Source of the DNA: Neolewinella aurantiaca
GTDB taxonomy: Bacteria; Bacteroidota; Bacteroidia; Chitinophagales; Saprospiraceae
Assembly (NCBI RefSeq): GCF_008014675.1
Contig: NZ_VOXD01000022.1
Span: 17,728 to 81,727 of the forward strand
Reading direction: 5' to 3'
DNA length: 64,000 bases
The stretch's first letter is position 1, and every line of letters starts with the position of its first letter. The position numbers and the translations under genes were made by a program. Below the pieces are notes generated by a model, which was not told where the DNA came from, did not search any database, and worked only from the letters and a program-made list of their open reading frames with translations. Shown in pieces: positions 1-64,000 of the stretch.

Positions 1-121
1 AACTACAGCGGTCACAGCGGTCGCTGCGAACATCGCCAGCGGCAGCAATCTGTACGGTTTCCAGGCGGTCTTCGAGTTCGATGACGTCGAGGCCTTTCTT
101 GAGGTTGTTAGAATCAGACAT
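1..121 (-). CDS. Small RCDR-family peptide A (partial), RiPP-precursor-like
   Basis: The gene starts with ATG at 121 and is cut by the window edge after 40 codons. It begins MSDSNNLKKGLDVIELEDRL and continues into a Cys-containing tail with RCDRC. It is the same peptide as A' at 2459-2596, so the missing end is probably SCDNPA-like. The family has a conserved N-terminal half and variable C-terminal half, the layout of leader plus core in ribosomally made, modified peptides. That role is inferred from layout only. I do not recognise a named family. Confidence 0.7.
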   Translation of the reverse strand, partial: MSDSNNLKKGLDVIELEDRLETVQIAAAGDVRSDRCDRCS

Positions 122-189
122 GGTAAATGAATTATTGAGTGAAAAAATAAATGATTGAATACTTCAGAGCCGAAGGAGGCTCAGGCGGT

Positions 190-333
190 TTACTCGGGGC
201 AGCCGCAGTCGTCGTTTCTCCGGTCACAGCGAACGCTGATCGGTAGATCGGCTGCCATCTGAACGGTTTCTAACCGGTCTTCAAGCTCGATGACTTCGAG
301 GCCTCGTTTTAGGTTTGATGTTTGATCTTTCAT
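190..333 (-). CDS. Small RCDR-family peptide B, RiPP-precursor-like
   Basis: This encodes 47 residues with ATG at 333 and TAA at 190-192. Residues 7-25 contain the family block LKRGLEVIELEDRLETVQ. The tail has RCDRRNDDCGCPE with three Cys. The identical arrangement recurs at 2665-2808. Short size, strict conservation of the block across ten genes and tandem packing with 50-70 bp gaps support real genes. Function is unknown; a precursor peptide is the best guess. Confidence 0.72.
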   Translation of the reverse strand: MKDQTSNLKRGLEVIELEDRLETVQMAADLPISVRCDRRNDDCGCPE

Positions 334-384
334 TGGTACTTAGTTTTATGAATTAAAAAAATGGTTTCGATTTCTTGTTCTTCT

Positions 385-528
385 TTACTCAGGGCAGCCA
401 CAGTCATCGTTACGGCGATCACAACGGGCACTGATGGGAAGGTCCACGGCTATCTGAACAGTCTCCAGACGGTCTTCAAGCTCAATGACCTTCAACCCTT
501 TGTCCAGGTTATTTTTGTCGATTAGCAT
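385..528 (-). CDS. Small RCDR-family peptide C, RiPP-precursor-like
   Basis: This encodes 47 residues with ATG at 528. The N-terminus is MLIDKNNLDKGLKVIELEDR, followed by LETVQIAVDLPIS and a tail RCDRRNDDCGCPE shared with peptide B. B and C therefore differ mainly at the extreme N-terminus, while their Cys tails are the same. The second copy (2853-3002) has two substitutions in the middle and a different C-terminus (CPDVK instead of CPE). Confidence 0.72.
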   Translation of the reverse strand: MLIDKNNLDKGLKVIELEDRLETVQIAVDLPISARCDRRNDDCGCPE

Positions 529-573
529 TGCTATCAATTTAAATGGGTGAATAATTTACGGCTCCGAAATTGT

Positions 574-723
574 TTATTCCGGGCTAACCGTTTCCTCAGG
601 GCAACCTTCGCGGTCGCAACGACGGGTGAAAGCGGCGTCGGCAGCGGCAAGCTGGACCATTTCCAGGCGGTCTTCGAGTTCGATGATGGAAAGGCCTTTC
701 TTAAGGTTGTTAGAATCAGACAT
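574..723 (-). CDS. Small RCDR-family peptide D (chimeric 5' end), RiPP-precursor-like
   Basis: This encodes 49 residues. The N-terminus MSDSNNLKKGL and the upstream ~30 bp match peptide A, whereas the rest (SIIELEDRLEMVQLAAADAA and tail RRCDREGCPEETVSPE) matches D' at 3048-3200, which begins MINSTNDLKKGL. This is best explained by recombination between paralogues inside the conserved LKKGL codons. The tail has two Cys. Confidence 0.72.
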   Translation of the reverse strand: MSDSNNLKKGLSIIELEDRLEMVQLAAADAAFTRRCDREGCPEETVSPE

Positions 724-758
724 GGTAAATAATTTATTGAGTGAAAAAAATTAGGTGA

Positions 759-1009
759 GGTGTATCAGAAGTTGCAAAAGATTGAAGCCAAGACAAGCTT
801 ACATTGAATATGCGACAGATGGGTCTCAGGCTGTTTCGCTCCAGCAGGCAGTTAGCGATCAACTCCCTGACCTGTGCTTGGATAAGATGCTTGTTGTTCA
901 TCACGAACTGACGATTACAGTCTTTACAGCGGTAATTCTATTTCCCATGGTGCGTAGAGCCATTCTTGACTACTTTTAGTGAATGGCAGCCGGGACAGAT
1001 GGTATACAT
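759..1009 (-). pseudogene. IS1-family transposase InsA-like remnant, in-frame stop
   Basis: ATG at 1009 opens MYTICPGCHS..VKNGSTHHGK, then a TAG stop, then NYRCKDCNRQFV, and later LLERNSLRPICRIFNVS. The CPxC...CxxC zinc finger followed by the 'RxICRxFxVS' helix-turn-helix is the InsA signature of IS1-family transposases. The TAG sits where the family usually has Gln (one base from CAG). The frame then runs into the left inverted repeat with no InsB. It is therefore inactive. Confidence 0.85.
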
Positions 1010-1092
1010 CAGCCAAAGAATTTGGACGCTTTAAAGCTAATGATTCTGGACTATCTGCCGTTTTAACGCTCCATCCTTACTTCTGATACACC
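759..1092 (-). mobile_element. Truncated IS1-family-like element (334 bp)
   Basis: It is bounded by perfect 14-bp inverted repeats GGTGTATCAGAAGT (759-772, and its complement at 1079-1092), starting with GGTG like IS1 ends. Inside, on the minus strand, is the N-terminal part of an IS1 InsA-like protein. A complete IS1 is about 770 bp, so the InsB part appears deleted. I see no target-site duplication in the flanks. The size and intact ends also fit a miniature element mobilised by a full copy elsewhere. Confidence 0.8.
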
Positions 1093-1161
1093 GCCAGTTT
1101 TTCAAGCACCAGCATGATTTAGGAGGAAAGCACTTAAAAAGAAAGAGGGTAATTTCCTTGG

Positions 1162-1422
1162 CTAGCCGTCCGAAACTTTTCCAAAAAAAAGTTTCTTTAT
1201 TTTTTTAAGATCGGTAAACGGCATCTCATAAAAATAGACCCGAACAGGCCATCCTAGGTATTTGATTCTAGCGATAGTAACAAGAGGGATGTATAAAAAG
1301 GCAGTTAAGCTATAGATTAGCATGTTGATGCTAGAAGATGTTTCTAGATAAAATACACATAGCAAATTAACTGCAAGAGCAACTAAAAGTGCGAAAGAAA
1401 AAAGAAATCTATTCATGATCAA
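1162..1422 (-). CDS. Small two-helix membrane protein, unknown
   Basis: This encodes 86 residues. There are two hydrophobic stretches (about 5-27 and 33-52), then a basic C-terminal tail with LKKIKKLFFGK. I do not recognise a family. The gene is clearly AT-richer than the core genes of the window, as is the neighbouring lipoprotein gene, which suggests the 1.1-2.4 kb insert between the duplicated peptide blocks was acquired. ATG at 1422 was chosen; an in-frame ATG two codons later is equally possible. Confidence 0.5.
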   Translation of the reverse strand: MIMNRFLFSFALLVALAVNLLCVFYLETSSSINMLIYSLTAFLYIPLVTIARIKYLGWPVRVYFYEMPFTDLKKIKKLFFGKVSDG

Positions 1423-1586
1423 TTGTTATTTGTGACTATTTAATTGTCCTACTGCTATAAGCAGTATTGATTAATTGTGCAAAAATGATCGCATTTGTAT
1501 AAGTTGTCAGACTCACCATTAAACAAGAGTGGCAAAGTAGTTAGCTGGACACAACCACTTTACCACGCTTTATGAGGTTAAAAGCA

Positions 1587-2363
1587 TTAGAAATTCATTC
1601 CTGGCAATCGTGTAGCACCATGATCGCAGCAGGTATAATCGAGAGTTACAACAGCATAGGCTGCGCAACCTACTGCAATTGTTGCCGCACAAGGCTTACC
1701 AAAAGCTGCACATGTTAGTCCTCCAACAGCCCCCGCTACAGAACCTCCACCGAAAAAAGAGCCTAAAACGCTACCTACGCATTTACCCCACTTACCAAAC
1801 AGTTTGCTTGACACATATGCACTAGAAACAGAAATTACAGTAGTAGAGTTATCAAGTTCATTGTATAAAGTGTGAGCAATATTATCCCCATAGATGGAGA
1901 TGTAATCTACGTTTAATGTAGTTATTGAGCTTTTTCTAGCAGTTGTTTTGACGAAAAATCCATCTTGAAGAAGCAAGTCTGAGTTAGCATTAAATCTAGC
2001 CTCTAACGAGTACACTAACTTATAGTCATCGCCATTAGCATTGGTTGCAGGAAAGACAACTAATTGTTCATTAGAAGACGAGTAGTTAATGAAGTAAGCT
2101 GCTTGTAGGTTATAAGTCAAGCCTAGTACAATAGTTGTTGAGTATAGAGTGTCATAATCAGCAGATGACACAGAAGCTAAAGTATGTAGGATATAGTTTG
2201 CAGTGTCTTCTGCTATTGGAACAACTTGAGCTAGATTTGTTCCTGATTTGTTGGGTGTGATTTCTTCAACTGAAGGCGTATTGAGAATAGTCTCATTTTT
2301 ATTGGTGCAGCTAGTGAAGATGAGTGAAGAAATGACAAAAAGGGAGAAGAATAATATTTTCAT
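1587..2363 (-). CDS. Putative lipoprotein with Gly/Ala/Cys-rich hydrophobic C-terminus
   Basis: This encodes 258 residues. A signal peptide ends in FTSC (Cys19), a relaxed lipobox. The middle (about 40-185) is polar with no domain I recognise. The last ~70 residues change character: a Gly/Ala-rich hydrophobic stretch (GSFFGGGSVAGAVGG) and six Cys, two of them adjacent in the YTCCDHG motif. Such tails occur in class II bacteriocin-like peptides and in some membrane-inserting toxins, but this is only a resemblance. The gene is AT-rich and lies between the two peptide blocks on the same strand. Confidence 0.65.
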   Translation of the reverse strand: MKILFFSLFVISSLIFTSCTNKNETILNTPSVEEITPNKSGTNLAQVVPIAEDTANYILHTLASVSSADYDTLYSTTIVLGLTYNLQAAYFINYSSSNEQLVVFPATNANGDDYKLVYSLEARFNANSDLLLQDGFFVKTTARKSSITTLNVDYISIYGDNIAHTLYNELDNSTTVISVSSAYVSSKLFGKWGKCVGSVLGSFFGGGSVAGAVGGLTCAAFGKPCAATIAVGCAAYAVVTLDYTCCDHGATRLPGMNF

Positions 2364-2458
2364 TGTGAATGATTAAGTACTTATGCCTACTCTTTTTTTA
2401 AAATCCGATTTTCAGCAAGACTCGGTATAAAAATTAGATGATTGATTAGATATGGTCC

Positions 2459-2596
2459 TTACGCAGGATTGTCACAGCTACAGCGGTCACAGCGGTCGCT
2501 GCGAACATCGCCAGCGGCAGCAATCTGTACGGTTTCCAGGCGGTCTTCGAGTTCGATGACGTCGAGGCCTTTCTTGAGGTTGTTAGAATCAGACAT
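2459..2596 (-). CDS. Small RCDR-family peptide A', RiPP-precursor-like
   Basis: This is the complete copy of peptide A: 45 residues, ATG at 2596, TAA at 2459-2461. The block LKKGLDVIELEDRLETVQ is followed by IAAAGDVRSDRCDRCSCDNPA, with three Cys in the last ten residues (C-x2-C-x-C). It is the last peptide gene of the minus-strand array before the lipoprotein gene, about 95 bp away. Confidence 0.73.
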   Translation of the reverse strand: MSDSNNLKKGLDVIELEDRLETVQIAAAGDVRSDRCDRCSCDNPA

Positions 2597-2664
2597 GGTA
2601 AATGAATTATTGAGTGAAAAAATAAATGATTGAATACTTCAGAGCCGAAGGAGGCTCAGGCGGT

Positions 2665-2808
2665 TTACTCGGGGCAGCCGCAGTCGTCGTTTCTCCGGTC
2701 ACAGCGAACGCTGATCGGTAGATCGGCTGCCATCTGAACGGTTTCTAACCGGTCTTCAAGCTCGATGACTTCGAGGCCTCGTTTTAGGTTTGATGTTTGA
2801 TCTTTCAT
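2665..2808 (-). CDS. Small RCDR-family peptide B', RiPP-precursor-like
   Basis: This encodes 47 residues, the duplicate of peptide B at 190-333. Retention of the open frame in both copies, with the Cys tail RCDRRNDDCGCPE unchanged, argues that the product matters. Confidence 0.73.
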   Translation of the reverse strand: MKDQTSNLKRGLEVIELEDRLETVQMAADLPISVRCDRRNDDCGCPE

Positions 2809-2852
2809 TGGTACTTAATTTTATGAATTAAAAAAATGGATTTTGGATCTTG

Positions 2853-3002
2853 TTACTTCACATCAGGGCAGCCACAATCATCGTTACGGCGATCACAACG
2901 GGCACTGATGGGAAGGTCTGCAGCTAGCTGTACAGTCTCCAGACGGTCTTCAAGCTCAATGACCTTCAACCCTTTGTCCAGGTTATTTTTGTCGATTAGC
3001 AT
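2853..3002 (-). CDS. Small RCDR-family peptide C', RiPP-precursor-like
   Basis: This encodes 49 residues, the duplicate of C with changes at LETVQLAADL and a lengthened C-terminus DDCGCPDVK. The sequence around its stop codon is where the two duplicated blocks differ most. All Cys and the RCDR motif are kept. Confidence 0.72.
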   Translation of the reverse strand: MLIDKNNLDKGLKVIELEDRLETVQLAADLPISARCDRRNDDCGCPDVK

Positions 3003-3047
3003 TGCTATTAATTTAAATGGGTGAATAATTCACGGCTCCGAAATTGT

Positions 3048-3200
3048 TTATTCCGGGCTAACCGTTTCCTCAGGGCAACCTTCGCGGTCGCAACGACGGG
3101 TGAAAGCGGCGTCGGCAGCGGCAAGCTGGACCATTTCCAGGCGGTCTTCGAGTTCGATGATGGAAAGGCCTTTCTTGAGGTCATTAGTGGAATTAATCAT
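3048..3200 (-). CDS. Small RCDR-family peptide D', RiPP-precursor-like
   Basis: This encodes 50 residues, starting MINSTNDLKKGLSIIELEDR. The tail is RRCDREGCPEETVSPE. It is identical to D (574-723) from the LKKGL block on, but has its own start region, so it probably represents the unrecombined form. Confidence 0.73.
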   Translation of the reverse strand: MINSTNDLKKGLSIIELEDRLEMVQLAAADAAFTRRCDREGCPEETVSPE

Positions 3201-3450
3201 GGTAATAATCTTTAAATGGTGAAAAAATTGATGAATTAGTTGGATAATGCCCCGGAGTATCAGCCCTGTCTTCAGCGGATAGAAGATGATAGTATGGGGG
3301 GCAATGGTATTTTTGGAGTTCGCCGGAGTCCGGCGGTAAAGTTCTCATGATGCAGTTGTTTGAGTGATTTCGTGGATATTCAGCCCCTTGGTCATCACCT
3401 GTATTATGAGCTCTTCTGGCGTACTGGTGTTTGGCGGAGAAGGAAGATGG

Positions 3451-3615
3451 TTAGTACCACGGGGTATTGTCATCGTCTGGTTCTTCGGGGTCGTCGTTGC
3501 GGTCGCAGCGGCGGCTGCCCTGAGCGGAAAGGGCTGATAGTTGCACCATTTCCAGGCGGTCTTCCAGTTCGAGAATTTCCAGACCGGAACGGAGATTGAG
3601 GAAAGATTTTTTCAT
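3451..3615 (-). CDS. Small RCDR-family peptide E, acidic tail
   Basis: This encodes 54 residues: MKKSFLNLRSGLEILELEDR, LEMVQLSALSAQGS, RRCDRNDDPEEPDDDN, TPWY. It is the most divergent member. It keeps LEDRLEMVQ and RCDR but has a single Cys and a strongly acidic C-terminus ending TPWY. If RCDR marks the start of a core peptide, this core has only one Cys and so could not form an intramolecular disulfide or thioether pair. Confidence 0.7.
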   Translation of the reverse strand: MKKSFLNLRSGLEILELEDRLEMVQLSALSAQGSRRCDRNDDPEEPDDDNTPWY

Positions 3616-3632
3616 GGCTGATATGGGTTATG

Positions 3633-3767
3633 CTATGAGGGTTCGTTGCAGGACTCCCGATCACAGCGCCGCGTAGGGGCTTCTGCAAGGGCGGAAAGTT
3701 GAACCATCTCCAGACGGTCTTCCAGTTCGAGAATCATTAATCCTTTTTTAAGTCGGTCCAGATTCAT
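3633..3767 (-). CDS. Small RCDR-family peptide F, first gene of the array
   Basis: This encodes 44 residues: MNLDRLKKGLMILELEDRLE, MVQLSALAEAPT, RRCDRESCNEPS. It is the first gene in transcription order, 17 bp upstream of E, so E and F are probably co-transcribed. There are two Cys spaced C-x4-C. Confidence 0.7.
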   Translation of the reverse strand: MNLDRLKKGLMILELEDRLEMVQLSALAEAPTRRCDRESCNEPS

Positions 3768-4554
3768 GATGAATTATAGTTTGTGGAATTGCTTCCGGTT
3801 TTGGTTGAGGGCTTTAAGTTGTTTCCCTTTGACATCAGCAAATATGGGGGCAAGCGTAAACCAGATACGAGACACAGCAGCAAAAAAAATCTCCGCATAA
3901 AATCCGACAAAAACGAAGCTACCAACCACACAAGTGATTGAAAATCAACAACCTATTAAAAAATAACGCACCCCATCATTGCATCAAAACATTTCCCGGC
4001 ACCTGCGTTTGCGCCTCTAAAAAGTCAGCTTATCGAGCAAACAACCAGCTTTTTCTCTCTGAAATAAAATTGCGTCCCCGTAGGGCCCATTACGGTGTGG
4101 ACGATAAAGGGCCGTGTTATGAGGTATATGGTTTTCCCTGCCCTCACAGGAGAGACACGATAGCCGCCAGAATTATTACAATCGCGTATTTCGGATTGTA
4201 CACTATTGGTTGGATAAGGGTCGTGAGGTGTATAACTGAAGGCTGTAAGTGGGCGGAGTCTTTGCGGACTGGCTGGGGTAGCAAATCATTTCGGGGGGTG
4301 TACACAAAAAAACAGTATCGATCGTCTTTCTGGCTCACTTTTCATACATTGCGTGAATACTACTTCATGAAACTGTTTTCAGAAACCAAACCGATTTAAA
4401 CTTTCCTGACCTGACCGATTTCCGGGCCACTTTTTTATTTACCAGGTGCGGGAGCCGGAGTGTAGTCATCGCTACACGATAATTGTGCAACGACGCCTGA
4501 CGAATGGGGTCGTGAACAGATCGGTTAAACCGGCTCATTAACAAACCAATACAG
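3768..4554. other. Long intergenic region without a supported gene
   Basis: This lies between the divergent peptide array and the gene at 4555. A 153-codon frame at 3938-4399 has no recognisable domain, no hydrophobic pattern and a Cys/Arg-rich composition unlike its neighbours; I do not call it. The region contains one copy of the dispersed repeat (4000-4015) and a small perfect hairpin GTGTAG-N6-CTACAC at 4460-4477. Promoters for both directions must lie here, but none is clear. Confidence 0.5.
4000..4015 (+). repeat. Dispersed GCAGGTGCA repeat, copy 1 (variant)
   Basis: CACCTGCGTTTGCGCC, with GGCACC in place of TGCACC. It is preceded by ATTGCATCAAAAC, which matches the tail of the other copies. 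Intergenic. Confidence 0.6.
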
Positions 4555-6069
4555 ATGGAATTGTTACGGGAAATCTCTTCTTACGTTAATTGGGAGCAAG
4601 TTCTGGCCAATATGGATGGGACACAAACGCCTAAAAAAGCAAAAAGAATTCAACAATTTTTCCTGCGCCTGCAGGAAGCACCCGCAACCGGTAAACTGGA
4701 GATGGCACGCCTTCTTTACGGTCGCACCCGAACGGCATCTCACCCTCCTTTTCTGGCACTGCTCGATGAGCTGAACCTGGCCACACTCAAAGCTTACCTG
4801 ACTCCAAATGGTCGTTATACTTCCTCTCCTTCCCGCAAGGATATGATTCAGCGATGTGAACGCACCAACGCTCTGCTCTTCATGTCGGCAGAACGAAGCA
4901 AAGAGGCACGGACTAAATTTTTGCACCTTCTGGTAAAGCATGCCGCACAGTGCCACCACGTATCCCTGGAACTTGAATGCCTCCAGCTACTACAGGCTAT
5001 TTACGGTTACCGGGCTTACGACGAAGTAAAACTACTGGAAACGGAGGCGGAAATCCGGCGGTGCATTACGGTGAACCGCATTACCGCACGCTGTAAGATG
5101 GCCGCCCTGGACCAACGCATGGCCAGCGCTGAAGGCCTCCCCTACCCCGCCGGAATTCCCCTTGCCGAAATAGAAGAGGCTGTAAGCGTTCACAAATTCT
5201 ACGACATTCAGTATGCCGGGGGTGAAGTTCTGACTCAGATAGCAATTGACCAACAAGACTGGCCCGGCGCACTCCTACACTCCGGCCGTGCGCTGAGCTT
5301 TTTCCGGGAATACTTCCCAAAAGAGAAGCAACCATTCATACATTTCCTTTACGCCCAGGTGATGATTTACGCCGCTATGGAGGACTTCACAAAAGGATGG
5401 GCTTGCTGGAAAAAACTGTATCAGTTCTTCAGTAAGGAAAAAAGCAGAAGCCAGGTTGGTAAAGTGATCGAAATGGGAACCATCCTCTTACTTCGCTGCG
5501 GCGAAACAAAAACAACCACTGAACTGATGCAATGTATTGCGGACGCAGGAGGAGTAACCACCATTGGCAAGGGAGAGCGCGGCCGGTGGCTGACTTATCT
5601 ACGTACCCTTGCTTTCCTGAATTCCGGACAACCCGCCGTACTGGAATTGATCGCCCAGCAAGAGCGAAAACTACGGAGGGGAGGAAAAAATATCTCCCTG
5701 CTTGCCGGTGACGAACTCAACCTCGGAATAATAGAGTGTCTAGATCTGCTGAAAAGTAAATCTTACCGTAAAGCAGCTGGTGTAGTGGCCGGATTGAAGA
5801 ATAAGCTTCCCGGACGCCTTTCTTCCAGTGCTCCCGAATATCGTCTCCATCTTTTCCTCAAACTCCTGGTCGAGAGTGCCGCCGCAAACTTCCACCGGGC
5901 AGCAACGATAAGAAAGACTACGAAAACACTAAAGCGGCTAAAAGCCACCAAGCCCGGAATTGACGATAATGGAATTGATATCGAACTGATAACTTTTGAA
6001 TTACTCTGGGAAATAATGATTCCTACATTATCCGAAAAAGCCCCACGCCGCCCTTACCTTTCTGCCTGA
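4555..6069 (+). CDS. Uncharacterised ~500-aa alpha-helical protein, paralogue 1
   Basis: This encodes 504 residues with no signal peptide or membrane segment, predicted mostly helical with TPR-like Leu/Ala spacing. I know no named family. It aligns along its length with the next gene: both have an N-terminal A.LLYG.......PP...L...L block near residues 48-75 and a C-terminal stretch of similar helix pattern ending ..LF.QLL...A..NF. Paralogues in tandem, both on the opposite strand from the peptide array, suggest one locus. It could be a scaffold or regulatory repeat protein; this is inference. Confidence 0.8.
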   Translation: MELLREISSYVNWEQVLANMDGTQTPKKAKRIQQFFLRLQEAPATGKLEMARLLYGRTRTASHPPFLALLDELNLATLKAYLTPNGRYTSSPSRKDMIQRCERTNALLFMSAERSKEARTKFLHLLVKHAAQCHHVSLELECLQLLQAIYGYRAYDEVKLLETEAEIRRCITVNRITARCKMAALDQRMASAEGLPYPAGIPLAEIEEAVSVHKFYDIQYAGGEVLTQIAIDQQDWPGALLHSGRALSFFREYFPKEKQPFIHFLYAQVMIYAAMEDFTKGWACWKKLYQFFSKEKSRSQVGKVIEMGTILLLRCGETKTTTELMQCIADAGGVTTIGKGERGRWLTYLRTLAFLNSGQPAVLELIAQQERKLRRGGKNISLLAGDELNLGIIECLDLLKSKSYRKAAGVVAGLKNKLPGRLSSSAPEYRLHLFLKLLVESAAANFHRAATIRKTTKTLKRLKATKPGIDDNGIDIELITFELLWEIMIPTLSEKAPRRPYLSA

Positions 6070-6268
6070 GATCCTTTAATGAATTACTTCCTGTCGGGAA
6101 TTTATGGATTTGTGCTACGCAGTCAGTCCCCCAAAAGGCACCGCACGCTATTAGCCCGTCCAGGTCAACAGACCGCTTGTTATAGTTTTAGTTGTCTGAC
6201 ACCTTCAGCGTTGTTCTCTCTGTAATCTGGCAGGCCAATAATTCTTAGTCTCATAAACCTTACTCCCA

Positions 6269-7780
6269 ATGGATTACTTACTCGAACTAAAATCAGGTTA
6301 CGACAGAGTCGCTCACCTGCTTGACATTCCGGATAATACTTCGGGTAAGGAGAGTTTACTCAACCAGTTCTTCCACCTCCTGATTCATGGGGTAGTGGGT
6401 ACTGACGAAGAGGCTGCTGAAAAGTTGTACGGTGCGGGTAAAGACGGCAGCTTTCCTCCTTACCAGAAACTGAAAGCTAAACTTAAAATTCATCTTCCTT
6501 ACCGCCTGTGCCAGCTCACTACTCCCGTTGAGAATGCCGGGCCTTCGACCGTATTTGTTGCTAAGATGTACCTGCTCTGGGGAAGGGAGTGCAAAGCCCG
6601 GCACAAAGTAATGGCCACGGAATGGCTGATGAAGGAGGCTTTCCGACTGGGAGAGTCCGTCGAGCAATTCCGGATCGCCAGAGAAGCGGCTGAAGAACTT
6701 TGTGAGCTGTACGCCGGCCCCTTGTACAACCCCGGTCTGTTTCAGCGCTTCCGCAAAGCAGTTGCCCACAACGCAGAACAGGAAGAGACCCTCGGGATCC
6801 TGCAAATGCACTATTACAAACTCCGGGGGATGGAGACCAGAAGGGATCGCCGGTTGCGGGAAGCAGGAAATTCATTTGAAGCCATGTTTAACGAAACCGT
6901 GGAACTAACCCGGAACAGGGAAGGCACAAAAGTCGTTAATTACGGTTATGGCATCCTGGTGTCAATTTCCATGCTCCGTCGTGATCCGGCCTTAGGCCGG
7001 AAGTTTGCCGAAGAGGCTCTGGTAAGAGCCAAAAATCAAACCTACAGAAGAGATTCCCTATTGAAGGTGAAAGCCACGAGTCTGATTGTGCAACTTTCAA
7101 AGTTGGGAGACCATCACGCATGCCTGCAGGTACTTGAAGAGTGGAAACATCTGAGCGTTCCCGGAACCCTTGGCAGGTATGTCTATATATTCTATCGAAT
7201 AATCTCGCTGTTAAGTTTGGGTCGTTACCCTGAGTCAGTCGTTGAAAGCAGAGCGGTTAACATTGCAGAGGTAAAAAAAGGTTACTCCAAAGAAAACGCA
7301 CTCAGCTACTACTTCATCTTCGCGTATCAGTTCATACTGGCAAAGGCAGGTCTGGTTCCTTCCGAAAACCTACCGTCTCAGGTGGCAAACTTCCGTCTGC
7401 ATCGTTTTATGAACCAGGTACAAGTGTTTGAAAAAAACAAACAGGGGTACAACATTCATATTCGGATCATTGAACTCTTCCATCTCGTCATCCACCGAAA
7501 CTACGATACGTTTATTGACCGGATGGAAAGTGTAGACAAATATGTACAGCGTTACCTTTCTGAACCGGAACACCGGCGGAATGGTCTTTTCCTACAGCTT
7601 CTTGCTTCTGCAGGCCGCTATAATTTCGACGCGGACGCATTAGAGCTCGGTGAAAAGAAACAAATTGCAGAATTCATGGCTCTCGAGAATACTGCCTTTT
7701 TGATTGATACCGCTAGTACCGAGTTCATCCCCTACGAAGCCCAATGGAAGATATTCCTTGACATTCTCAGGGCGGGCTAA
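6269..7780 (+). CDS. Uncharacterised ~500-aa alpha-helical protein, paralogue 2
   Basis: This encodes 503 residues and starts MDYLLELKSGYDRVAHLLDI. It is a paralogue of the protein at 4555-6069, by shared length, N-terminal AEKLYGAGKDGSFPPYQKL block and overall helix pattern, though sequence identity is low. It is soluble, basic and Arg/Lys-rich. The 199 bp between the two genes leaves room for a separate promoter. Function is unknown. The 36-aa peptide gene at 7965-8075 is convergent with it. Confidence 0.8.
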   Translation: MDYLLELKSGYDRVAHLLDIPDNTSGKESLLNQFFHLLIHGVVGTDEEAAEKLYGAGKDGSFPPYQKLKAKLKIHLPYRLCQLTTPVENAGPSTVFVAKMYLLWGRECKARHKVMATEWLMKEAFRLGESVEQFRIAREAAEELCELYAGPLYNPGLFQRFRKAVAHNAEQEETLGILQMHYYKLRGMETRRDRRLREAGNSFEAMFNETVELTRNREGTKVVNYGYGILVSISMLRRDPALGRKFAEEALVRAKNQTYRRDSLLKVKATSLIVQLSKLGDHHACLQVLEEWKHLSVPGTLGRYVYIFYRIISLLSLGRYPESVVESRAVNIAEVKKGYSKENALSYYFIFAYQFILAKAGLVPSENLPSQVANFRLHRFMNQVQVFEKNKQGYNIHIRIIELFHLVIHRNYDTFIDRMESVDKYVQRYLSEPEHRRNGLFLQLLASAGRYNFDADALELGEKKQIAEFMALENTAFLIDTASTEFIPYEAQWKIFLDILRAG

Positions 7781-7804
7781 TAGGCTTAAGTCAGAGTGGC
7801 TCAA

Positions 7805-7871
7805 ACCAGATTGTCGCGATTGCTTCTCCCCAGCGTAGCGAGGCTGAGAGGGGGTTGAGCGACAATCTGGT
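7805..7871. other. Long perfect hairpin between convergent genes
   Basis: ACCAGATTGTCGC (7805-7817) pairs perfectly with GCGACAATCTGGT (7859-7871). The 41-nt loop contains a second, nested complementary pair (CTCCCCAGC with GCTGAGAGGGG, imperfect). There is no U-tract on either side, so this is not a classical intrinsic terminator. It lies 25 bp after the stop of 6269-7780 and about 95 bp beyond the 3' end of the convergent 36-aa gene. Confidence 0.6.
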
Positions 7872-7964
7872 GTACGGCCGATTTAACGGTGGGTTTTGCA
7901 AGAACATATTCCCCTGTAAAACCTATTGCAAGCTCCACTCCTATTTCGCCATCAATAAAACAGA

Positions 7965-8075
7965 TTATCCGATGGAGCTGATCATGTCGTAAATTTCCTG
8001 ACCAAATTCAGCCATGATTTCATTGAGGGTGATGTATCCGTTTTGGAGGAGATCGTAAATATCTTCAGAAGTCAT
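7965..8075 (-). CDS. 36-residue peptide, unknown
   Basis: ATG at 8075 opens MTSEDIYDLLQNGYITLNEI, continuing to ...MISSIG and TAA at 7965. The sequence is acidic and amphipathic with a regular Leu/Ile spacing, so one or two helices are likely. An AT-rich upstream (ATAAATAATCGATATC) fits a Bacteroidota start region. It is not a member of the RCDR family. It could be a small regulator or a second kind of precursor peptide. Coding status rests on composition only. Confidence 0.45.
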   Translation of the reverse strand: MTSEDIYDLLQNGYITLNEIMAEFGQEIYDMISSIG

Positions 8076-8993
8076 GATATCGATTATTTATGGGTGATTA
8101 GTAATTGATTCTGGTACAAATCTCTTACCAATCGCCCCCCCACAAGAAGACGGTCACGCAGTTTACCTCTCGGTATAGTTTTCCCAAAAAAGCAAAAACA
8201 CGATCATGTAAAAGCCTGAAAAACAGCTACATACAAAAAAGTAAACTTGACTCTTTTTCAATTTTTAATACTTACGAACACATAAGATTCAATCATTAAT
8301 ACACTAAAATTGATGCAAAAAAGAATAATATTTCACAAACTCAGCACAACCCAGAACACATAAAAACCCGGACGTAATGACGATTTAATCCAATACATCC
8401 GCCCCGTATTTTCGTGCATGTTTCACCTCGATCTTTTCCGGCAAAATCTTTCTGACCAGGAAGTAATAAAAGCTACTTCGACAGGCTGGCTGCGAACGTA
8501 AACCTCAGCGACGACGGTCCGATTTAATCAGAAAAACTGTATGCGTCTCTTTCGGACAACAATTTTCTCGAAATAGAATTCATAATTAAGAAGGCATACT
8601 ACTGAATATTCACTCACCGCTTTTTTGTAGAGATCAAAACGCAGAGTACAGAATGCAGTCTCTCTGGCTTTGGCCTTGGCACCGGCAGTAGAATCCTGCT
8701 TTTGAAGCCGTTAAAAAATGGAAACTGTCTGAGCGTTCTCATACTACTGAACATTTCGCTTGGCGGCTTCTTCGAGGTTTTGGTTCCCTCTCCGCTGAGC
8801 CTTAGGCAAGCACGAAGTACTGCAAAGCACATCACGCCCGTAAAAAAATCTCATTTGTGCCCTTTCGCCTGCATCGTTGTAAATACTCACCGACGCTATG
8901 GAGCTGCCTCCACTTGTCGCTTTGCATCCTAAAAAGCTGCCTTCGGCAAATCCTCACCTCCTGTTACCGAAGGAGTAAATATCTTACCGCTTT
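8076..8993. other. Intergenic region without a supported gene
   Basis: About 0.9 kb. Short overlapping frames on both strands at 8614-8932 have no domain or codon pattern I trust and contradict each other. The AT content is high in the first half. I see no tRNA-like fold, no tandem repeat and no clear terminator. It may contain decayed coding sequence. Confidence 0.4.
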
Positions 8994-9596
8994 ATGGACC
9001 TTACCTCACTTCTCGCTCAATCAGACCCCGTAGCCATCGCGCGCCAACTCATCGGGGTAGAACTCATATCTGAAGCCGATGGCCAGGAAACCTCCGTACT
9101 CCTTACCGAAGTGGAAGCTTACTACGCTCCGCACGACCTGGCCAGCCACGCCCGCAATAACACCCGCACCGCCCGGACGGAAGTGTTCTGGGCCGCACCC
9201 GGCAGCTGCTACATCTACACCATACACACCCACATGATGCTCAACGTAGTAACCGGTCCGGTCGGGACGCCCCACGCCATCCTTTTTCGTGCGGGCGCTC
9301 CCCACAGAGGCCTGGAAACCATCAAAGCCCGTAGAAAGATGACAAAACTTAAACGGCAATTAACGACCGGTCCCGGCGTTCTTGCTAAGGCTCTCGGGAT
9401 TAAGGACAAAACCCTTTATGGCTCGGACCTCCTCGACCCCGAAAACCCATTGCGGCTGGAAGTAACCACCCCTCCCGTAACGAAAGATGGCATCGTAGCG
9501 ACCAAACGCATTGGCCTCGGTGTTAAAGCGGGTGAATGGGCAGAGAAACCCTGGCGGTTTCACCTTAAGGGCAGTCCCTTCGTCACCCCCGGGTGA
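8994..9596 (+). CDS. DNA-3-methyladenine glycosylase (AAG/MPG family)
   Basis: This encodes 200 residues, the usual length for bacterial members of the AAG family, which excise alkylated purines from DNA as the first step of base excision repair. Family blocks are in order: ARQLIGVEL (17-25), TEVEAYYAPHDLASHA (38-53), FWAAPGSCYIYTIHTHMMLN (65-84), RAGAP, LTTGPGVLAKALGI and the C-terminal KRIGLGV...PWRF. The Glu of EVEAY is the expected catalytic acid and the Tyr/His residues of the YIYTIHTH block line the base pocket. The stretch YTIHTH replaces the more common YxxYGxH, a mild oddity. It stands alone. Confidence 0.92.
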   Translation: MDLTSLLAQSDPVAIARQLIGVELISEADGQETSVLLTEVEAYYAPHDLASHARNNTRTARTEVFWAAPGSCYIYTIHTHMMLNVVTGPVGTPHAILFRAGAPHRGLETIKARRKMTKLKRQLTTGPGVLAKALGIKDKTLYGSDLLDPENPLRLEVTTPPVTKDGIVATKRIGLGVKAGEWAEKPWRFHLKGSPFVTPG

Positions 9597-9708
9597 AGCC
9601 CCGCAAAATCAGGCACCGACGCTCACCAGTTGTGGCCCGTAACTCCCTTAACGTCTTAACGAAACGTCAAACCCTGACTTAAACTCGACCTTGACCCAAA
9701 ACCAATGT

Positions 9709-9718
9709 TTACCTTTTT
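9709..9718 (+). promoter_or_regulatory. Possible Bacteroidota promoter for the Plug gene
   Basis: TACCTTTTTG resembles the -7 box TAnnTTTG, with a TTG about 16 bp upstream. It lies 16 bp before the ATG at 9735. This is pattern match only. Confidence 0.3.
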
Positions 9719-9734
9719 GTAGAAAACACTCAGG

Positions 9735-11105
9735 ATGAATCTCACTTTTTCAAAGCTTACCCTGCACCTGCGCTCCGTCGCCATGCTCCTTCTTTTCGCT
9801 ATTCCTGCCCTGACGCAGGCCCAGGACGAAGACCTCTTGTTTATCGACAATACATACGTCGACAACATCAAAACTGTCCGTTTTCACCTCGATGGAGTAC
9901 TCCACAGCTACCCACTCATCGAGCTCAACGGCAGCGGAAAGCTCCGCTTATCCTTTGATGATTTCAACGATGAAGTTCGCCGCTACTCTTACAAATTCAT
10001 CCACTGCGATCAGGACTGGCAACCCTCCAGCCTCAGCCCGCTGGAGTTCAATGCCGGCAATACCATCGGTTATTTCGACGATTACGATTTCAGCATCCGG
10101 ACGCTGCGCGATTACATCCATTACGAACTCGTTTTCCCTAACCGTGACATGCAAATCAGCGCCAGCGGCAATTACCTTCTGGTAGTCTACGACGACGAAG
10201 ACGAAACCATCCCCGTAATTACCCGTCGCTTCATGGTGCAGGAAAAACTGGCAGGCGTCACCGGACGGGTTATGCGTCCTTCCATCGTAGATCAGATCCA
10301 TACGCATCAGGAAGTCGACCTCACCGTCGGGACCAAGCAAATGCAGGTCCGCAACCCGCTGCGTGAACTCCGCGCAACGGTTATTCAGAACAACCGGTGG
10401 GACAATGCCGTGACTGGCATCGTGCCCAGCCTGCTCCAAAACGACGCGGTACGTTTCGATTATCAGGGACAGGTGAGTTTCTTTGGTGGCAACGAATACC
10501 GCAATTTGGACATTCGCTCCGTCCGCGCCCCACGTACCGAAATGGTAAGCGTCACCAACGAAGAAGACGGCTACGCCATGATGATGCAAGCCGACCGCCC
10601 ACGCGACAACGGCACATACCTCGGGTACATAGATTTTAACGGCGATTACATCAACGATCGCTTCGAAGAACTGACCCTCCAGCTTACTCAGGAAAGCCAA
10701 AGCGGCGAAACATTCGACCGCTTCGATTACAACTACAGCGGCGACTATGTGCGCATGACCTTCGTCCTCGCAACCAATACCAAACTCGACCGCGACATTT
10801 ACCTCTTTGGTGGTTTTACAGAAAACCAGCTTAAACCTGAGTATAAAATGGTTTGGAACACCCAGATCAGTGCTTACGTCGGTCAGGCGGTTTTGAAACA
10901 GGGCTTTTACAACTACCACTACGTGGTGGAGCAAAATCCCCCTCCCGGCAGTACCAAAGCATCGGATCGGTTCACCTATGATTACATCGAAGGCAGTTTC
11001 GACGAAACGGAGAACGATTACCTGGCCCTGATCTACTGGCGCCCGATTGGCGGCAGGTACGACCGGCTGGTCGGTACCAGCCAAATGAACAGTAACGTGG
11101 ATTAA
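9735..11105 (+). CDS. Type IX secretion system Plug protein (DUF5103)
   Basis: This encodes 456 residues. A signal peptide spans about residues 1-29 (ends ALTQAQ). The mature start DEDLLFIDNTYVDNIKTVRF, the central KFIHCDQDW block and the alternating beta strands match the DUF5103 family, identified structurally as the periplasmic Plug that closes the SprA translocon pore of T9SS. It thus serves export of the sorting-domain proteins in this window (30561 and 44454). A copy of the dispersed repeat overlaps the signal-peptide n-region (9763-9782); a later ATG at 9783 would exclude it but would leave a signal peptide with no basic residues, so 9735 is preferred. Confidence 0.88.
   Translation: MNLTFSKLTLHLRSVAMLLLFAIPALTQAQDEDLLFIDNTYVDNIKTVRFHLDGVLHSYPLIELNGSGKLRLSFDDFNDEVRRYSYKFIHCDQDWQPSSLSPLEFNAGNTIGYFDDYDFSIRTLRDYIHYELVFPNRDMQISASGNYLLVVYDDEDETIPVITRRFMVQEKLAGVTGRVMRPSIVDQIHTHQEVDLTVGTKQMQVRNPLRELRATVIQNNRWDNAVTGIVPSLLQNDAVRFDYQGQVSFFGGNEYRNLDIRSVRAPRTEMVSVTNEEDGYAMMMQADRPRDNGTYLGYIDFNGDYINDRFEELTLQLTQESQSGETFDRFDYNYSGDYVRMTFVLATNTKLDRDIYLFGGFTENQLKPEYKMVWNTQISAYVGQAVLKQGFYNYHYVVEQNPPPGSTKASDRFTYDYIEGSFDETENDYLALIYWRPIGGRYDRLVGTSQMNSNVD
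9763..9782 (+). repeat. Dispersed repeat, copy 2, in the Plug signal peptide
   Basis: TGCACCTGCGCTCCGTCGCC. The first ten bases are exact and the remainder is diverged. In frame it encodes LHLRSVA of the n-region. Confidence 0.6.
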
Positions 11106-11656
11106 ACCTGGTGCATCAGTTCATCCCTTGCTTCCATCAGGCACCAACCCAACCAGTTGGTTCCTTTCCAATCGTGCGGTGTAACTCGTTCGGCTTCGTC
11201 CTTTGACATGCCAATTCCCCAATGCGGATCAAAAGGACTTGCCTCCACGAGAACTTCGTTTCCGGTTGTCTTCAGGTAAGCCAGTAATTCCGGGTTCTGA
11301 CTGAATTTCAGGCAAGAGCCTTGCGCAACGATGGTCCGCATATGCTCCTTCCAGACATCGACTTCAAATCCTCTGACCTCCCGCCCAAGTTTCTTGGCAA
11401 CGGCGGGGTTTTCGGTTCTTAGAATCCTCTCCAGCACTTCCGCATCCCCGAACAGCCTTGCTTTACCCGCCATCATCCAGTGTTCCGCCGTCGCGTAGCT
11501 GTGCCCCTCGTACGAGAAGCCGGCAGGGTACCACTGACTCAGGCACGATTTTGTTATCACGCCATCGGGCCGCACACGATGGCCCCAGAAATAGAGGTAT
11601 TTCAGTTTCCGGTTTTGTGCCAGTCTCTCAAGGAGCCATTCATTGGAGTAAGTCAT
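11102..11656 (-). CDS. NADAR-family protein (YbiA-like)
   Basis: This encodes 184 residues. Family blocks are FWGHR (24-28), LSQWYPAGFSYEGHSYATAE (near 40-59), EHWMMAGKARLFGD and, near the end, WGIGMS...W.GTNWLGW.LM..RDEL. NADAR proteins are N-glycosidases acting on reactive riboflavin-pathway intermediates (YbiA/RibX) or, in other contexts, on ADP-ribosylated or NAD-linked substrates. The conserved Glu in the AEHWMM motif is expected in the active site. The gene is convergent with Plug and their 3' ends overlap by 4 bp. No riboflavin genes are nearby. Confidence 0.9.
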   Translation of the reverse strand: MTYSNEWLLERLAQNRKLKYLYFWGHRVRPDGVITKSCLSQWYPAGFSYEGHSYATAEHWMMAGKARLFGDAEVLERILRTENPAVAKKLGREVRGFEVDVWKEHMRTIVAQGSCLKFSQNPELLAYLKTTGNEVLVEASPFDPHWGIGMSKDEAERVTPHDWKGTNWLGWCLMEARDELMHQV

Positions 11657-11743
11657 TTGCAGTGTTTTATCGGATTAGGAATGCCCTGAAGGATCGATAA
11701 AGTTCTCCGGATAACTTAGTTTCAAAGCAAACAGTTTTTTTCA

Positions 11744-11761
11744 GGCGCGAACGCAGGTGCA
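11744..11761 (-). repeat. Dispersed repeat, copy 3, intergenic
   Basis: GGCGCGAACGCAGGTGCA, then a GGTCGGGTTAAAGGCGAC tail. It lies between the divergent NADAR and TolC genes, 88 bp upstream of NADAR. Confidence 0.85.
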
Positions 11762-11881
11762 TGGTCGGGTTAAAGGCGACCGTTAACACCGCAAAAAATC
11801 CTTAGGAGGCCTCTGGCAGAGTAAGTCGTCTAGAAAAACCATTCATTCATAGATAAAACTTCCCAGCCCCTGTCCAATTAT

Positions 11882-11889
11882 TAGCTTTG
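11882..11889 (+). promoter_or_regulatory. Putative -7 box TAGCTTTG for the TolC/adaptor pair
   Basis: An exact match to the Bacteroidota TAnnTTTG box, 25 bp before the ATG at 11915. I do not see a convincing -33 TTTG. Confidence 0.45.
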
Positions 11890-11914
11890 CCAACCGTAGT
11901 CAAAAAGACCGCCC

Positions 11915-13372
11915 ATGCGCCAAGTTTACTTCCTCCTAGTCTCTTTTTTATTCACCGGCAGCCTCTTCGCCCAGAGCGGAGACACCTGGACCCTGGAACG
12001 TGCCGTAGAGTACGCCCTTACCAACAATCTTCAGGTCCGGCAGCTCGACAACATAACTGAGATTGCCCGCCTCAATCAGCAGCAGGCCAAGAACAACCGA
12101 TTACCCACCGCCAGCGGCTCAACCAACGTCGGGGTACAGTTGGGTAGGACAATTGATCCGACCACCAACGAATTCAACCAGCAAACCATCGGTTTCCAGG
12201 GCTATCAGGTACAGTTTGGAATAAGCCTTTACAACGGAGGGCTGATAAAGAACACCCTTCGTCAGTCGGAGGTGGATCTCGCCGCTGCCAGGCTCGACCA
12301 GAAGGTGACCGCCAACAACATCGGTTTACAGGTAGCCAACGGCTACCTCAACATTGTACTGCTAAAAGAACAGCTCAACAATACCCGGGCGCAGCTGCAG
12401 CTTACCAACGACCAGCTGAGCAATACCGACGTTTTGATCAAAGCCGGAGCACTTCCGGCAGCACAGCGCTTCGACCTGGTAGCACAGCGCGCCTCCAACC
12501 AGCGCGCCATCGTCGACCTCGAAAACCAGGTTGAATTGGCAGAATTGAGCCTTAAGATCCTCTTGGAGCTCGACCTCGACGCCGATTTTGAGATCGTCAC
12601 GCCCGAACTCAACCCCTCCGAAACAGAGCTTTTCGCAACCTACGATGTGAACGAAGTCTACTCTTCCGCCCGCGGCATCCAACCTACCGTCGCTGCTGCT
12701 GAGCTCCGCAGAGAGTCCTCCGAAATGGGCATCGAAATTGCAAAAGCCGGAATGCGGCCCTCCATTAGTCTTTTCGGTAGTGTCAGTACCAATTTCTCTA
12801 CTGCAGCTAAAGATTTTACGAACCCTATTGACGTCATTCCTCCTACTTTCGATTTCGGGCCGATGGTTCCCGTCCGCATCAACGGCGAAGACGCTACCAT
12901 CTCAGAATTGGTTGCCACCGGTGGTTCTGCCGACTTCAAGACCCTAAATTACTTCGATCAGCTCGACCGGAACTTCGGTCAGTCAGCAGGGATGACCCTC
13001 AGCGTTCCGATTTACAGCCAGGGCCGCAATAAGATCAACGTTCAACGCGCCGAAGTTCAACGGGCCAACGCAGAGCTCGACATTGAGCAGGCCGACAACC
13101 AACTGCGCAACGACATCCAGCTTGCACTTTCCAACCTGCGTGGCGCACAGGAGACCTACCGCGCCGCTCAGGCAAGCGAAGAAGCGTCTAAAATGGCTTA
13201 CGACAATGCGCAGCGCAGTTATAAGGCCGGCGCCGCCAATAGTCTTGAACTCGTTACTGCTTCTAATCGCTTCGAACAGGCACAAACCGAACTTACCCGA
13301 AGCAAATACCAGCTCATTTTCAACCGCCAGGTCATCCGTTTCTACCTCGGCCAGGGCTTCTCGCTCAACTAA
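11915..13372 (+). CDS. TolC-family outer-membrane efflux protein
   Basis: This encodes 485 residues with a signal peptide (1-19, ...GSLFAQSG). It starts WTLERAVEYALTNNLQVRQL, the typical TolC repeat start, and has two OEP-type repeats of long helices plus short strands. It forms the trimeric outer-membrane/periplasmic channel of a tripartite exporter. The adaptor gene follows 132 bp downstream on the same strand. No inner-membrane ABC or RND pump follows, so the third component must be encoded elsewhere. Confidence 0.93.
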   Translation: MRQVYFLLVSFLFTGSLFAQSGDTWTLERAVEYALTNNLQVRQLDNITEIARLNQQQAKNNRLPTASGSTNVGVQLGRTIDPTTNEFNQQTIGFQGYQVQFGISLYNGGLIKNTLRQSEVDLAAARLDQKVTANNIGLQVANGYLNIVLLKEQLNNTRAQLQLTNDQLSNTDVLIKAGALPAAQRFDLVAQRASNQRAIVDLENQVELAELSLKILLELDLDADFEIVTPELNPSETELFATYDVNEVYSSARGIQPTVAAAELRRESSEMGIEIAKAGMRPSISLFGSVSTNFSTAAKDFTNPIDVIPPTFDFGPMVPVRINGEDATISELVATGGSADFKTLNYFDQLDRNFGQSAGMTLSVPIYSQGRNKINVQRAEVQRANAELDIEQADNQLRNDIQLALSNLRGAQETYRAAQASEEASKMAYDNAQRSYKAGAANSLELVTASNRFEQAQTELTRSKYQLIFNRQVIRFYLGQGFSLN

Positions 13373-13504
13373 CCAATCAACTCCACCTCTCCGGAGATGG
13401 TGCCCTGCACCACTCTATCCACTCACACTATTGCTTCCTGCCCACCCGATAGCTTTCGGGATCCCCAAAAGACGCAACCTACATTTACTGAAATCTACTC
13501 AATC

Positions 13505-14854
13505 ATGGCTCGTAAGATAATCATCGCCGTTTTCGCTCTGATCGTAATCGGCGTCATTGCCGCCGTCGCTTTTGGTGGCCGCAAAGAATCCGGAACGAAA
13601 GTATACACCTCTGAGGCCAAAGCCCGTACCATCCAGGAAGTGGTTTCCGCCAGCGGAAAAATTTTCCCGCAAACAGAAGTCAAAATCAGTTCGGATGTCT
13701 CAGGTGAGGTCGTCGAACTTTACGTCGAAGAAGGTGACAGTGTTGTCCCGAATCAGTTGCTCGCAAAAATCGACGCTGATGCATACCAAAGTCAGGTTGC
13801 CCGCGGTGTTGCCGGGGTCAACAGCAGCAAGGCGCAGTACGCCAACGCTCAGGCGCAGATCAAAAGCCTGGAAGCTCAACAGACGCAGATTGAAGCACAG
13901 ATCGAAAACGCCCGCGTGATCTACAACCGCAACAAAACCCTGGCCGCCGACGGAGTGGTAAGCCAGGCCGAACTGGAAGCCAGTGAAGCCAACCTCCGCG
14001 TACTGGAAGCCAACCTCTCCGCCTCCAAGAGCAACATCGCCGGTGCACGCCAGAGCGCAAAAGCAGCCGAATTTGGCGTACAGTCCAGCGAAGCAACCCT
14101 GAGCGAACTCCGCACCAGCCTGCGCCGCACCACCATCTACGCACCAATGGGCGGAGTAGTATCTCTGCTCAATGTAGAACAAGGCGAACGCGTTGTGGGT
14201 ACCATCCAGATGACCGGTACTGAGCTGATGCGTATTGCGAACCTCAACGCGATGGAAGTCCGGGTAGAAGTGAGCGAGAACGATGTTCCAACCCTCAAAA
14301 TCGGCAATAAAGTAGAAGTGGAAGTAGATGCGTACCTCAACCGCACCTTCACCGGCCGCGTCACCCAAATCGCCAACTCCAGCACTACTGCCGGCCTTGC
14401 CGACAACGTACTGAACTCCGATCAGGTAACCAACTTTGAAGTCAGAATCAGCATCGACCCCGAAAGCTACGCAGACCTGGTTGCCGAAGGCAACCTCTAC
14501 CCCTTCCGCCCCGGAATGTCGGCCGGTGTCGACATCCTCACCAAAACCGCCGAAGGCATTGTTTCCGTCCCCATCGAAGCCGTAACCACCCGCGAAAAGA
14601 AAACCGATGACGATGAAGCTGCTGGCACCGATAACCTCGAAGAGGTCGTCTTTGTAGTCAGCGGAGACACCGTGCGCCAGCAAACAGTTACAACCGGCAT
14701 TCAGGATGCCAACGTTATCCAGATCAAAACCGGCCTGAACGAAGGGGACAAAGTAGTTTCTGGCCCCTACACCGAACTTAGCCGCAAGCTGAAGGGCGGT
14801 AGCAAGGTGATCGTAAAGGACAAAGAGACTTTCTACTCCGAAGACAAGGATTAA
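13505..14854 (+). CDS. Periplasmic adaptor (HlyD/MacA-type membrane-fusion protein)
   Basis: This encodes 449 residues. ATG at 13505 (MARKIIIAVFALIV) is chosen over the frame's first ATG at 13397 because it places a single membrane anchor (4-22) at the N-terminus; the earlier 36 residues have no such logic. Next come a lipoyl/barrel half (SGEVVELYVEEGDSV), a coiled-coil hairpin (about 95-200, rich in Ala/Gln/Glu), the second lipoyl half (TIYAPMGGVVSLLNVEQGERV) and beta-barrel/membrane-proximal domains. The MacA-like layout suggests an ABC partner of the MacB type. It pairs with the upstream TolC. Confidence 0.92.
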   Translation: MARKIIIAVFALIVIGVIAAVAFGGRKESGTKVYTSEAKARTIQEVVSASGKIFPQTEVKISSDVSGEVVELYVEEGDSVVPNQLLAKIDADAYQSQVARGVAGVNSSKAQYANAQAQIKSLEAQQTQIEAQIENARVIYNRNKTLAADGVVSQAELEASEANLRVLEANLSASKSNIAGARQSAKAAEFGVQSSEATLSELRTSLRRTTIYAPMGGVVSLLNVEQGERVVGTIQMTGTELMRIANLNAMEVRVEVSENDVPTLKIGNKVEVEVDAYLNRTFTGRVTQIANSSTTAGLADNVLNSDQVTNFEVRISIDPESYADLVAEGNLYPFRPGMSAGVDILTKTAEGIVSVPIEAVTTREKKTDDDEAAGTDNLEEVVFVVSGDTVRQQTVTTGIQDANVIQIKTGLNEGDKVVSGPYTELSRKLKGGSKVIVKDKETFYSEDKD

Positions 14855-14890
14855 AACACCCCGGAAGCATAAGAACGGAAAAGGCTTCGT

Positions 14891-14929
14891 GGTCCGTTAG
14901 CGGCGCTCGAACGGCATCGCTAACGGACC
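14891..14929. terminator. Hairpin overlapping the convergent gene ends
   Basis: GGTCCGTTAGCG (14891-14902) pairs perfectly with CGCTAACGGACC (14918-14929) around a 15-nt loop. The left arm contains the stop codon of the minus-strand DUF4292 gene, so its last codons sit inside the loop and right arm. On the plus strand TTCAAATTT follows, a weak U-tract. It probably ends the adaptor transcript. Confidence 0.45.
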
Positions 14930-15658
14930 TTCAAATTTAAGGCGATTGAAGGTAAGGTCTAATTTCGCCGGGCCCGTCGCCTTCGCGTCAATGCTTACCG
15001 TACGCTCAAAAGCAAAGTCGGGGCCATCCTCTTTGCCCAGGGCTTTCCGGAAGTCTGCGTTACTGATACTCAGGGTACGGTTTTGGGCCAGTTCGTTCAG
15101 CGTCATTTCCATCAGCCGGAAACCGTTGGCGTCTACGGTATGCCGGGTCGCAAAGCGGCTATCATGACCAGAAAGCGTGTAGGTGTCTCCCTCCGTCTGC
15201 AATTTCAGGTCGCGGGTAAAGAATACAGCATTGCCCAGTACGATCTCCTGAAGCAAGTCAAAACGAGCAGGAACTTTATACTTCTCTTCGATATAGCTCA
15301 GTGGCTCTGCTGTGTAATCTCCGTTCAAACGGTTTATAACGAAGAAAGAATCTGGCCGGATCAGCGCCCGTGCGCCCTCGAAGCCAAATTTTTTCACGCT
15401 CATCCAGATCGCCTTGTCTTTGTGCAGGCGGATCGTGGCGCTTCCGCCAATGTTGAGTTTTTCGCTTTCCAGCTTAACGCGGGCCGAGCCTTCCAGGTAT
15501 TCTGCGTCGAAACTGTTGTCTTCAAGGCCCTGAATGACTTTAGCAGCTTTGCTCGTAGTAGCCAGGCCATCCCGACCATCGTTGTTGCCCGTTACTTTTT
15601 TGTTACAGGCAGAAGCAAGCGTGATGGCGGTAAATGCCAGTAAAAAGAGTGTGCGCAT
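14897..15658 (-). CDS. DUF4292 lipoprotein
   Basis: This encodes 253 residues. The start at 15658 (MRTLFLLAFTAITLASAC) gives a clean lipoprotein signal with Cys18; the longer frame upstream is translated repeat sequence and is rejected. The body fits DUF4292, a Bacteroidota lipoprotein family with a LolA/LolB-like half-barrel look (e.g. IWMSVKKFGFEGARALIRPDSFFVIN). The family commonly sits just after a TPR gene, as here. It is likely an outer-membrane-associated lipoprotein; the substrate is unknown. Confidence 0.85.
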   Translation of the reverse strand: MRTLFLLAFTAITLASACNKKVTGNNDGRDGLATTSKAAKVIQGLEDNSFDAEYLEGSARVKLESEKLNIGGSATIRLHKDKAIWMSVKKFGFEGARALIRPDSFFVINRLNGDYTAEPLSYIEEKYKVPARFDLLQEIVLGNAVFFTRDLKLQTEGDTYTLSGHDSRFATRHTVDANGFRLMEMTLNELAQNRTLSISNADFRKALGKEDGPDFAFERTVSIDAKATGPAKLDLTFNRLKFEGPLAMPFERR

Positions 15659-15765
15659 AGTAGATTGAATCGGTGATGATGGTTTGGGGAATACTTGAAA
15701 GATCGTGCACCGCCTGGACGTTACGACCATCTGCCGCAATACACCCGGAGAAGTTTTCTTTTCGT

Positions 15766-15783
15766 GGCGCGGCCGCAGGTGCA
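15766..15783 (-). repeat. Dispersed repeat, copy 4, between TPR and DUF4292 genes
   Basis: Exact consensus GGCGCGGCCGCAGGTGCA. The tail AAAATCTGGTTTAACGAGC runs to within a few bases of the TPR stop codon. Confidence 0.92.
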
Positions 15784-15810
15784 AAATCTGGTTTAACGAG
15801 CAAAAATTGC

Positions 15811-17355
15811 TTATTGTACTTTAGTCATTTTACCCCGAAGGTTAGACGATTTGCTTCCTGCTGATTTAGCACGGGTATATGCTTTAGCCGCAGCAACTTT
15901 GTCGCCTGACTTCACGTAGGCATCACCCAGCATCTCGAGGAAAAACGAATTGGTATTCTGCGGGCTGTCGTAAGCGATCAGGGCTGTCGTATTTCCGCCG
16001 TTTGCGATCAGGAAGGCAAGGGGGCCTTCTTTTCCGCCGGGCAGTTGGGCAAAATCGATTTTAGCCGTTGCGTCGCCGGCCTCCAGGCCGGCCAGGGCCA
16101 GGGCCAGTTGCTCCATCGCAGCCTTGGCCTCCGGTTGAGACGAGGTCATAAACCGGGCCTGCTCCAGCAGAGAGTTCGCTTCGGAGAAATCAAACCTGAA
16201 AGCTTCGCCGAGGGCGTAATGAACGTATACACCGGGCCGGTTAGGGAAAACATCGAGCGCTTCTTCTGCGTACTTGCGTAATTCCACCGTCTGATTACTG
16301 AGGTACAGCGTTGCAAGCAGTTGCTCCCAAACCGGGTATACTGTGTCGTCCAGCTCAATGGTTGATTTGTACGCAGCGGCGGCCTCCTCCATTTGTCCGG
16401 AGTGAAAAAACACATCGCCCTGCAAAGCAGCGGCTTTAGCTTCGTCGGGGTGAACCCGCCGGAGCTCAGCGGCCAGCAACGTTGCTCTTCTACCCTTCTC
16501 TGCATCCTGCGTCTGCGCCAATTCGTTAACTAAAGGCAACAGCTTACCCACCTTCAGGTCGATGTCTACGTCTGCCCGGCCCAAAAGCGCCATCAGTTCA
16601 GCATCGTTACCCGAAGACTTCGCCGGCGCCACATCCTGCAGTGCCAGTTGCGCCCGTACGTCGGCGGGTTCCAATTGTAAAATTTCTTCGTAGGCTTTGC
16701 GCGCCTTCGCTTTATCATCCTGACTGGTGTAGTATCCTGCCAGCATATGACGAAAACGCAGGTCTTCCGGCTTGGATTCCACGAGCGCAAGGAGTTCTTT
16801 CTCGGCCCGCTTTTCATCTCCCTGCCCCAGGTAAAGGGAGTGCTTCAGCCGCGCCAATTCAACGTTAATACCAATTTTATCTTCCAGCTCGTTGTAAACA
16901 GAGATAGCGCCCTTTACGTCCTGAGCACGAACCAAAAATGCAGCCCGCTCGAGGTAAAATTCTGCTTCTTCCGGATTCTTCCGGATCAACTCTCCGTACA
17001 GATCGGCTCCCTCTTTATGACGACCACTTGCCTGGTACAACTCCGCTAAAAACGATGCGTACACTTCGTCAGGGCGCTTGCTGTAGGCTTTTCTTATATG
17101 ATCGATAGCGTCCTCGGTATTTCCGGCAGCATACTGCAACCGACCAAGTTCAAAGTGGGCAGCGTCCATGTCAGGAGCCGCCTCCACGAGTTCTTCGAAC
17201 ATGCCGATGGCTTTCTCAGTCTTACCCAGAAGCGCTTCGCGCTTCGCCTCGATAAAACTGGTCTGTCGTTTGATGTCGCTTTCGGTAGGTGCTTCGGCCT
17301 GAGCGAAAAGCGGGACAGCTAAGAAATACAGGAAGAGTAAAAGTGCAGTACGCAT
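15811..17355 (-). CDS. Secreted TPR-repeat protein
   Basis: This encodes 514 residues. The signal peptide spans about 1-19 (...AVPLFAQA). Tandem 34-residue TPR units follow from about residue 40 to 260 (AHFELGRLQYAAGNTEDAID, ...AKARKAYEEILQLEPADVRA) and again at 300-420, then a final TPR-like AYVKSGDKVAAAKAYTRAKS near 480. It is a periplasmic or outer-membrane-facing scaffold. It is first in a likely operon with the DUF4292 lipoprotein, a conserved pairing in Bacteroidota. Partners are not known to me. Confidence 0.88.
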   Translation of the reverse strand: MRTALLLFLYFLAVPLFAQAEAPTESDIKRQTSFIEAKREALLGKTEKAIGMFEELVEAAPDMDAAHFELGRLQYAAGNTEDAIDHIRKAYSKRPDEVYASFLAELYQASGRHKEGADLYGELIRKNPEEAEFYLERAAFLVRAQDVKGAISVYNELEDKIGINVELARLKHSLYLGQGDEKRAEKELLALVESKPEDLRFRHMLAGYYTSQDDKAKARKAYEEILQLEPADVRAQLALQDVAPAKSSGNDAELMALLGRADVDIDLKVGKLLPLVNELAQTQDAEKGRRATLLAAELRRVHPDEAKAAALQGDVFFHSGQMEEAAAAYKSTIELDDTVYPVWEQLLATLYLSNQTVELRKYAEEALDVFPNRPGVYVHYALGEAFRFDFSEANSLLEQARFMTSSQPEAKAAMEQLALALAGLEAGDATAKIDFAQLPGGKEGPLAFLIANGGNTTALIAYDSPQNTNSFFLEMLGDAYVKSGDKVAAAKAYTRAKSAGSKSSNLRGKMTKVQ

Positions 17356-17441
17356 AAAAAGGGATCAGTTCTTTTATGTAACGCCTCTGCTCTGCGAGTG
17401 TTGCACTACGAGGGTTTCAGGCGGTTTCTTGTTAAAATTTT

Positions 17442-17477
17442 CAGGGCCGGTAAGTGTTGTTGCACTTACCGGCCCTG
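17442..17477 (-). terminator. Intrinsic terminator downstream of pyruvate kinase
   Basis: CAGGGCCGGTAAGTG (17442-17456), loop TTGTTG, then the perfect complement 17463-17477. On the minus strand it is followed by AAAATTTTAAC. It sits 28 bp after the pyk stop. Confidence 0.8.
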
Positions 17478-17505
17478 ACCGTTTTAACGCGAAGTAAACT
17501 TCCGT

Positions 17506-18942
17506 TTACTCAACCACTGTGATTTTCATCATGTTGGTCCGACGACGTTTTTCCAGTGGCATAGAGCCGGTATTCACGATCATGTCGCCTTCGGCAACGT
17601 GACCATTTTCTTTCAGGATGTTGGTAACATCCTCAACGGTCTGATCAGTGCTGGTGAAGTTGTCGTAGTGAAAACACCGGACTCCCCAGCAAAGACTCAG
17701 GGTATTGAGCATATGGTTGAGATCGCTGAAGATGTAGATCTTAGAGCTGGGCCGGAAGCTCGAAAGCTTAAATGCCGTGTAGCCCGTGCGGGTCATGCCT
17801 ACGATGCCACGCGCCCCCACGTTCTGAGCTGCCCAGGCTGCAGCGGAACAAACCACATCGCTGATGAATGTTCCGGATTTGCTGTTCGACTTAGGGCGTT
17901 TCATCCCGATCTCGTAAATCTTTTCTGCCTCAGCAATGATGGAGTTCATGGCTTTCACCACCAGGGCCGGGTGACGACCTACCGAAGTCTCTCCCGAAAG
18001 CATTACTGCGTCCGTTCCGTCGAGAACAGCGTTCGCTACGTCGGTGACCTCCGCCCGGGTTGGGCCGGGGTTGTTGATCATTGAATCCATCATCTGCGTT
18101 GCAACGATGACCGGACGGGCTCTTTGGATACACTTCCGGATGATCTCTTTCTGGATGATGGGCAGTCGTTCCATCGGCACTTCGATACCGAGGTCACCAC
18201 GCGCCACCATGATAGCGTTGGAGTGCTTGATGATTTTGTCGAGGTTCTCGATTGCTTCGGGCTTTTCAATCTTAGAGATGATCTTGGCCGGGTGTCCCGC
18301 TGCGTCGATGTGCTTTTTCAGCCCCTTGAGGTCTTTTGCATAACGCACGAAACTGAGTGCAATCCAGTTTACTGCCGGTTGTGTAAGGATGTACTTGAGA
18401 TCCACCAGGTCTTTTTCCGTAAGGCTGGGCAGGCTGATCTTGGTATTCGGCAGGTTTACCCCTTTGTTTGATTTGAGCACACCACCAAAGAGTGTCTTCA
18501 GCTTGACGGTATCGGTACCGTTGGTTTCCACTACCTCGAATACAAGCGTACCGTCGTCGACCAGTACGCGCTCGCCTACCGTCACGTCTTCGGCAAACTG
18601 TGGGTAACTCATGTAAACCCGTTCAGCGTTACCGACACATTCTGTATTCGTAAAGGTGACGATCTGACCTTCCTCTACGGGAAGACCATCACCTTCCATT
18701 TTTCCAACACGAAGCTTCGGCCCCTGGAGGTCGGCGAGGATACTCACGTGGGTCCCCAGCTCTTCGTTAAGCTTCACGATCTTATCTATGGTGCCACCAT
18801 GGACTTCGTGTGACCCGTGGCTGAAGTTAAGCCGAAAAACATCGACACCGGCAAGGATCAGACTTTTAAGGCCTTCGGTAGAGCTGCAGGCTGGGCCTAC
18901 AGTAGCAACAATTTTTGTATTCTGGTGGTCGGTAACTTTCAT
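17506..18942 (-). CDS. pyk: Pyruvate kinase
   Basis: This encodes 478 residues, the normal length of bacterial type II enzymes. It makes pyruvate and ATP from phosphoenolpyruvate and ADP in glycolysis. Visible motifs: TKIVATVGPA (9-18), FRLNFSHGSH (36-45), ADLQGPKLRVG (69-79), the active-site helix block ISKIEKPEAIENLD...ARGDLGIEVPMERLP and the substrate loop ATQMMDSM...PTRAEVTDVANAVLDGTDAVMLSGET. The C-terminal regulatory domain is complete. Monocistronic, with its own terminator at 17442-17477. Confidence 0.98.
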   Translation of the reverse strand: MKVTDHQNTKIVATVGPACSSTEGLKSLILAGVDVFRLNFSHGSHEVHGGTIDKIVKLNEELGTHVSILADLQGPKLRVGKMEGDGLPVEEGQIVTFTNTECVGNAERVYMSYPQFAEDVTVGERVLVDDGTLVFEVVETNGTDTVKLKTLFGGVLKSNKGVNLPNTKISLPSLTEKDLVDLKYILTQPAVNWIALSFVRYAKDLKGLKKHIDAAGHPAKIISKIEKPEAIENLDKIIKHSNAIMVARGDLGIEVPMERLPIIQKEIIRKCIQRARPVIVATQMMDSMINNPGPTRAEVTDVANAVLDGTDAVMLSGETSVGRHPALVVKAMNSIIAEAEKIYEIGMKRPKSNSKSGTFISDVVCSAAAWAAQNVGARGIVGMTRTGYTAFKLSSFRPSSKIYIFSDLNHMLNTLSLCWGVRCFHYDNFTSTDQTVEDVTNILKENGHVAEGDMIVNTGSMPLEKRRRTNMMKITVVE

Positions 18943-19185
18943 CTTTCAGGGGGGATAGTGTAGAATTTACAATAATACCACGAAGATAACTTAGTTGAGC
19001 ATTAATAAGGAGACTTTCCCTGAGTTGGTCTTAAATTTTAGCATACTAGTTTCCCGGTAAATACGAATCATCACCTATTCAAGCCGCTAAGCCGCTTCTG
19101 GCCGAACGTGATTATTGACGGCTTTCAGGGAGCGATGAACGCTACGTCTTATTTATTTCAGGACCAAGCAAGCACAACATAACGC

Positions 19186-19222
19186 AAAAACTCCCCGCTG
19201 AAACAATCAACGGGGAGTTTTT
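19186..19222 (-). terminator. Intrinsic terminator downstream of gldJ
   Basis: AAAAACTCCCCG (19186-19197) and CGGGGAGTTTTT (19211-19222) form a 12-bp stem with a 13-nt loop. A/T runs on both sides make it potentially bidirectional. It lies 51 bp past the gldJ stop. Confidence 0.85.
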
Positions 19223-19272
19223 GAATCCTCAGGAAGTTTCTTCCCAAAGGTCAGGTAGTACAGGTCTGCAAC

Positions 19273-20790
19273 CTAGCGGCGCGAGCGACGACGCTTCTTC
19301 GGAGATGTTCCGAAGCGGTTTTCATCACCACGGGCATCTGGGCGTCCGCCGGCGTTGTCTCCACCCATGCTGATCATTGCACAACGGAAGCCAACGGTAC
19401 GGCTTGATTTCTCTTCCTCCATAAAGCGACGGGTACCGGGGCTGAGCCAGTAAGCACGATCGGCCCAGCTACCACCTTTGTAAACGCGGGCGCTGTTGGA
19501 GATGAGGGTGTATTTGTTGGTTTGGTAACTCGCAAGACTCTGCTCATCACCATCGAGGTAATCGTACGGGCGGCCAACTTTGTAGTTGTCTCGCTCAGCA
19601 GCTTCTTCGTCCGTTACGTACTCGTACTGCAGACGACCGAGACTGTCTTTAGGCAGTACCGTTCCGTCTACCGGGTCGCGGGCAACATCCTGGAACTTGT
19701 TACCACGGAATGGGTTCAGTTCGTGGTTCTCCACATCGCTCAGGTCAGTAGTGGTCAGCGGGCGGTAAAGGTCTTCTACCCACTCGTTCACGTTGCCTGC
19801 CATGTTGTAGAGACCAAAGTCGTTGGGGTAGTTTTCCAATACAGGAGTAGTGATCGAAGAACCATCGTTTGGCTTACCGGCAATACCCATGTAGTCACCA
19901 CCACGACGCTTGAAGTTAGCGTACATCTGGCCCTGGTACTTATCGTGACGCTGGTAGCGCACGCTGGTTCCGCTCCAGGGGTAGATACGGCGATCGGTGT
20001 AGTTTTCGTCTTTCTCGTTTGCCTGAAGGCCGGGGAGTGCCAGTGCAGCGTATTCCCATTCTGCTTCGGTTGGCAGACGGAATTCGGGCTGGAGAATACC
20101 GTCTTCGAGTTTCACGGGGCGCTCACCTCCTGTACGGAGATCTTTAAGCTGCTTGCGGGGAGTACCATCGTACTGACCGGCGAAGTAAGAATCAGTTACA
20201 AATACCTGATCATCTTTAGCATCAGGGCTTGGGTTGAGAATACCTTTATCGATGAGGATCGCCTCATTTACCCGGTCGGTACGCCAGCGGGCGAATTCAC
20301 GGGCCTGGCGCCAGTTTACACCCACAACCGGGTGCTTGGCGGTAGCAGGATGGCGAAGGTAGTTCTGTACGTAGGGCTCGTTGGCAGAAAGCTCATCACG
20401 CCACACAAGTGTATCGGGCAGAGCTTTGAGGTAAACTTCACGGTAGCTCTCTCCGTAAGAAAGGTAAGTCCAGTCGAGGTAGAAGAGGTAGTCTTCGTTG
20501 CTCATTTCCGTCTGGTCCATGTAGAAAGTAGAGACGGTTACACGACGCGGGATGTTGTCCCAGTCGTAAGGCACGTCTTCTTCGGTGAAACCCATTACGA
20601 AGTTTCCACCCGGAATCAACACCATGTTCGGTGGAGTCTCCTGACCTTCGTAATCAGGCTTGGTCTCGAAACCGCCCCATTTGGTGTCGTTCATCTTCCA
20701 TCCGGTAGTGGAGGAGCGATCGTTTTTGCCACAAGAGGCGAGGATGGCTACCATACAAAGGAGAGGCAGCATTTTTTTCCAGTAATTCAT
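19273..20790 (-). CDS. gldJ: Gliding-motility/T9SS lipoprotein GldJ
   Basis: This encodes 505 residues. The start at 20790 (MNYWKKMLPLLCMVAILASC) gives a lipoprotein signal with Cys20; the upstream 28 codons of the frame are discarded. The body is an FGE/SUMF1-like fold: MVLIPGGNFVMG (near 54), STFYMDQTEMSNEDYLFYL, DTLVWRDELSANEP..QNYLRHPATAKHPVVGVNW.QA, FRLPTEAEWEYAA, GNVNEWVEDLY and a final GGSWADRAYWLSPGTRRF..E...TVGFRCAM. The LPDTLVWR..NYLRHPA signature separates GldJ from GldK. It belongs to the outer-membrane ring lipoproteins of T9SS. A basic tail KKRRRSRR ends it. Confidence 0.9.
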   Translation of the reverse strand: MNYWKKMLPLLCMVAILASCGKNDRSSTTGWKMNDTKWGGFETKPDYEGQETPPNMVLIPGGNFVMGFTEEDVPYDWDNIPRRVTVSTFYMDQTEMSNEDYLFYLDWTYLSYGESYREVYLKALPDTLVWRDELSANEPYVQNYLRHPATAKHPVVGVNWRQAREFARWRTDRVNEAILIDKGILNPSPDAKDDQVFVTDSYFAGQYDGTPRKQLKDLRTGGERPVKLEDGILQPEFRLPTEAEWEYAALALPGLQANEKDENYTDRRIYPWSGTSVRYQRHDKYQGQMYANFKRRGGDYMGIAGKPNDGSSITTPVLENYPNDFGLYNMAGNVNEWVEDLYRPLTTTDLSDVENHELNPFRGNKFQDVARDPVDGTVLPKDSLGRLQYEYVTDEEAAERDNYKVGRPYDYLDGDEQSLASYQTNKYTLISNSARVYKGGSWADRAYWLSPGTRRFMEEEKSSRTVGFRCAMISMGGDNAGGRPDARGDENRFGTSPKKRRRSRR

Positions 20791-21021
20791 AAAGCTGAGG
20801 TAAACCGAGTTTTTTCCAAAATTCGCGGCGGCAAATATACGTCGGGATGAAACGATATTAAACAATCTTGCCACTCACGAAAAGTTAAACCGCTTTGGAG
20901 GCTCCACTATTGTGCTGAAAACCTTAAAGTTTTCATTGAAAGTGAGTTGTCTCCTCAGAAGGCCTTTTTCATGCCCTGAATCATGCGCAAAAGCGACTCA
21001 TCTCCCGCAGTACGAGAAGGT

Positions 21022-21039
21022 GGCGCGATCGCAGGTGCA
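21022..21039 (-). repeat. Dispersed repeat, copy 5, 3' flank of 21048 gene
   Basis: GGCGCGATCGCAGGTGCA, 8 bp beyond the stop codon of the minus-strand gene. The two central bases differ from consensus. The usual GGTTTAA tail is not recognisable because coding sequence adjoins. Confidence 0.85.
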
Positions 21040-21047
21040 GGGGCTTT

Positions 21048-21638
21048 TTATTTGTTCTTATTGATCTCGTCCTGTAACTGACGGCGAAGCTTCTGCTCCA
21101 CCTCAAGCCGGTTTTTGCGGCTCTTCTCCAGGTCTTCGGTCACTTTTTCGAAATCCTGACGAGCCTCCCGTGCCGCACCGACCGCAAGGCGCATCCGGCC
21201 CAAAGCAAAGAATAACATCGCAAGCAAGCCGATGATCGCTGACCAGAATATCACACTATACGTTGTCTTAGACAACGACATGCCCAGCAAACTGACGCTG
21301 TCTTTTTCCCCCGTTAAGGCCGCAATCTGATTGTCGCGCTCCTCGATGGTCGTTCCCTGGCTGGCGATCTTTGCGTTTTGCTCATCGATCCGGTTTTCCA
21401 GCTTTTCGATCTCATTGGTGTAGACCCCGATTGAATCGCTCACGTTGGCCATGAAGGCATCGAGGAAATCACGCCGTACCGTCTTATAAATCTGGTACTT
21501 GCTCGAAACCCGGAGCATCTCATCGAACTGCCCCTGCAGGCTAACCGTATCCGCTGTAGCGGGGTTCCCCCGTTGAGCAACTGCTGACTGGGCGAAAAAT
21601 AATAGGAAGGTGAATGTCAGTAAACGGAAAATATTCAT
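21048..21638 (-). CDS. Coiled-coil membrane protein, unknown
   Basis: This encodes 196 residues. Signal peptide 1-21 (...AQSAVAQ), a periplasmic coiled coil (about 70-112: IEKLENRIDEQNAKI...ERDNQIAALTGEKD), one transmembrane helix (about 127-148: SVIFWSAIIGLLAMLFFALG) and a cytoplasmic, charged coiled coil to the end. Proteins like this are common in Bacteroidota, where they sometimes carry an unsupported 'tRNA (guanine-N1)-methyltransferase' label; nothing here looks like a methyltransferase. Role unknown. Confidence 0.8.
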   Translation of the reverse strand: MNIFRLLTFTFLLFFAQSAVAQRGNPATADTVSLQGQFDEMLRVSSKYQIYKTVRRDFLDAFMANVSDSIGVYTNEIEKLENRIDEQNAKIASQGTTIEERDNQIAALTGEKDSVSLLGMSLSKTTYSVIFWSAIIGLLAMLFFALGRMRLAVGAAREARQDFEKVTEDLEKSRKNRLEVEQKLRRQLQDEINKNK

Positions 21639-21933
21639 GTAGCCAAAGCAGTTTTAGAGCCTGTTCCTCCAGGCTATTTAAATAGCCTCAGAGGACGCAA
21701 AGAAAAGCTTCTGCCGGGGATAATGCGAATTTGCCGGGCACTTTATGATTTCCGGGAATCAATTCTTTTTGAATCGACTACTGTATCTTCCCTCCGGAAC
21801 AAGCGCCCGGGGTGTTTCCGGCACCTCTCTCAGGTCATCTGTTCTAACGGGTTCTGGTCAAAAGCCCTATCGCAAAAACAAACTCCCATCCTGCAACTAC
21901 GGTTAAGGAAAGAGGATCTTACACAGAAAGCAA

Positions 21934-24429
21934 ATGAAATACGTCCATCTCGCCACCTCAGGTATCGTTCTGCTGCTCTGGCTGATCTTCGGCTCCTACT
22001 CCGGCCCGGCAGGTCTGCCGGTTCCTGCTCTCGGAAACTTTTTTCACCCCCAGAAAGGCTTCTGGCATAACAGCCGCCCAAAACTTACTGACCGCACGAA
22101 GAAAATTGGTTTGAACCTCGATCATCCGCTGGCAAAGGGGAGCGTTCATTTTGATGACCGGGGCGTTCCCCATGTTTTCGCGCCGGACCTGGAGAGTGCA
22201 GCCTTCATGCAGGGTTACGTTAGTGCCGCCGACCGGCTCTGGCAAATGGACATCAGCACCCGCGCCACCGAAGGCCGCCTGAGCGAAGTGCTCGGAACCA
22301 GAACCCTGGCCCGCGATTCAATGCAGATTCGTCGGGGTTTCCGGCAGGCAGCGAAGAACGAAACCGATACCATGCGGGTCAACTTCCCCGAAGACATGCA
22401 GGTGCTCGAAGCTTACGCCGCAGGCGTAAATGCATGGATCGACCAGTTGAAACCCCGGCAGTACCCCGTCGAGTATAAAATCCTGGGCCATAAGCCGCTC
22501 CGATGGTCTCCCTACCGTACCGCCCTGCTGATGAAAGGGATGTCTCAATCCCTCAGCAGCCGCTATTCCGATGCCGGAGCCGACAAAACCAAAGCAGACC
22601 TGGGCGAGGACGTCTTCAATGCTTTATTCCCCAGCCGTTTCCCCGCAGACAGCCCCATCGTTCCGGACGACGGCAGGTATAAAAAAGGGGCGGAGACGCA
22701 GGTGCAAAATCAGGTTTCAACCGCGCTTCTCTCAACCCAGTATGCACCTGCGACCGCGCACCCAAAAGACTATGCCATCGGGGCCAGTGGATATGATGCC
22801 GTGAGCCACGAACCTTATACCCTCATGCCTGCCCACCCCGATAACGGATCCAACAACTGGGCCGTGGATGCGGAACATTCCAACACCCGCCACCCGATCC
22901 TGGCCTCAGACCCTCACCTGGCCCTATCGCTGCCCAGCATCTGGTACGAAATTCAAATCAGCATCCCCGGTGTGAACGCACGGGGGGTAAGCCTGCCCGG
23001 CGCACCGGGCATCATCATGGGCTTCAACGACCACATCGCCTACGGTGAAACGAACGTAGGGCACGACGTTACCGACTGGTTCCGGATCGAGTGGACCGAC
23101 GAAAAACGCACCCATTATCTGCTGGACGGAGTAAAAACACCCGCCCGGATAGTGACCGATACGCTTCACCTCAAGGGAAGCAAGCCCATCATCATTCAAA
23201 CTCCCTGGACGGTGTTTGGCCCCGTCCCGTACTACGATGGGCCCTACGCAGACCACGCAATGCGGTACCTGGGCCACGATGCCCCGGGTAAAGACGTGCG
23301 CCCGCACACCATGGCGGGCACCTTTCTCGGGCTGATGCAAGCCGAAAATTACGATGACTACGTGCATGCACTGAAGGGTTACATCGACCCCGCTCAGAAC
23401 TTCATCTTCGCGGAAAAGAACGGCGATATCGCCATCCGCCCCAACGGAGGTTTCCCGATCCGGGCACCCGGTCAGACCGGGCGCTTCACCACCCCTGGCA
23501 ACACCATTACCAACGCATGGCGCGGCTACGTACCCTTCTCCGAAAGACCAGTGCATAAAAACCCCGCCCGGGGGTTTGTCTCATCTGCAAACCAAACGAC
23601 TACGGGGCCAAACTACCCCTACCCTTACACCGGCGGATTCGATGAATACCGTGGCCGGCTCATCAACCGCTACCTGAGCCGGGAAACCACCATGACACAG
23701 CAGACCATGAAGGAGCTTCAGCTCAGCAGCCATTCTTTGCTCGCCGAAGAACTTACCCCTCTGCTTATCGCCAGAATCAACCGCCAGGCCCTTACCGACG
23801 AGGGCCGCGAGCTGCTGCGTCTCATCTCTGAATGGGACTACCGCTGCGAAGGAGAAAGCCGCGCCGCGACCTTTTTCGAAATGTGGCGAACCAAGGTTTA
23901 TGCCCTCACCTTCGATGAAATGCCGAGTGATTCCGGTTACCTCCAACCGGAGCTATGGAAATGGAACGAATTACTCAAAAAAGATGCCCGCAATGCGGTT
24001 TTCGACATTCAGGCTACCCCAAACTTCAAAGAAACGGCTGCCACACTGACGCAGCGTGCCTTCGATGAAATCGAGGAAGAGCTCGCCGGAGAGCTGCCGG
24101 TTCCCTGGGCAGAATACCGGAACACCCACGTGAAGCACCTCGGATCCATACCAGGGTTTGGCTCAGAACTCATCCGTACCGGGGGGGCACGCTTCGCGCC
24201 CCGGGCACTGAGCAGTGGGCATGGTGCAAGCTGGAGGATGGTCGTGGAACTGGGTACACAACCCCGTGCATGGGGTACCCTGCCCGGCGGGGCATCGGGA
24301 GATCCCGGCAGCGAGTTTTACGATAATTGCCTTAGCGACTGGGCAAACGGCAGGTATCACGAACTCGTTCGGTGGAAAGACGACGAAGAGGCGAAACGAA
24401 AAGCTACAGGAAGCTGGACTTTTCGATAA
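21934..24429 (+). CDS. Penicillin-acylase-family Ntn hydrolase (penicillin/acyl-homoserine lactone acylase type)
   Basis: This encodes 831 residues. A membrane-spanning or signal segment (4-22) leads to the alpha part (GVPHVFAPDLESAAFMQGYV, DRLWQMDISTRATEGRLSE), a linker, and the beta part beginning with Ser306 in DNGSNNWAV. That Ser becomes the N-terminal nucleophile after self-cleavage. Other family residues include SDPHLALSLPSIWYEIQI and PGIIMGFNDHIAYGETN. The enzyme cleaves amide bonds of acylated substrates in the periplasm; substrate unknown (beta-lactams, acyl-homoserine lactones or lipopeptides are all possible). Residues about 252-276 of the linker are encoded by two inverted copies of the dispersed repeat. 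Confidence 0.92.
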   Translation: MKYVHLATSGIVLLLWLIFGSYSGPAGLPVPALGNFFHPQKGFWHNSRPKLTDRTKKIGLNLDHPLAKGSVHFDDRGVPHVFAPDLESAAFMQGYVSAADRLWQMDISTRATEGRLSEVLGTRTLARDSMQIRRGFRQAAKNETDTMRVNFPEDMQVLEAYAAGVNAWIDQLKPRQYPVEYKILGHKPLRWSPYRTALLMKGMSQSLSSRYSDAGADKTKADLGEDVFNALFPSRFPADSPIVPDDGRYKKGAETQVQNQVSTALLSTQYAPATAHPKDYAIGASGYDAVSHEPYTLMPAHPDNGSNNWAVDAEHSNTRHPILASDPHLALSLPSIWYEIQISIPGVNARGVSLPGAPGIIMGFNDHIAYGETNVGHDVTDWFRIEWTDEKRTHYLLDGVKTPARIVTDTLHLKGSKPIIIQTPWTVFGPVPYYDGPYADHAMRYLGHDAPGKDVRPHTMAGTFLGLMQAENYDDYVHALKGYIDPAQNFIFAEKNGDIAIRPNGGFPIRAPGQTGRFTTPGNTITNAWRGYVPFSERPVHKNPARGFVSSANQTTTGPNYPYPYTGGFDEYRGRLINRYLSRETTMTQQTMKELQLSSHSLLAEELTPLLIARINRQALTDEGRELLRLISEWDYRCEGESRAATFFEMWRTKVYALTFDEMPSDSGYLQPELWKWNELLKKDARNAVFDIQATPNFKETAATLTQRAFDEIEEELAGELPVPWAEYRNTHVKHLGSIPGFGSELIRTGGARFAPRALSSGHGASWRMVVELGTQPRAWGTLPGGASGDPGSEFYDNCLSDWANGRYHELVRWKDDEEAKRKATGSWTFR
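22689..22706 (-). repeat. Dispersed repeat, copy 6, inside the acylase gene
   Basis: GGCGGAGACGCAGGTGCA with tail AAAATCAGGTTTCAACCGCG. It is antisense to the gene and encodes GAETQVQNQ in the alpha-beta linker. It forms an inverted pair with copy 7. Confidence 0.85.
22743..22760 (+). repeat. Dispersed repeat, copy 7, inside the acylase gene
   Basis: TGCACCTGCGACCGCGCA, sense orientation, encoding APATAHP. It is 36 bp from inverted copy 6, upstream of the catalytic Ser codon. Confidence 0.85.
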
Positions 24430-24445
24430 GCTTCAGCTCCTGGCC

Positions 24446-25555
24446 CTACAAAAACGGAATTTTGACGACCTCTGCCTCAACGGACTTGCGGCCCAGATCG
24501 ATCTGAATTTTTGTCCCTGGTGTATGCTGGCCCAAAGCAACGTAGCCCAGCCCGACCGGGTAATCCAGCGAAGGCGAATGCGTCCCACTCGTTACTTCTC
24601 CGATCTTGTTTCCATCCGCATCCAGAATACCGTGTCCGTTGCGCGGAGCACGACGACCAGCTACTTTGAACCCAACCAGGCGACGTTCAAGGCCGGCCTC
24701 TTTCTGCGCGATAAGGTGATCCCGGCCTACAAAATCGCCTGCCTTGAGCTTTGTTATCCAGCCCAGGCCGGCCTCTAGTGGTGTTGTGGTGTCATTGATG
24801 TCATTACCGTACAGGCAGAATCCTTTTTCCAGGCGAAGCGTATCCCTTGAACCAAGACCACAGGGAATAAGGCCTGCTTCTTTCCCCGCCTTCAGTATCG
24901 CTTCCCATACCGACTCTGCTGCATCGTTGCTGATGTACAACTCAAACCCTCCTGCTCCAGTATATCCGGTCGCAGAAATGATCACATTGTCGTGTCCGGC
25001 AAGGCTCCCGCGTACAAAATGGTAGTAAGAAATATCTTCGAGGTTGGTGTCCGTTAAAGGCTGCAGGATCTCAGTGGCCAGAGGCCCCTGTACTGCCAAC
25101 AACGCAGTTTGGTTGCTGATGTCAATCATTTCTGCGCCAAAAGAATTATGCTCTGAGATCCAGTCCCAGTCTTTCTTTATGTTACCGGCATTGACCACCA
25201 GCATGTAGGCCGGGTGCTCGTTGCTCATCCCCATAGCGGGGTTGGCGGGCAAGCGGTAGACCAGCAGGTCGTCCACGATTCCTCCCTGAGGGCGGGGCAT
25301 ACAGCTGTACTGTGCCTGCCCTTCCACGAGTTTGTCCACGTCATTGCTGGTAACGTACTGTACCAAATCTCGGGCTCCGGCTCCCCGGATGATGAATTCC
25401 CCCATGTGAGACACATCGAATATTCCCGCTTTTTCCCGAACCGCGAAATGTTCTTCTTTGAGGCTGGTGTAGGTCAGGGGCATTTCAAAGCCGGCGAAGT
25501 CCACAAGCTTAGCGCCCAGGGCGCGGTGAATTTCGGTTAGTGGGGTAGATTGCAT
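24446..25555 (-). CDS. gcvT: Aminomethyltransferase (glycine cleavage system T protein)
   Basis: This encodes 369 residues, typical for GcvT, which transfers the aminomethyl carbon of glycine from H protein to tetrahydrofolate and releases ammonia. Motifs: FAGFEMPLTY (20-29), REKAGIFDVSHMGE, YSCMPRPQGGIVDDLLVYRL, RDTLRLEKGFCLYGNDI with the folate-binding Asp/Arg set, and GEVTSGTHSPSL near the end. Its stop is 16 bp from the convergent acylase stop. The other gcv genes are not in this window. Confidence 0.97.
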   Translation of the reverse strand: MQSTPLTEIHRALGAKLVDFAGFEMPLTYTSLKEEHFAVREKAGIFDVSHMGEFIIRGAGARDLVQYVTSNDVDKLVEGQAQYSCMPRPQGGIVDDLLVYRLPANPAMGMSNEHPAYMLVVNAGNIKKDWDWISEHNSFGAEMIDISNQTALLAVQGPLATEILQPLTDTNLEDISYYHFVRGSLAGHDNVIISATGYTGAGGFELYISNDAAESVWEAILKAGKEAGLIPCGLGSRDTLRLEKGFCLYGNDINDTTTPLEAGLGWITKLKAGDFVGRDHLIAQKEAGLERRLVGFKVAGRRAPRNGHGILDADGNKIGEVTSGTHSPSLDYPVGLGYVALGQHTPGTKIQIDLGRKSVEAEVVKIPFL

Positions 25556-25604
25556 GGCAACTTGGTTATTTGGTTAGTTGGTAACGTCCGGAACACAGAT
25601 TGAA

Positions 25605-25622
25605 GGCGCGGCCGCGGGTGCA
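25605..25622 (-). repeat. Dispersed repeat, copy 8, between histidine kinase and gcvT
   Basis: GGCGCGGCCGCGGGTGCA, one mismatch to consensus. The tail AAGAAAAGGTTTAATGCGCAA closely parallels copy 4. It lies 38 bp after the kinase stop. Confidence 0.88.
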
Positions 25623-25659
25623 AAGAAAAGGTTTAATGCGCAATGTTGTCTCAGCAATC

Positions 25660-26655
25660 TTATTCAGTTGTGGGCAGGTAAATCCTGAATGTCGTCCCCT
25701 GCGGTTTATTATCCATCAACTCCAGCTGACCTCCGTGCTTTTCCACGAGTTCTTTCACGATAAAAAGCCCCAGCCCGGTTCCCTTGGTGGTCCGGGTATC
25801 TTCGTTACCTATCCGGTAAAACTTTGTAAAAACCCGTCGTTTTTCACGGTCGGGGATTCCCATCCCGTTGTCCGATATTTCCCAGATCAACTCACTGGCA
25901 CCACCTCTTTGTAAGGACGTATGAATAACCGGGTCAGGCTGACTGTACTTGGCTGCATTCTCCAGCAAGTTCACCGCAACACTCATAAGCCCCAGATGGT
26001 CACCTCTGACCTTCCCTACTCCGGCCTCGATATCGACGTGGATGTTAGCCGATTTATATTTCATCGCAACCGTATCTGCTGCGTCCTGAATCAATGCTCC
26101 CAGATCGATTTCTTCCTCATTGATCTGATAAGCCTGCTCCAACTTAGCACTTAGCAACAGGTCATTCACGAGAGCAGTCAGTCGATCTGTTTCAGTAAGA
26201 GCGTTGGTACTTAGCTTTTGCTGAATTTCCGGTTTCAATTCTCTGCGCTTCTGGAATGTTTCCAGAATCAGCCGTATTCCCGCCAGGGGCGATTTTAATT
26301 CATGCGTAATACTCAACAGAAAGTTCCGCTGCTGTTCTGCTGCGCTGATCTCTTTACGCAGGCTCCTGAAGAGTAAAAACAGGCCTCCCGCAAGACTTAG
26401 AACCAGTAGCACCGACTCTCCGACAATCATATTTTGCTGGCGCCGGAAAGACTCCGCAAGGTCATAATAAGCCTCGGTAGCCCGAAAGTCAGCTGGCTTG
26501 TCGATTTCCCGCTGCACCGCCATTTGCAAAGCGAACAGTTCAACCCGGGCATCATGTGCCTCCTCATTTTTACGTAACAACAGAACACTCCACCACCCAA
26601 AAGCGAGGAGCATATAGCCAATGATGAGAAACGTAATGGGAGGTAGCCGACGCAT
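25660..26655 (-). CDS. Two-transmembrane sensor histidine kinase
   Basis: This encodes 331 residues. Transmembrane helices at about 7-27 and 78-97 enclose a short ~50-residue periplasmic helix region. HisKA follows, with phospho-acceptor His118 in SITHELKSPLAGIRL. The HATPase part has N box NLLENAAKYS, G1 SDNGMGIPD and G2 GTGLGLFIVKELVEKHGG. No response regulator adjoins. It is 77 bp downstream of the SBP-OmpA gene on the same strand, so it may sense the same envelope condition; that link is inference. Confidence 0.92.
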   Translation of the reverse strand: MRRLPPITFLIIGYMLLAFGWWSVLLLRKNEEAHDARVELFALQMAVQREIDKPADFRATEAYYDLAESFRRQQNMIVGESVLLVLSLAGGLFLLFRSLRKEISAAEQQRNFLLSITHELKSPLAGIRLILETFQKRRELKPEIQQKLSTNALTETDRLTALVNDLLLSAKLEQAYQINEEEIDLGALIQDAADTVAMKYKSANIHVDIEAGVGKVRGDHLGLMSVAVNLLENAAKYSQPDPVIHTSLQRGGASELIWEISDNGMGIPDREKRRVFTKFYRIGNEDTRTTKGTGLGLFIVKELVEKHGGQLELMDNKPQGTTFRIYLPTTE

Positions 26656-26732
26656 TTGCTGTAATTTAGAAATCAGGGACTGCGCTCTTCCGCCTGCCCC
26701 TGATTCCCGAATATATTTATTTGATAAAGAGT

Positions 26733-28313
26733 TTAACGAACTATCTCAAAATCTGTACGGCGGTTCTGCGCCCGCCCGCTTTCGCTGGAGTTGTTGGCAA
26801 TTGGCTTATTCGGGCCATTACCGACAATGATGAAACGATCGTTATCCATATTGTATTCCCGGGTGAGATAAGCCGCTACTGCCTGAGCGCGTCTTTTACT
26901 GAGTGCGATGTTGGTTGCAAGCGATCCGGTATTGTCCGTGTTTCCTTCAATCCGGATACGGGCATTACCAAACGCTTTCGCAATTGGTACAAATTCTTCA
27001 TCGATGATCTGCTTAGCGTTATCGTCAAGAGTCGAAACGCCGGTAGGGAAGTTGATACTGATGCGCTTGGTCGCAATGGCTTCTTTGTCGGTTCCTTCTT
27101 CTTCGGTTACCGGGGCGAAGTCCGTTCGCCCTTCTCCTGCATGCTCGCTACCCGTCAGGCGGGCGTTTGCTTCAGACACCAGGTTGCCGCCGTAAGCTAC
27201 GCTGCGGAAGGGAGCAATACTACTGTTGATGAAGCCCAGGTCTTTGTATTCCTGAGCCATGCGGCGGTACAGGTCACCACCGGTTACACCACGAAAATCT
27301 GAGTTCTGGGAAAAGAAGTTGACGTTATCGCCGTGTGTGGTCAGACGTACATTGTTCATCATCCCCAGGGCGTCAGCTTCAGAAAGCGACATTTCCCGGC
27401 CAAGGATTTTAGCTGCCTTTTGCTTGGCTGCAGCGCTGGAGTTGATCTCCGCGGCACCGCGCATCCACCCTTCGTATAGCTTCTGAAGACGGTCCCGGTT
27501 CGCCTCAGCGTAGCTGCGCTTGGCGAAGAATACATCGGAAATAATATTAGACGCGGAACGGGTACTTTCCAGAATTTTGGATCCCGGAACGGAACGAACG
27601 CTCAGCTCATCATCCGGAGACCAGACTACAGCAGCATCCACCTGCCCGCTTTTGAATGCTGCCGCGGCCTCGATGGCGGATGGCTGCGCAACAATTTTGA
27701 TATCCTCTGGCTTCAGGTCTCCAGCGTCCAGTAACCACAATAGGAAAGAGTGGCTGGGCGTCAGTTCAGCTACCGCCACGGTTTTACCACGCAGGTCCTG
27801 AACAGAATTGATCCCACGCTTAACTACAATCGCATCACCACCCCGCGACCAGTCAGCTTGCCAGAGAACAACCGGATCAAAATCCTTCATCTCCGGCATG
27901 ATCGTTGGCATAGCGTCAATAGTGTACCAGTGCACATCGATGTCACCGTTCTTCCAGGCATTGAGGCTCGATACAACGTCATCGTTCAGTACGAACTCTA
28001 CGTCGATGCCATACTCTTTTTTGAACCGGCTTTGGTTGGTAGCCTTAAAGCCTTCATTGAAGTACTGACCTCCGGCGTACCCGCCCCAGGTTACTACTCC
28101 TACCCGGATGGGATCACCAGAGCTACTCCCGGTAGTCGCACTTCCTGTGGTTGAGGTTCCTGTCCCTCCGTCTGTTGCTTCAACGGTTGTTTCATCTCCT
28201 CCCAGAACGCCGCTGAGCAGCTTGCCGTTGGTAAGGAAATTGAAGCCGAATACCAGGGCCAAAAGAATAAGAATCGTAATGAGAAGCTTGCTGAATGTTG
28301 TCAGGCGTGCCAT
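26733..28313 (-). CDS. Substrate-binding-protein/OmpA fusion
   Basis: This encodes 526 residues. An N-terminal membrane anchor (9-27), a Gly/Thr/Ser linker (to about 66), a periplasmic-binding-protein type 2 domain (about 67-390; DPIRVGVVTWGGYAGGQYFN, LRGKTVAVAELTPSHSFLLW, AAAAFKSGQVDAAVVWSPDD) as in phosphate or NitT/TauT-type binding proteins, and a C-terminal OmpA peptidoglycan-binding domain (about 415-526; GNTDNTGSLATNIALSKRRA, AQNRRTDFEIV). This joins a ligand sensor, inner membrane and cell wall in one chain. No ABC permease adjoins, so sensing rather than transport is likely. It is last of a three-gene set with 28417 and 29557. Confidence 0.9.
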   Translation of the reverse strand: MARLTTFSKLLITILILLALVFGFNFLTNGKLLSGVLGGDETTVEATDGGTGTSTTGSATTGSSSGDPIRVGVVTWGGYAGGQYFNEGFKATNQSRFKKEYGIDVEFVLNDDVVSSLNAWKNGDIDVHWYTIDAMPTIMPEMKDFDPVVLWQADWSRGGDAIVVKRGINSVQDLRGKTVAVAELTPSHSFLLWLLDAGDLKPEDIKIVAQPSAIEAAAAFKSGQVDAAVVWSPDDELSVRSVPGSKILESTRSASNIISDVFFAKRSYAEANRDRLQKLYEGWMRGAAEINSSAAAKQKAAKILGREMSLSEADALGMMNNVRLTTHGDNVNFFSQNSDFRGVTGGDLYRRMAQEYKDLGFINSSIAPFRSVAYGGNLVSEANARLTGSEHAGEGRTDFAPVTEEEGTDKEAIATKRISINFPTGVSTLDDNAKQIIDEEFVPIAKAFGNARIRIEGNTDNTGSLATNIALSKRRAQAVAAYLTREYNMDNDRFIIVGNGPNKPIANNSSESGRAQNRRTDFEIVR

Positions 28314-28416
28314 ATCAGTGTGAGTGTTGGTTATCCGCCGGTTTCTCCGACGGGGTAAAAAAGAGGTCTGGCACAGAAAGTATCCGTACCAGACCGGTTT
28401 TAGTTGATCTCATTAA

Positions 28417-29436
28417 TTAGTCGAAGAAAGAATCGTACTGGTTCTTGCTTCCGCTTTGCCGTGCCCGTTCCGGAACGGGCGCATCAAGATCGAGCACTTC
28501 GTTGTCGCTCTGAGCCTGAAGTAGAAGTTGGTCTTTCTCCTCTCCAAGCAGAAGGCTTGTGGACTCCTTCTCCCACTGCTCGAGCATCTGCATGCCTTCT
28601 TCTTCGAAGACGCCGTTCTGGAGGTCAACGGAATCCATAAAATTGGCGGACATTTCCATGAAACGTTCCATTTCACCAACTTTGTTAGCAACGTCTTCGG
28701 TGATGTTTTCCATCGCCATATCAAACATTGCCCGTTGGTCCGGGTCACCGTTGATGACACTCATCGCAGACTTCATCGCGCCGTGGCTGGCGTGGATCGC
28801 TTTGCGCTCCTGCTCTTTCACCATCACCTGATCTTTGATGTCTTCCGCCAGAATCTGGCTGTTCTCGTACATCTTCGTCAGTACCCGGTAGAGTACCTCC
28901 ATCTTCTTGTAGAGCTCCTCCAGACGCATGTTACTGTCCTTCAGGCGGCCGGCACGGCGGCTCTTCAGAATCATCACATTACGCTTATTGGTCTCCTTAG
29001 CCTTACCGGCAATCTGCAGGTTATTCTTGATCTCCCGCTCGTTGTTTACGATCAGTTCCTTGAGCTTGTGCATCTGAGCACGAAGCTGGGAGATTTGCTT
29101 GTTCATCTTGCGCAGGTTGTTCTGCAACTCCTCTACGTAAGTTTTCAAAATGCCGATTGGGTCAATCTGCACAAACATACCGGTGATGGCACGCATCACG
29201 CTCTTGTAAGCATAGAATATAAGGTTACGCATCTTAGGATCGAGCACCATGTAAATAAGCACACCAAGAACCGCGATTGTCGCAGCCATGTAGAATGTAC
29301 TTGCCAGAATCGTTGCCCAGGGTAATGAAACAGCCAGAAAGCCAACGCCTCCGACCAGTGCTGCCAGAAAAAGCAAACCAGTAATCCCTTCTGGTTTTTT
29401 CCAGAAAGATTTTGGTTTCATCTGTGGTGCTTCCAT
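28417..29436 (-). CDS. Membrane-anchored PspA-like coiled-coil protein
   Basis: This encodes 339 residues. Two hydrophobic helices (about 18-36 and 42-63) form a hairpin anchor. A long coiled coil (about 92-265) follows whose start, IDPIGILKTYVEELQNNLRK, resembles the PspA/IM30 (ESCRT-III-like) helix 1 start 'DP..L....EM...L....'. The C-terminus is acidic. PspA-type proteins protect stressed membranes; an integral-membrane version is unusual. PspA homology is by pattern and not proven. It is likely co-transcribed with the SBP-OmpA gene, 103 bp downstream. Confidence 0.75.
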   Translation of the reverse strand: MEAPQMKPKSFWKKPEGITGLLFLAALVGGVGFLAVSLPWATILASTFYMAATIAVLGVLIYMVLDPKMRNLIFYAYKSVMRAITGMFVQIDPIGILKTYVEELQNNLRKMNKQISQLRAQMHKLKELIVNNEREIKNNLQIAGKAKETNKRNVMILKSRRAGRLKDSNMRLEELYKKMEVLYRVLTKMYENSQILAEDIKDQVMVKEQERKAIHASHGAMKSAMSVINGDPDQRAMFDMAMENITEDVANKVGEMERFMEMSANFMDSVDLQNGVFEEEGMQMLEQWEKESTSLLLGEEKDQLLLQAQSDNEVLDLDAPVPERARQSGSKNQYDSFFD

Positions 29437-29556
29437 AATTTTTTCTTTTCAGTAGTTTAACTAAACGGTCAAAGGTAATCAACGGACCGCGCCTTAACAA
29501 AAGGAATAAAACCGCCGCAGGTTTATCCTCATCGACGAGCGCCCCGAAAACATCGA

Positions 29557-30303
29557 CTATTTCAGGAATTCTTTCATGTTTGCCATATCCTTGCGGATAC
29601 CATCCGTAATCACACTAAGTGTGGTTTCAAAATCAGCCTGGGTTTTGGCCAATTTGTCTACGCTTCCTTTTATCGTTTCCCGCAGTTTAGTTTGTTCTGC
29701 CCGGGATTTTTCGATTTGAGACTGCAACTCTTTAATTTTTGCCTCCTGCCGCTTTATATCAGCATCAATTTGTTGGAGTTTAGCCTCCTTATTATTGACC
29801 TGAGCCGCACGCTGCGCCTTAAGCGCATTGGAGAACTTCTTGTGCTCGTTCTCTAAAACAGAAAGGTAGTGCTGCGCAGATTCCTGCAGATGCCCCGGGG
29901 TTACCCCCATACTCTGCGCCGTGGCAAATGCTGTCTGAAATCGAATACTATCGGTAAAATCCATCTTCTTCAGGTTTTGAAGCGACTTCTTGTATTCCAG
30001 ATAATCGAATCCAGGCAGATTGTTAGCCTCCATTGCCTCCATCAGAACTTTCACCGAACGATCATTAACGCTACCCGACACTGTGCGCTGAGCAGGCGGG
30101 GGCGCAGGTGCAACAGGTGCCCCCTTCGGGGTAGCAGAGCCCTTGGCTCCCTCTACAGGCTTTGATTTATCGGGCAATGTTTTTGCCACTTTCGGGCCGC
30201 CCTCTTCTTCGACGATGAAGTAAGACTTAAGATTTTTCCACATGGATATATAATCGTTATAGTTGGTCGGAAGGTCAGCACCCTCAACCAGGTGGTATTC
30301 CAT
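29557..30303 (-). CDS. Coiled-coil protein of the PspA-like/SBP-OmpA set
   Basis: This encodes 248 residues, soluble. A short N-terminal domain (1-35) is followed by a Pro/Ala/Lys-rich linker (36-75), a helical domain (about 78-140, VKVLMEAMEANNLPGFDYLE) and a coiled coil (about 145-248, KEAKLQQIDADIKRQEAKIK). The helical part looks like a compact alpha domain but I cannot name it. Part of the linker (APAPPPA, 65-71) is encoded by the dispersed repeat. First gene of the three-gene set. Confidence 0.8.
   Translation of the reverse strand: MEYHLVEGADLPTNYNDYISMWKNLKSYFIVEEEGGPKVAKTLPDKSKPVEGAKGSATPKGAPVAPAPPPAQRTVSGSVNDRSVKVLMEAMEANNLPGFDYLEYKKSLQNLKKMDFTDSIRFQTAFATAQSMGVTPGHLQESAQHYLSVLENEHKKFSNALKAQRAAQVNNKEAKLQQIDADIKRQEAKIKELQSQIEKSRAEQTKLRETIKGSVDKLAKTQADFETTLSVITDGIRKDMANMKEFLK
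30095..30112 (-). repeat. Dispersed repeat, copy 9, inside the 29557 gene
   Basis: GGCGGGGGCGCAGGTGCA. Sense to the gene, encoding APAPPPA in the flexible linker. Confidence 0.82.
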
Positions 30304-30487
30304 ACACTTTCAAAACACCCCTCCTTAATCTTCAACGATCAGGGCAAAGTATTCATCTGCAAAGTACGGAATTTTGTTCATGTTCCTCTTTTCTTCCTAA
30401 GACAACCGGGAGCTCCTCATAAATGAGAGCTTGTCAACAGCGGTCTCTCCTCAGGCCTCCGTGCGGAGTTGTCCGGAAAAAACAAAA

Positions 30488-30519
30488 GCGGCCCCTCCGG
30501 ATTTCTCCGAAGGGGCCGC
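30488..30519 (-). terminator. Intrinsic terminator of the 1751-aa adhesin gene
   Basis: GCGGCCCCTCCGGA (30488-30501) pairs with TCCGAAGGGGCCGC (30506-30519), with one mismatch and a 4-nt loop. On the minus strand a T-rich TTTTGTTTTTT follows. Confidence 0.87.
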
Positions 30520-30560
30520 CTTTCATCTCCAGTAAAGGAGGGCTTATGGATTAGCCGTTC

Positions 30561-33500
30561 TTAGCGAACAACAACCATCTTTTTGGTAGCAGAGAAGTCA
30601 CCAGCAGTCAGTGTGTAGCTGAGGATACCAGCTGCACCACCGAGTTCGTTAACGTCAACCGTAGTTACGTTACGACCAGCAACACCTTCCAACTCACGTA
30701 CCATGATGGTACGACCCTGTACATCCTGGATGTTGAGGGTAGCTTTACCAGCAGTAGCAAGAGTGTAAGCGATAGTAGTTACGTTAGCAACGGGGTTAGG
30801 AGTGTTCTGCTCGAGGCTGTTAGCAACTTCGAAAGAAACACCAGCGAAGCTAAGTTCCAGACCGTTAGATACGCCGTTAGCAGCAACACCTTCACGTACA
30901 GTGATAGCGTCAGTCAGGCTAACTTGCTCGCTCAGAGTAACGGCTTCAGTAGCGCGTACTTCAAGTGTGAGGCTGGCGTTGTTGCGAAGAGCAACAGCGA
31001 TCAGACCTTCAGCAGCGTTGTTCAGGTTGATAGCACCTTCACCGGTGTAGTCAGCAGAAACGAGTTCCAGACCAGCAGCCAGTTCGATAGTACCCTGGAA
31101 AGCAGCCAGTTCAGTACCGTTCAGTTCCATAGAGTAAACCTGACCAGCTTCGAGCTGAGCATCTTCTACGTTCAGGGTCTGAGCAGTACGGCCAGCGCCG
31201 TTACGTACATCACCGAGGCGGATAGCAACGAAGCTTACGTTCCGGAGGCTACCCTCCAGGTCGTTCACGTTGTACACCTCAGGGAAAGCTACACCGTAAG
31301 GGTTAGCTACGTTTACTTCAGTGTCAACAGTAACGAATACCCAGTTGCCACCTTCGAAGCCGTCCTCAAGACCGAGGATACGCTGAGTTGTAGCAATTGC
31401 ATCGAATACGTTCAGCTCCATGTCGCGGTTAACGTCAGCAGCGATGAAGTCGTAAGCGTTCTCGAAAGAAGTAGTACCGAGGATCTGGCCGATCATAGCA
31501 ACTACGTCAGAAGACTTAACTTCAGAAGCTTCGAAAGCACGGTCGAATGCAGGCTGGATAGTGTAGTCACCACCAAGCGGGAGGCTGTTGAATTCGAAGT
31601 CACCACCAGCGTTGGTCATAGACATTGCGTCCATACCGTTAGCACCAGTCAGGGTTACTTCTACACCTTCAAGAGCTTCGTCGTTCTGAGTAGCGATCAG
31701 ACCGGACAGGTTGCCGGTAGAACCGTCACAGTGGCCCATGTTGTCCTGTACCTCGATGATTACTTCACAGTAGTCAGGAGTAGAACCGTTGTCGTCGAAT
31801 GCGTATACACGTACGCTTACAGTACCGTTGTCGAAGTCATCACAGTCGATGTCGTCGATGCCAAGAACACCAACTACAGGAGTGAAGCCAGCAGCACCAG
31901 CTTCGCTGGAGCGGTAGAGGCTGTACTTGTCTACTACGTTACCGAAGCAGTCAACGATTGGAGAAGCGATGAAGTCAGATGCCCAGATAGCAGCCATGCC
32001 GCCACCGTTGCCGTCGTCCATCAGGGTAACAGTCAGGGTCTGGATACAGATCGGAGTAGGCGACTTGTCAGCAGTTACACAGAACTCGATGATCTGAACG
32101 TCGAAGTTACCACAGCCGTCAGATGCGCGAACGCGGATAGCGTGGTCACCAACTGGTACGTTGGTAGCAGTTACGGTGTAGTTTCCGTCACCGTCGTTAG
32201 CTACGCTTACGCTTACACCAAGGGCAGCAGCGTTGTCAGCAACGAATGCACCGGTGAAGTTGGCGTCAAGCTCAACAGAAACAACAGCGTCAGAACACTC
32301 GTCAGTAGCAGTGAACTCGAGAGTTACAGTAGTACGGCAGCCTTCGCCAGATCCAGCGAAACATTCAGCTGGCTCAGTGAAGGTGATTTCAGGAGCTACT
32401 TCGTCGTAGATCTTGATGAACTGCGTGTAGCGGAAGAAACCGCGGCTGTCGTATACGTTAGTACCGTAAGTGTTGTCATCGTTGATGTCACCACTTCCGT
32501 TGTCACCAAGGGCAACGTCACCCTGAGCAGATGGAGCTGGGTTGAAGATACGGTCAGTACCGATCAGGCTGTAGAATGCTACGTCGTCGTTGATAGTAGC
32601 AGTGCTAGCACCAGGAGTAACGTTTACGTAGAGGAGGTCCTCTTCGATGTCACGTGGGTTGCGGGTACGGTCGAAAGCGCCAGGAGCGTCGCGACGGATC
32701 ACGTAAGGCTCACCGAGTGAGTTGTACTCACACCAGTTAACTACGTCGTAAGTAAGGCGGAGCTTGAAGCATTCCTCACCAGCGTCCTGCGTGCGCAGAG
32801 TGTCAACGTCAACAGTAGTAGTGATCAGGTCACAAGCAAGTTCCTCAGCTACAACAGCGTCGTAAGAAGGTACTTCCATACAGTCACCGGACTCATCAGT
32901 TGGGAAGGTGATACGGTAGTCGTGGATGCCGATTACGTCGATGATCTGGCTACAAATGTTAGTGTTGGTGAAACCAGCGTCGTCAGTAGAAGTGAAACGA
33001 CGAGTGATGCGGCCAACGCCACAGCTGTTGATCGTTCCGGAAACAGTCTGAGTGATAGTAGTACCACAGTTGTCTACACCAGCAGCTTCGCCAAAGAGAG
33101 CGTCAAGCTGAGCGAAAGATGCGTCAGTGATGTCGTTAGGGAGGCTAGCGTTGTACTCAACACAAGTGATAGTGGTGTTACCAGGAGCAACACAAGTAGG
33201 AGCAAGCTTGTCCTCAACGAGAACGTCCAACCAGCAGAAGTTCATGTTACCAAGAGCGTCAGTCACTTTAAGACCAACACGTACAGTACCAAGATCGTCA
33301 CAAGTCAGAGTGATTTGTGGGCCGTAACCGCCGATAGCGAGGTTAGTAGCAGTAACACGAGCGATCTCGAGAGTTACACCGGAACAGTCATCGTAAGAAC
33401 CGTTGTCGATGTTTTCAGGAGTCAGTACAGCGAAACCGTTGTTAGCACCACCTGCGATAGAGATGTTCAGGCCGTCCTCACAGATAGCAACAGGAGGAGT

Positions 33501-35816
33501 CTGGTCTTCAACGCGGAAGTCGTAGTCGGTTACACCGGTGTTACCACAAACGTCAGAGTAAGTGTAACGGAGGATGTGAGTACCAGCTGGGATAGCAGAA
33601 GTAAGCTCAGGAGATCCACCAGGAACTACAGTGAAAGCGCCAATTGGAGCAGCAGTGAGGTCGCCGTTAGGGAAGATCTCAGCAGAGATAGTAACGTCAC
33701 CGTCACAGTTGTCAGTTACAGTTACATCGTCAAGACGGATGTAAGCAGCACAGATGTTACCAGCGTTAGTACCGTAAACGAGGGTACCGTCAGCGTCAGT
33801 CTGTACGTTAGGACCAACGAAAGTAGGAGCGGTGGTGTCACCAACTTTTACTACCTGAGTGAAAGTGCGAACGTCTCCTGGCTCACACCAGTCGATTACA
33901 GTGTAAGTACGAACAAACTTGTAAGTGTTCGGGCAGGTAACGATAGAAGGACCGTCTTCGAAAGTCACACCGATGTTACATACGGCAGAACCAGTAGACA
34001 GGTTGAAAGTACGATCGCCAACAGCGAGGAACGGGAAGTCCTGGGTGCGGGGAGCAGGGCGTACAGATGGGTCAGCGCCACAGCTTTCGTAGTAAACAAC
34101 ATCTTCGATGTTGTCACCGTCGAGGTCGTCAAGTGATGGACGCTCGAAAGTGATGGTGTAAGAAGCAGAAACTGAAGGATTGCCCTCGCCAGCAGCAGAA
34201 GGACAAACAGCGATTTCAGTTGCAACGAAAGTACGGGTGATGATTACGTCATCACATGCAGGATCGGCACCGTAAGCAACGGCGTCGCTTACACATACTT
34301 CGATCTCGTCAGAACAACCGTCAGTGAAGGTTGGTACAACAGGAGCGTTAGTAAGGGCGCGAAGGCGAGCGTTCAGTGCAGAAGCCATAGTACCGGGGAT
34401 AGTGGTACCAGTAGAAGCATTCACACGGTAGCAGCGGCTAACGCTTGTAGGAAGTGTAGAGAGGTTGTTGCCGTCGAGGTCAACACAAAGGAGGTTGATG
34501 TTAGCAGGAGTCTCAACTACAGCAGGAGCAGTTTTGTCTTCAGCGTTAACTGTACCCCAAGTGGTAACGAAACCAGTAACACCGAAAGCGCCTTGGTCAG
34601 CAGCAGTAGAGAAAGAGAAGTCAGTCAGGGAAACTTCAGTAACGATTCCGTCGTCCTCAGCGTCTTCAGTGAAGAGAAGGGTTACAACGTCACCGGCAGA
34701 AACTTCGAGTTCGTTGATTTTAGCACGGAAAGGAACGAGTCCATCATCACCGTTGATTGGGTCCTGGAAAGAGTTCTGGTAAACAAGAACACCTTCGAAA
34801 GTCACCTGGAAGAAGTCGATCAAATCACCAACTGCCTGACGGTTACCTTCAACAACGAAAGATGCGAAACCATTGTCGATGAAAGAAATGTCAACAGTAG
34901 AAGTACCTCCACCATCTACACCAGTAATGGTGTAAGCTTCAGCACTTGCAGATACGGTAGGACCGCCTTCAGTAACAGTGATGTTACCACCAGCTGGGTC
35001 GTAGTCGCCGGTGAAACCGAAGTTTACATCAGGACCGTTGTCGTTGTTAACAGTAACACGGTACTGGAAAGTACCACAACCGTCAACGATCGGGCCGTTG
35101 CTCGGGTTGCTGTCCATAACTACAACATCGAAAGCTGAAGCAGGAACGGAGAATCCGTTACCGTCAGCGTCGAAGTCACCAGTAAGAACCATTTCAGGAA
35201 TTACCAGACCTTCACAACCATCAGTAAGTGTAAGGTTGAGAGAGTTGATACCCGCGAGGTTTACTTCCTCTTCAGGAACAGTGATGGCAGATACGAAAGG
35301 AGAAACAACAATAGCAGATACGCCCATAGTACCGGAGTCACCGCCAGCAAGGTCGTAAATGTTCATTGTCCATGTACCGCCCATTTCCTCACCGCCGAAA
35401 GCAGCGTTAAGGAAACCACGCTCAGCAACGTAAGATGCGTTAGCGTAAGGAGTTGCAGCGTCCTGGATGTTGATGCCAGCAGCATCGTCAAAAACAACAT
35501 TCTCGAGGTTGTCCGAAAGGCTACCGTTACCAAAAGTAAGGGTGTGTACGGTACCAGCAGGAGAAGTGAGGTCGATGTAAAGGTCGCCTACCCAAGTGTG
35601 GACAAGATCAACTTCTACCTGGAAAACCACATCTTCATTGATGATGCCAGAAGCACCAACGTCAAAAGTAACTACGGTAGGGGTGAAAGGAGCTCCACCG
35701 GTGCCTACTGCAGGAATGGGATCGCCCACGCTGGAACCAGCGTAGGATTGTGCTGTTAGCGCAAAGCTGAAAAGGCAGCAGATGGCCAACATAAGCAATT
35801 GTCTTGCTTGCTTCAT
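30561..35816 (-). CDS. Giant T9SS-exported multidomain surface protein
   Basis: This encodes 1751 residues. Signal peptide 1-22 (...CLFSFALTAQ). A proprotein-convertase P-domain (about 45-172; VDLVHTWVGDLYIDLTSPAG, GGTWTMNIYDLAGGDSG) follows. A long series of HYR/Ig-like domains with regularly spaced Cys (VTDNCDGDVTISAE, VEDQTPPVAIC) occupies the middle. Near the C-terminus are a carboxypeptidase-regulatory-like fold (about 1368-1425), a dockerin-like pair of Asp/Asn loops (about 1430-1485; FIAADVNRDMELNVFDAIA) and a type A T9SS sorting domain (about 1668-1751; NTPNPVANVTTIAYTLATAG...). It is probably cell-surface attached or secreted, acting in adhesion or polymer binding. The P-domain plus dockerin-like combination suggests a scaffold; no catalytic domain is seen. 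Confidence 0.93.
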   Translation of the reverse strand: MKQARQLLMLAICCLFSFALTAQSYAGSSVGDPIPAVGTGGAPFTPTVVTFDVGASGIINEDVVFQVEVDLVHTWVGDLYIDLTSPAGTVHTLTFGNGSLSDNLENVVFDDAAGINIQDAATPYANASYVAERGFLNAAFGGEEMGGTWTMNIYDLAGGDSGTMGVSAIVVSPFVSAITVPEEEVNLAGINSLNLTLTDGCEGLVIPEMVLTGDFDADGNGFSVPASAFDVVVMDSNPSNGPIVDGCGTFQYRVTVNNDNGPDVNFGFTGDYDPAGGNITVTEGGPTVSASAEAYTITGVDGGGTSTVDISFIDNGFASFVVEGNRQAVGDLIDFFQVTFEGVLVYQNSFQDPINGDDGLVPFRAKINELEVSAGDVVTLLFTEDAEDDGIVTEVSLTDFSFSTAADQGAFGVTGFVTTWGTVNAEDKTAPAVVETPANINLLCVDLDGNNLSTLPTSVSRCYRVNASTGTTIPGTMASALNARLRALTNAPVVPTFTDGCSDEIEVCVSDAVAYGADPACDDVIITRTFVATEIAVCPSAAGEGNPSVSASYTITFERPSLDDLDGDNIEDVVYYESCGADPSVRPAPRTQDFPFLAVGDRTFNLSTGSAVCNIGVTFEDGPSIVTCPNTYKFVRTYTVIDWCEPGDVRTFTQVVKVGDTTAPTFVGPNVQTDADGTLVYGTNAGNICAAYIRLDDVTVTDNCDGDVTISAEIFPNGDLTAAPIGAFTVVPGGSPELTSAIPAGTHILRYTYSDVCGNTGVTDYDFRVEDQTPPVAICEDGLNISIAGGANNGFAVLTPENIDNGSYDDCSGVTLEIARVTATNLAIGGYGPQITLTCDDLGTVRVGLKVTDALGNMNFCWLDVLVEDKLAPTCVAPGNTTITCVEYNASLPNDITDASFAQLDALFGEAAGVDNCGTTITQTVSGTINSCGVGRITRRFTSTDDAGFTNTNICSQIIDVIGIHDYRITFPTDESGDCMEVPSYDAVVAEELACDLITTTVDVDTLRTQDAGEECFKLRLTYDVVNWCEYNSLGEPYVIRRDAPGAFDRTRNPRDIEEDLLYVNVTPGASTATINDDVAFYSLIGTDRIFNPAPSAQGDVALGDNGSGDINDDNTYGTNVYDSRGFFRYTQFIKIYDEVAPEITFTEPAECFAGSGEGCRTTVTLEFTATDECSDAVVSVELDANFTGAFVADNAAALGVSVSVANDGDGNYTVTATNVPVGDHAIRVRASDGCGNFDVQIIEFCVTADKSPTPICIQTLTVTLMDDGNGGGMAAIWASDFIASPIVDCFGNVVDKYSLYRSSEAGAAGFTPVVGVLGIDDIDCDDFDNGTVSVRVYAFDDNGSTPDYCEVIIEVQDNMGHCDGSTGNLSGLIATQNDEALEGVEVTLTGANGMDAMSMTNAGGDFEFNSLPLGGDYTIQPAFDRAFEASEVKSSDVVAMIGQILGTTSFENAYDFIAADVNRDMELNVFDAIATTQRILGLEDGFEGGNWVFVTVDTEVNVANPYGVAFPEVYNVNDLEGSLRNVSFVAIRLGDVRNGAGRTAQTLNVEDAQLEAGQVYSMELNGTELAAFQGTIELAAGLELVSADYTGEGAINLNNAAEGLIAVALRNNASLTLEVRATEAVTLSEQVSLTDAITVREGVAANGVSNGLELSFAGVSFEVANSLEQNTPNPVANVTTIAYTLATAGKATLNIQDVQGRTIMVRELEGVAGRNVTTVDVNELGGAAGILSYTLTAGDFSATKKMVVVR

Positions 35817-35817
35817 A

Positions 35818-35842
35818 AGATTACGATTTAAAAGATTAAACA
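35818..35842 (-). promoter_or_regulatory. Leader/promoter region shared with the other adhesin gene
   Basis: On the minus strand it reads TAATCTTTT, then AAATCGTAATCTTATG at the start. The same CTTT(T)AAATCrTAAT order precedes the 1877-aa adhesin. The TAnnnTTT part may be a -7 box, which would give a very short leader. Confidence 0.35.
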
Positions 35843-36085
35843 GGTCGCCTCCCGTAGAAGGACTTAAATTATGGTTACAGATCGCTAAAACACTAGGCTT
35901 AGCTAAACATTAGGTCACTTTTATCGCGTAAAGCTACTAAGAGAAATCGCTTTCACAAAGCCCAGGAAGAATTTTATGATTTTTTCCTTTCTGAGGAGCG
36001 AACACGGCTTTACCTAAAGTATTCAATTTCTTTGCGTTAGCGCACCAGGGCCGGCATTTCCAAACTTTGCTCATCCACACATTTT

Positions 36086-36103
36086 TGCACCTGCGCTCCC
36101 GCC
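36086..36103 (+). repeat. Dispersed repeat, copy 10, intergenic
   Basis: TGCACCTGCGCTCCCGCC. The first ten bases are exact. Preceded by TTTGCTCATCC...ATTTT, matching the tail. Confidence 0.75.
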
Positions 36104-36172
36104 TGATGATTGTTGGTGTCCGAATAGCCCTGATTGGTCACCACAGAACAGAGGTAAGCTTCTGTAAACAGG

Positions 36173-36208
36173 AACGGCCCGCCAGGAAATATTTCCCGGC
36201 GGGCCGTT
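36173..36208 (-). terminator. Strong hairpin downstream of the TPR gene
   Basis: AACGGCCCGCC (36173-36183) pairs with GGCGGGCCGTT (36198-36208). Inner AGGAAAT/ATTTCCC extends the stem. The T-run on the minus side is short. Confidence 0.75.
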
Positions 36209-36249
36209 TCATCGGCACACTGTAAAACAGAGACCTATATATATAAGGT

Positions 36250-37650
36250 CTAGAAACGCAGAGTAACGGTTTCGCCGATACCACAGCCTACCTTGATACG
36301 ATCACCCTCACTGTCTCCACGCTGGAACGCTTCAGACTTGATAGGCATAGAACTACGGTAGTTAGCAATCCGGCGGTTAGCGTCGCCGCTCACCTCGCTG
36401 TCCACACGCTTAGCCTGGTTGTACTTGTCGATCGCAGCGAGAACGGCAAGGCGCTGCTGGTAAGAATCACCACAGCTACTACCGAGGCGGGCGTAGATGT
36501 CACCAATCATGAGGTATGGCTTACCCCAGCCCGGATTGAGCTGAGCAGCTTTGTTTGCATTCTGGCGGGCAGCGCCATACTGGCGCAGTTTGCTGGACTG
36601 AACAGAAGCGATCTGGTAGTAGGCCTGAGCTTTCTTTTCGTCGCTGTCTGCGCTTTCGATAGCGTCCTCGTAACGCTTGATTGCTCCTGCGTAGTCGCCT
36701 TCGTCCATCAGGATGCTGGCGTCATACAGTGGATTCATCTGGCGGCGCTTTTCTTCCTGCTCCCCTTTGAGGGTTGCGTAGATTGCATCGTACTTGGCCT
36801 GAACGCGCTGTACGTCGGCATCAGTTTCCGGACAGCCCTGATCTTTGAGCTTGGAGAGGATGTATTTCACTACTTCGTAGTCCTCCTGGTTTTCCTCAAA
36901 TTTAGGGATGAGCGTTTCTTTGAAGTAAGCACAGTCGAAGATCTGATCGGCAAACTCAAGAACGCTGGCGTCCAGGTTCGCTTTTCCTGCTTCCCAGTAC
37001 TGAGCGTAGGCATCACCTTTGTCGATGTTCACATCCGCGATTTTGGTTGCCATATCGTAGAGCTTGCGGACACGCTTATTGTCGATCTTCTCCGTTTTGA
37101 AGTAGTAATTGAGCTGCTGACCCAGTGGCGCAAGGACGATGTACTCAGTATCGTTACCGCCAGCCTCCATAGCTTCCTCAAAGAGGTCGATTCCTTCCAT
37201 ACTGTAGCCCTGCAGGTAGAACATATCATATGCCTTGCGTCCTAGTAAGAAAGCCTTGTTGTTAGGGTAGCACTCGAGCTCTTCGTCGTAGAAGGAAATA
37301 ACGCGGTCGTTGTATTCCTTCTTCTTGGCGTCATCCGTTGCATTCTTGGCCATAGCGCGGTAGAATTCGCGACCGTCGATGTAATGGAAAGGACGCTGAC
37401 CGTCAGCTGCCGGCGCAATACCGTATGCCGTTTGCCAGTCTTTGAAGGCAGCATTGAACTCCTCCTCGCTGAGGGTGGTAAAATCTTGAGCGTCTTTAAC
37501 GAAATTACGGTAAGACACGTGAGCGTTTTCCGCCGTTTCCTTGTCAGGCGAATCGTTCCAGGTAGCACACTGAGCGTTGAGGCTCATGCTTGCACTGACC
37601 ACAAGAAGCAGAGCGAAGGCCCGGCTGGCGAAGCGAATGAAAGTATTCAT
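36250..37650 (-). CDS. Secreted TPR-containing protein
   Basis: This encodes 466 residues from ATG 37650 (MNTFIRFASRAFALLLVVSA); this start gives a proper signal peptide (to about residue 26, SLNAQ), so the 46 extra upstream codons are not used. The C-terminal half has TPR units (ASILMDEGDYAGAIKRYEDA, KAQAYYQIASVQSSKLRQYG) and ends with a short beta-rich segment VGCGIGETVTLRF. It directly follows the outer-membrane protein gene (10 bp gap), a common pairing in Bacteroidota after coaX. A periplasmic scaffold is likely. Confidence 0.87.
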   Translation of the reverse strand: MNTFIRFASRAFALLLVVSASMSLNAQCATWNDSPDKETAENAHVSYRNFVKDAQDFTTLSEEEFNAAFKDWQTAYGIAPAADGQRPFHYIDGREFYRAMAKNATDDAKKKEYNDRVISFYDEELECYPNNKAFLLGRKAYDMFYLQGYSMEGIDLFEEAMEAGGNDTEYIVLAPLGQQLNYYFKTEKIDNKRVRKLYDMATKIADVNIDKGDAYAQYWEAGKANLDASVLEFADQIFDCAYFKETLIPKFEENQEDYEVVKYILSKLKDQGCPETDADVQRVQAKYDAIYATLKGEQEEKRRQMNPLYDASILMDEGDYAGAIKRYEDAIESADSDEKKAQAYYQIASVQSSKLRQYGAARQNANKAAQLNPGWGKPYLMIGDIYARLGSSCGDSYQQRLAVLAAIDKYNQAKRVDSEVSGDANRRIANYRSSMPIKSEAFQRGDSEGDRIKVGCGIGETVTLRF

Positions 37651-37660
37651 GTTGGTTTTT

Positions 37661-39040
37661 TTAGTTGAGTTTGCGTTTGAAGAACCAGGAGTTATCGTTA
37701 AGAGAGAAACCCAGTGTAAATTGTATGTAGTTTTCGTCCAAAATATCAGGAACGCCAAATTTACCAATTTCCAACGCAAGATCCACAAACGAGATTTGCT
37801 GACGTGGAAGACGGAAAGGCAGTCCTAAACCGATTGTAGCAGCATTCCGGCGTGCTTGCACACCATCTACAGACCGGCCGTCCTCTTCGAGCCGAAGCCC
37901 GGCGCGGTACCTGATCCGTTGTGTAAATTTGTTGTAGGAGTTGGCATTCGGTATATACTGGATGCCAAAAGCAAAACGATTGGCGTCCAACAATGTCTCC
38001 GGCGAAGAAGTATTAAGGTATTCGCTGTTAGAAGTACTACCGTATTCTACTCCGACATAAATCTTGTTGATCTTCTCGTAGGCCAGACCTACGGTGTAAG
38101 ACGTTGGCAGTTTCAGTGTTCCTTCCTGGCTCGTTGCGGAGTTCAGCGTATCCTGTACCGCCAACTGTCCGGTGGGACTAAAGCGACGGAACAACAAACT
38201 TGCGTCAGTGCGTATCTCATTACCGATGCTTCCGTTAACACCAATAATGATTCGTTTACCATTGGGCCGCATCTCACCGTTCTTATCCAGGTCTTTGAAG
38301 TTGTATGCATACTGCAGACCGTAACCGAGGCTGAATCCTTTTATAGCTACATCCTCAACAAACTCACTGGCGAGCGCTTCCTCAATATCATTGAAGGTGA
38401 CAACGCGACTGTTGGTTATTTTGCCGAAATTGTAGTTCACGTTCAGTCCGCCCGACAGGTATTTGTAACGAAGTGCCGTAGACCAGGAGAAACGATAAGT
38501 ACCTCCCGTACCTTTCAGTGTATTGGAAGTTTCTCCGAAATCAGGATCGTCGTCATCAATCTGGAGGTCGTACCCCACGTCAGAAGTCGGGATAAGCGAG
38601 AACGCCATACCACCATTCCAGATGTTTTGCTGCCGTGCAAGGTTGAGGCTGATGGGGTTCCGCAACGGGAAACCGAGTGAGATATAGCGCAGGTTACCCT
38701 GCCAGGTATTCACCGATGAGTTCCGATCAGAAAGATTTGCAGAGCGGCCGTACCCTCCTACCTCAAAGCTGGTTGATTGCAAACTGGCAAGGGTGGCGGG
38801 GTTCTGAATGTTGAGGTGAAAAGCATCCTGATATGTACTCATAAGACCTCCCATTCCTGCCTGAGCAGCATAGAACTGGTCCACGGGGTTACCCAATCCG
38901 AATCGGCTTAGCGGGCTGTTCAGCTTGGGTCGAATATCGGAAGCGTTCGACACCTGGCTTTGAGCCACATTGCTAAAGCCTCCACACAAGAGCAGAAGCA
39001 GCAACGGGAGCAGACTTGATTTACGATTGGTGTTGAACAT
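37661..39040 (-). CDS. Outer-membrane beta-barrel protein (FadL/PorV-like look)
   Basis: This encodes 459 residues from ATG 39040 (MFNTNRKSSLLPLLLLLLCG); the signal peptide ends near residue 29 (NVAQSQ). The region SPLSRFGLGNPVDQFYAAQA, GMGGLMSTYQDAFHLNIQNPATL is the N-terminal signature of Bacteroidota FadL/PorV-like outer-membrane proteins, followed by about 14 alternating beta strands ending FKRKLN. The chosen start lies inside the 3' end of coaX (20-bp overlap), pointing to translational coupling. Transport or assembly role unknown. Confidence 0.85.
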   Translation of the reverse strand: MFNTNRKSSLLPLLLLLLCGGFSNVAQSQVSNASDIRPKLNSPLSRFGLGNPVDQFYAAQAGMGGLMSTYQDAFHLNIQNPATLASLQSTSFEVGGYGRSANLSDRNSSVNTWQGNLRYISLGFPLRNPISLNLARQQNIWNGGMAFSLIPTSDVGYDLQIDDDDPDFGETSNTLKGTGGTYRFSWSTALRYKYLSGGLNVNYNFGKITNSRVVTFNDIEEALASEFVEDVAIKGFSLGYGLQYAYNFKDLDKNGEMRPNGKRIIIGVNGSIGNEIRTDASLLFRRFSPTGQLAVQDTLNSATSQEGTLKLPTSYTVGLAYEKINKIYVGVEYGSTSNSEYLNTSSPETLLDANRFAFGIQYIPNANSYNKFTQRIRYRAGLRLEEDGRSVDGVQARRNAATIGLGLPFRLPRQQISFVDLALEIGKFGVPDILDENYIQFTLGFSLNDNSWFFKRKLN

Positions 39041-39815
39041 AATATGACAGTATTTGATTAAGCCCGTGCAGGACCAGATTGGGGTAAATAACATTAGGAA
39101 TGCTAAGCAAGCCAGCCAACAGCGCCGCATCTCCTCCAGTCAGGATCAACTCCAGATCGGGGAAAGTTTCGCGTAGTCTGAGGAAAAGACCTTCTATCTC
39201 GTAAGCTGCACCGAACTGTCCTCCGTGAAGGAGTGCCTTTTCGGTAGAACGGCCCACTTCGCCGGAGAGGCTTCCCGGCTCAACGAGAGGCAGTCTCGCG
39301 GTGAAATCATGCATCGATCTCAGCCGCATCCGAACTCCCGGGCTTATGTTTCCTCCGTAGTACACGGCATCGCCATCAATCAGATCGAGGGTAATACAGG
39401 TACCGGCGTCGACGATAAGCCGGGCGGGCAGATGTTCAGCAGGCGCGGCCGCAGGTGCAGAGGAAGTTGGAAGCGAAAGGCTTCCTGCCACCGCTGCGAT
39501 ACGGTCCTGACCCAACGTTGCCGGCGTCTCGTATAACGAGGTGAACGGCAGCGGCAGCTCAGGTTTCAGGGCCAGTGTAAACCGACCCGCCTGATTCCAT
39601 TTATCCATCCACTTAGCAGGTGGCACGTTTGCCACCGTGGAATAGATGATGTTTTTAACCCCAAGGTTGGTTACCATCCGGTCCGCTACTTCCCATTCCT
39701 GGTCCGTAAAGCGGGTAACCGGCCCGGTCAGAAACCCATCGAGGAACACTCCGGCCTTGACCGAAGTATTTCCAATATCAATGGCTAGCTGATGATCCGA
39801 TGTGGTGCCCATCAT
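39021..39815 (-). CDS. coaX: Type III pantothenate kinase
   Basis: This encodes 264 residues and phosphorylates pantothenate, the first step of coenzyme A synthesis. ASKHA-fold motifs: AIDIGNTSVKAGVF (11-24), the DRIAAVAG block (104-111), VDAGTCITLDLID (135-147) and a C-terminal LTGGDAALLAG. Between AAVAGSLSLPTS and ARLIVDAGTC sits an extra Ala/Pro stretch APAAAPA (120-126), encoded exactly by a perfect dispersed-repeat copy, where family members usually pass directly into the strand. Overlaps the next gene by 20 bp. Confidence 0.95.
   Translation of the reverse strand: MMGTTSDHQLAIDIGNTSVKAGVFLDGFLTGPVTRFTDQEWEVADRMVTNLGVKNIIYSTVANVPPAKWMDKWNQAGRFTLALKPELPLPFTSLYETPATLGQDRIAAVAGSLSLPTSSAPAAAPAEHLPARLIVDAGTCITLDLIDGDAVYYGGNISPGVRMRLRSMHDFTARLPLVEPGSLSGEVGRSTEKALLHGGQFGAAYEIEGLFLRLRETFPDLELILTGGDAALLAGLLSIPNVIYPNLVLHGLNQILSYYVQHQS
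39442..39459 (-). repeat. Dispersed repeat, copy 11, in frame in coaX
   Basis: Perfect consensus GGCGCGGCCGCAGGTGCA. Sense to coaX; codes APAAAPA in a surface loop. Confidence 0.93.
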
Positions 39816-39843
39816 TGGTAAAGTCGCCCATAAGACGCACGAC

Positions 39844-39890
39844 GGGGTGGTCGCGGTTCTTAAGCAGGCGTTAAAAATTTGGTTTAATGC
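39844..39890 (-). repeat. Degraded repeat copy between purH and coaX
   Basis: GGGGTGGTCGCGG, then GCAGGCGTTAAAAATTTGG and TTTAATGC. The tail is well conserved (compare copy 8) but the core is broken. The purH stop codon lies inside the tail. Confidence 0.4.
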
Positions 39891-41410
39891 TTAAAATGAC
39901 GAATTCCCGTCGTCACCATGGCCATGCCTCTTGCATTGCATGCGGCGATGGAATCTTTGTCCCGAATAGAACCTCCCGGCTGTACGACCGCGGTAATACC
40001 CGCATCATGGGCGATTTCGACACAATCGCTGAATGGGAAAAAGGCGTCAGATGCCATCACGGCACCTTTCGTACTGAAACCAAAGGTTTCAGCTTTCTGA
40101 ATCGCCTGTTTCAGCGCGTCTACCCTACTCGTCTGACCGCAGCCCATCGAAATCATCTGGTTATCTTTAACCAAAGCGATGGTATTGGACTTAAGGTGCT
40201 TGGCGCACTTATTGGCAAAGACGAGATCGGTCACCTCTTCCGTTGTTGGCTCGCGGTCCGTCACAACTGTGAAATCGGCAGCGCCCTCGGTCTTGAGATC
40301 CGTATCCTGTACGACTACGCCGTTGAGCAGAGTTTTGAAACTCTTCGTCTGCTGATCAAGGTGATGGAACTGAAGCAAGATGCGCTTGCTCTTTTTGCTG
40401 AGCAACTCACGGGCAGAATCGGTAAAGTCCGGAGCGATCAACACTTCGTAAAAGAGTTTATCGATTTCCTGGGCAGTTCCCAGTTCAACGGATTTATTGG
40501 TAATCAGGATCCCACCAAAGGCCGAGACGTTATCGGACGAAAGTGCTGTTTGCCAAGCCTCCAGTTGGGTGGGCCGCACAGCAACGCCGCAGGCGTTGGT
40601 ATGCTTTAAAATAATGAATGCGGGGTCCCCACTCTGGAATTCCCGCATCATCCCTACAGCCGCGTCGATGTCAACGAGGTTATTGTAGCTTACGTCCTTA
40701 CCATTCAGCTTGGTGAACATTCCGTCCATCCGGCCGAAGAAGGTGGCCTCCTGGTGAGGGTTTTCACCGTAACGCAATGGCGTTGCGTTCATTTGGCTGA
40801 TCTTCAGGGCAGGCAGGCCTCCATCCTCGTTGAAGTAGTTGAAAATAGCCGTGTCGTAGTGGCTGCTCGTTGCGAAAGCACGACGTGCCAACTGCCGGCG
40901 ATCAGTCAACTCGGTAACACCTCCCTTTTCGTCCAGAATGTGCTGAAGAGTTGCGTAATCTTCCCGGCTGGGAACAATCACTACGTCTTTGTAATTTTTC
41001 GCTGCAGCACGAATCAGGGCAATTCCTCCAATATCGATTTTCTCGATAATGAGTTCCTCTTCCTCTGTATTCGCAACCGTCTCCTCGAAGGGGTACAGGT
41101 CAACGATAATCAGGTCAATTTCGGGAATATCGTATTTAGCCAGCTGGCTAAGATGGTCCTCCTCACGGCGGGCCAGGATGCCACCGTGTACCTTGGGGTG
41201 AAGGGTTTTTACCCGGCCGTCCAGAATGGATGGGTATCCGGTCAGGTCTTCTACTGGTACGACTTTGATGCCCCGGTCACGGATAAAAGTTTCCGTTCCA
41301 CCGGTGCTGTAAATAGTCACTCCCAGATTATTCAAAGTATCCACGATCGGGCCAAGGCCGTCCTTATGGTATACGGAGATCAGTGCTGATTTAATTTTCC
41401 TCTCGGTCAT
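39884..41410 (-). CDS. purH: Bifunctional AICAR formyltransferase/IMP cyclohydrolase
   Basis: This encodes 508 residues from ATG 41410 ([20 protein letters not shown]). It catalyses the last two steps of purine synthesis to IMP. The N-terminal MGS-like cyclohydrolase domain (about 1-190; [34 protein letters not shown]) and the C-terminal transformylase ([56 protein letters not shown]) are complete. The length is close to that of the usual enzyme. Monocistronic in appearance. Confidence 0.97.
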
Positions 41411-41525
41411 GTAGCCTTGCGGTTTTGAAGGCGCAAAGTTAGTCAAATAGTCACGTAGTCTGGCAGCGAAATAACAGGACTCCTTTACAGAGGCGAATCA
41501 AGGGTGTTTTCAGCCCGTATTTCCA

Positions 41526-42428
41526 TCAGGAAACACCGAGTACCCAGCCCTCATGACGAAGTACTTTCTTACGTTTTTTCTTGCTCAGGTCCTGAGGTCC
41601 GGCAAGCCATGACTCCAGGCTATCCGTTTTCTGTTCATCCTGTAACCATTGAACATAAGCCCTCACCTGCGCACGGTCAGGAATTGTATGTTTCCCCTTT
41701 AGCGGAATCATACTGGGGTACACTTCTGCATGCACAACACAGGCACCCTTAGGCATCGCTTTCCCGAAGCGGGTCTGGAAGGGCCAGATGACGCTTTTCG
41801 ACTTCAGGGACTTATTTTTGAAGGCCAGCCGGTAAAGCCGGGGTATTCCCAGAAGGGCCTGACTACCAACGCTTCCGGCGTAAGCCAATTTCCACCCTGG
41901 CTGCATCTTCGGAACCCGTTCTTCGACCAATCTGCGCTCTTCCAGTACGCTCCGCTTGTTCACAACAGGGTAACTGAAATCACGTTTAGCGCCCAAAAAA
42001 ATGCCACTCTGTCCGGTAGGAACACCCCAAAAGGGTCCGCTGCCCAGGCTAATGCGCCTGTTTAATTCAGCACCCACCGCGAACCGGTTATTATCATTAT
42101 CAGATTTGTCGATTATTAATTTCTCCAGTAATTTCCAGATGCCCTTCCACGGGCGTTTTTTACTAATGCGTAGCGCCGGCCCCAGGCCTTTAGGATATCC
42201 AAATACGAAATCCCACCCCACGAGTACGCGTTTCTTGTTTTTGACAAGTCTGACGAGCTTTTTCTCGATATAATCAACAGCAGCATCCCTGGTCCTGAAG
42301 TACCGTGACGTGACCCTTCCCTGGTTCTTTCCTTCTCCTACCCAGATGGCATCTTTGGTAGGCTTAACGGGGCTCGGTTTTGCACGAGAACTCCAATCAA
42401 CAATAATAAAATAATCAAATGGTTGCAA
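41526..42428 (-). CDS. Conserved hypothetical protein with RNase H-like start
   Basis: This encodes 300 residues. FDYFIIVDWSSRAKPSPVKP with DAIWVGEG, then KRVLVGWDFVFGYPKGL, DNDNNRFAVGAELNRRISLG, GPFWGVPTG, WKLAYAGSVGSQALLGIPRL, VIWPFQTRFG and HAEVYPSMI. Acidic residues at the first strand (VDWS) and in VGWDF suggest an RNase H/actin-like fold. Relatives I recall have been given vague cobalamin or molybdopterin labels with no evidence. The C-terminus is Lys-rich (LSKKKRKKVLRHEGWVLG). Function unknown. Confidence 0.75.
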   Translation of the reverse strand: MQPFDYFIIVDWSSRAKPSPVKPTKDAIWVGEGKNQGRVTSRYFRTRDAAVDYIEKKLVRLVKNKKRVLVGWDFVFGYPKGLGPALRISKKRPWKGIWKLLEKLIIDKSDNDNNRFAVGAELNRRISLGSGPFWGVPTGQSGIFLGAKRDFSYPVVNKRSVLEERRLVEERVPKMQPGWKLAYAGSVGSQALLGIPRLYRLAFKNKSLKSKSVIWPFQTRFGKAMPKGACVVHAEVYPSMIPLKGKHTIPDRAQVRAYVQWLQDEQKTDSLESWLAGPQDLSKKKRKKVLRHEGWVLGVS

Positions 42429-42529
42429 TTACTATTTCTTTGCTGCGAAAGTAGCCTGCATTAAGCCAATGTAAAGAAAAAGTAATGTTAAGTTTAAGTG
42501 TCTAAACACTCAGTCCGAATGATCCGGTG

Positions 42530-44161
42530 CTAAGCAGTAGCCTTGTAAAGCGCTTCTTTCTTAGCAGCGATCTCTTTGGAAGTAAGATAATCATCGTATT
42601 CCAGCAAGCTGTCAATCATTCCGCCGGGGGCGATTTCGATGATGCGATTACAGGAGGTTTCTACCAACTGGTGGTCATGAGAACTCATGATGAAGTTGCC
42701 CTTGAAGTCCTTCAGAGCATTGTTCATAGCCGTGATCGATTCAAGGTCAAGGTGATTCGTCGGCTCGTCCAGCAGTAGAAAGTTGGGGCTGTTCAGCATC
42801 ATCTTCGAGAGCATACACCGGACTTTTTCTCCTCCTGAAAGGACGCTTGAGTCTTTATGTACTTCCTCTCCGGCAAAGAGCATTCTTCCGAGGAATCCAC
42901 GGATGAACTGTTCGTCTTTGTTCGCAGAGTACTGCCGCAGCCATTCCACGAGATCCAGTTTATTTCCTTCCTGGAAATACTCCGCATTTTCGTTCGGCAG
43001 GTGCTGTACGGTGATTGTCTGTCCCCATTCGATGGAACCAGAGTCAGGCTCCAGTTCTCCGGCAAGAATTTCGTAGAAAGCGGTGAGAGCTGTTGCTTCA
43101 TTGCTAAGCAGCGCAATCTTGTCTCCGCTGTTCATCGTAAAGCTGATGTCGCTAAAGAGCACGGTACCGTCCGGGCTTTTCTTGCTCAGGCCGGCAACCT
43201 TCAAAATCTGATCTCCGGGCATCCGCTCGGGCTGAAAAGCGATGAAGGGGTATTTACGCGAACTTGGCTGAATCGTTTCGATGTCAAGCTTTTCCAGCGC
43301 TTTTTTCCGGCTCGTTGCCTGCTTGGATTTGGATGCATTGGCGCTGAATCGCTGGATAAACTCCAGCATTTCAGTCCGCTTTTGCTCCATTTTTTTGTTC
43401 TTGTTTGCACGTTGCTGCAGCGCCAGCTGGCTCGATTCGTACCAGAAAGTATAGTTACCGGTGTAGATATTGGCTTTCTGGCGGTCGATGTCGACAATGT
43501 GCGTACAGACCATATCCAAAAAGTAACGGTCGTGACTAACAATGATGATTGTGTTCTCGAAATCGGCGAGGAAGTCAGCCAACCAGTGCACCGTTGGTGC
43601 GTCCAGGTCGTTCGTAGGCTCATCGAGCAGAAGCAGATCGGGGTTCCCGAAAAGTGCCTGAGCGAGCAGTACTTTCACCTTCTCCGGCCCGGAGAGCTCT
43701 TCCATCAGTTTGTAGTGCACATCCTCTTTGATACCCATATTAGAGAGGAGTTCGGCGGCATCGGAGTCTGCGGTCCACCCTCCCATTTCGCCGTACTTGT
43801 TTTCCAGCTCGGCGGCACGCATTCCCTCGGCCTCAGTAGCTTCGGGGTTCATGTAAATGGCGTTCTTTTCCTGCTCGATTGCGTAGAGAACTTCGTGGCC
43901 CATTTTCACGGTTTCCAGCACGGTGTGCTCCTCGAAACCAAAGTGATTCTGACTCAGAACAGCCATACGTTTGCCCTTCTCCAGGCTGACGTGCCCCCGG
44001 GTAGGGTCCAGTTCACCGGCCACCACCTTCAGGAAGGTAGATTTCCCGGCGCCATTTGCCCCAATAATGCCGTAGCAATTACCGTGAGTAAACTGCAGGT
44101 TCACCTCATTAAAGAGGACACGTTTACCGAATTGTACCGTTAGGTCATTGACGTTCAACAT
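42530..44161 (-). CDS. ABC-F family ATPase (YbiT-like)
   Basis: This encodes 543 residues from ATG 44161 (MLNVNDLTVQFGKRVLFNEV); the 20 codons upstream in the frame are not part of the fold. Two ABC domains in one chain with no membrane segments: Walker A GANGAGKST and GDKIALLSNEATAL (degenerate in the second), signature LSGPEKVK and LSGGEKVR, Walker B LLLLDEPTNDLD and LLLDEPTNHLD, plus the ABC-F linker (about 240-320, charged helices). The YbiT-type arm is seen in TVLDTV-like TVLETVKMGHE. Such proteins act at the ribosome. The loss of a standard GxxGxGKS/T in domain 2 is as expected for the YbiT-like group. Confidence 0.9.
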   Translation of the reverse strand: MLNVNDLTVQFGKRVLFNEVNLQFTHGNCYGIIGANGAGKSTFLKVVAGELDPTRGHVSLEKGKRMAVLSQNHFGFEEHTVLETVKMGHEVLYAIEQEKNAIYMNPEATEAEGMRAAELENKYGEMGGWTADSDAAELLSNMGIKEDVHYKLMEELSGPEKVKVLLAQALFGNPDLLLLDEPTNDLDAPTVHWLADFLADFENTIIIVSHDRYFLDMVCTHIVDIDRQKANIYTGNYTFWYESSQLALQQRANKNKKMEQKRTEMLEFIQRFSANASKSKQATSRKKALEKLDIETIQPSSRKYPFIAFQPERMPGDQILKVAGLSKKSPDGTVLFSDISFTMNSGDKIALLSNEATALTAFYEILAGELEPDSGSIEWGQTITVQHLPNENAEYFQEGNKLDLVEWLRQYSANKDEQFIRGFLGRMLFAGEEVHKDSSVLSGGEKVRCMLSKMMLNSPNFLLLDEPTNHLDLESITAMNNALKDFKGNFIMSSHDHQLVETSCNRIIEIAPGGMIDSLLEYDDYLTSKEIAAKKEALYKATA

Positions 44162-44240
44162 AAGTTCAGAGCTTTTAGAAGCCGCAAAATTACGGCTTTT
44201 TATACTGCCAAAAAAAGGCATTCCTACATTGCCTTTTTCA

Positions 44241-44258
44241 GGCGGGGTCGCAGGTGCA
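44241..44258 (-). repeat. Dispersed repeat, copy 12, upstream of the ABC-F gene
   Basis: GGCGGGGTCGCAGGTGCA. It faces copy 13 in inverted orientation, as in the acylase gene. Confidence 0.85.
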
Positions 44259-44301
44259 GTGAAAGTTCCTTCCGGGGCCCTTCCTCTCCTGCGCGATGAG
44301 T

Positions 44302-44337
44302 GGCTTTAAACCGGTTATTGCATCCCGCGTTTGCGCC
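44302..44337 (+). repeat. Dispersed repeat, copy 13 (diverged core, good tail)
   Basis: GGCTTTAAACCGG, then TTATTGCATCCCGCGTTTGC and GCC. The tail matches strongly. The core has one inserted base and TGCATCCC for TGCACCT. Confidence 0.6.
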
Positions 44338-44344
44338 ATAAAAA

Positions 44345-44372
44345 ATGCCCCGACTTTTACAAGTCGGGGCAT
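44345..44372 (-). terminator. Intrinsic terminator of the 1877-aa adhesin gene
   Basis: ATGCCCCGACTT (44345-44356), loop TTAC, perfect complement 44361-44372. On the minus strand a T6 run follows the stem. Confidence 0.92.
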
Positions 44373-44453
44373 CATCTGTTAAGGCTGCCCGAAGTAACTG
44401 TGCCCGTGCGTGGTTAAAACCAGGACCAGTTTCCTTCGAGCCCAATCAGGGAA

Positions 44454-47400
44454 TTACTCAATAATCACCCGGTGCGTTTCGGTTTGATTTCCAACGGAAA
44501 CCCGGAGGAAGTACACGCCTGCAGCCTGGTACTCGGTCGGGAGGTTAATTACTCCAGTACCTACCGGCAGGAAGATCCGCGGAGCGACAAGGTTGCCCCG
44601 TACATCAAACAACTGGACACTTGCGTCTCCTTCGTTTGCTGCTTCATCGGTCATTTCCACGTGGATCATGCCGTTGCTCGCGGGGTTAGGGAATACCCGG
44701 CCCAGAGCATTGGACACTCCGGCCAGTTGCATCTCTACCACATTAGAAACCATGTCGCCATACTGTGCATCGATCATCCGGACGCGGTAGAACGTACGGC
44801 CAGCCAGCGGGCTCACGTCCTCCTGGCGGAACATTGCCATATCGTTACCGGACACAAAAACCGGAGAGGTCACGTTCGCAACACCTTCGAAGTTCTGTCC
44901 GTCCGTAGAGCGTTCGAGCATGAAGCTGTAGTCTGATCCGTCGTAAGGCACCTGCCATTCGATGGTCACTTCACGCGAAACGAGGTTGTTGACCGAACCA
45001 TTAGCAGTCAGGTTTCCGCCACAACGATTCGGATTGTTCAGAACAGCAATATTGCGGGTATGGGTACTGGTACAGCCGTTGGCCGTTACAGTAAGCGTTA
45101 CGCTGAAGGAACCGAAAGTGGCCCAGCTCGTAGTAGCCAGCGGTCCGGTGGTGCTTTCCACCTCTGAAGAACCAGTGAAGTTCCAGGAGATCGATGCTCC
45201 GTTACCGGGGTTTACAGCCTGGAAGATCGCTTCTTCACCGACACAGATCGAAGTTGGACCGCTGATGTCGGCCACCGCGTCGTCTCCAACTTCGATGGTG
45301 ATAACGTTAGACTCGATGTACTGACAGTTGTTGCGGCGCACACAACGTGTGAAATAGGTGGTTTGAGAAACGGCTCCAGGCGCATAATTCGGGCTGTTGG
45401 TGTTCGGAATAGGCTGCCAGAAGCTGATATCCTGGTTCGGGTCATTCGTATTGAACATCCAGAGGTACTCAATCGCACCTTCTCCTCCGGTAGCCGGAGC
45501 GATTTCGACAAACGGATCAGGAACGTTACCCGGTCCACAGATCTCCTGGCTGAAGCCGATGGTTCCCGGATTAACGATATTGGCAACACAGGGGTTGATG
45601 AAACCAGCGTCGATGGTGAAGTCCATCTCATCGGGTCCAACGGTGTAGAATCCTGTCATCAACATAGCGGGGTCCATATCGCTGTCAGTAGCATCGTTGC
45701 CAGAGTTAACGGTAGTCGGCACAAAGTCCTCCGGAGCATCGAAGGTCATTTTGTACGTTCCTGGTGGTACCGAGAACATATACATCCCCGTTTCATCGGT
45801 GAAGGCCATATCCATGTACGTTCCGTCCTGGCTGGTAACAGTAACCTTGACGCCTTCGATCCCGGGTTCTCCTGGGTCTTGCTGGCCGTTGCCGTTGGTG
45901 TCTTGCCATACGAAGTCTCCAAGTTTCGCATTACAGTCTTCTGTAAGCAGGAACCGTAGTTCTTCATCAGCGATACAAAGGTCCATATTGTCGGGGACGA
46001 AGCTCGCCGTGATGGTGTTTTCGCCCACTGGCAGGTTTGCCGGATCGATTTCAAGCACTGTCTCTCCGTTAACGGTGAATATCACATCACCTGGCAGTGG
46101 TTGGTTATTGATGAGACCAAAGCCATCAAGCAGGAAAGGAAGATCAAAACGGCAAATAGACGCAGGTGGCTCTTCTACGTAACGGACCACGGGGTAGAAA
46201 CACTGGTTAGCGATTTCAAGGCTGTAGACTCCGTTAGAAATCACGGAGACATACTGGAAACTATCTACAAGCAGGAACTCAAAGGCGTAAACAGCCATAT
46301 CGCCATCCATCGAAACCTGAGGAATCACGGTACCAACCGGTACCGGGTTTGGTGCGGCAGGAGGATCATCGCTATCCAGGAAATACATATTGGAGTTAGA
46401 CAGGATCGTCCAGGTCTGGCCTGGGTTAGAGCGAATCTCAAGAATTTCCGTGAACTGGCCATCGAAGTCAGTAGTATTGTTATTCAGACAGTTACACGGG
46501 TCAGCGATTACACCTCCGGGAGTAGCGAAGAATCCGGCATCAACGGTCATGTTGAATTCCCCGGGAGCGAGGGTGTAAGTATCAGTCATCCCGTTCATAT
46601 CAGGATCACCATCACTATCGGTTGTATCGTCACCGCTATTGGAAAGCGTACGTGTGCCTCCCGGTGGTTCGATGAACAGGATAGAGTAAGTTCCTGGCTC
46701 GAGGCCCATGAACGAATAGTTTCCGTTGGCATCCGTGCGGGTGGAATCGATAATCACACCAGCAGCATTTTTGAGGTATACCGGGTAATCCTCAATGCCC
46801 GGCTCGCCGGGATCCTGCTGGCCGTTGGCGTTGTAGTCTTCCCAAACGAAGTCACCGATGCCGGCAAGTGCGCGCAGGGTGGCAATACACTCTGTGGTAC
46901 AGCCGGCAAAATCAGTAACAGTAACCGAGTAAGTACCCGCAGAGAGGTTGCTGATGGTTGGGGTCGTTTCGTTGTTGCTCCAGGCATAGGTAAAGGGAGC
47001 AGTTCCTCCATCGACAGCAACAGACAACTGGCCGTTGTTACCATTTGTAGCTTCCTGGTCAATAGTTATTTCGCAGGTGAGCTGGGGCAGTTCGTCGAGA
47101 ACGATACCAGCCGTTACGTCAGTACAACCGTTGGCATCCGTCACCGTAACGGTGTAGGCCCCCGCAGGAATGTTATCGATCATGTTACCAGTATCACCAT
47201 TGCTCCAGAGGTAAGAGTAGGGCCCTGTTCCCCCGGCGGGGAATACTGTGATCGCACCTGAGTTGGTACCGCCACAAACGATGTCCGGAGCAGTTACTGA
47301 AAGGTTGATTTCATCGGGCTCGGTAACCGTGAAAGAAGCAACCGAAGTACACTCATTGGCATCGGTTACTGAAACGGTGTAAGTGTCGGCTGGTACGTTG

Positions 47401-50087
47401 GTGAGGTCTTGTGTAAGCGCACCATTGCTCCAGGTATAAGCATACGTACCAGAACCTCCGGACACCGTGATGTCGATGTTGCCGGTACTGGTATCATTAC
47501 AGTCTGCATTTTCAACGTTACCGGTAATTTCAATCTGCGCTACCGTGTTTACGGTCCAGATTTGAACGAGCGTACAGCTGTTCGCGTCGGTAATTGTCAC
47601 GGTGTAATTACCGGCTGTAAGCCCGGTAATATCTTCGGTTGTTGCGCCGGTGCTCCACACGAAAGAGTAAGGAGGCGTTCCGCGCTCGGCAGTGAGGTTA
47701 ATGGCGCCAGTAGCACCTCCGTCGCAAGCAACAGGGGTGATCTGAGTGAAGCCATTCAGGGCGAGTGGCTCGCTGACGGTGACGGATAGTGACTCGGTAC
47801 AACCGTTAGCATCAGTAGCCGTAACGCTGTACGTTCCAGCGGCCAGACCATTCCGGTCTTCAAGGGTACTGCCGTCGCTCCATGCAAATTGGTACGGTGC
47901 GGTACCTCCGGAAACAGTGACGGCGATCGCGCCGCTGTTGTCTCCGGCACAATCAAGGTTTGAAGGTGTAGCGGTCAGTGACAAATCAGCAGGCTGCGTG
48001 ATGGTGAAAGACGCTGTTTCCTGACACTCGTTTGCGTCCGTAACGGTTACTGTATAAGTTCCGGCTCCGATGTTACTGAGGTCTTCAGAGTTGCTGCCGT
48101 TGCTCCAGTTTACGATGTAAGCGGGCGAACCACCGAGAACTGTGAGGTCGATCGAGCCGTCATTTTCACCAAAACAGGTCACGTTAGAGGCGATTCCGGA
48201 AAGGTCAATGGCGGTTGGCTCGGTAATGGTGTAGCTTTCCACGAGGGTACATTCGTTTGCGTCTGTCACCGTAACGGTGTAAACTCCGGCAGAAAGATTG
48301 TTAAGAATACGCGTCGTTGATCCGTTGCTCCAAGCGTAAGAGTAAGCAGGTGTACCGCCGGAAACTGCCAGTTCGATACTTCCCGATGCGTCACCTTCAC
48401 AGGATACGTTAGTGATAAATTCATTGATATCAAGAACGGCAGGCTCATTGATCTGAACTGTGATGTTATCGGTACATCCGTTAATATCGGTAACCGTGAG
48501 GCCGTAAGTGCCTGCAGAGAGGTTCGTCCGGTCTTCGGCGGTCGAGCCGTCATTCCACAAGTAGGAATAAGCCGGCGTTCCTCCGGTAACCGTTACATCG
48601 ATGGTTCCGTTGTTATCGCCGTTGCAGACGATGTTAGTTGGGGTAACAGAGATATTCAGTGCGGGCGGAGCACCTACCTGAATATTACCGGAAACTTTAC
48701 AGTTGTTGGCTTCGGTAACAGTAACTCCGTAGACACCCGGAGTGAGACCAGTAATGGTCTGAGTAGTTTGTCCGTTACTCCACTGGTACAAATACGGCAT
48801 ATCACCTCCGGTAGCAACAACTGTTGCTGTTCCGTCAGCAGCATCAATACAAGTGGTAGCGGTACTGTTCAGGCTCAATGAAAGATTAATAAGGCGTACA
48901 GTTGCGGTCGCCGTCGCCGTACAACCATTCACATCGGTTGCAGTAACGGTGTAATCACCTGGGGTAACATTGTTGATGGTAGGACTGGTAGCCCCTGTAT
49001 TCCACAGGTAAGTGTATTGGCTTGCAGGCCCCGAAACGGGAGATGCCGTAAGCGATCCGGTGGTTCCTGCTCCACAGAGGAGCATGTCACCGGTTATTAC
49101 TACATCTACCTCAGGAGATTCAGTGATGACGTAAGTATCGACCAGCGTACATTCGTTGGCATCAGTAACGGTGACTCCGTAAGTGCCGGCCCCGAGTGGC
49201 CCGATGCCCTGCCCGGTCTGGCCACCAGGTGACCAAACGTAAGAGTAAGGAGGAGTTCCTCCCTGAGGAGCAATGCGAATAAAGGCATCTGCTTCGCCGG
49301 GGCACACAGTATTGTCTCCGAAGATGTTACCGGTGATTGGGTCCGGTTCGTCAATGACTGCGTTTGCGGTAGCGGTACAACCTCTGGCATCAGTAAGGGT
49401 TACGCGGTAAACACCCGGAGCGAGACCAGTGATAGTGCGTGTATTGGCCCCTGTGGTCCAGGAGTAAGAATAAGGCGCTACACCACCAGAAGGGTTAGCG
49501 GTGATGGCTCCGTCGTCTGAACCATCACACTGAGCATCGACGTCGACGAGGGTAACCGCAGGAGGGTTTTCGTCGACCGTAGTACAGGCAACGTATCCAC
49601 ATAGATTGGCATCGACTACGGTTACACAGTAATCGCCGGCGGGGACACTTACAGCACGGGTGTCCGCTCCTGTAGACCAGTTGTAGGTGTAAGGAACTAC
49701 CCCACCCTGAGGCTCCGCAGCAATCACAAATGGAGCAGAACATTCCCCTGCTTCAGAAATTACGGCAGTGACCCGGGTAGGCTCGGACAGAGTGACCGCT
49801 CCCGCCCCCGAAAGGCCGTTGATGTCAGTGACGGTGACGCTGTACGGACCGGCATTAAGATTAGTGATGGTAGCGGTAGCGCCTCCGTTGCTCCACTGAT
49901 AGGTAAACGGCGCAGTGCCATTACTTACCGCTGCAGTAGCTGACCCATTGGCGAGTCCGAAACAGGAGATGTCTTCTCCGGTCACGGTTACGTTGAGTTG
50001 AGCAAATGCAGAAGAGGACAAAAAGACTAACGCCAATAACAGGGCGCTTCGAAAGCCCCTGTAATAAAATTGTAGATGTGTTGACAT
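44454..50087 (-). CDS. Giant SprB-repeat surface protein with T9SS sorting domain
   Basis: This encodes 1877 residues. The signal peptide ends near residue 29 (SSSAFAQ). Fourteen SprB-type repeats of about 75 residues (about 30-1070) follow, each with a Cys, GG..PY.Y.WS.G, and G.Y.VTVTD.NGCT. Two SdrD-B/Cna-B-like domains (about 1075-1190, GDFVWEDYNANGQQDPGEPG; about 1385-1500, GDFVWQDTNGNGQQDPGEPG), a PKD/Ig-like region (about 1605-1690) and a type A sorting domain (about 1795-1877, GRVFPNPASNG...) complete it. SprB is the mobile gliding adhesin in flavobacteria; here the length is about a quarter of SprB, so adhesion is likely but gliding is not shown. Confidence 0.94.
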   Translation of the reverse strand: MSTHLQFYYRGFRSALLLALVFLSSSAFAQLNVTVTGEDISCFGLANGSATAAVSNGTAPFTYQWSNGGATATITNLNAGPYSVTVTDINGLSGAGAVTLSEPTRVTAVISEAGECSAPFVIAAEPQGGVVPYTYNWSTGADTRAVSVPAGDYCVTVVDANLCGYVACTTVDENPPAVTLVDVDAQCDGSDDGAITANPSGGVAPYSYSWTTGANTRTITGLAPGVYRVTLTDARGCTATANAVIDEPDPITGNIFGDNTVCPGEADAFIRIAPQGGTPPYSYVWSPGGQTGQGIGPLGAGTYGVTVTDANECTLVDTYVITESPEVDVVITGDMLLCGAGTTGSLTASPVSGPASQYTYLWNTGATSPTINNVTPGDYTVTATDVNGCTATATATVRLINLSLSLNSTATTCIDAADGTATVVATGGDMPYLYQWSNGQTTQTITGLTPGVYGVTVTEANNCKVSGNIQVGAPPALNISVTPTNIVCNGDNNGTIDVTVTGGTPAYSYLWNDGSTAEDRTNLSAGTYGLTVTDINGCTDNITVQINEPAVLDINEFITNVSCEGDASGSIELAVSGGTPAYSYAWSNGSTTRILNNLSAGVYTVTVTDANECTLVESYTITEPTAIDLSGIASNVTCFGENDGSIDLTVLGGSPAYIVNWSNGSNSEDLSNIGAGTYTVTVTDANECQETASFTITQPADLSLTATPSNLDCAGDNSGAIAVTVSGGTAPYQFAWSDGSTLEDRNGLAAGTYSVTATDANGCTESLSVTVSEPLALNGFTQITPVACDGGATGAINLTAERGTPPYSFVWSTGATTEDITGLTAGNYTVTITDANSCTLVQIWTVNTVAQIEITGNVENADCNDTSTGNIDITVSGGSGTYAYTWSNGALTQDLTNVPADTYTVSVTDANECTSVASFTVTEPDEINLSVTAPDIVCGGTNSGAITVFPAGGTGPYSYLWSNGDTGNMIDNIPAGAYTVTVTDANGCTDVTAGIVLDELPQLTCEITIDQEATNGNNGQLSVAVDGGTAPFTYAWSNNETTPTISNLSAGTYSVTVTDFAGCTTECIATLRALAGIGDFVWEDYNANGQQDPGEPGIEDYPVYLKNAAGVIIDSTRTDANGNYSFMGLEPGTYSILFIEPPGGTRTLSNSGDDTTDSDGDPDMNGMTDTYTLAPGEFNMTVDAGFFATPGGVIADPCNCLNNNTTDFDGQFTEILEIRSNPGQTWTILSNSNMYFLDSDDPPAAPNPVPVGTVIPQVSMDGDMAVYAFEFLLVDSFQYVSVISNGVYSLEIANQCFYPVVRYVEEPPASICRFDLPFLLDGFGLINNQPLPGDVIFTVNGETVLEIDPANLPVGENTITASFVPDNMDLCIADEELRFLLTEDCNAKLGDFVWQDTNGNGQQDPGEPGIEGVKVTVTSQDGTYMDMAFTDETGMYMFSVPPGTYKMTFDAPEDFVPTTVNSGNDATDSDMDPAMLMTGFYTVGPDEMDFTIDAGFINPCVANIVNPGTIGFSQEICGPGNVPDPFVEIAPATGGEGAIEYLWMFNTNDPNQDISFWQPIPNTNSPNYAPGAVSQTTYFTRCVRRNNCQYIESNVITIEVGDDAVADISGPTSICVGEEAIFQAVNPGNGASISWNFTGSSEVESTTGPLATTSWATFGSFSVTLTVTANGCTSTHTRNIAVLNNPNRCGGNLTANGSVNNLVSREVTIEWQVPYDGSDYSFMLERSTDGQNFEGVANVTSPVFVSGNDMAMFRQEDVSPLAGRTFYRVRMIDAQYGDMVSNVVEMQLAGVSNALGRVFPNPASNGMIHVEMTDEAANEGDASVQLFDVRGNLVAPRIFLPVGTGVINLPTEYQAAGVYFLRVSVGNQTETHRVIIE

Positions 50088-50372
50088 AATGGAATTATGA
50101 TTTAAAGCTAAATTGGGATAAATGATAACGTACGACTTGAAGGTCGTCGGATTAAATCGGTCTGGGCCGGAAAGGCCGGCATTAAATATACGAATTCCCC
50201 GGTTCCCGGCTCAAAAACACCGCTCTCCCGGGAAACCCGCTTCTTTCGTAAATAGTCCTCTTAGCTCTTTTTCCAGATCTTCCGGAAAGATTTCAGTTGG
50301 CAAGATAAGCATTAGCCTGCTTTGTAGACAAATAGTTAGTTGCCCTGGGTATTTATAAACGTATAAAAAAAG

Positions 50373-50411
50373 AAAGGGTCACATTCAGCTTTTAACTGAA
50401 CATGACCCTTT
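50373..50411. terminator. Hairpin, possible bidirectional terminator
   Basis: AAAGGGTCACATTCAG (50373-50388) pairs with CTGAACATGACCCTTT (50396-50411), with two mismatches and a 7-nt loop. It is A-rich on the left and T-rich on the right, so either direction is possible. No gene ends next to it on the plus strand. Confidence 0.55.
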
Positions 50412-50506
50412 TGACAAATCGTAATCTCATGAAAATATTGCGAAAAAAGAGGGCTTAAGCCCTGAATCTCTATGGTTGTGGTCAAAAACGAGGGGAGAAA
50501 ACTTAG

Positions 50507-50550
50507 GGTAGTAAGTCGGCCGTTCCATTTGTCCGGGCCGACTTACTACC
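50507..50550. other. Perfect 15-bp hairpin, function unknown
   Basis: GGTAGTAAGTCGGCC (50507-50521), 14-nt loop, exact complement 50536-50550. There is no U-tract. It could be an RNA structure or an operator-like palindrome. Confidence 0.6.
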
Positions 50551-50835
50551 TTCGGCGAATCTCTGTGTAATTCCAAATACCGAAGCGTTCTTCGGTCTTT
50601 GCTTTCGTTTGACAATACAATTATCGGGGACGATCGTGCCGAAAAAAAAGACAGATTAAACTTATTGTGAATAATTTTCAACAAGAAAAAACCTTCAATG
50701 CCTTGAAAAGCAACTACTTAGATCAAATTTTAGTGAACTACAATAATCATCACAGTAAATGATCGGCCGAAGAAAAAATTTGCTTTAGCCCGATTTTTTT
50801 TCAAAAACAGGGAATTTTAACAAAAAAACCTTCGC

Positions 50836-50853
50836 TGCACCTGCGTCAGCGCC
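50836..50853 (+). repeat. Dispersed repeat, copy 14, 3' flank of the peroxidase gene
   Basis: TGCACCTGCGTCAGCGCC, 25 bp beyond the stop of the 50879 gene, antisense to it. Confidence 0.85.
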
Positions 50854-50878
50854 CAATTGAACGTCTGTTGCTTTTCGA

Positions 50879-52006
50879 TCAGAAAGGATTGGAATAGCGT
50901 TCGTCGGAGATTAATGTCTCATCGGTGAGGCTGCGTAAAAACGCCAACAGAGCGACCTTCTCGCGTTCGCTCAACGGGAAGCCGGTGATATTAGGATCTT
51001 CATTCTCCACCCCGTGGCCTCCGGAAGCGTAATGGTCAAGAACTTCTTCAAGGGTATTGAAACGTCCGTCGTGCATATACGGGGCCGTCAAAGCAATGTT
51101 CCTGAGGGTCGGCGTACGGAACTTGCCATTGTCGAAACGGCTTCCGGTTACTTCTCCCCTGCCCAGGTCAATGAAATCATCGAGACTGGCGACATCGTCA
51201 AGGCCGTTGTTCTTGAACTTATTGTCTCCGAACGAAGGCTTGTTGTGGCAATGTCCGCACCCAGGATGAAGAACTCCCGCAGGAACGTCCTCCACAAAAA
51301 ACAGGCTGTCGGCTCCAAGCTGCTCTTCTTCCGTAAGAAACTCCGTGTTTTTGTAAAAGAAGCGATCAAAATGGCTGTCCGCAGAAATAATGGTTCGCTC
51401 GAACTGGGCGATTGCCTTAATGGCGAGCTCCTGGCTGATCTGATCAGTATGGTCGATACCGAACGCTGCCCGAAAACGCTCAGGGTAGTCGTTGTGTTCC
51501 CTCAGTCTTTCAAGCACCCGCTCCCAGTCTTCGTCCATTTCCAGCATATCTTCGACCGGGTGAATAGCCTGCTCCCACAGTTGCTCCGAACTACCGTCCC
51601 AGTTAAATCCATTCGAATTGAACGCCAGATTTACAATCGACATAGCACTGCGGCGCCCGTTTTCGCCCCTAACGCCCTGAGACAGCGCCCGGCCATCAGT
51701 GAAGGCTTTCTCCTGAATGTGGCAGTCGGCACACGCAAATGAGCTGTCCCTGCCCATTATTTTGTCATAGAACAAACGGCGGCCCAGCGCAATCCCCTCT
51801 ACTGTCATCGGGTTATCTTCGTCGAGTACGGGGCGTGGCATGTAGTCGGGCACTTCCAGGGTAAAATCGGTTGGTTCGGAGGGGCCTGTCACTTCACGTC
51901 CTTCGGTATCCGGTGGGCACTCGGGGCACACCACGGGCTCATCCGGCTCGCAGCTTGCTGCGACGAAGAGGGTAAACAACACGGACAGGAGGAGGGAACG
52001 TTTCAT
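50879..52006 (-). CDS. Di-haem cytochrome c peroxidase/MauG-MbnH-type lipoprotein
   Basis: This encodes 375 residues. Lipoprotein signal with Cys19 (FVAASC). Two c-type haem sites: C92-x-x-C95-H96 (CADCH) and C250-x-x-C253-H254 (CGHCH). The family block LGRRLFYDKIMGRDSSFACA and C-terminal FRTPTLRNIALTAPYMHDGR are present. An additional CPEC at 27-30 follows the lipid Cys. Such enzymes reduce peroxide or, as MauG/MbnH, oxidise protein Trp residues. The neighbouring MbnP homologue makes the second role plausible here. Last gene of a three-gene set. Confidence 0.93.
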   Translation of the reverse strand: MKRSLLLSVLFTLFVAASCEPDEPVVCPECPPDTEGREVTGPSEPTDFTLEVPDYMPRPVLDEDNPMTVEGIALGRRLFYDKIMGRDSSFACADCHIQEKAFTDGRALSQGVRGENGRRSAMSIVNLAFNSNGFNWDGSSEQLWEQAIHPVEDMLEMDEDWERVLERLREHNDYPERFRAAFGIDHTDQISQELAIKAIAQFERTIISADSHFDRFFYKNTEFLTEEEQLGADSLFFVEDVPAGVLHPGCGHCHNKPSFGDNKFKNNGLDDVASLDDFIDLGRGEVTGSRFDNGKFRTPTLRNIALTAPYMHDGRFNTLEEVLDHYASGGHGVENEDPNITGFPLSEREKVALLAFLRSLTDETLISDERYSNPF

Positions 52007-52020
52007 GTTTCGGCTAATTA

Positions 52021-53115
52021 CTACTGGCGATAATCCGGATTGTTAACAAACGAACTGTCCGTTAGGGTGTGTAAAAAAGCGACCAATGCTTCGGCCTGGT
52101 CGTTTGAGAGACCAAGTTCGAAGATATTGGCGTTCCGGTTTTCGGCGTAATGGCCTCCGGAATTATAGTGCGCTACGACATCGTACAGGTTTTCAAAACG
52201 CCCGTCGTGCATGTACGGTGCCGTAAGGGCTACGTTACGTAAACCGGGAGTGCGGAAAGTTCCGTTATCGTAAACAGAGCCCGTTACCAAGGCCCGGCCG
52301 ATGTCTTTGAAATCTTCTAAGGAATCTGCTTCATCGAGACCATTGTTGAAGAACTTCTGGTTGGTGAAATGAGGCGGGATGTGGCAATGCGCGCATTCTC
52401 CCGTTGGCAGGCCATGAAATTCCGGATCAGGCTCATCCGCCAGGTCAAAAAAAATAGCATGTCCCAGTCTTTCAGTTTCCGTGTAAACTGCTTCGCCCCG
52501 TTCTACCTTGTCGTACTTAGAATCGGACGAGATGAGTGAACGTTGAAACTGTGCGAGCGCCTTCCCGACGTGGTCCGGGCTTAGCTCACGGTCATCTGAG
52601 AGACCGAACGCCCGCCGGAAGGCGGGCATGTAATCAGGGTGCCTCCTGAGTTTACTAATCAACAGCGGCCAGTCTCCCCCCATTTCGTTGGGGTCAGCCA
52701 CGGGATGTAGCGCCTGGCTTTCCAGATCGTCCGCCCTTCCGTCCCAAAACAACGTTTTGTGGAGGTAACCGATGTTAACCAGGCCGGGCGAGTTTCTCTT
52801 CCCGGTTCTCCCTCCGATGCCCTTGCTCACCTTTCGGCCATCGGTAAAAGCGAGTTCGGGGAGATGGCAGGTACTGCAACTGATGGTGCTATCCGCCGAA
52901 AGAATGGGGTCGTAGAACAATCTTTTTCCGAGTGCCAATCCTTCTCTCGTGGTTGGGTTATCCGGAGGGTAGATGATTTTGGCAAACTTTTCAGGCTCCG
53001 GAATCAGCTGGGTTACAGGCGGCGAAGGCTGGCACGAAGCGACGCACAACACCAGAGCAAAACACCAACTGTTGTACAATATTCGCCTGACCACAAAAAC
53101 GGAGCTCGAGGACAT
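52021..53115 (-). CDS. Second di-haem cytochrome c peroxidase/MauG-MbnH-type lipoprotein
   Basis: This encodes 364 residues. Lipoprotein Cys28 (LCVASC). Haem sites C80-x-x-C83-H84 (CSTCH) and C241-x-x-C244-H245 (CAHCH). Blocks LGKRLFYDPILSADSTISCS and FRTPGLRNVALTAPYMHDGR are shared with the downstream paralogue, 14 bp away, so the two form a tandem duplication. It starts 10 bp after the MbnP-like gene, consistent with one transcript. Confidence 0.93.
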   Translation of the reverse strand: MSSSSVFVVRRILYNSWCFALVLCVASCQPSPPVTQLIPEPEKFAKIIYPPDNPTTREGLALGKRLFYDPILSADSTISCSTCHLPELAFTDGRKVSKGIGGRTGKRNSPGLVNIGYLHKTLFWDGRADDLESQALHPVADPNEMGGDWPLLISKLRRHPDYMPAFRRAFGLSDDRELSPDHVGKALAQFQRSLISSDSKYDKVERGEAVYTETERLGHAIFFDLADEPDPEFHGLPTGECAHCHIPPHFTNQKFFNNGLDEADSLEDFKDIGRALVTGSVYDNGTFRTPGLRNVALTAPYMHDGRFENLYDVVAHYNSGGHYAENRNANIFELGLSNDQAEALVAFLHTLTDSSFVNNPDYRQ

Positions 53116-53125
53116 AAACTTCCGT

Positions 53126-53884
53126 TTACTGAATCAAAAGCTCGAACTGCCCGGCCAGCCGTTCCCATATTTCGGTTGCAACCGCCTGGTTTCCTCCGTG
53201 AACGCGCTGTTTTTCTGGGTCTGCGATATCAAAAGTATCCATGCCATCGCTGAGGGCCTTCAGCACGTCAGAGGTCACGATCAATTGTGGGTCATTATCA
53301 CCGTCGAGCGTAAAGGAGCCCGTAAAAGTAACTATGCTGTACAAAGCGTCGCTCCCCATATGGTAAGAAAGCCCGGTATCAAAGGTTCCGTCGTTCTCGA
53401 GATCGGCGTTTGCTTCGATTTTGGCGAAGACGTAGCGGGCCGTTGAGTTCCAGAACTCGTTCTCGTTCAGTGGGTCGTCAGCCGCAAAGTTGTTTGGGTC
53501 CAGAGCATTCAGCTCTGGCTTAACACCGAGGCCGAAACGCAGGCCGATGTAATCTCCGGCTGGTACATCGTAGGTACGTTCTTCAATGTTGTCGGCAGTT
53601 GCATCATCATAGCGGATCAGTTCAATTTCCGACAATTCCACTTCGCTGCTATCGGCAGCGATCAGGGTAAGGTCCGACACGTAGTACTGAAACAGCGTTG
53701 CTTTGAGTTCAGCTCCGGTAGGATACGCGTAGGTCGCGCTCTGGATGGCAAGGTCGGTGTCATCGTACTCAGCACGGAATTGAATAGTTGTGGCGATGTC
53801 TCCTGTCTGTACCGGATCATCATCGTCCTGGCAGGCGGCAAAGAAGAGCAGGGCAAAAAGGGCTATAAGGCTTAAATATTTCAT
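53126..53884 (-). CDS. MbnP-family periplasmic lipoprotein
   Basis: This encodes 252 residues from ATG 53884 (MKYLSLIALFALLFFAACQD), lipid Cys18; the longer frame upstream is repeat sequence. MbnP-type features: FQYYVSDLTLI (near 65-75), PAGDYIGLRFGLGV (108-121), a segment with DPLNENEFWNSTARYVFAKI where W145 sits at the position of the Trp that MbnH oxidises to kynurenine in methanotroph MbnP, and His175 in LSYHMGSD. MbnP binds copper. Pairing with two MbnH-type di-haem proteins directly downstream supports the assignment; copper binding is inferred. Confidence 0.87.
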   Translation of the reverse strand: MKYLSLIALFALLFFAACQDDDDPVQTGDIATTIQFRAEYDDTDLAIQSATYAYPTGAELKATLFQYYVSDLTLIAADSSEVELSEIELIRYDDATADNIEERTYDVPAGDYIGLRFGLGVKPELNALDPNNFAADDPLNENEFWNSTARYVFAKIEANADLENDGTFDTGLSYHMGSDALYSIVTFTGSFTLDGDNDPQLIVTSDVLKALSDGMDTFDIADPEKQRVHGGNQAVATEIWERLAGQFELLIQ

Positions 53885-53901
53885 TGGTTTGATTTTTATG
53901 G

Positions 53902-53919
53902 TGCGAGGACGCAGGTGCA
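53902..53919 (-). repeat. Dispersed repeat, copy 15, upstream of the MbnP-like gene
   Basis: TGCGAGGACGCAGGTGCA, with a tail containing AAACAGGTTGAAGGAGC. It ends the 5' leader 18 bp before the ATG. Confidence 0.8.
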
Positions 53920-54021
53920 AAACAGGTTGAAGGAGCAGTTCTCTCCGCAGCTATACCCGTAAGACACCATACATCAAGCACTTCCCCTACCTGATGTAGT
54001 TTGCATCTTACCCTTAGTGCC

Positions 54022-54477
54022 TCAAAACCAAGTCCTGAGGCGCAGCATTTGCTCCGGCGCGCCTTCCTCAAAACGGAAACTCACCTCTTCAAAGCGGGGC
54101 ATCCGGAACCGGCTTTTCAGTTTCCCGCTGAAGGCCCAGGGCTCCGCCGGAAGACCCAAAAAATTGGTATCGAACTCTCCGTTGTCGTTCTCGTCGTGGA
54201 AAAGACCGAGGGCATACTCTTTACCAACGATCATTTCCGGGATTTCAATGAATTTATCACCGGTTTTGCTGACCTTGACTGCGACCAGCCGTGCCTTCTC
54301 CCGGTCCAGAAAATCATCTTCAGAAGAGTAAACCCCTACCCAAATGGTGCCACCTGCATGTTTTATGTTGTTGACCGAAAACCGCAGCGTGCCCGTCACC
54401 GTATCCGGCGGCGTATTCGCAGCCGGCAGCGATAAGGCCACCAAGGCCAGCAGTATAACCAGAAAGGTATGTTTCAT
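54022..54477 (-). CDS. DUF2141 secreted protein
   Basis: This encodes 151 residues from ATG 54477 (MKHTFLVILLALVALSLPAA); signal peptide to about residue 20. DUF2141 features: HAGGTIWVGVYSSEDDFLD, EYALGLFHDENDNGEFDTNF and LGLPAEPWAFS near the C-terminus, a transthyretin-like beta sandwich with an Asp-rich loop that may bind metal. It stands alone, 138 bp upstream of the MbnP-like gene on the same strand. Confidence 0.88.
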   Translation of the reverse strand: MKHTFLVILLALVALSLPAANTPPDTVTGTLRFSVNNIKHAGGTIWVGVYSSEDDFLDREKARLVAVKVSKTGDKFIEIPEMIVGKEYALGLFHDENDNGEFDTNFLGLPAEPWAFSGKLKSRFRMPRFEEVSFRFEEGAPEQMLRLRTWF

Positions 54478-54587
54478 AGTATTGTATACGAACAAATGCA
54501 GCTCTGGGATGTGCCGGACGTGCCGTTTTTATGTCATATAAAGACAATGCCCCGGCAAAACCGAAACAATACGTCCGGGTAAAAAGA

Positions 54588-54615
54588 CAGCCCTCCGCTA
54601 AAGAGCGGAGGGCTG
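54588..54615 (-). terminator. Intrinsic terminator of the HtrA gene
   Basis: CAGCCCTCCGCT (54588-54599), loop AAAG, perfect complement (54604-54615). TCTTTTTA follows on the minus strand. It is 39 bp past the HtrA stop. Confidence 0.9.
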
Positions 54616-54653
54616 GTACAATATTCTCACTTAGCTTTATTGAGGAAAAAATC

Positions 54654-56180
54654 TTATTTAACGATGCCGTACTTCATCGTACGATCCGGGGAATCGGGGT
54701 AAATCCCCTCCAGAGAAACCGTGCCGTTGGAGCCGTCAATCATTTTCTGGAAACCGGACACCGAACTTACCTGGCGGCCGTTGACTTTGGTGATGATAAA
54801 GCCGGGCCGAATGCGCGTTTGTTCGGAGATGATACCGCTGCGGATATCAGCTACGGTAACACCACTTTTCAGGTCGAGTTTACTTGCCGTTCCTTCATCG
54901 AGCTCCACAAATTCGGCACCGAGTTTGGAGATTGACTCCGGTTCTGGCTCGGGGCGGATGATGCCGGTATCTCCGTTAGCGTTACGCAGTCTTGCCGTAG
55001 CCGTTTTCTGCTTTCCGTTGCGTTCAAATTCGATATTAACCACGTCTCCCGGGCGGTGACGGCCCAGTTGCTCCAGCAGTTCGGAGTTACGAAGGGTTGT
55101 AACACCGTCTACTCCCGTGATCACATCTCCGTTCATCAGGCCGGCTTCTTCGGCGGCGCTCCCTTCGGTTACTTCAGAGACGTAGACGCCGTTGTCACGG
55201 TCGATTCCTTTCTCTTGGGCAAACGCAGTATTGAGCTCCATGATACGGGCACCGAGTAAGCCTCGTTGCACGATGCCGAACTCACGCAGATCCTGAACTA
55301 CTTTCTTTACAATAGCGGACGGAACGGCAAAGCTGTAGCCGGCAAACACACCCGTAGGGCTGCTGATTGCGGTATTGATGCCTACCAGGTCTCCGTTGAT
55401 ATCAACCAAAGCACCACCGGAGTTTCCGGGGTTTACGACAGCATCGGTTTGAATGAAAGACTCGATTGCCATCTCGCCACCGCTGCGGCGGACAATATCG
55501 ATGCTGCGGCCCTTGGCGGAAACGATACCCGCCGTAACGGTACTCGTCAGGCTGAAGGGGTTGCCAACGGCAACCACCCATTCACCGATTTTCAGCTTGT
55601 CGCTGTCAGCGAACTGAACGGTAGGCAGGTTGACAGCATCAATCTTGATGAGCGCAATATCGGTGGTTGGGTCAACGCCGATTACTTCGGCGTCGTAAGT
55701 TTTCTGGTCGTTGAGAACGACCTCGAGGGTTTCAGCACCATCGACTACGTGGTTGTTGGTAGCAATGTAACCATCGGGGCTGATGATTACGCCAGACCCT
55801 GATCCTTGCTGAAGGGGAGCGGGGCTTCCTCCCTGGCCTCCTCCCTCAGGAATGCCGAAAAGATCGCGGAAAGCATCGGGGAGACGGTCGGGGTCAATAC
55901 CCTGAGCTCCACGACTTCCAAAACCGGGGGCTTGTTTAGAAGCTTTGATATGAACCACAGCGGGCAATGCCTTATCCGCAGCGGTAGCGAAACCGGCGGT
56001 AGGCGCCGGATTTACGTTAACGGTATTGCTTGGTGCGGCGAAGTTAGTCATACTAGATGCTGGCGGAGCCTGAACTTCGACGTACCGGGTGTCCTGGTTG
56101 AGCCCCAGGTACTGCGCGCCGCCAAGGGCGGCAAATCCGCCGACAACGGCGGCCAGAATAATGAGAAGGAAATTTTTCAT
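54654..56180 (-). CDS. Periplasmic serine protease, DegP/HtrA (Do) family
   Basis: This encodes 508 residues from ATG 56180 (MKNFLLIILAAVVGG); an ATG four codons earlier (56192) is possible. Signal anchor 3-22, then a Pro/Ala/Asn-rich stretch to 65, then the trypsin-like domain with triad His144 (TNNHVVDGAE), Asp174 (TTDIALIKI), Ser254 (PGNSGGALVD), and two PDZ domains (about 300-395 and 420-505; GVYVSEVTEGSAAEEAGLMN, GVTVADI...GFIITKVNG). It degrades or refolds damaged envelope proteins. Divergent from the M1 peptidase gene. Confidence 0.94.
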   Translation of the reverse strand: MKNFLLIILAAVVGGFAALGGAQYLGLNQDTRYVEVQAPPASSMTNFAAPSNTVNVNPAPTAGFATAADKALPAVVHIKASKQAPGFGSRGAQGIDPDRLPDAFRDLFGIPEGGGQGGSPAPLQQGSGSGVIISPDGYIATNNHVVDGAETLEVVLNDQKTYDAEVIGVDPTTDIALIKIDAVNLPTVQFADSDKLKIGEWVVAVGNPFSLTSTVTAGIVSAKGRSIDIVRRSGGEMAIESFIQTDAVVNPGNSGGALVDINGDLVGINTAISSPTGVFAGYSFAVPSAIVKKVVQDLREFGIVQRGLLGARIMELNTAFAQEKGIDRDNGVYVSEVTEGSAAEEAGLMNGDVITGVDGVTTLRNSELLEQLGRHRPGDVVNIEFERNGKQKTATARLRNANGDTGIIRPEPEPESISKLGAEFVELDEGTASKLDLKSGVTVADIRSGIISEQTRIRPGFIITKVNGRQVSSVSGFQKMIDGSNGTVSLEGIYPDSPDRTMKYGIVK

Positions 56181-56425
56181 TTGATGATGCACTTTTAGAG
56201 CTTGTTAAGATAACGGTTCAGCTGTTTATAAAACGTATGTAGTAGACCTCCCAACAGCCAATTTGGTTGGCTGATTCAACCTTCATTAACTTTTATTAAC
56301 TGAGACAAGCGGCTCTCTCCGGATTTATGTTGGTGCCCGAAGCGGATTCCCCTTGCTCCTCCGGCAATCAGAGGTGGAAGAAAACCAAGTAGCGAATCCC
56401 TATTTTACGCCTTCAATTTCCAGCT

Positions 56426-59326
56426 ATGCGCCTTACCGCCTTTCTCACCCTGCTCTTTACCCTGCTTTTCACCTGCGGCCGCGCCCAAGATGCTTCCTTC
56501 CAACAGAAGGCTGATTTTATTATCGACGCGAAACTCGATGATGAACGGCACGAACTGCACGCCCACCTGAAACTCACGTACACCAATAATTCTCCCGATT
56601 CGATTTCCGTCATTCCGTTTCATTTCTGGCCAAAAGCATACAGCTCCGACGAGACAGAATTTGCTCAACAACAACTCCGTAACGGAAAAACCGACTTCCA
56701 CTTTTCTGAGCAACGCCAGCGCGGAACACTCGACAGCCTGAAATTTGTGGTAAACGGTACAGCCGCCGAACATAAGTTCCGCCGAGACGCTCCCGACGTT
56801 GCCGATGTTTTGCTGCCCGGAGCTATTCCCCCCGGTGGTAGTGCCGTAATCGAAACCCCTTTCCGGGTGAAAATCCCCGCCAGTTTTTCCCGCCTCGGTC
56901 ACGTAGGCCAATCATACCAGATTACCCAGTGGTACCCGAAGCCTGCCGTATATGACAAAAACGGCTGGCACCCTATGCCCTACCTCGATCAGGGAGAATT
57001 TTACAGTGAATTCGGCAACTTCACCCTTCACCTCACGCTTCCCGAAAATTACGTCGTTGGTGCAACCGGGGTGCTGCAAAACCCCGACGAACGCAACTGG
57101 CTCCTGAAAAAAGCGGAAGCAGACCGGGTGCACCTGAACATTAGCAAAGCGGCAGGAGAACTGAGCGATGGCTTTGTCCGGGAAACTTTCCCGACTTCTT
57201 CGGAACGAACAAAAACACTTACCTGGCAAGCCGAGCAGGTACACGATTTCGCCTGGTTTGCGGATAAGCGCTTCCGGGTTTTGCACGACACGCTACAACT
57301 GGCAGAAAGAGAGGATGCCATTCACGTCTGGTCCATGTTCACGGCCACCGAGGCCGGCTTATGGGTAAAATCCACGGATTACATTAAGCGTGCCACCCGC
57401 TTTTACTCCGAACAGGTAGGCACGTACCCCTATCCGCAGGTGACCGGCGTACAGTCGGCGCTCAGCGCCGGCGGCGGCATGGAATATCCGATGATTACCG
57501 TTATCGGGCGTAGCGGGAGTGCTGCGGGGCTCGACCGGGTGCTGGCGCACGAAATTGGACACAACTGGTTTTACGGCATCCTCGCCAGCAACGAACGCGC
57601 CCACCCCTGGATGGACGAAGGGCTGAACTCTTTTTACGAGCACCGGTACATGGCGAAGTTCTGGCCCGACCGCCCTGCTGGCATCGAGTTGGCCAACCTG
57701 CAAATTGACTACGACCGACTGGGGTACCACTACCTCGCCCGCCAGGGAAAAGACCAGGCTCCGGACACCCGGTCGGACAGTCTGAGTCAGTACAACTACT
57801 GGCTGCAGGCCTACAGCAAACCCGCTCTTGCGCTTAAGGAGTTGGAGGCCCACGCAGGCACCGAAGCGTTCGACCGCGCGATGCGGGCTTATTATGCAGA
57901 CTGGAAGTTCCGTCATCCCCAGCCGGACGATTTTTTCAGCACCATCAACGAAAGCCTCGGGCTGGAAACCGAACCCTGGTTCCGCGAAGCCTTCACTACT
58001 ACTAAAACCTCGAACTGGAACCGGGGCGCAGCACCCGGCTTCGTTGCCTACCATAAAGGAGACCGGATGGTTCCACAACCCGAAGGAGAAAAAAGCAATG
58101 CCCTCGATCTTTACCCCAAAGGAGGAATGTCTCAGGGAAGAAAGTTCTCGTTGGGCGTTCTCACCAATCAGGAGAACCCGAACAAGCGTCAGATTTTTGC
58201 GTCCCCTATCGCGGCATTCAACGAGCACGACGGGCCGATGATCGGGGCAACCCTGCACAACCGGACGCTGGAACCACGACGCCTGGAATGGATGCTCGCG
58301 CCGCTGTACGGCTTTGAGAGTAAAACGCTGAATGGCTTTGCCGGTATCCGCCTGCGCGTGCCGCGCAGCAGTGGCGGAATTGAACAGAGCACCCTGAGTG
58401 CTGGAGTACAACGCTTCAGCGATTTCACATTACGCCGGACCGATACACCTTACTCATACTTCCGGTACGCCCTGAAGGCGGAAACGACCTTTAGGCATGC
58501 CCCGATTACTGAAACCGAAAGCAAGCTGAATTTCCGGATGGTGCTACTGCAAAAGGACCGTCCTGAGTTTTCAGCCACCGGCGAGATTGCAGGGAAAGAC
58601 GCCGAAGGAGAGTATTTCTGGCGGCTCGGCTACAGCCGCGCTAAAACGAGGGAGATCACCCCCATTGCCTTTAGCCTCAACCTGGAAGCGAAGGTTGTTG
58701 ATGAGGCAACGCCCTTCCGGGCGGGTCACCTTAAGCTGGAGGGCATCGTAAACGGCGGCTACCAATACGAGCAAGAGCGGTTTCTCCGCTACCGGCTCTT
58801 CGGGGGTGTCTTCCTGGCCAATGAACTGCGCGAAAGCGCAGTACGCAGTAACTCCGGCTTTTCGTTGGTCGACAATGCCTTCAGCGACTACCGTTACGAT
58901 GACCTTTACCTGGGCCGTAACCTTGATGGCATTTATGGCCAGCAACTCGAACAGCGGCAGGGAGGATTTCGGGCGCCCATCAGTTCTGCCTTCGCTTTCG
59001 GCACAAGCAATAGTTACATGACCGCCATAAATATCGATGCCGACCTTCCTGCTTTCCCCGCATACCTCCCGTTCGGTTTGTTCCTCGATGCCGGTTACTA
59101 CGGTTTTAAAAGCCTCAGTGCTGATCCCCTCAGCGGCGAATTCAGCTGGGTTGGCGGAGTTTCGCTCAGCGCGATGAAGGGACGGATAGGAGTATTTGCC
59201 CCTTTGATTGCAGACCCCGACACTAAAATGCTGCTGGAACAGCAGGGAGACCTGATCAACAGGCTTACGTTCAGGCTTAGTCTTTCCGGCTGGATGCCGT
59301 GGCGCTGGGTTGACGACCTGTTCTGA
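56426..59326 (+). CDS. M1 family zinc metallopeptidase with long C-terminal beta-rich region
   Basis: This encodes 966 residues. Signal peptide about 1-20 (TLLFTCGRAQ). The catalytic part has the M1 substrate-anchor segment as GGGMEYP (about 349-355) and the zinc site His375, Glu376, His379 (HEIGHNWF) with Glu398 (MDEGLNSFYEHRY). From about 560 to the end (400 residues) the sequence has alternating hydrophobic/polar strands and ends LTFRLSLSGWMPWRWVDDLF, as in an outer-membrane barrel. This predicts an outer-membrane-anchored peptidase. The signal-peptide end overlaps a repeat copy (56468-56485). Confidence 0.9.
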   Translation: MRLTAFLTLLFTLLFTCGRAQDASFQQKADFIIDAKLDDERHELHAHLKLTYTNNSPDSISVIPFHFWPKAYSSDETEFAQQQLRNGKTDFHFSEQRQRGTLDSLKFVVNGTAAEHKFRRDAPDVADVLLPGAIPPGGSAVIETPFRVKIPASFSRLGHVGQSYQITQWYPKPAVYDKNGWHPMPYLDQGEFYSEFGNFTLHLTLPENYVVGATGVLQNPDERNWLLKKAEADRVHLNISKAAGELSDGFVRETFPTSSERTKTLTWQAEQVHDFAWFADKRFRVLHDTLQLAEREDAIHVWSMFTATEAGLWVKSTDYIKRATRFYSEQVGTYPYPQVTGVQSALSAGGGMEYPMITVIGRSGSAAGLDRVLAHEIGHNWFYGILASNERAHPWMDEGLNSFYEHRYMAKFWPDRPAGIELANLQIDYDRLGYHYLARQGKDQAPDTRSDSLSQYNYWLQAYSKPALALKELEAHAGTEAFDRAMRAYYADWKFRHPQPDDFFSTINESLGLETEPWFREAFTTTKTSNWNRGAAPGFVAYHKGDRMVPQPEGEKSNALDLYPKGGMSQGRKFSLGVLTNQENPNKRQIFASPIAAFNEHDGPMIGATLHNRTLEPRRLEWMLAPLYGFESKTLNGFAGIRLRVPRSSGGIEQSTLSAGVQRFSDFTLRRTDTPYSYFRYALKAETTFRHAPITETESKLNFRMVLLQKDRPEFSATGEIAGKDAEGEYFWRLGYSRAKTREITPIAFSLNLEAKVVDEATPFRAGHLKLEGIVNGGYQYEQERFLRYRLFGGVFLANELRESAVRSNSGFSLVDNAFSDYRYDDLYLGRNLDGIYGQQLEQRQGGFRAPISSAFAFGTSNSYMTAINIDADLPAFPAYLPFGLFLDAGYYGFKSLSADPLSGEFSWVGGVSLSAMKGRIGVFAPLIADPDTKMLLEQQGDLINRLTFRLSLSGWMPWRWVDDLF
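56468..56485 (+). repeat. Dispersed repeat, copy 16, in the M1 peptidase signal peptide
   Basis: TTCACCTGCGGCCGCGCC, with TTCA in place of TGCA, otherwise perfect. In frame it encodes FTCGRA at the signal-peptide cleavage region. Confidence 0.72.
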
Positions 59327-59376
59327 ACGGGCCCCAAAGCCGTGCACAAGTTGATTGTCAGCAAAAACAGATCGTA

Positions 59377-59385
59377 TAACTTTTG
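59377..59385 (+). promoter_or_regulatory. Possible promoter box for the cNMP-kinase operon
   Basis: TAACTTTTG resembles TAnnTTTG with one extra base; it lies 37 bp before the ATG at 59423. Confidence 0.35.
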
Positions 59386-59422
59386 TTAACAACCCTTCTC
59401 CGTTGCCCTACGTTAAGACGCC

Positions 59423-60844
59423 ATGACTACCTGCCCCAAACCAGAAAACCTTTTGGAACAGCTTCGTGCGTTTGAAATCTTCGCCGACGTAAGTGATGCT
59501 GCCCTCAAATGGCTGATCGATAATAGTACCTATCACTGCCTGGAGAAGAACGAGTACTTCGTACGGAGCGATGAGCCCGTTCACCATATGCAGGTTGTTC
59601 TTACCGGTGGTTACGTTATCCGGAGGGAAAGCAAAGGGCGTAAACGGGAAATGGGGGTTTGGGAAGCACCGATGGTTGCCGGGTTGTTACCCTTCAGCAG
59701 GATGACCACATCTGCCGCAGAGGGTGTAACAACCGCTCCTACCAGCCTCCTGCAACTGCACAAGGATCATTTCACCGAGATGGTAAATCAGAGTTACCCC
59801 CTCACCCAGGCACTGGTGGGTGTAATGACCAATCGCGTCCGTGATTTTCAGCAGATGCAACTGATGGATGAGAAACTGATGGCACTCGGTAAGATGAGCG
59901 CCGGGCTCGCCCACGAACTGAACAACCCGGCATCGGCCATGATCCGTTCCGCTCAGGAGCTGCACCGCCACCTGCAACAGACACCAGAGAGGATCAAAGC
60001 GCTCTTCAAAATGAGGGTGAGCGACAGTGATGTCGATAAGATGAACGACGTTCTGTTTGAACGGATAGCCGCGAAGCAACTCAAACCAGGTGAAGACCTC
60101 AGCCTCATTGAACGGGAAGAACTGATTGATGAATTGCAGGACTGGTGTGAAGATCACGACATCAAAGACTGTGAGGAGATTGTCGACACCCTGATTGATT
60201 GGGGCTTCGAATCGGAGCACCTCGACCTGCTGGCCAAAATCGTTACCGGCCCCTCCCTTCAGGCGGTGCTCTGGTGGCTGGAAGCCTCCCTGACCACTGA
60301 ATCCCTCGTGGATGAAATTCAGACCGCCAGCACCCGGATTTCCGAACTGGTAACTTCGATCAAAACTTACAGCCACATGGACAGTGACCCCAGCATGGAG
60401 TTCATAGACGTTCATGAAGGACTCATTTCGACACTGACCATGCTGAAATTCAAGTTCAAAAAAGACAAGAGCATAGGTTTCAGGAAAGAGTGGGACCGCA
60501 CCCTTCCGTTCATCAAAGCCCTGCCCGGAGAACTCAATCAGGTATGGACCAACCTGATCGTGAACGCCCTCGATGCACTCGAGGGCCAGGAAGGCGCTCA
60601 ACTCACCATCCGCACCTACAAACAAAGAGAAAACCTGTGCATCGACATCGAAGACAATGGCCCAGGCATTCCCGCCGACATACAGAGCCGGGTTTTCGAG
60701 CCCTTCTTCACAACCAAAGGAATCGGTGAAGGCACAGGAATGGGGCTCGACATCGTCCGGCGGGTACTCGAGCGACACAGCGGCAGTATTGGTATGGAAA
60801 GCGAACCCGGCCGCACTTGCTTCCGGGTCTGTTTCCCCTTATAA
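59423..60844 (+). CDS. Sensor histidine kinase with N-terminal cyclic-nucleotide-binding-like domain
   Basis: This encodes 473 residues, no membrane segment. Residues 10-130 form a CRP/cNMP-type beta roll (FEIFADVSDAALKWLIDN...HMQVVLTGGYVI). His164 in AGLAHELNNPASAMI is the phospho-acceptor. A long helical insert (about 180-300) follows, then the ATPase with N box NLIVNALDALEG, G1 EDNGPGIPADIQSR and GEGTGMGLDIVRRVLERHSG. The response-regulator fusion gene follows 59 bp downstream. The cognate pair probably senses a cytosolic signal. Confidence 0.93.
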   Translation: MTTCPKPENLLEQLRAFEIFADVSDAALKWLIDNSTYHCLEKNEYFVRSDEPVHHMQVVLTGGYVIRRESKGRKREMGVWEAPMVAGLLPFSRMTTSAAEGVTTAPTSLLQLHKDHFTEMVNQSYPLTQALVGVMTNRVRDFQQMQLMDEKLMALGKMSAGLAHELNNPASAMIRSAQELHRHLQQTPERIKALFKMRVSDSDVDKMNDVLFERIAAKQLKPGEDLSLIEREELIDELQDWCEDHDIKDCEEIVDTLIDWGFESEHLDLLAKIVTGPSLQAVLWWLEASLTTESLVDEIQTASTRISELVTSIKTYSHMDSDPSMEFIDVHEGLISTLTMLKFKFKKDKSIGFRKEWDRTLPFIKALPGELNQVWTNLIVNALDALEGQEGAQLTIRTYKQRENLCIDIEDNGPGIPADIQSRVFEPFFTTKGIGEGTGMGLDIVRRVLERHSGSIGMESEPGRTCFRVCFPL

Positions 60845-60903
60845 CGATTTTCAACTCCACGGCTAAACACATATCCTTTAACTTGCAACCATAATCCTGC
60901 CTA

Positions 60904-62568
60904 ATGAAGAAACCAGTAATTCTCTCCGTAGACGATGACCAGCAGGTACTCCGTTCTCTCAAACGCGATTTGCGCAATGAGTACAAATCAGATTATCGCA
61001 TCATCAGTACCACGAGTGCCAACGAAGCTCTTGAAGCGGTAGAAGAACTGAAGAAAAAAGGTGAAACCATCGCACTCTTCCTCTCCGATCAGCGGATGCC
61101 GGAAATGCCGGGAGTCGACTTTCTCGAAAAAGCACGCAAGTTTTTTCCCGACGCAAAGCGGGCATTGTTAACGGCTTATTCAGACACCCAGGCTGCGATC
61201 AAGGCCATCAACGACGTTCAGCTCGATTACTACCTGCTGAAACCATGGAATCCACCGGAGGAGAAGCTGTTTCCCGTCCTCAACGAATTGCTCGAGGACT
61301 GGAAGCTGAGTTACCGTCCCGGATTCCAGGGCGTAAAGGTGGTGGGTTATCAGTATTCTCCTAAAAGCCACAACATCAAAGACTGGCTTGCCTCCAACCT
61401 CAAGCCCTACCAGTGGGTGGATGCCCAAAGCGAAAAGGGGCAGGAACTACTGCAACTTCACAACTGCGAAAATAAAGAGCTTCCCTTTGTCGTCCTCGAG
61501 TCTGGTGATGCTCTCCCCAACCCCGACCTGCCTGTATTGGCCGAAAAATTGGGAATGAGTGCCTCGGCCAACGAGCCGATGTACGATGTCGTCATTGTAG
61601 GCGGTGGGCCGGCCGGAATGGCCGCCGCTGTTTACGGAGGTTCCGAAGGCCTCAACACATTGATGATCGAGAAAAGAGCACCCGGTGGACAGGCCGGAAC
61701 GAGCAGCCGCATCGAAAACTACCTTGGCTTTCCGAGCGGACTCTCCGGTGCGGAATTGACCCGCAGGGCAATGGCCCAAACGCTTCGTTTTGGCGTGGAG
61801 GTGGTTACCCCCAGAGAAGTCGCCGACGTTCGGATTCAGGACAACTACAAAATCCTTACCCTCGACGATGGTTCTGAGGTGAAAACCCGAGCCGTTATTC
61901 TTACCACCGGCGTGGAATACCGCCATCTGCCGGCCGAAGGGGCCGACAAGTTCTCTGGCGCAGGTGTTTACTACGGAGCAGCAATGACGGAGGCCAATGC
62001 CTGCTCCAACAAAATCGTCTACGTTGTGGGTGGCGGCAATTCTGCAGGGCAGGGAGCGGTTTACCTCTCCAAATTCGCAAAAGAGGTGCACATCCTGATT
62101 CGCAAACCAGACCTGACCTCCAGCATGTCGAGCTATCTGATCGATCAAATCGACGGAATCGAAAACATCAAGGTGCACGGTTACCGCCAAATCCAGGAAG
62201 TAAACGGAGACGACGACCGGGTTGAGCAACTTCTCATTCAAAACCTGGAGGATGATTCTGTTATCGACGCCGCAGCCGACTCCGTTTTCGTTTTCATCGG
62301 TGCACGCCCGCGTACTGAATGGATCGAACGCGGACAGATCACCATCGACAAGCGTGGCTTTGTGGTTACCGGGCGCGATCTTACGGCGACCAAAGAAGGG
62401 GCCACGAAGTGGCCATTAGAGCGTGCTCCCTACCTCCTCGAAACTTCCCAACCGGGTGTTTTTGCGGCAGGAGATGTACGGTCCGGCGCAATGAACCGGG
62501 TAGCCTCCGCCGTAGGAGAAGGGGCCATGGCCGTGAAGTTTGTCCATGCCTACCTGGCCGAAAATTAG
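60904..62568 (+). CDS. Fused response regulator/thioredoxin-reductase-like FAD oxidoreductase
   Basis: This encodes 554 residues. The receiver domain is 5-125 (acidic D10-D12, phospho-acceptor D62 in LSDQRMPEM, K113). A glutaredoxin-like domain spans about 145-215 in which the redox site reads YSPKSH, without cysteines. The FAD/NAD(P) domains are 225-554 (GGGPAGMAAAVYG at 233, VVGGGNSAGQGAV at 375, C-terminal VFAAGDVRSG...GEGAMAV). The thioredoxin-reductase CxxC is missing: the region reads AAMTEANACSN with one Cys (367). It is thus a flavoprotein output of a two-component system that cannot use the normal dithiol relay. Partner of the upstream kinase. Confidence 0.93.
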   Translation: MKKPVILSVDDDQQVLRSLKRDLRNEYKSDYRIISTTSANEALEAVEELKKKGETIALFLSDQRMPEMPGVDFLEKARKFFPDAKRALLTAYSDTQAAIKAINDVQLDYYLLKPWNPPEEKLFPVLNELLEDWKLSYRPGFQGVKVVGYQYSPKSHNIKDWLASNLKPYQWVDAQSEKGQELLQLHNCENKELPFVVLESGDALPNPDLPVLAEKLGMSASANEPMYDVVIVGGGPAGMAAAVYGGSEGLNTLMIEKRAPGGQAGTSSRIENYLGFPSGLSGAELTRRAMAQTLRFGVEVVTPREVADVRIQDNYKILTLDDGSEVKTRAVILTTGVEYRHLPAEGADKFSGAGVYYGAAMTEANACSNKIVYVVGGGNSAGQGAVYLSKFAKEVHILIRKPDLTSSMSSYLIDQIDGIENIKVHGYRQIQEVNGDDDRVEQLLIQNLEDDSVIDAAADSVFVFIGARPRTEWIERGQITIDKRGFVVTGRDLTATKEGATKWPLERAPYLLETSQPGVFAAGDVRSGAMNRVASAVGEGAMAVKFVHAYLAEN

Positions 62569-62570
62569 CA

Positions 62571-62588
62571 GGCGGGGCCGCAGGTGCA
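62571..62588 (-). repeat. Dispersed repeat, copy 17, directly after the oxidoreductase stop
   Basis: GGCGGGGCCGCAGGTGCA, starting 3 bp after the TAG. The tail AACGAAGTTTTTC..AAGAGCAAAGC partly matches. Confidence 0.9.
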
Positions 62589-62622
62589 AACGAAGTTTTT
62601 CTGAAGAGCAAAGCGCAAGCCC

Positions 62623-62865
62623 CTAGCCTGTTACTCCTTCGTAAAGTGCGTAAGCCGCCAGGCTTACCTTCAGCAACAAGCTCAGAAACTCCAGCCAAGG
62701 CTTCTTGTCGGCCAGTTCCGATGTTCGTTCAGTGGGGGTGAGCGGATAGGTCACAAAAACGATGATAATGTCGCGAAGGCGATCACGCTCCTCGGCACCA
62801 GGACCGGCATATTGGTCGTTTTCCTTTAGCTTCGGTTTGTTTTTAATTTCGGGAGGTGTAGACAT
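62623..62865 (-). CDS. Small protein with C-terminal transmembrane helix, unknown
   Basis: This encodes 80 residues. A polar, Lys/Pro-rich N-terminus (MSTPPEIKNKPKLKENDQYA) is followed by a short hydrophobic stretch (RDIIIVFVTYPL, 31-42) and a C-terminal helix (LEFLSLLLKVSLAAYALYEG, 59-78). No family known to me. It is convergent with the oxidoreductase gene and divergent from the hydrolase gene. Coding is supported by composition and clean ends only. Confidence 0.6.
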   Translation of the reverse strand: MSTPPEIKNKPKLKENDQYAGPGAEERDRLRDIIIVFVTYPLTPTERTSELADKKPWLEFLSLLLKVSLAAYALYEGVTG

Positions 62866-63081
62866 GATTTGGGATGAGTTTGAACACTTGTAAGATAATC
62901 ACTGTCCGCTCCTGACAACATCAGTGATGTTATAGTTGCCCCGGCCACCCCAGGTGACTTTTGCGGCCGCTTTTATCACCTCGCCAAAATTTCACCTTTG
63001 ATGACCGAAGCAACTATATTACAAATTTAAAGTATTTGTGATAAAAAACAAACATTTTGTTTCATTTTTAAACCAATTACT

Positions 63082-64000
63082 TTGAAAAGCACTAAGATCT
63101 ACTTTCCCAACGGGCGGGGGCAGCAACTCGCTGCAAGGTTAGAGCTTCCGGTAAACCGTCATCCGCATGCTTTTGCGTTATTCGCGCACTGCTTTACGTG
63201 TTCGAGTTCGTTGGCAGCAGTCAGGTACATAAGCCGGGAACTGAACCTACAGGGCTATGGCGTACTGCGTTTCGACTTCACCGGACTGGGCAACAGCGAA
63301 GGCGACTTTGTAGACACCAACTTCACGACTAACATCTCAGACCTCGTTGCCGCAGCAGAATGGCTCGGCGAGCATTACGATGCTCCGGCTCTTCTCGTTG
63401 GCCACAGCCTGGGTGGTGCAGCGGTACTCTGCGCCGCCAGGATGATCGACTCCGTAAAAGCGGTGGCCACCATCGGTGCCCCCTTTGCACCGGATCATGT
63501 TTCGGCCCACTTCGCCGCAGACATCGACCAGATCGAGACCGAAGGCGAGGCTACCGTAAGCATCGGCGGGCGCCCCTTCAGGATTGCGAAGCAATTCCTT
63601 GACGATCTCGACCAGCAACCTATCCTCGAACACATTAAAGACCTCGGTGCGGCGCTGCTCATTCTCCATTCTCCGCAAGACACAACGGTTAACATCGATG
63701 AGGCGGCTAAACTGTACACAGCTGCCTTTCATCCCAAAAGCTTTGTTTCGCTCGACGGAGCGGACCACCTCCTGACCCGGGCTGAAGATGCTCATTATAC
63801 CGGCCAGGTTATTGCTGGCTGGTCATCGAGATATATCACTGCACCTGCGGCCGCGCCCCTCAGATCGGACAAAGAAGTCGCAGTAAGGCTCGGAGATGAA
63901 GGTTTCACAACGGAGGTCATGGTCCGCCAGCACCACCTTGTCGCCGATGAGCCCGAAAGCATTGGCGGCAACGATTACGGCCCGGGGCCGTACGAGCTCG
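63082..64000 (+). CDS. Alpha/beta hydrolase-OsmC fusion (partial, cut by window end)
   Basis: The first 306 codons are visible. A TTG start at 63082 is chosen because it aligns the family N-terminus (KSTKIYFPNGRGQQLAARLE); no in-frame ATG precedes it. The hydrolase part has LFAHCFTCSSSLAAVRYISR (oxyanion side), FDFTGLGNSEGDF, the nucleophile elbow VGHSLGGAA, Asp in SPQDTTVN and His in DGADHLL. The OsmC-like peroxidase domain begins at about 262 (KEVAVRLGDEGFTTEVMVRQ). Fusions of this type are known and thought to act in peroxide or thiol stress. The linker APAAAP (254-259) is repeat copy 18. Confidence 0.88.
   Translation, partial: MKSTKIYFPNGRGQQLAARLELPVNRHPHAFALFAHCFTCSSSLAAVRYISRELNLQGYGVLRFDFTGLGNSEGDFVDTNFTTNISDLVAAAEWLGEHYDAPALLVGHSLGGAAVLCAARMIDSVKAVATIGAPFAPDHVSAHFAADIDQIETEGEATVSIGGRPFRIAKQFLDDLDQQPILEHIKDLGAALLILHSPQDTTVNIDEAAKLYTAAFHPKSFVSLDGADHLLTRAEDAHYTGQVIAGWSSRYITAPAAAPLRSDKEVAVRLGDEGFTTEVMVRQHHLVADEPESIGGNDYGPGPYEL
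63840..63857 (+). repeat. Dispersed repeat, copy 18, in the hydrolase-OsmC linker
   Basis: Perfect consensus TGCACCTGCGGCCGCGCC in sense orientation. It encodes APAAAP exactly at the domain junction. Confidence 0.92.

Follow-up and report, generated by a model that had tools for sequence, protein, structure and literature searches.

The window, the whole stretch of DNA analysed, comprises 64,000 nt of Neolewinella aurantiaca (GCF_008014675.1, contig NZ_VOXD01000022.1, positions 17,728–81,727 of the forward strand), and carries a short repeat dispersed through intergenic gaps and genes, including the linker of a penicillin-amidase family gene (Table 1).

Copies of the repeat in the window

The first-pass annotation had reported 14 exact occurrences of the 10-mer TGCACCTGCG, all of which were found at the positions it gave; the expected number was 0.19, and the maximum among 100 dinucleotide shuffles was 2. 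Searching with the 18-mer at up to three mismatches revealed 15 window sites (0.06 expected), and a position matrix derived from 464 kb of the N. aurantiaca genome (hereafter G000), window included, revealed 20, two of which were absent from the earlier list. Three near copies listed there (4000, 25605 and 56468) proved real, whereas the fourth, placed at 44302, is off, its core lying at 44320–44337 with an extra base (GCGGGATGC). The tail described earlier is partly borne out: downstream of the core we observed a purine bias, G at +11 and +15, T at +17/+18 and a weak purine-rich stretch reaching about +27, but the GAGCAA-like end is present (by eye) only in some copies and at variable spacing. 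An AT-rich patch lies upstream, at −16 to −13. Read by eye, the core at 56468–56485 would encode a lipobox-like LFTCGRA.

Table 1 Motif cores and the amidase gene in the window (window coordinates).
Feature	Position	Strand	Evidence
Core, variant ending GCAGGTGCC	3998..4015	-	matrix score 33.0
Core near 5' end of T9SS plug-domain gene	9763..9780	-	exact 10-mer, matrix
Core, intergenic	11744..11761	+	exact 10-mer, matrix
Core, perfect 18-mer, near gene boundary	15766..15783	+	18-mer search, matrix
Core, GCAGGATGC variant, newly listed	16502..16519	-	matrix score 22.9
Core, intergenic	21022..21039	+	exact 10-mer, matrix
Penicillin-amidase family gene (PF01804), indel-rich linker with shared site	21934..24429	+	
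Core in penicillin-amidase linker	22689..22706	+	exact 10-mer, matrix
Core, second in penicillin-amidase linker	22743..22760	-	matrix, linker comparison
Core, GCGGGTGCA variant, intergenic	25605..25622	+	18-mer search, matrix
Core within gene, retained in G003 and G008	30095..30112	+	ortholog alignment, matrix
Core, intergenic	36086..36103	-	exact 10-mer, matrix
Weak core, newly listed	36682..36699	-	matrix score 15.3
Core, perfect 18-mer, within called ORF	39442..39459	+	18-mer search, matrix
Core, left half of inverted pair	44241..44258	+	matrix
Weak core (GCGGGATGC), right half of inverted pair	44320..44337	-	matrix score 14.2
Core, intergenic	50836..50853	-	exact 10-mer, matrix
Core at 5' end of called ORF	53902..53919	+	exact 10-mer, matrix
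Core, one mismatch, inside ORF 5' end	56468..56485	-	18-mer search, matrix
Core directly past ORF end	62571..62588	+	exact 10-mer, matrix
Core, perfect 18-mer, intergenic	63840..63857	-	18-mer search, matrix

Abundance, placement and dialects

A genome-wide count near random expectation had been set beforehand as possible evidence against the repeat; the count came out far above control, with 1232 copies of GCAGGTGCA versus 25 for the reversed control, and 897 copies of GGCGSNNNCGCAGGTGCA versus 0. The matrix gave 185 to 166 sites per 464 kb at cut-offs between 8 and 16, against 12 to 2 for the reversed control, which, extrapolated from 464 kb of the 5.996-Mb genome, corresponds to ~2,300 sites per genome. 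The strands were balanced among 176 sites in 464 kb (91+/85−), across 300 kb (62/58) and in every 50-kb bin sampled. Intergenic sites numbered 74/176 versus 22 expected, and the other 102 lay inside called ORFs on either strand, the calls being greedy longest ORFs and thus crude; 68 of these 102 fell in the first halves of genes, the second halves showing no excess. No reading-frame orientation bias was seen in this small sample, with 48 sites oriented with the gene and 54 against it. Furthermore, spacing was more even than a genic/intergenic-matched null in three stretches (CV 0.73 vs 1.03, 0.63 vs 0.97 and 0.66 vs 0.99; p < 0.001, 0.0013 and 0.019, respectively), the comparison covering 464 kb of 5.996 Mb. 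These results establish the motif's abundance and, in 464 kb, its even, unoriented spacing.

Species dialects are likewise established: many genomes of the genus carry hundreds to more than 1000 copies of a short word that differs by species, and CAAAGTAGCA, with 1344 copies in G011, occurs 1–12 times in each of 20 congeners. An inserted-base form, GCAGGATGCA, stood in motif context in 9/9 occurrences. Matrices for genomes other than G000 are rough (9–38 sites vs 2–13 in reversed controls; worst in G003, 8 of 15, and G019, 13 of 35); two runs, those of G016 and G007, were discarded because they had shifted to codon periodicity, and G001, G004 and G021 yielded too few seeds. The dialects of G001, G004, G007, G013 and G016 are read mainly from k-mers, that of G004 weakly, and G009 and G017 were sampled at single loci plus pattern counts only.

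At a few loci, different dialects occupy the same homologous position. The amidase linker matched a motif in 17 of the 20 genomes examined (no match in G009, G015 and G016), on the same strand as the 22743–22760 copy, with CAAAGTAGCA in G011 and GCGCAGGTAAAG in G001, whereas the G004 copy reads CGCGGGTGCC, not that genome's own CGCGGGAGCA. The union pattern applied to the linker also gave loose matches (AAAGTAGC in G001, CAGCGC in G017 and G019), which we excluded as dialect evidence, and G018 was counted via the core with one mismatch. Similarly, columns 632–634 of ComEC hold a site in 11/21 genes, all on the same strand (ten genomes plus G011), and 10/21 genes have none at columns 632/634; the G011 site is in that genome's own word, though G011 is an off-template species. 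A third homologous position with differing dialects was found between G014 and N. agarilytica. Most dialects follow the ComEC tree; G012 carries the standard word, yet groups there with G004, G009 and G017, and dialect and tree therefore agree only partly. Copies conserved in position between genera within ordinary genes, the other observation named in advance as contrary, were encountered only in part: some motif positions are common to species of the genus, with diverged flanks and several in the species' own dialect.

A candidate uptake signal and its alternatives

We consider it likely that the repeat supplies the DNA-side half of a self-recognition code used in natural transformation. The motif, a core GGCGcGGnCGCAGGTGCA plus the weak downstream tail, would be preferred by a cell-surface DNA receptor; motif-bearing DNA would enter more often and recombine at homologous positions, and mutations towards the motif would consequently pile up where proteins or regulation tolerate them, namely in intergenic gaps, early gene parts and protein linkers. 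Such a process would amount to a biased-uptake molecular drive, in which a shift in receptor preference would lead to sites being rewritten into a new dialect. DNA uptake, already a candidate in the first-pass annotation, fits most of the distributional tests, though the type IV pilus ATPase seems to be missing and the reading-frame orientation bias reported for known uptake sequences was not seen. The literature searched contained no uptake experiments for the genus and described no established uptake sequence in Bacteroidota.

The motif could instead be bound inside the cell by a nucleoid, replication or segregation protein that requires unoriented sites at regular intervals, with dialects that track coevolution of the protein, an explanation we regard as improbable. 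A coevolving DNA-binding protein would yield much the same pattern: spacing is regular, which Karlin et al. (cited in PMC1939737) took as a sign of a role in replication, repair or compaction, strands are balanced, most dialects match the ComEC tree, and close pairs in G000 are mostly inverted (17/20 '+-', 3 '-+' and 0 same-strand). However, ~2,300 sites per genome, many of them in genes and linkers, look costly for a structural site, and the switch of G011 to a quite different word would require many sites to be rewritten, which biased uptake with recombination accounts for directly. The oriented form of the segregation motif suggested earlier is unsupported, since the strands balance; it is the unoriented nucleoid site that carries this alternative.

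The first-pass annotation also suggested a mobile short interspersed element. One of the REP/BIME, MITE or similar type, copied for instance by a RAYT transposase, would explain why copies are numerous and why 12 of the 17 '+-' close pairs are spaced 73–95 or 177–196 bp; the ortholog comparison makes it very unlikely. Among 57 spanned site–relative alignments (standard-dialect genomes only, some comparisons counted both ways), none showed a core-length gap, the longest gap in a relative being 7 bases within the core and 9 across the unit, with a mean flank identity of 58%. The core was kept in 28 and not in 29, of which 14 were ungapped after 3 gapped rows had been removed from that class on recount; by the measure of at least 15/18 bases kept, 28/57 core pairs compare with 228/741 random 18-mers. 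In favour of the element, cores were gapped more often than random 18-mers (20/57 vs 62/741). A first ortholog table of 14 pairs had the core gapped in 8, including 9- and 11-base gaps in G001 and G004 (67% identity), two genomes that the 57-pair set omits. Alignments were broken in a further 100 site–relative pairs, and where lengths differed by at least 14 bases, the motif carrier was the longer sequence in 48 pairs and the shorter in 40, no clear surplus. One broken pair does have what an element might leave, a 75-base, in-frame surplus in G014 that holds an inverted second copy and adjoins a copy common to G014 and N. agarilytica. In contrast, the G002 copy at L071:9778 is absent in 8 relatives, ungapped in 6/8, and differing dialects at homologous positions are not transposition. 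At a number of sites, then, the motif arises or is lost by substitution in existing sequence. Five relatives (G008, G003, G002, G010 and G006) hold a form at the place of the 15766–15783 site by local alignment, one base longer in G003 and G006, and the G018 copy sits elsewhere within the same gap.

A Chi-like recombination hotspot or FtsK-loading (KOPS-like) motif would also consist of short, over-represented, species-variable words, but Chi and KOPS act with orientation along replication, an 18-bp core plus tail is long for either, and the strand balance over 300 kb and in all 50-kb bins renders this explanation highly unlikely. A transcription signal, terminator or promoter, is just as hard to credit: it would account for the intergenic excess, and inverted pairs could fold (e.g. 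−58.0 kcal mol−1 at C1 115220, a value without shuffle control), but only 1/20 close pairs in G000 lies between convergent genes, 102 of the 176 sites are inside called ORFs, and no Rfam family matched in the window at gathering scores. Least credible of all is a methyltransferase-linked word comparable to HIP1 of cyanobacteria, which shares the high iteration of a short word and would suit the palindrome GCGGCCGC in the core, but HIP1 is itself a palindrome linked to methyltransferases (PMC4390886), whereas GCAGGTGCA and the G011 word are non-palindromic and palindrome positions within the core vary.

Candidate readers and known uptake systems

For the preferred reading, an uptake signal, we infer a surface DNA receptor as the reader, one that passes DNA to ComEA/ComEC/DprA, with uptake bias as the driving force. 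ComEC was found in 21/21 genomes of the genus, DprA and HHH_3 in 20/21 each, and the ComEA repeat model scored above cut-off in G000; ComEC and DprA were each present in 10/14 control genomes, and therefore do not discriminate motif-rich genomes. The T2SSE/PilB/PilT ATPase profile (PF00437), from which alone type IV pilus absence was judged, gave no match beyond ~84 of 370 positions in 21 genomes, with partial matches above cut-off in 11/21. We set aside a type IV pilus reader on these partial matches; a ComP-type minor pilin would therefore lack a pilus, and a type IV minor pilin is an improbable receptor.

DUF5689 was also rejected as a general reader: only G011 carries it among the 21 genomes, so it is not the reader in the other 20. 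The domain occurs in 48/61 genomes drawn from the family and in G021, G022, G065 and G099 of other genera. No comparable motif was seen in samples of G021, G022 and G065 (100, 40 and 40 kb), whereas G000 and G011, sampled in parallel at 40 kb each, did show one. Two receptor candidates in G000, C61 and C13, were discarded as a DUF5686 protein and a TonB-dependent receptor beside a symporter. We lean towards the view that a pilus-less Bacteroidota genus has its own self-recognition code, with a surface receptor, split dialects (that of CAAAGTAGCA being almost wholly different) and in-place rewriting as the receptor changed; a bolder version would have DUF5689 lost from most of the genus and kept by G011 alone, with a new receptor taking over.

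Uptake sequences in the literature searched belong to Neisseriaceae and Pasteurellaceae, and their receptor is a pilin, either known (ComP) or predicted. The Neisseriaceae DUS resembles the Neolewinella motif in being a short, strong-consensus word of about a thousand or more copies with clade-specific dialects, one of which, wadDUS, has an inserted base (PMC3630211) comparable to GCAGGATGCA. Unlike the DUS, the motif is of unrelated sequence, has a longer core with a weak tail, belongs to the phylum Bacteroidota, has an uptake role that is predicted, and occurs in genomes whose type IV pilus ATPase matches are only partial. The Pasteurellaceae USS similarly combines a core with weaker flanking segments, arises by substitution, not insertion (PMC1626085), and is evenly spaced without orientation bias along the chromosome (PMC1939737). 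USS are biased to gene ends, and known uptake sequences favour one orientation relative to the reading frame (PMC2346458), whereas in Neolewinella the bias is towards first halves only and the orientation bias was not seen. The Neolewinella motif is again of unrelated sequence, its reader is probably not pilin-based, and a single genus holds dialects as far apart as CAAAGTAGCA and GCAGGTGCA.

If the uptake reading is true, the system would have arisen separately from DUS and USS. As a third kind, from a different phylum and seemingly lacking pili, it would show that self-labelled DNA evolves repeatedly, and it would bring to light a new class of surface DNA receptor with sequence specificity. 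Having so many dialects in one genus would provide natural before/after pairs for distinguishing mate-choice adaptation from a by-product of receptor bias, and the homologous ComEC and amidase sites would let rewriting be traced base by base. Because the genome collection includes named type strains, the uptake reading can be tested directly.

Transformation in Riemerella, also of the Bacteroidota, uses ComEC, DprA, ComF, RecA and an HHH protein (PMC8459023), and R. columbina prefers its own DNA (PMC7965970). The words given by a k-mer search in Riemerella differ from the Neolewinella motif in being AT-rich, such as AAAAATAAAA (PMC7965970). Unlike in Riemerella, DUF5689 is absent from 20 genomes of Neolewinella's genus; as in Riemerella, judging by domain names only, the G011 DUF5689 protein adjoins a CarboxypepD_reg/plug-like protein, identified by matches below curated cut-offs.

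Abundance, shape and distribution of the motif

All 14 exact 10-mers claimed by the first-pass annotation were found where it had placed them (dinucleotide shuffles expect 0.19), and the window holds 15 sites of the 18-mer at ≤3 mismatches, against 0.06 expected. The genome-wide count, set by that annotation as a refuting check, was far above control: across the entire 5,995,659-base assembly, the counts for GCAGGTGCA are 629 forward and 603 reverse (15 + 10 for the reversed control, the motif word read reversed), and those for GGCGSNNNCGCAGGTGCA are 454 and 443 on the two strands (control 0 and 0). The 111 exact copies in 464 kb define a conserved span of approximately −16 to +27, running from an AT-rich patch through GGCGcGGnC and GCAGGTGCA to purines, with G at +11/+15 and T at +17/+18; the top 9-mers in this sample are CGCAGGTGC and GCAGGTGCA. 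All nine occurrences of GCAGGATGCA, a form longer by one base, are in motif context.

Scanning 464 kb with the motif matrix, which was trained on G000, revealed 185 sites (12 in the reversed control) at a cut-off of 8 and 166 (control 2) at a cut-off of 16; because the counts barely fall between these cut-offs, few sites are of intermediate score and the class is sharp. At a cut-off of 11 we observed 176 sites, one per 2.6 kb, divided 91/85 between the strands, a balance that holds for each 50-kb bin. Intergenic sites (between called ORFs) account for 74 of the 176, with 22 expected. Among the 102 ORF sites, 68 are in the first half of the gene, and 48 lie along the gene direction and 54 opposed; the reading-frame orientation bias reported for known uptake sequences was thus not seen in the 464 kb. 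Spacing was more even than the genic/intergenic-matched null in three of three stretches, and neighbour pairs less than 250 bp apart (n = 20) comprised 17 core-to-core convergent, 3 divergent and 0 same-strand pairs.

Competence machinery and the uptake reading

We investigated 21 genomes of the genus (G000–G020). ComEC was present in 21/21, and DprA and HHH_3 each in 20/21, both absences falling in the 55%-complete G010; the G000 HHH protein passes the NCBI ComEA repeat model. Matches over cut-off to the T2SSE/PilB/PilT ATPase family were found in 11/21 genomes, covering at most ~84/370 positions, and since these matches are only partial, a type IV pilus is unlikely in the genus. PMC8459023 describes transformation in Riemerella (Bacteroidota) as using ComEC, DprA, ComF, RecA and an HHH protein, as well as DUF1343 and DUF5689 proteins and the CarboxypepD_reg protein neighbouring the latter. 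Within the genus, DUF5689 occurs in G011 only (1/21), as a three-domain protein adjoining a CarboxypepD_reg/plug-like protein (matches below cut-off); this pair resembles, at the domain level, the one essential for Riemerella transformation, and for its plug-like member the other 20 genomes yielded nothing beyond short, partial matches. A wholly different motif word, likewise confined to G011 within the genus, coincides with DUF5689 there, a single case that is worth testing. Of 61 genomes sampled from the family, 48 have DUF5689, and DNA samples of three other genera with DUF5689 contained no comparable motif. In G000, a 1326-aa CarboxypepD_reg protein adjoins ComEC; it matches a T9SS sorting domain weakly, at 22.8 bits (below cut-off), and is a possible uptake-related candidate.

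Open-access PMC searches, as far as their texts extend, returned no paper that describes the motif or an established Bacteroidota uptake sequence; parts of PMC7965970 report that Riemerella columbina prefers its own DNA, with AT-rich k-mers as putative uptake words. In most tests made, the motif behaves like an uptake sequence, and we regard it as a putative one. The uptake explanation offered by the first-pass annotation therefore stands in part: most tests fit, but one machinery feature of the known systems is probably lacking and the reported orientation bias was not seen. Given these two departures, the motif is better described as a putative variant of the known uptake sequences than as an established one. 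The strongest competing explanation is an unoriented chromosome-structure site whose reader would be an intracellular protein.

Insertion or substitution at orthologous loci

We compared 57 site-relative pairs from 25 sites, using standard-dialect genomes only (those with the G000 form of the motif) and alignments spanning the site. The core was kept at ≥15/18 bases in 28 pairs (23 ungapped, 5 gapped) and not kept in 29 (14 ungapped, 15 gapped); random 18-mers from the same alignments kept ≥15 bases in 228/741. The longest gap in a relative was 7 bases within the core and 9 over the 44-base unit, so no gap deletes a whole core; the clean insertion implied by the mobile-element reading in the first-pass annotation failed to appear, with no core-length gap among the 57 spanned pairs. 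Mean identity was 58% for site flanks and 74% for cores, equal to random 18-mers, indicating that cores persist amid changed surroundings. Counting against substitution, gaps were more frequent at sites (20/57) than at random 18-mers (62/741), an excess that indel-rich linkers could cause.

As alignments would be disrupted by any long insertion, the broken ones were also analyzed (100 site-relative pairs): the motif carrier was ≥14 bases longer in 48, ≥14 shorter in 40 and within 14 in 12. The clean case among them is G014, with 75 additional bases (a multiple of three) containing an inverted second copy. This extra adjoins a motif copy common to G014 and N. agarilytica, which reads GGCGCTGCC... 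in G014 (its own dialect, or species form) and GGCGCGGCC... in N. agarilytica. These alignments show origin or loss by substitution for a good number of sites; some sites may derive from insertion or duplication. By a like test, reported in passages of PMC1626085, USS were not insertions.

Genus range and species dialects

A scan of genome contigs revealed at least 105 stretches carrying the motif; the 80 stretches listed are mostly from Neolewinella persica, N. agarilytica, N. lacunae, Lewinella MAGs and a Bacteroidia MAG, and include six unrelated genomes with a single match each; the record of the window itself may not be among them. Outside the genus (39 genomes), the top GCAGGTGCA count was 177, in G021 (control 57), and a few genomes with low counts still exceeded the reversed control by a high ratio, e.g. 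145 vs 9 in G038. Across the 21 genomes, the 18-mer count ranges from 993 (G005) down to 2 (G011) and 1 (G001), and genomes poor in the standard 18-mer use other words. That of G011, CAAAGTAGCA, occurs 23 times in 100 kb (0.19 expected) and 1344 times genome-wide, vs 1–12 in each of the 20 other genomes. The words of G001, G007 and G014 are GGCGGCGGnGCGCAGGTAA, CGCCGGAGCGCAGGA and GGCGCTGCCGCAGGTGC, G013 and G016 share CGCGGGTGCC, G019 has a CGCGGGTGC form, and G004 the weakly supported GCGCGGGAGCAA. The ComEC tree, which groups G001+G007, G013+G016+G020, G014+G019 and G000+G003+G008, is mostly in line with the dialects, but G012 has the standard word and groups with G004, G009 and G017. G011 is on a very long branch, its placement unsure.

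At a few loci, homologous positions carry different words. In the penicillin-amidase gene of the window, an indel-rich linker joins the conserved IVPD and NGSNNW blocks; on the minus strand of the linker's last 75 codons before NGSNNW, 17 of 20 genomes (without G010) have a motif match, G018 being counted with one mismatch, and of the remaining three, G009 and G016 have degenerate look-alikes only and G015 none. The linker copies of G011 (TTTTGGGCTGGCAAAGTAGCAGTG), G001 (GGGCGGCGGAGCGCAGGTAAAG), G014 (GGGCGCTGCCGCAGGTGCAG) and G019 (GGCGCGGCCGCGGGTGCAAAG) are each close to the genome's own dialect; that of G004, CGCGGGTGCC, is not its own word. In the ComEC alignment, the template word sits at column 634 in ten genomes; the G011 counterpart, on the same strand, is AAAGTAGC at column 632. 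This site is absent from 10/21 genomes. A different site, at column 144, is common to six other genomes, and one site in the ComEA-like protein to 8/20. If the function were purely local, the word should stay unchanged. One genome-wide reader per species, shifting its preference, would lead to words at its sites being rewritten, as a few loci suggest.

Other repeats were observed in the window and elsewhere (see table), along with local tandem arrays in G007 (L096–L100; CTACGCGTAG palindrome, mostly 107-base spacing) and G004 (L091–L095; 18-base CGTCCAACGG unit).

Coordinates of genes and repeats
Feature	Sequence	Coordinates	Remarks
Penicillin-amidase gene	Window	21934..24429 (+)	PF01804
49-base unit ×13	Window	46897-49858	Spacing mostly 222-228 bases; within the ORF below
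1877-aa ORF	Window	44454-50087	
Near-identical duplication	Window	3-688 vs 2478-3162	~2.47 kb apart; 100% and 97% (two 300-base blocks)
DUF5689 and CarboxypepD_reg/plug-like pair	G011, L299	5673-10598	
CarboxypepD_reg protein beside ComEC	G000, L025	14212-18189	
Dispersed modular repeat, core AGGGCCGAGC	G099, contig C1 (L347, L346)	3000001-3040000	Different Saprospiraceae genus; AGACCTGCGAGC often after core; variable hairpin-like neighbours; 12 copies/40 kb, both strands
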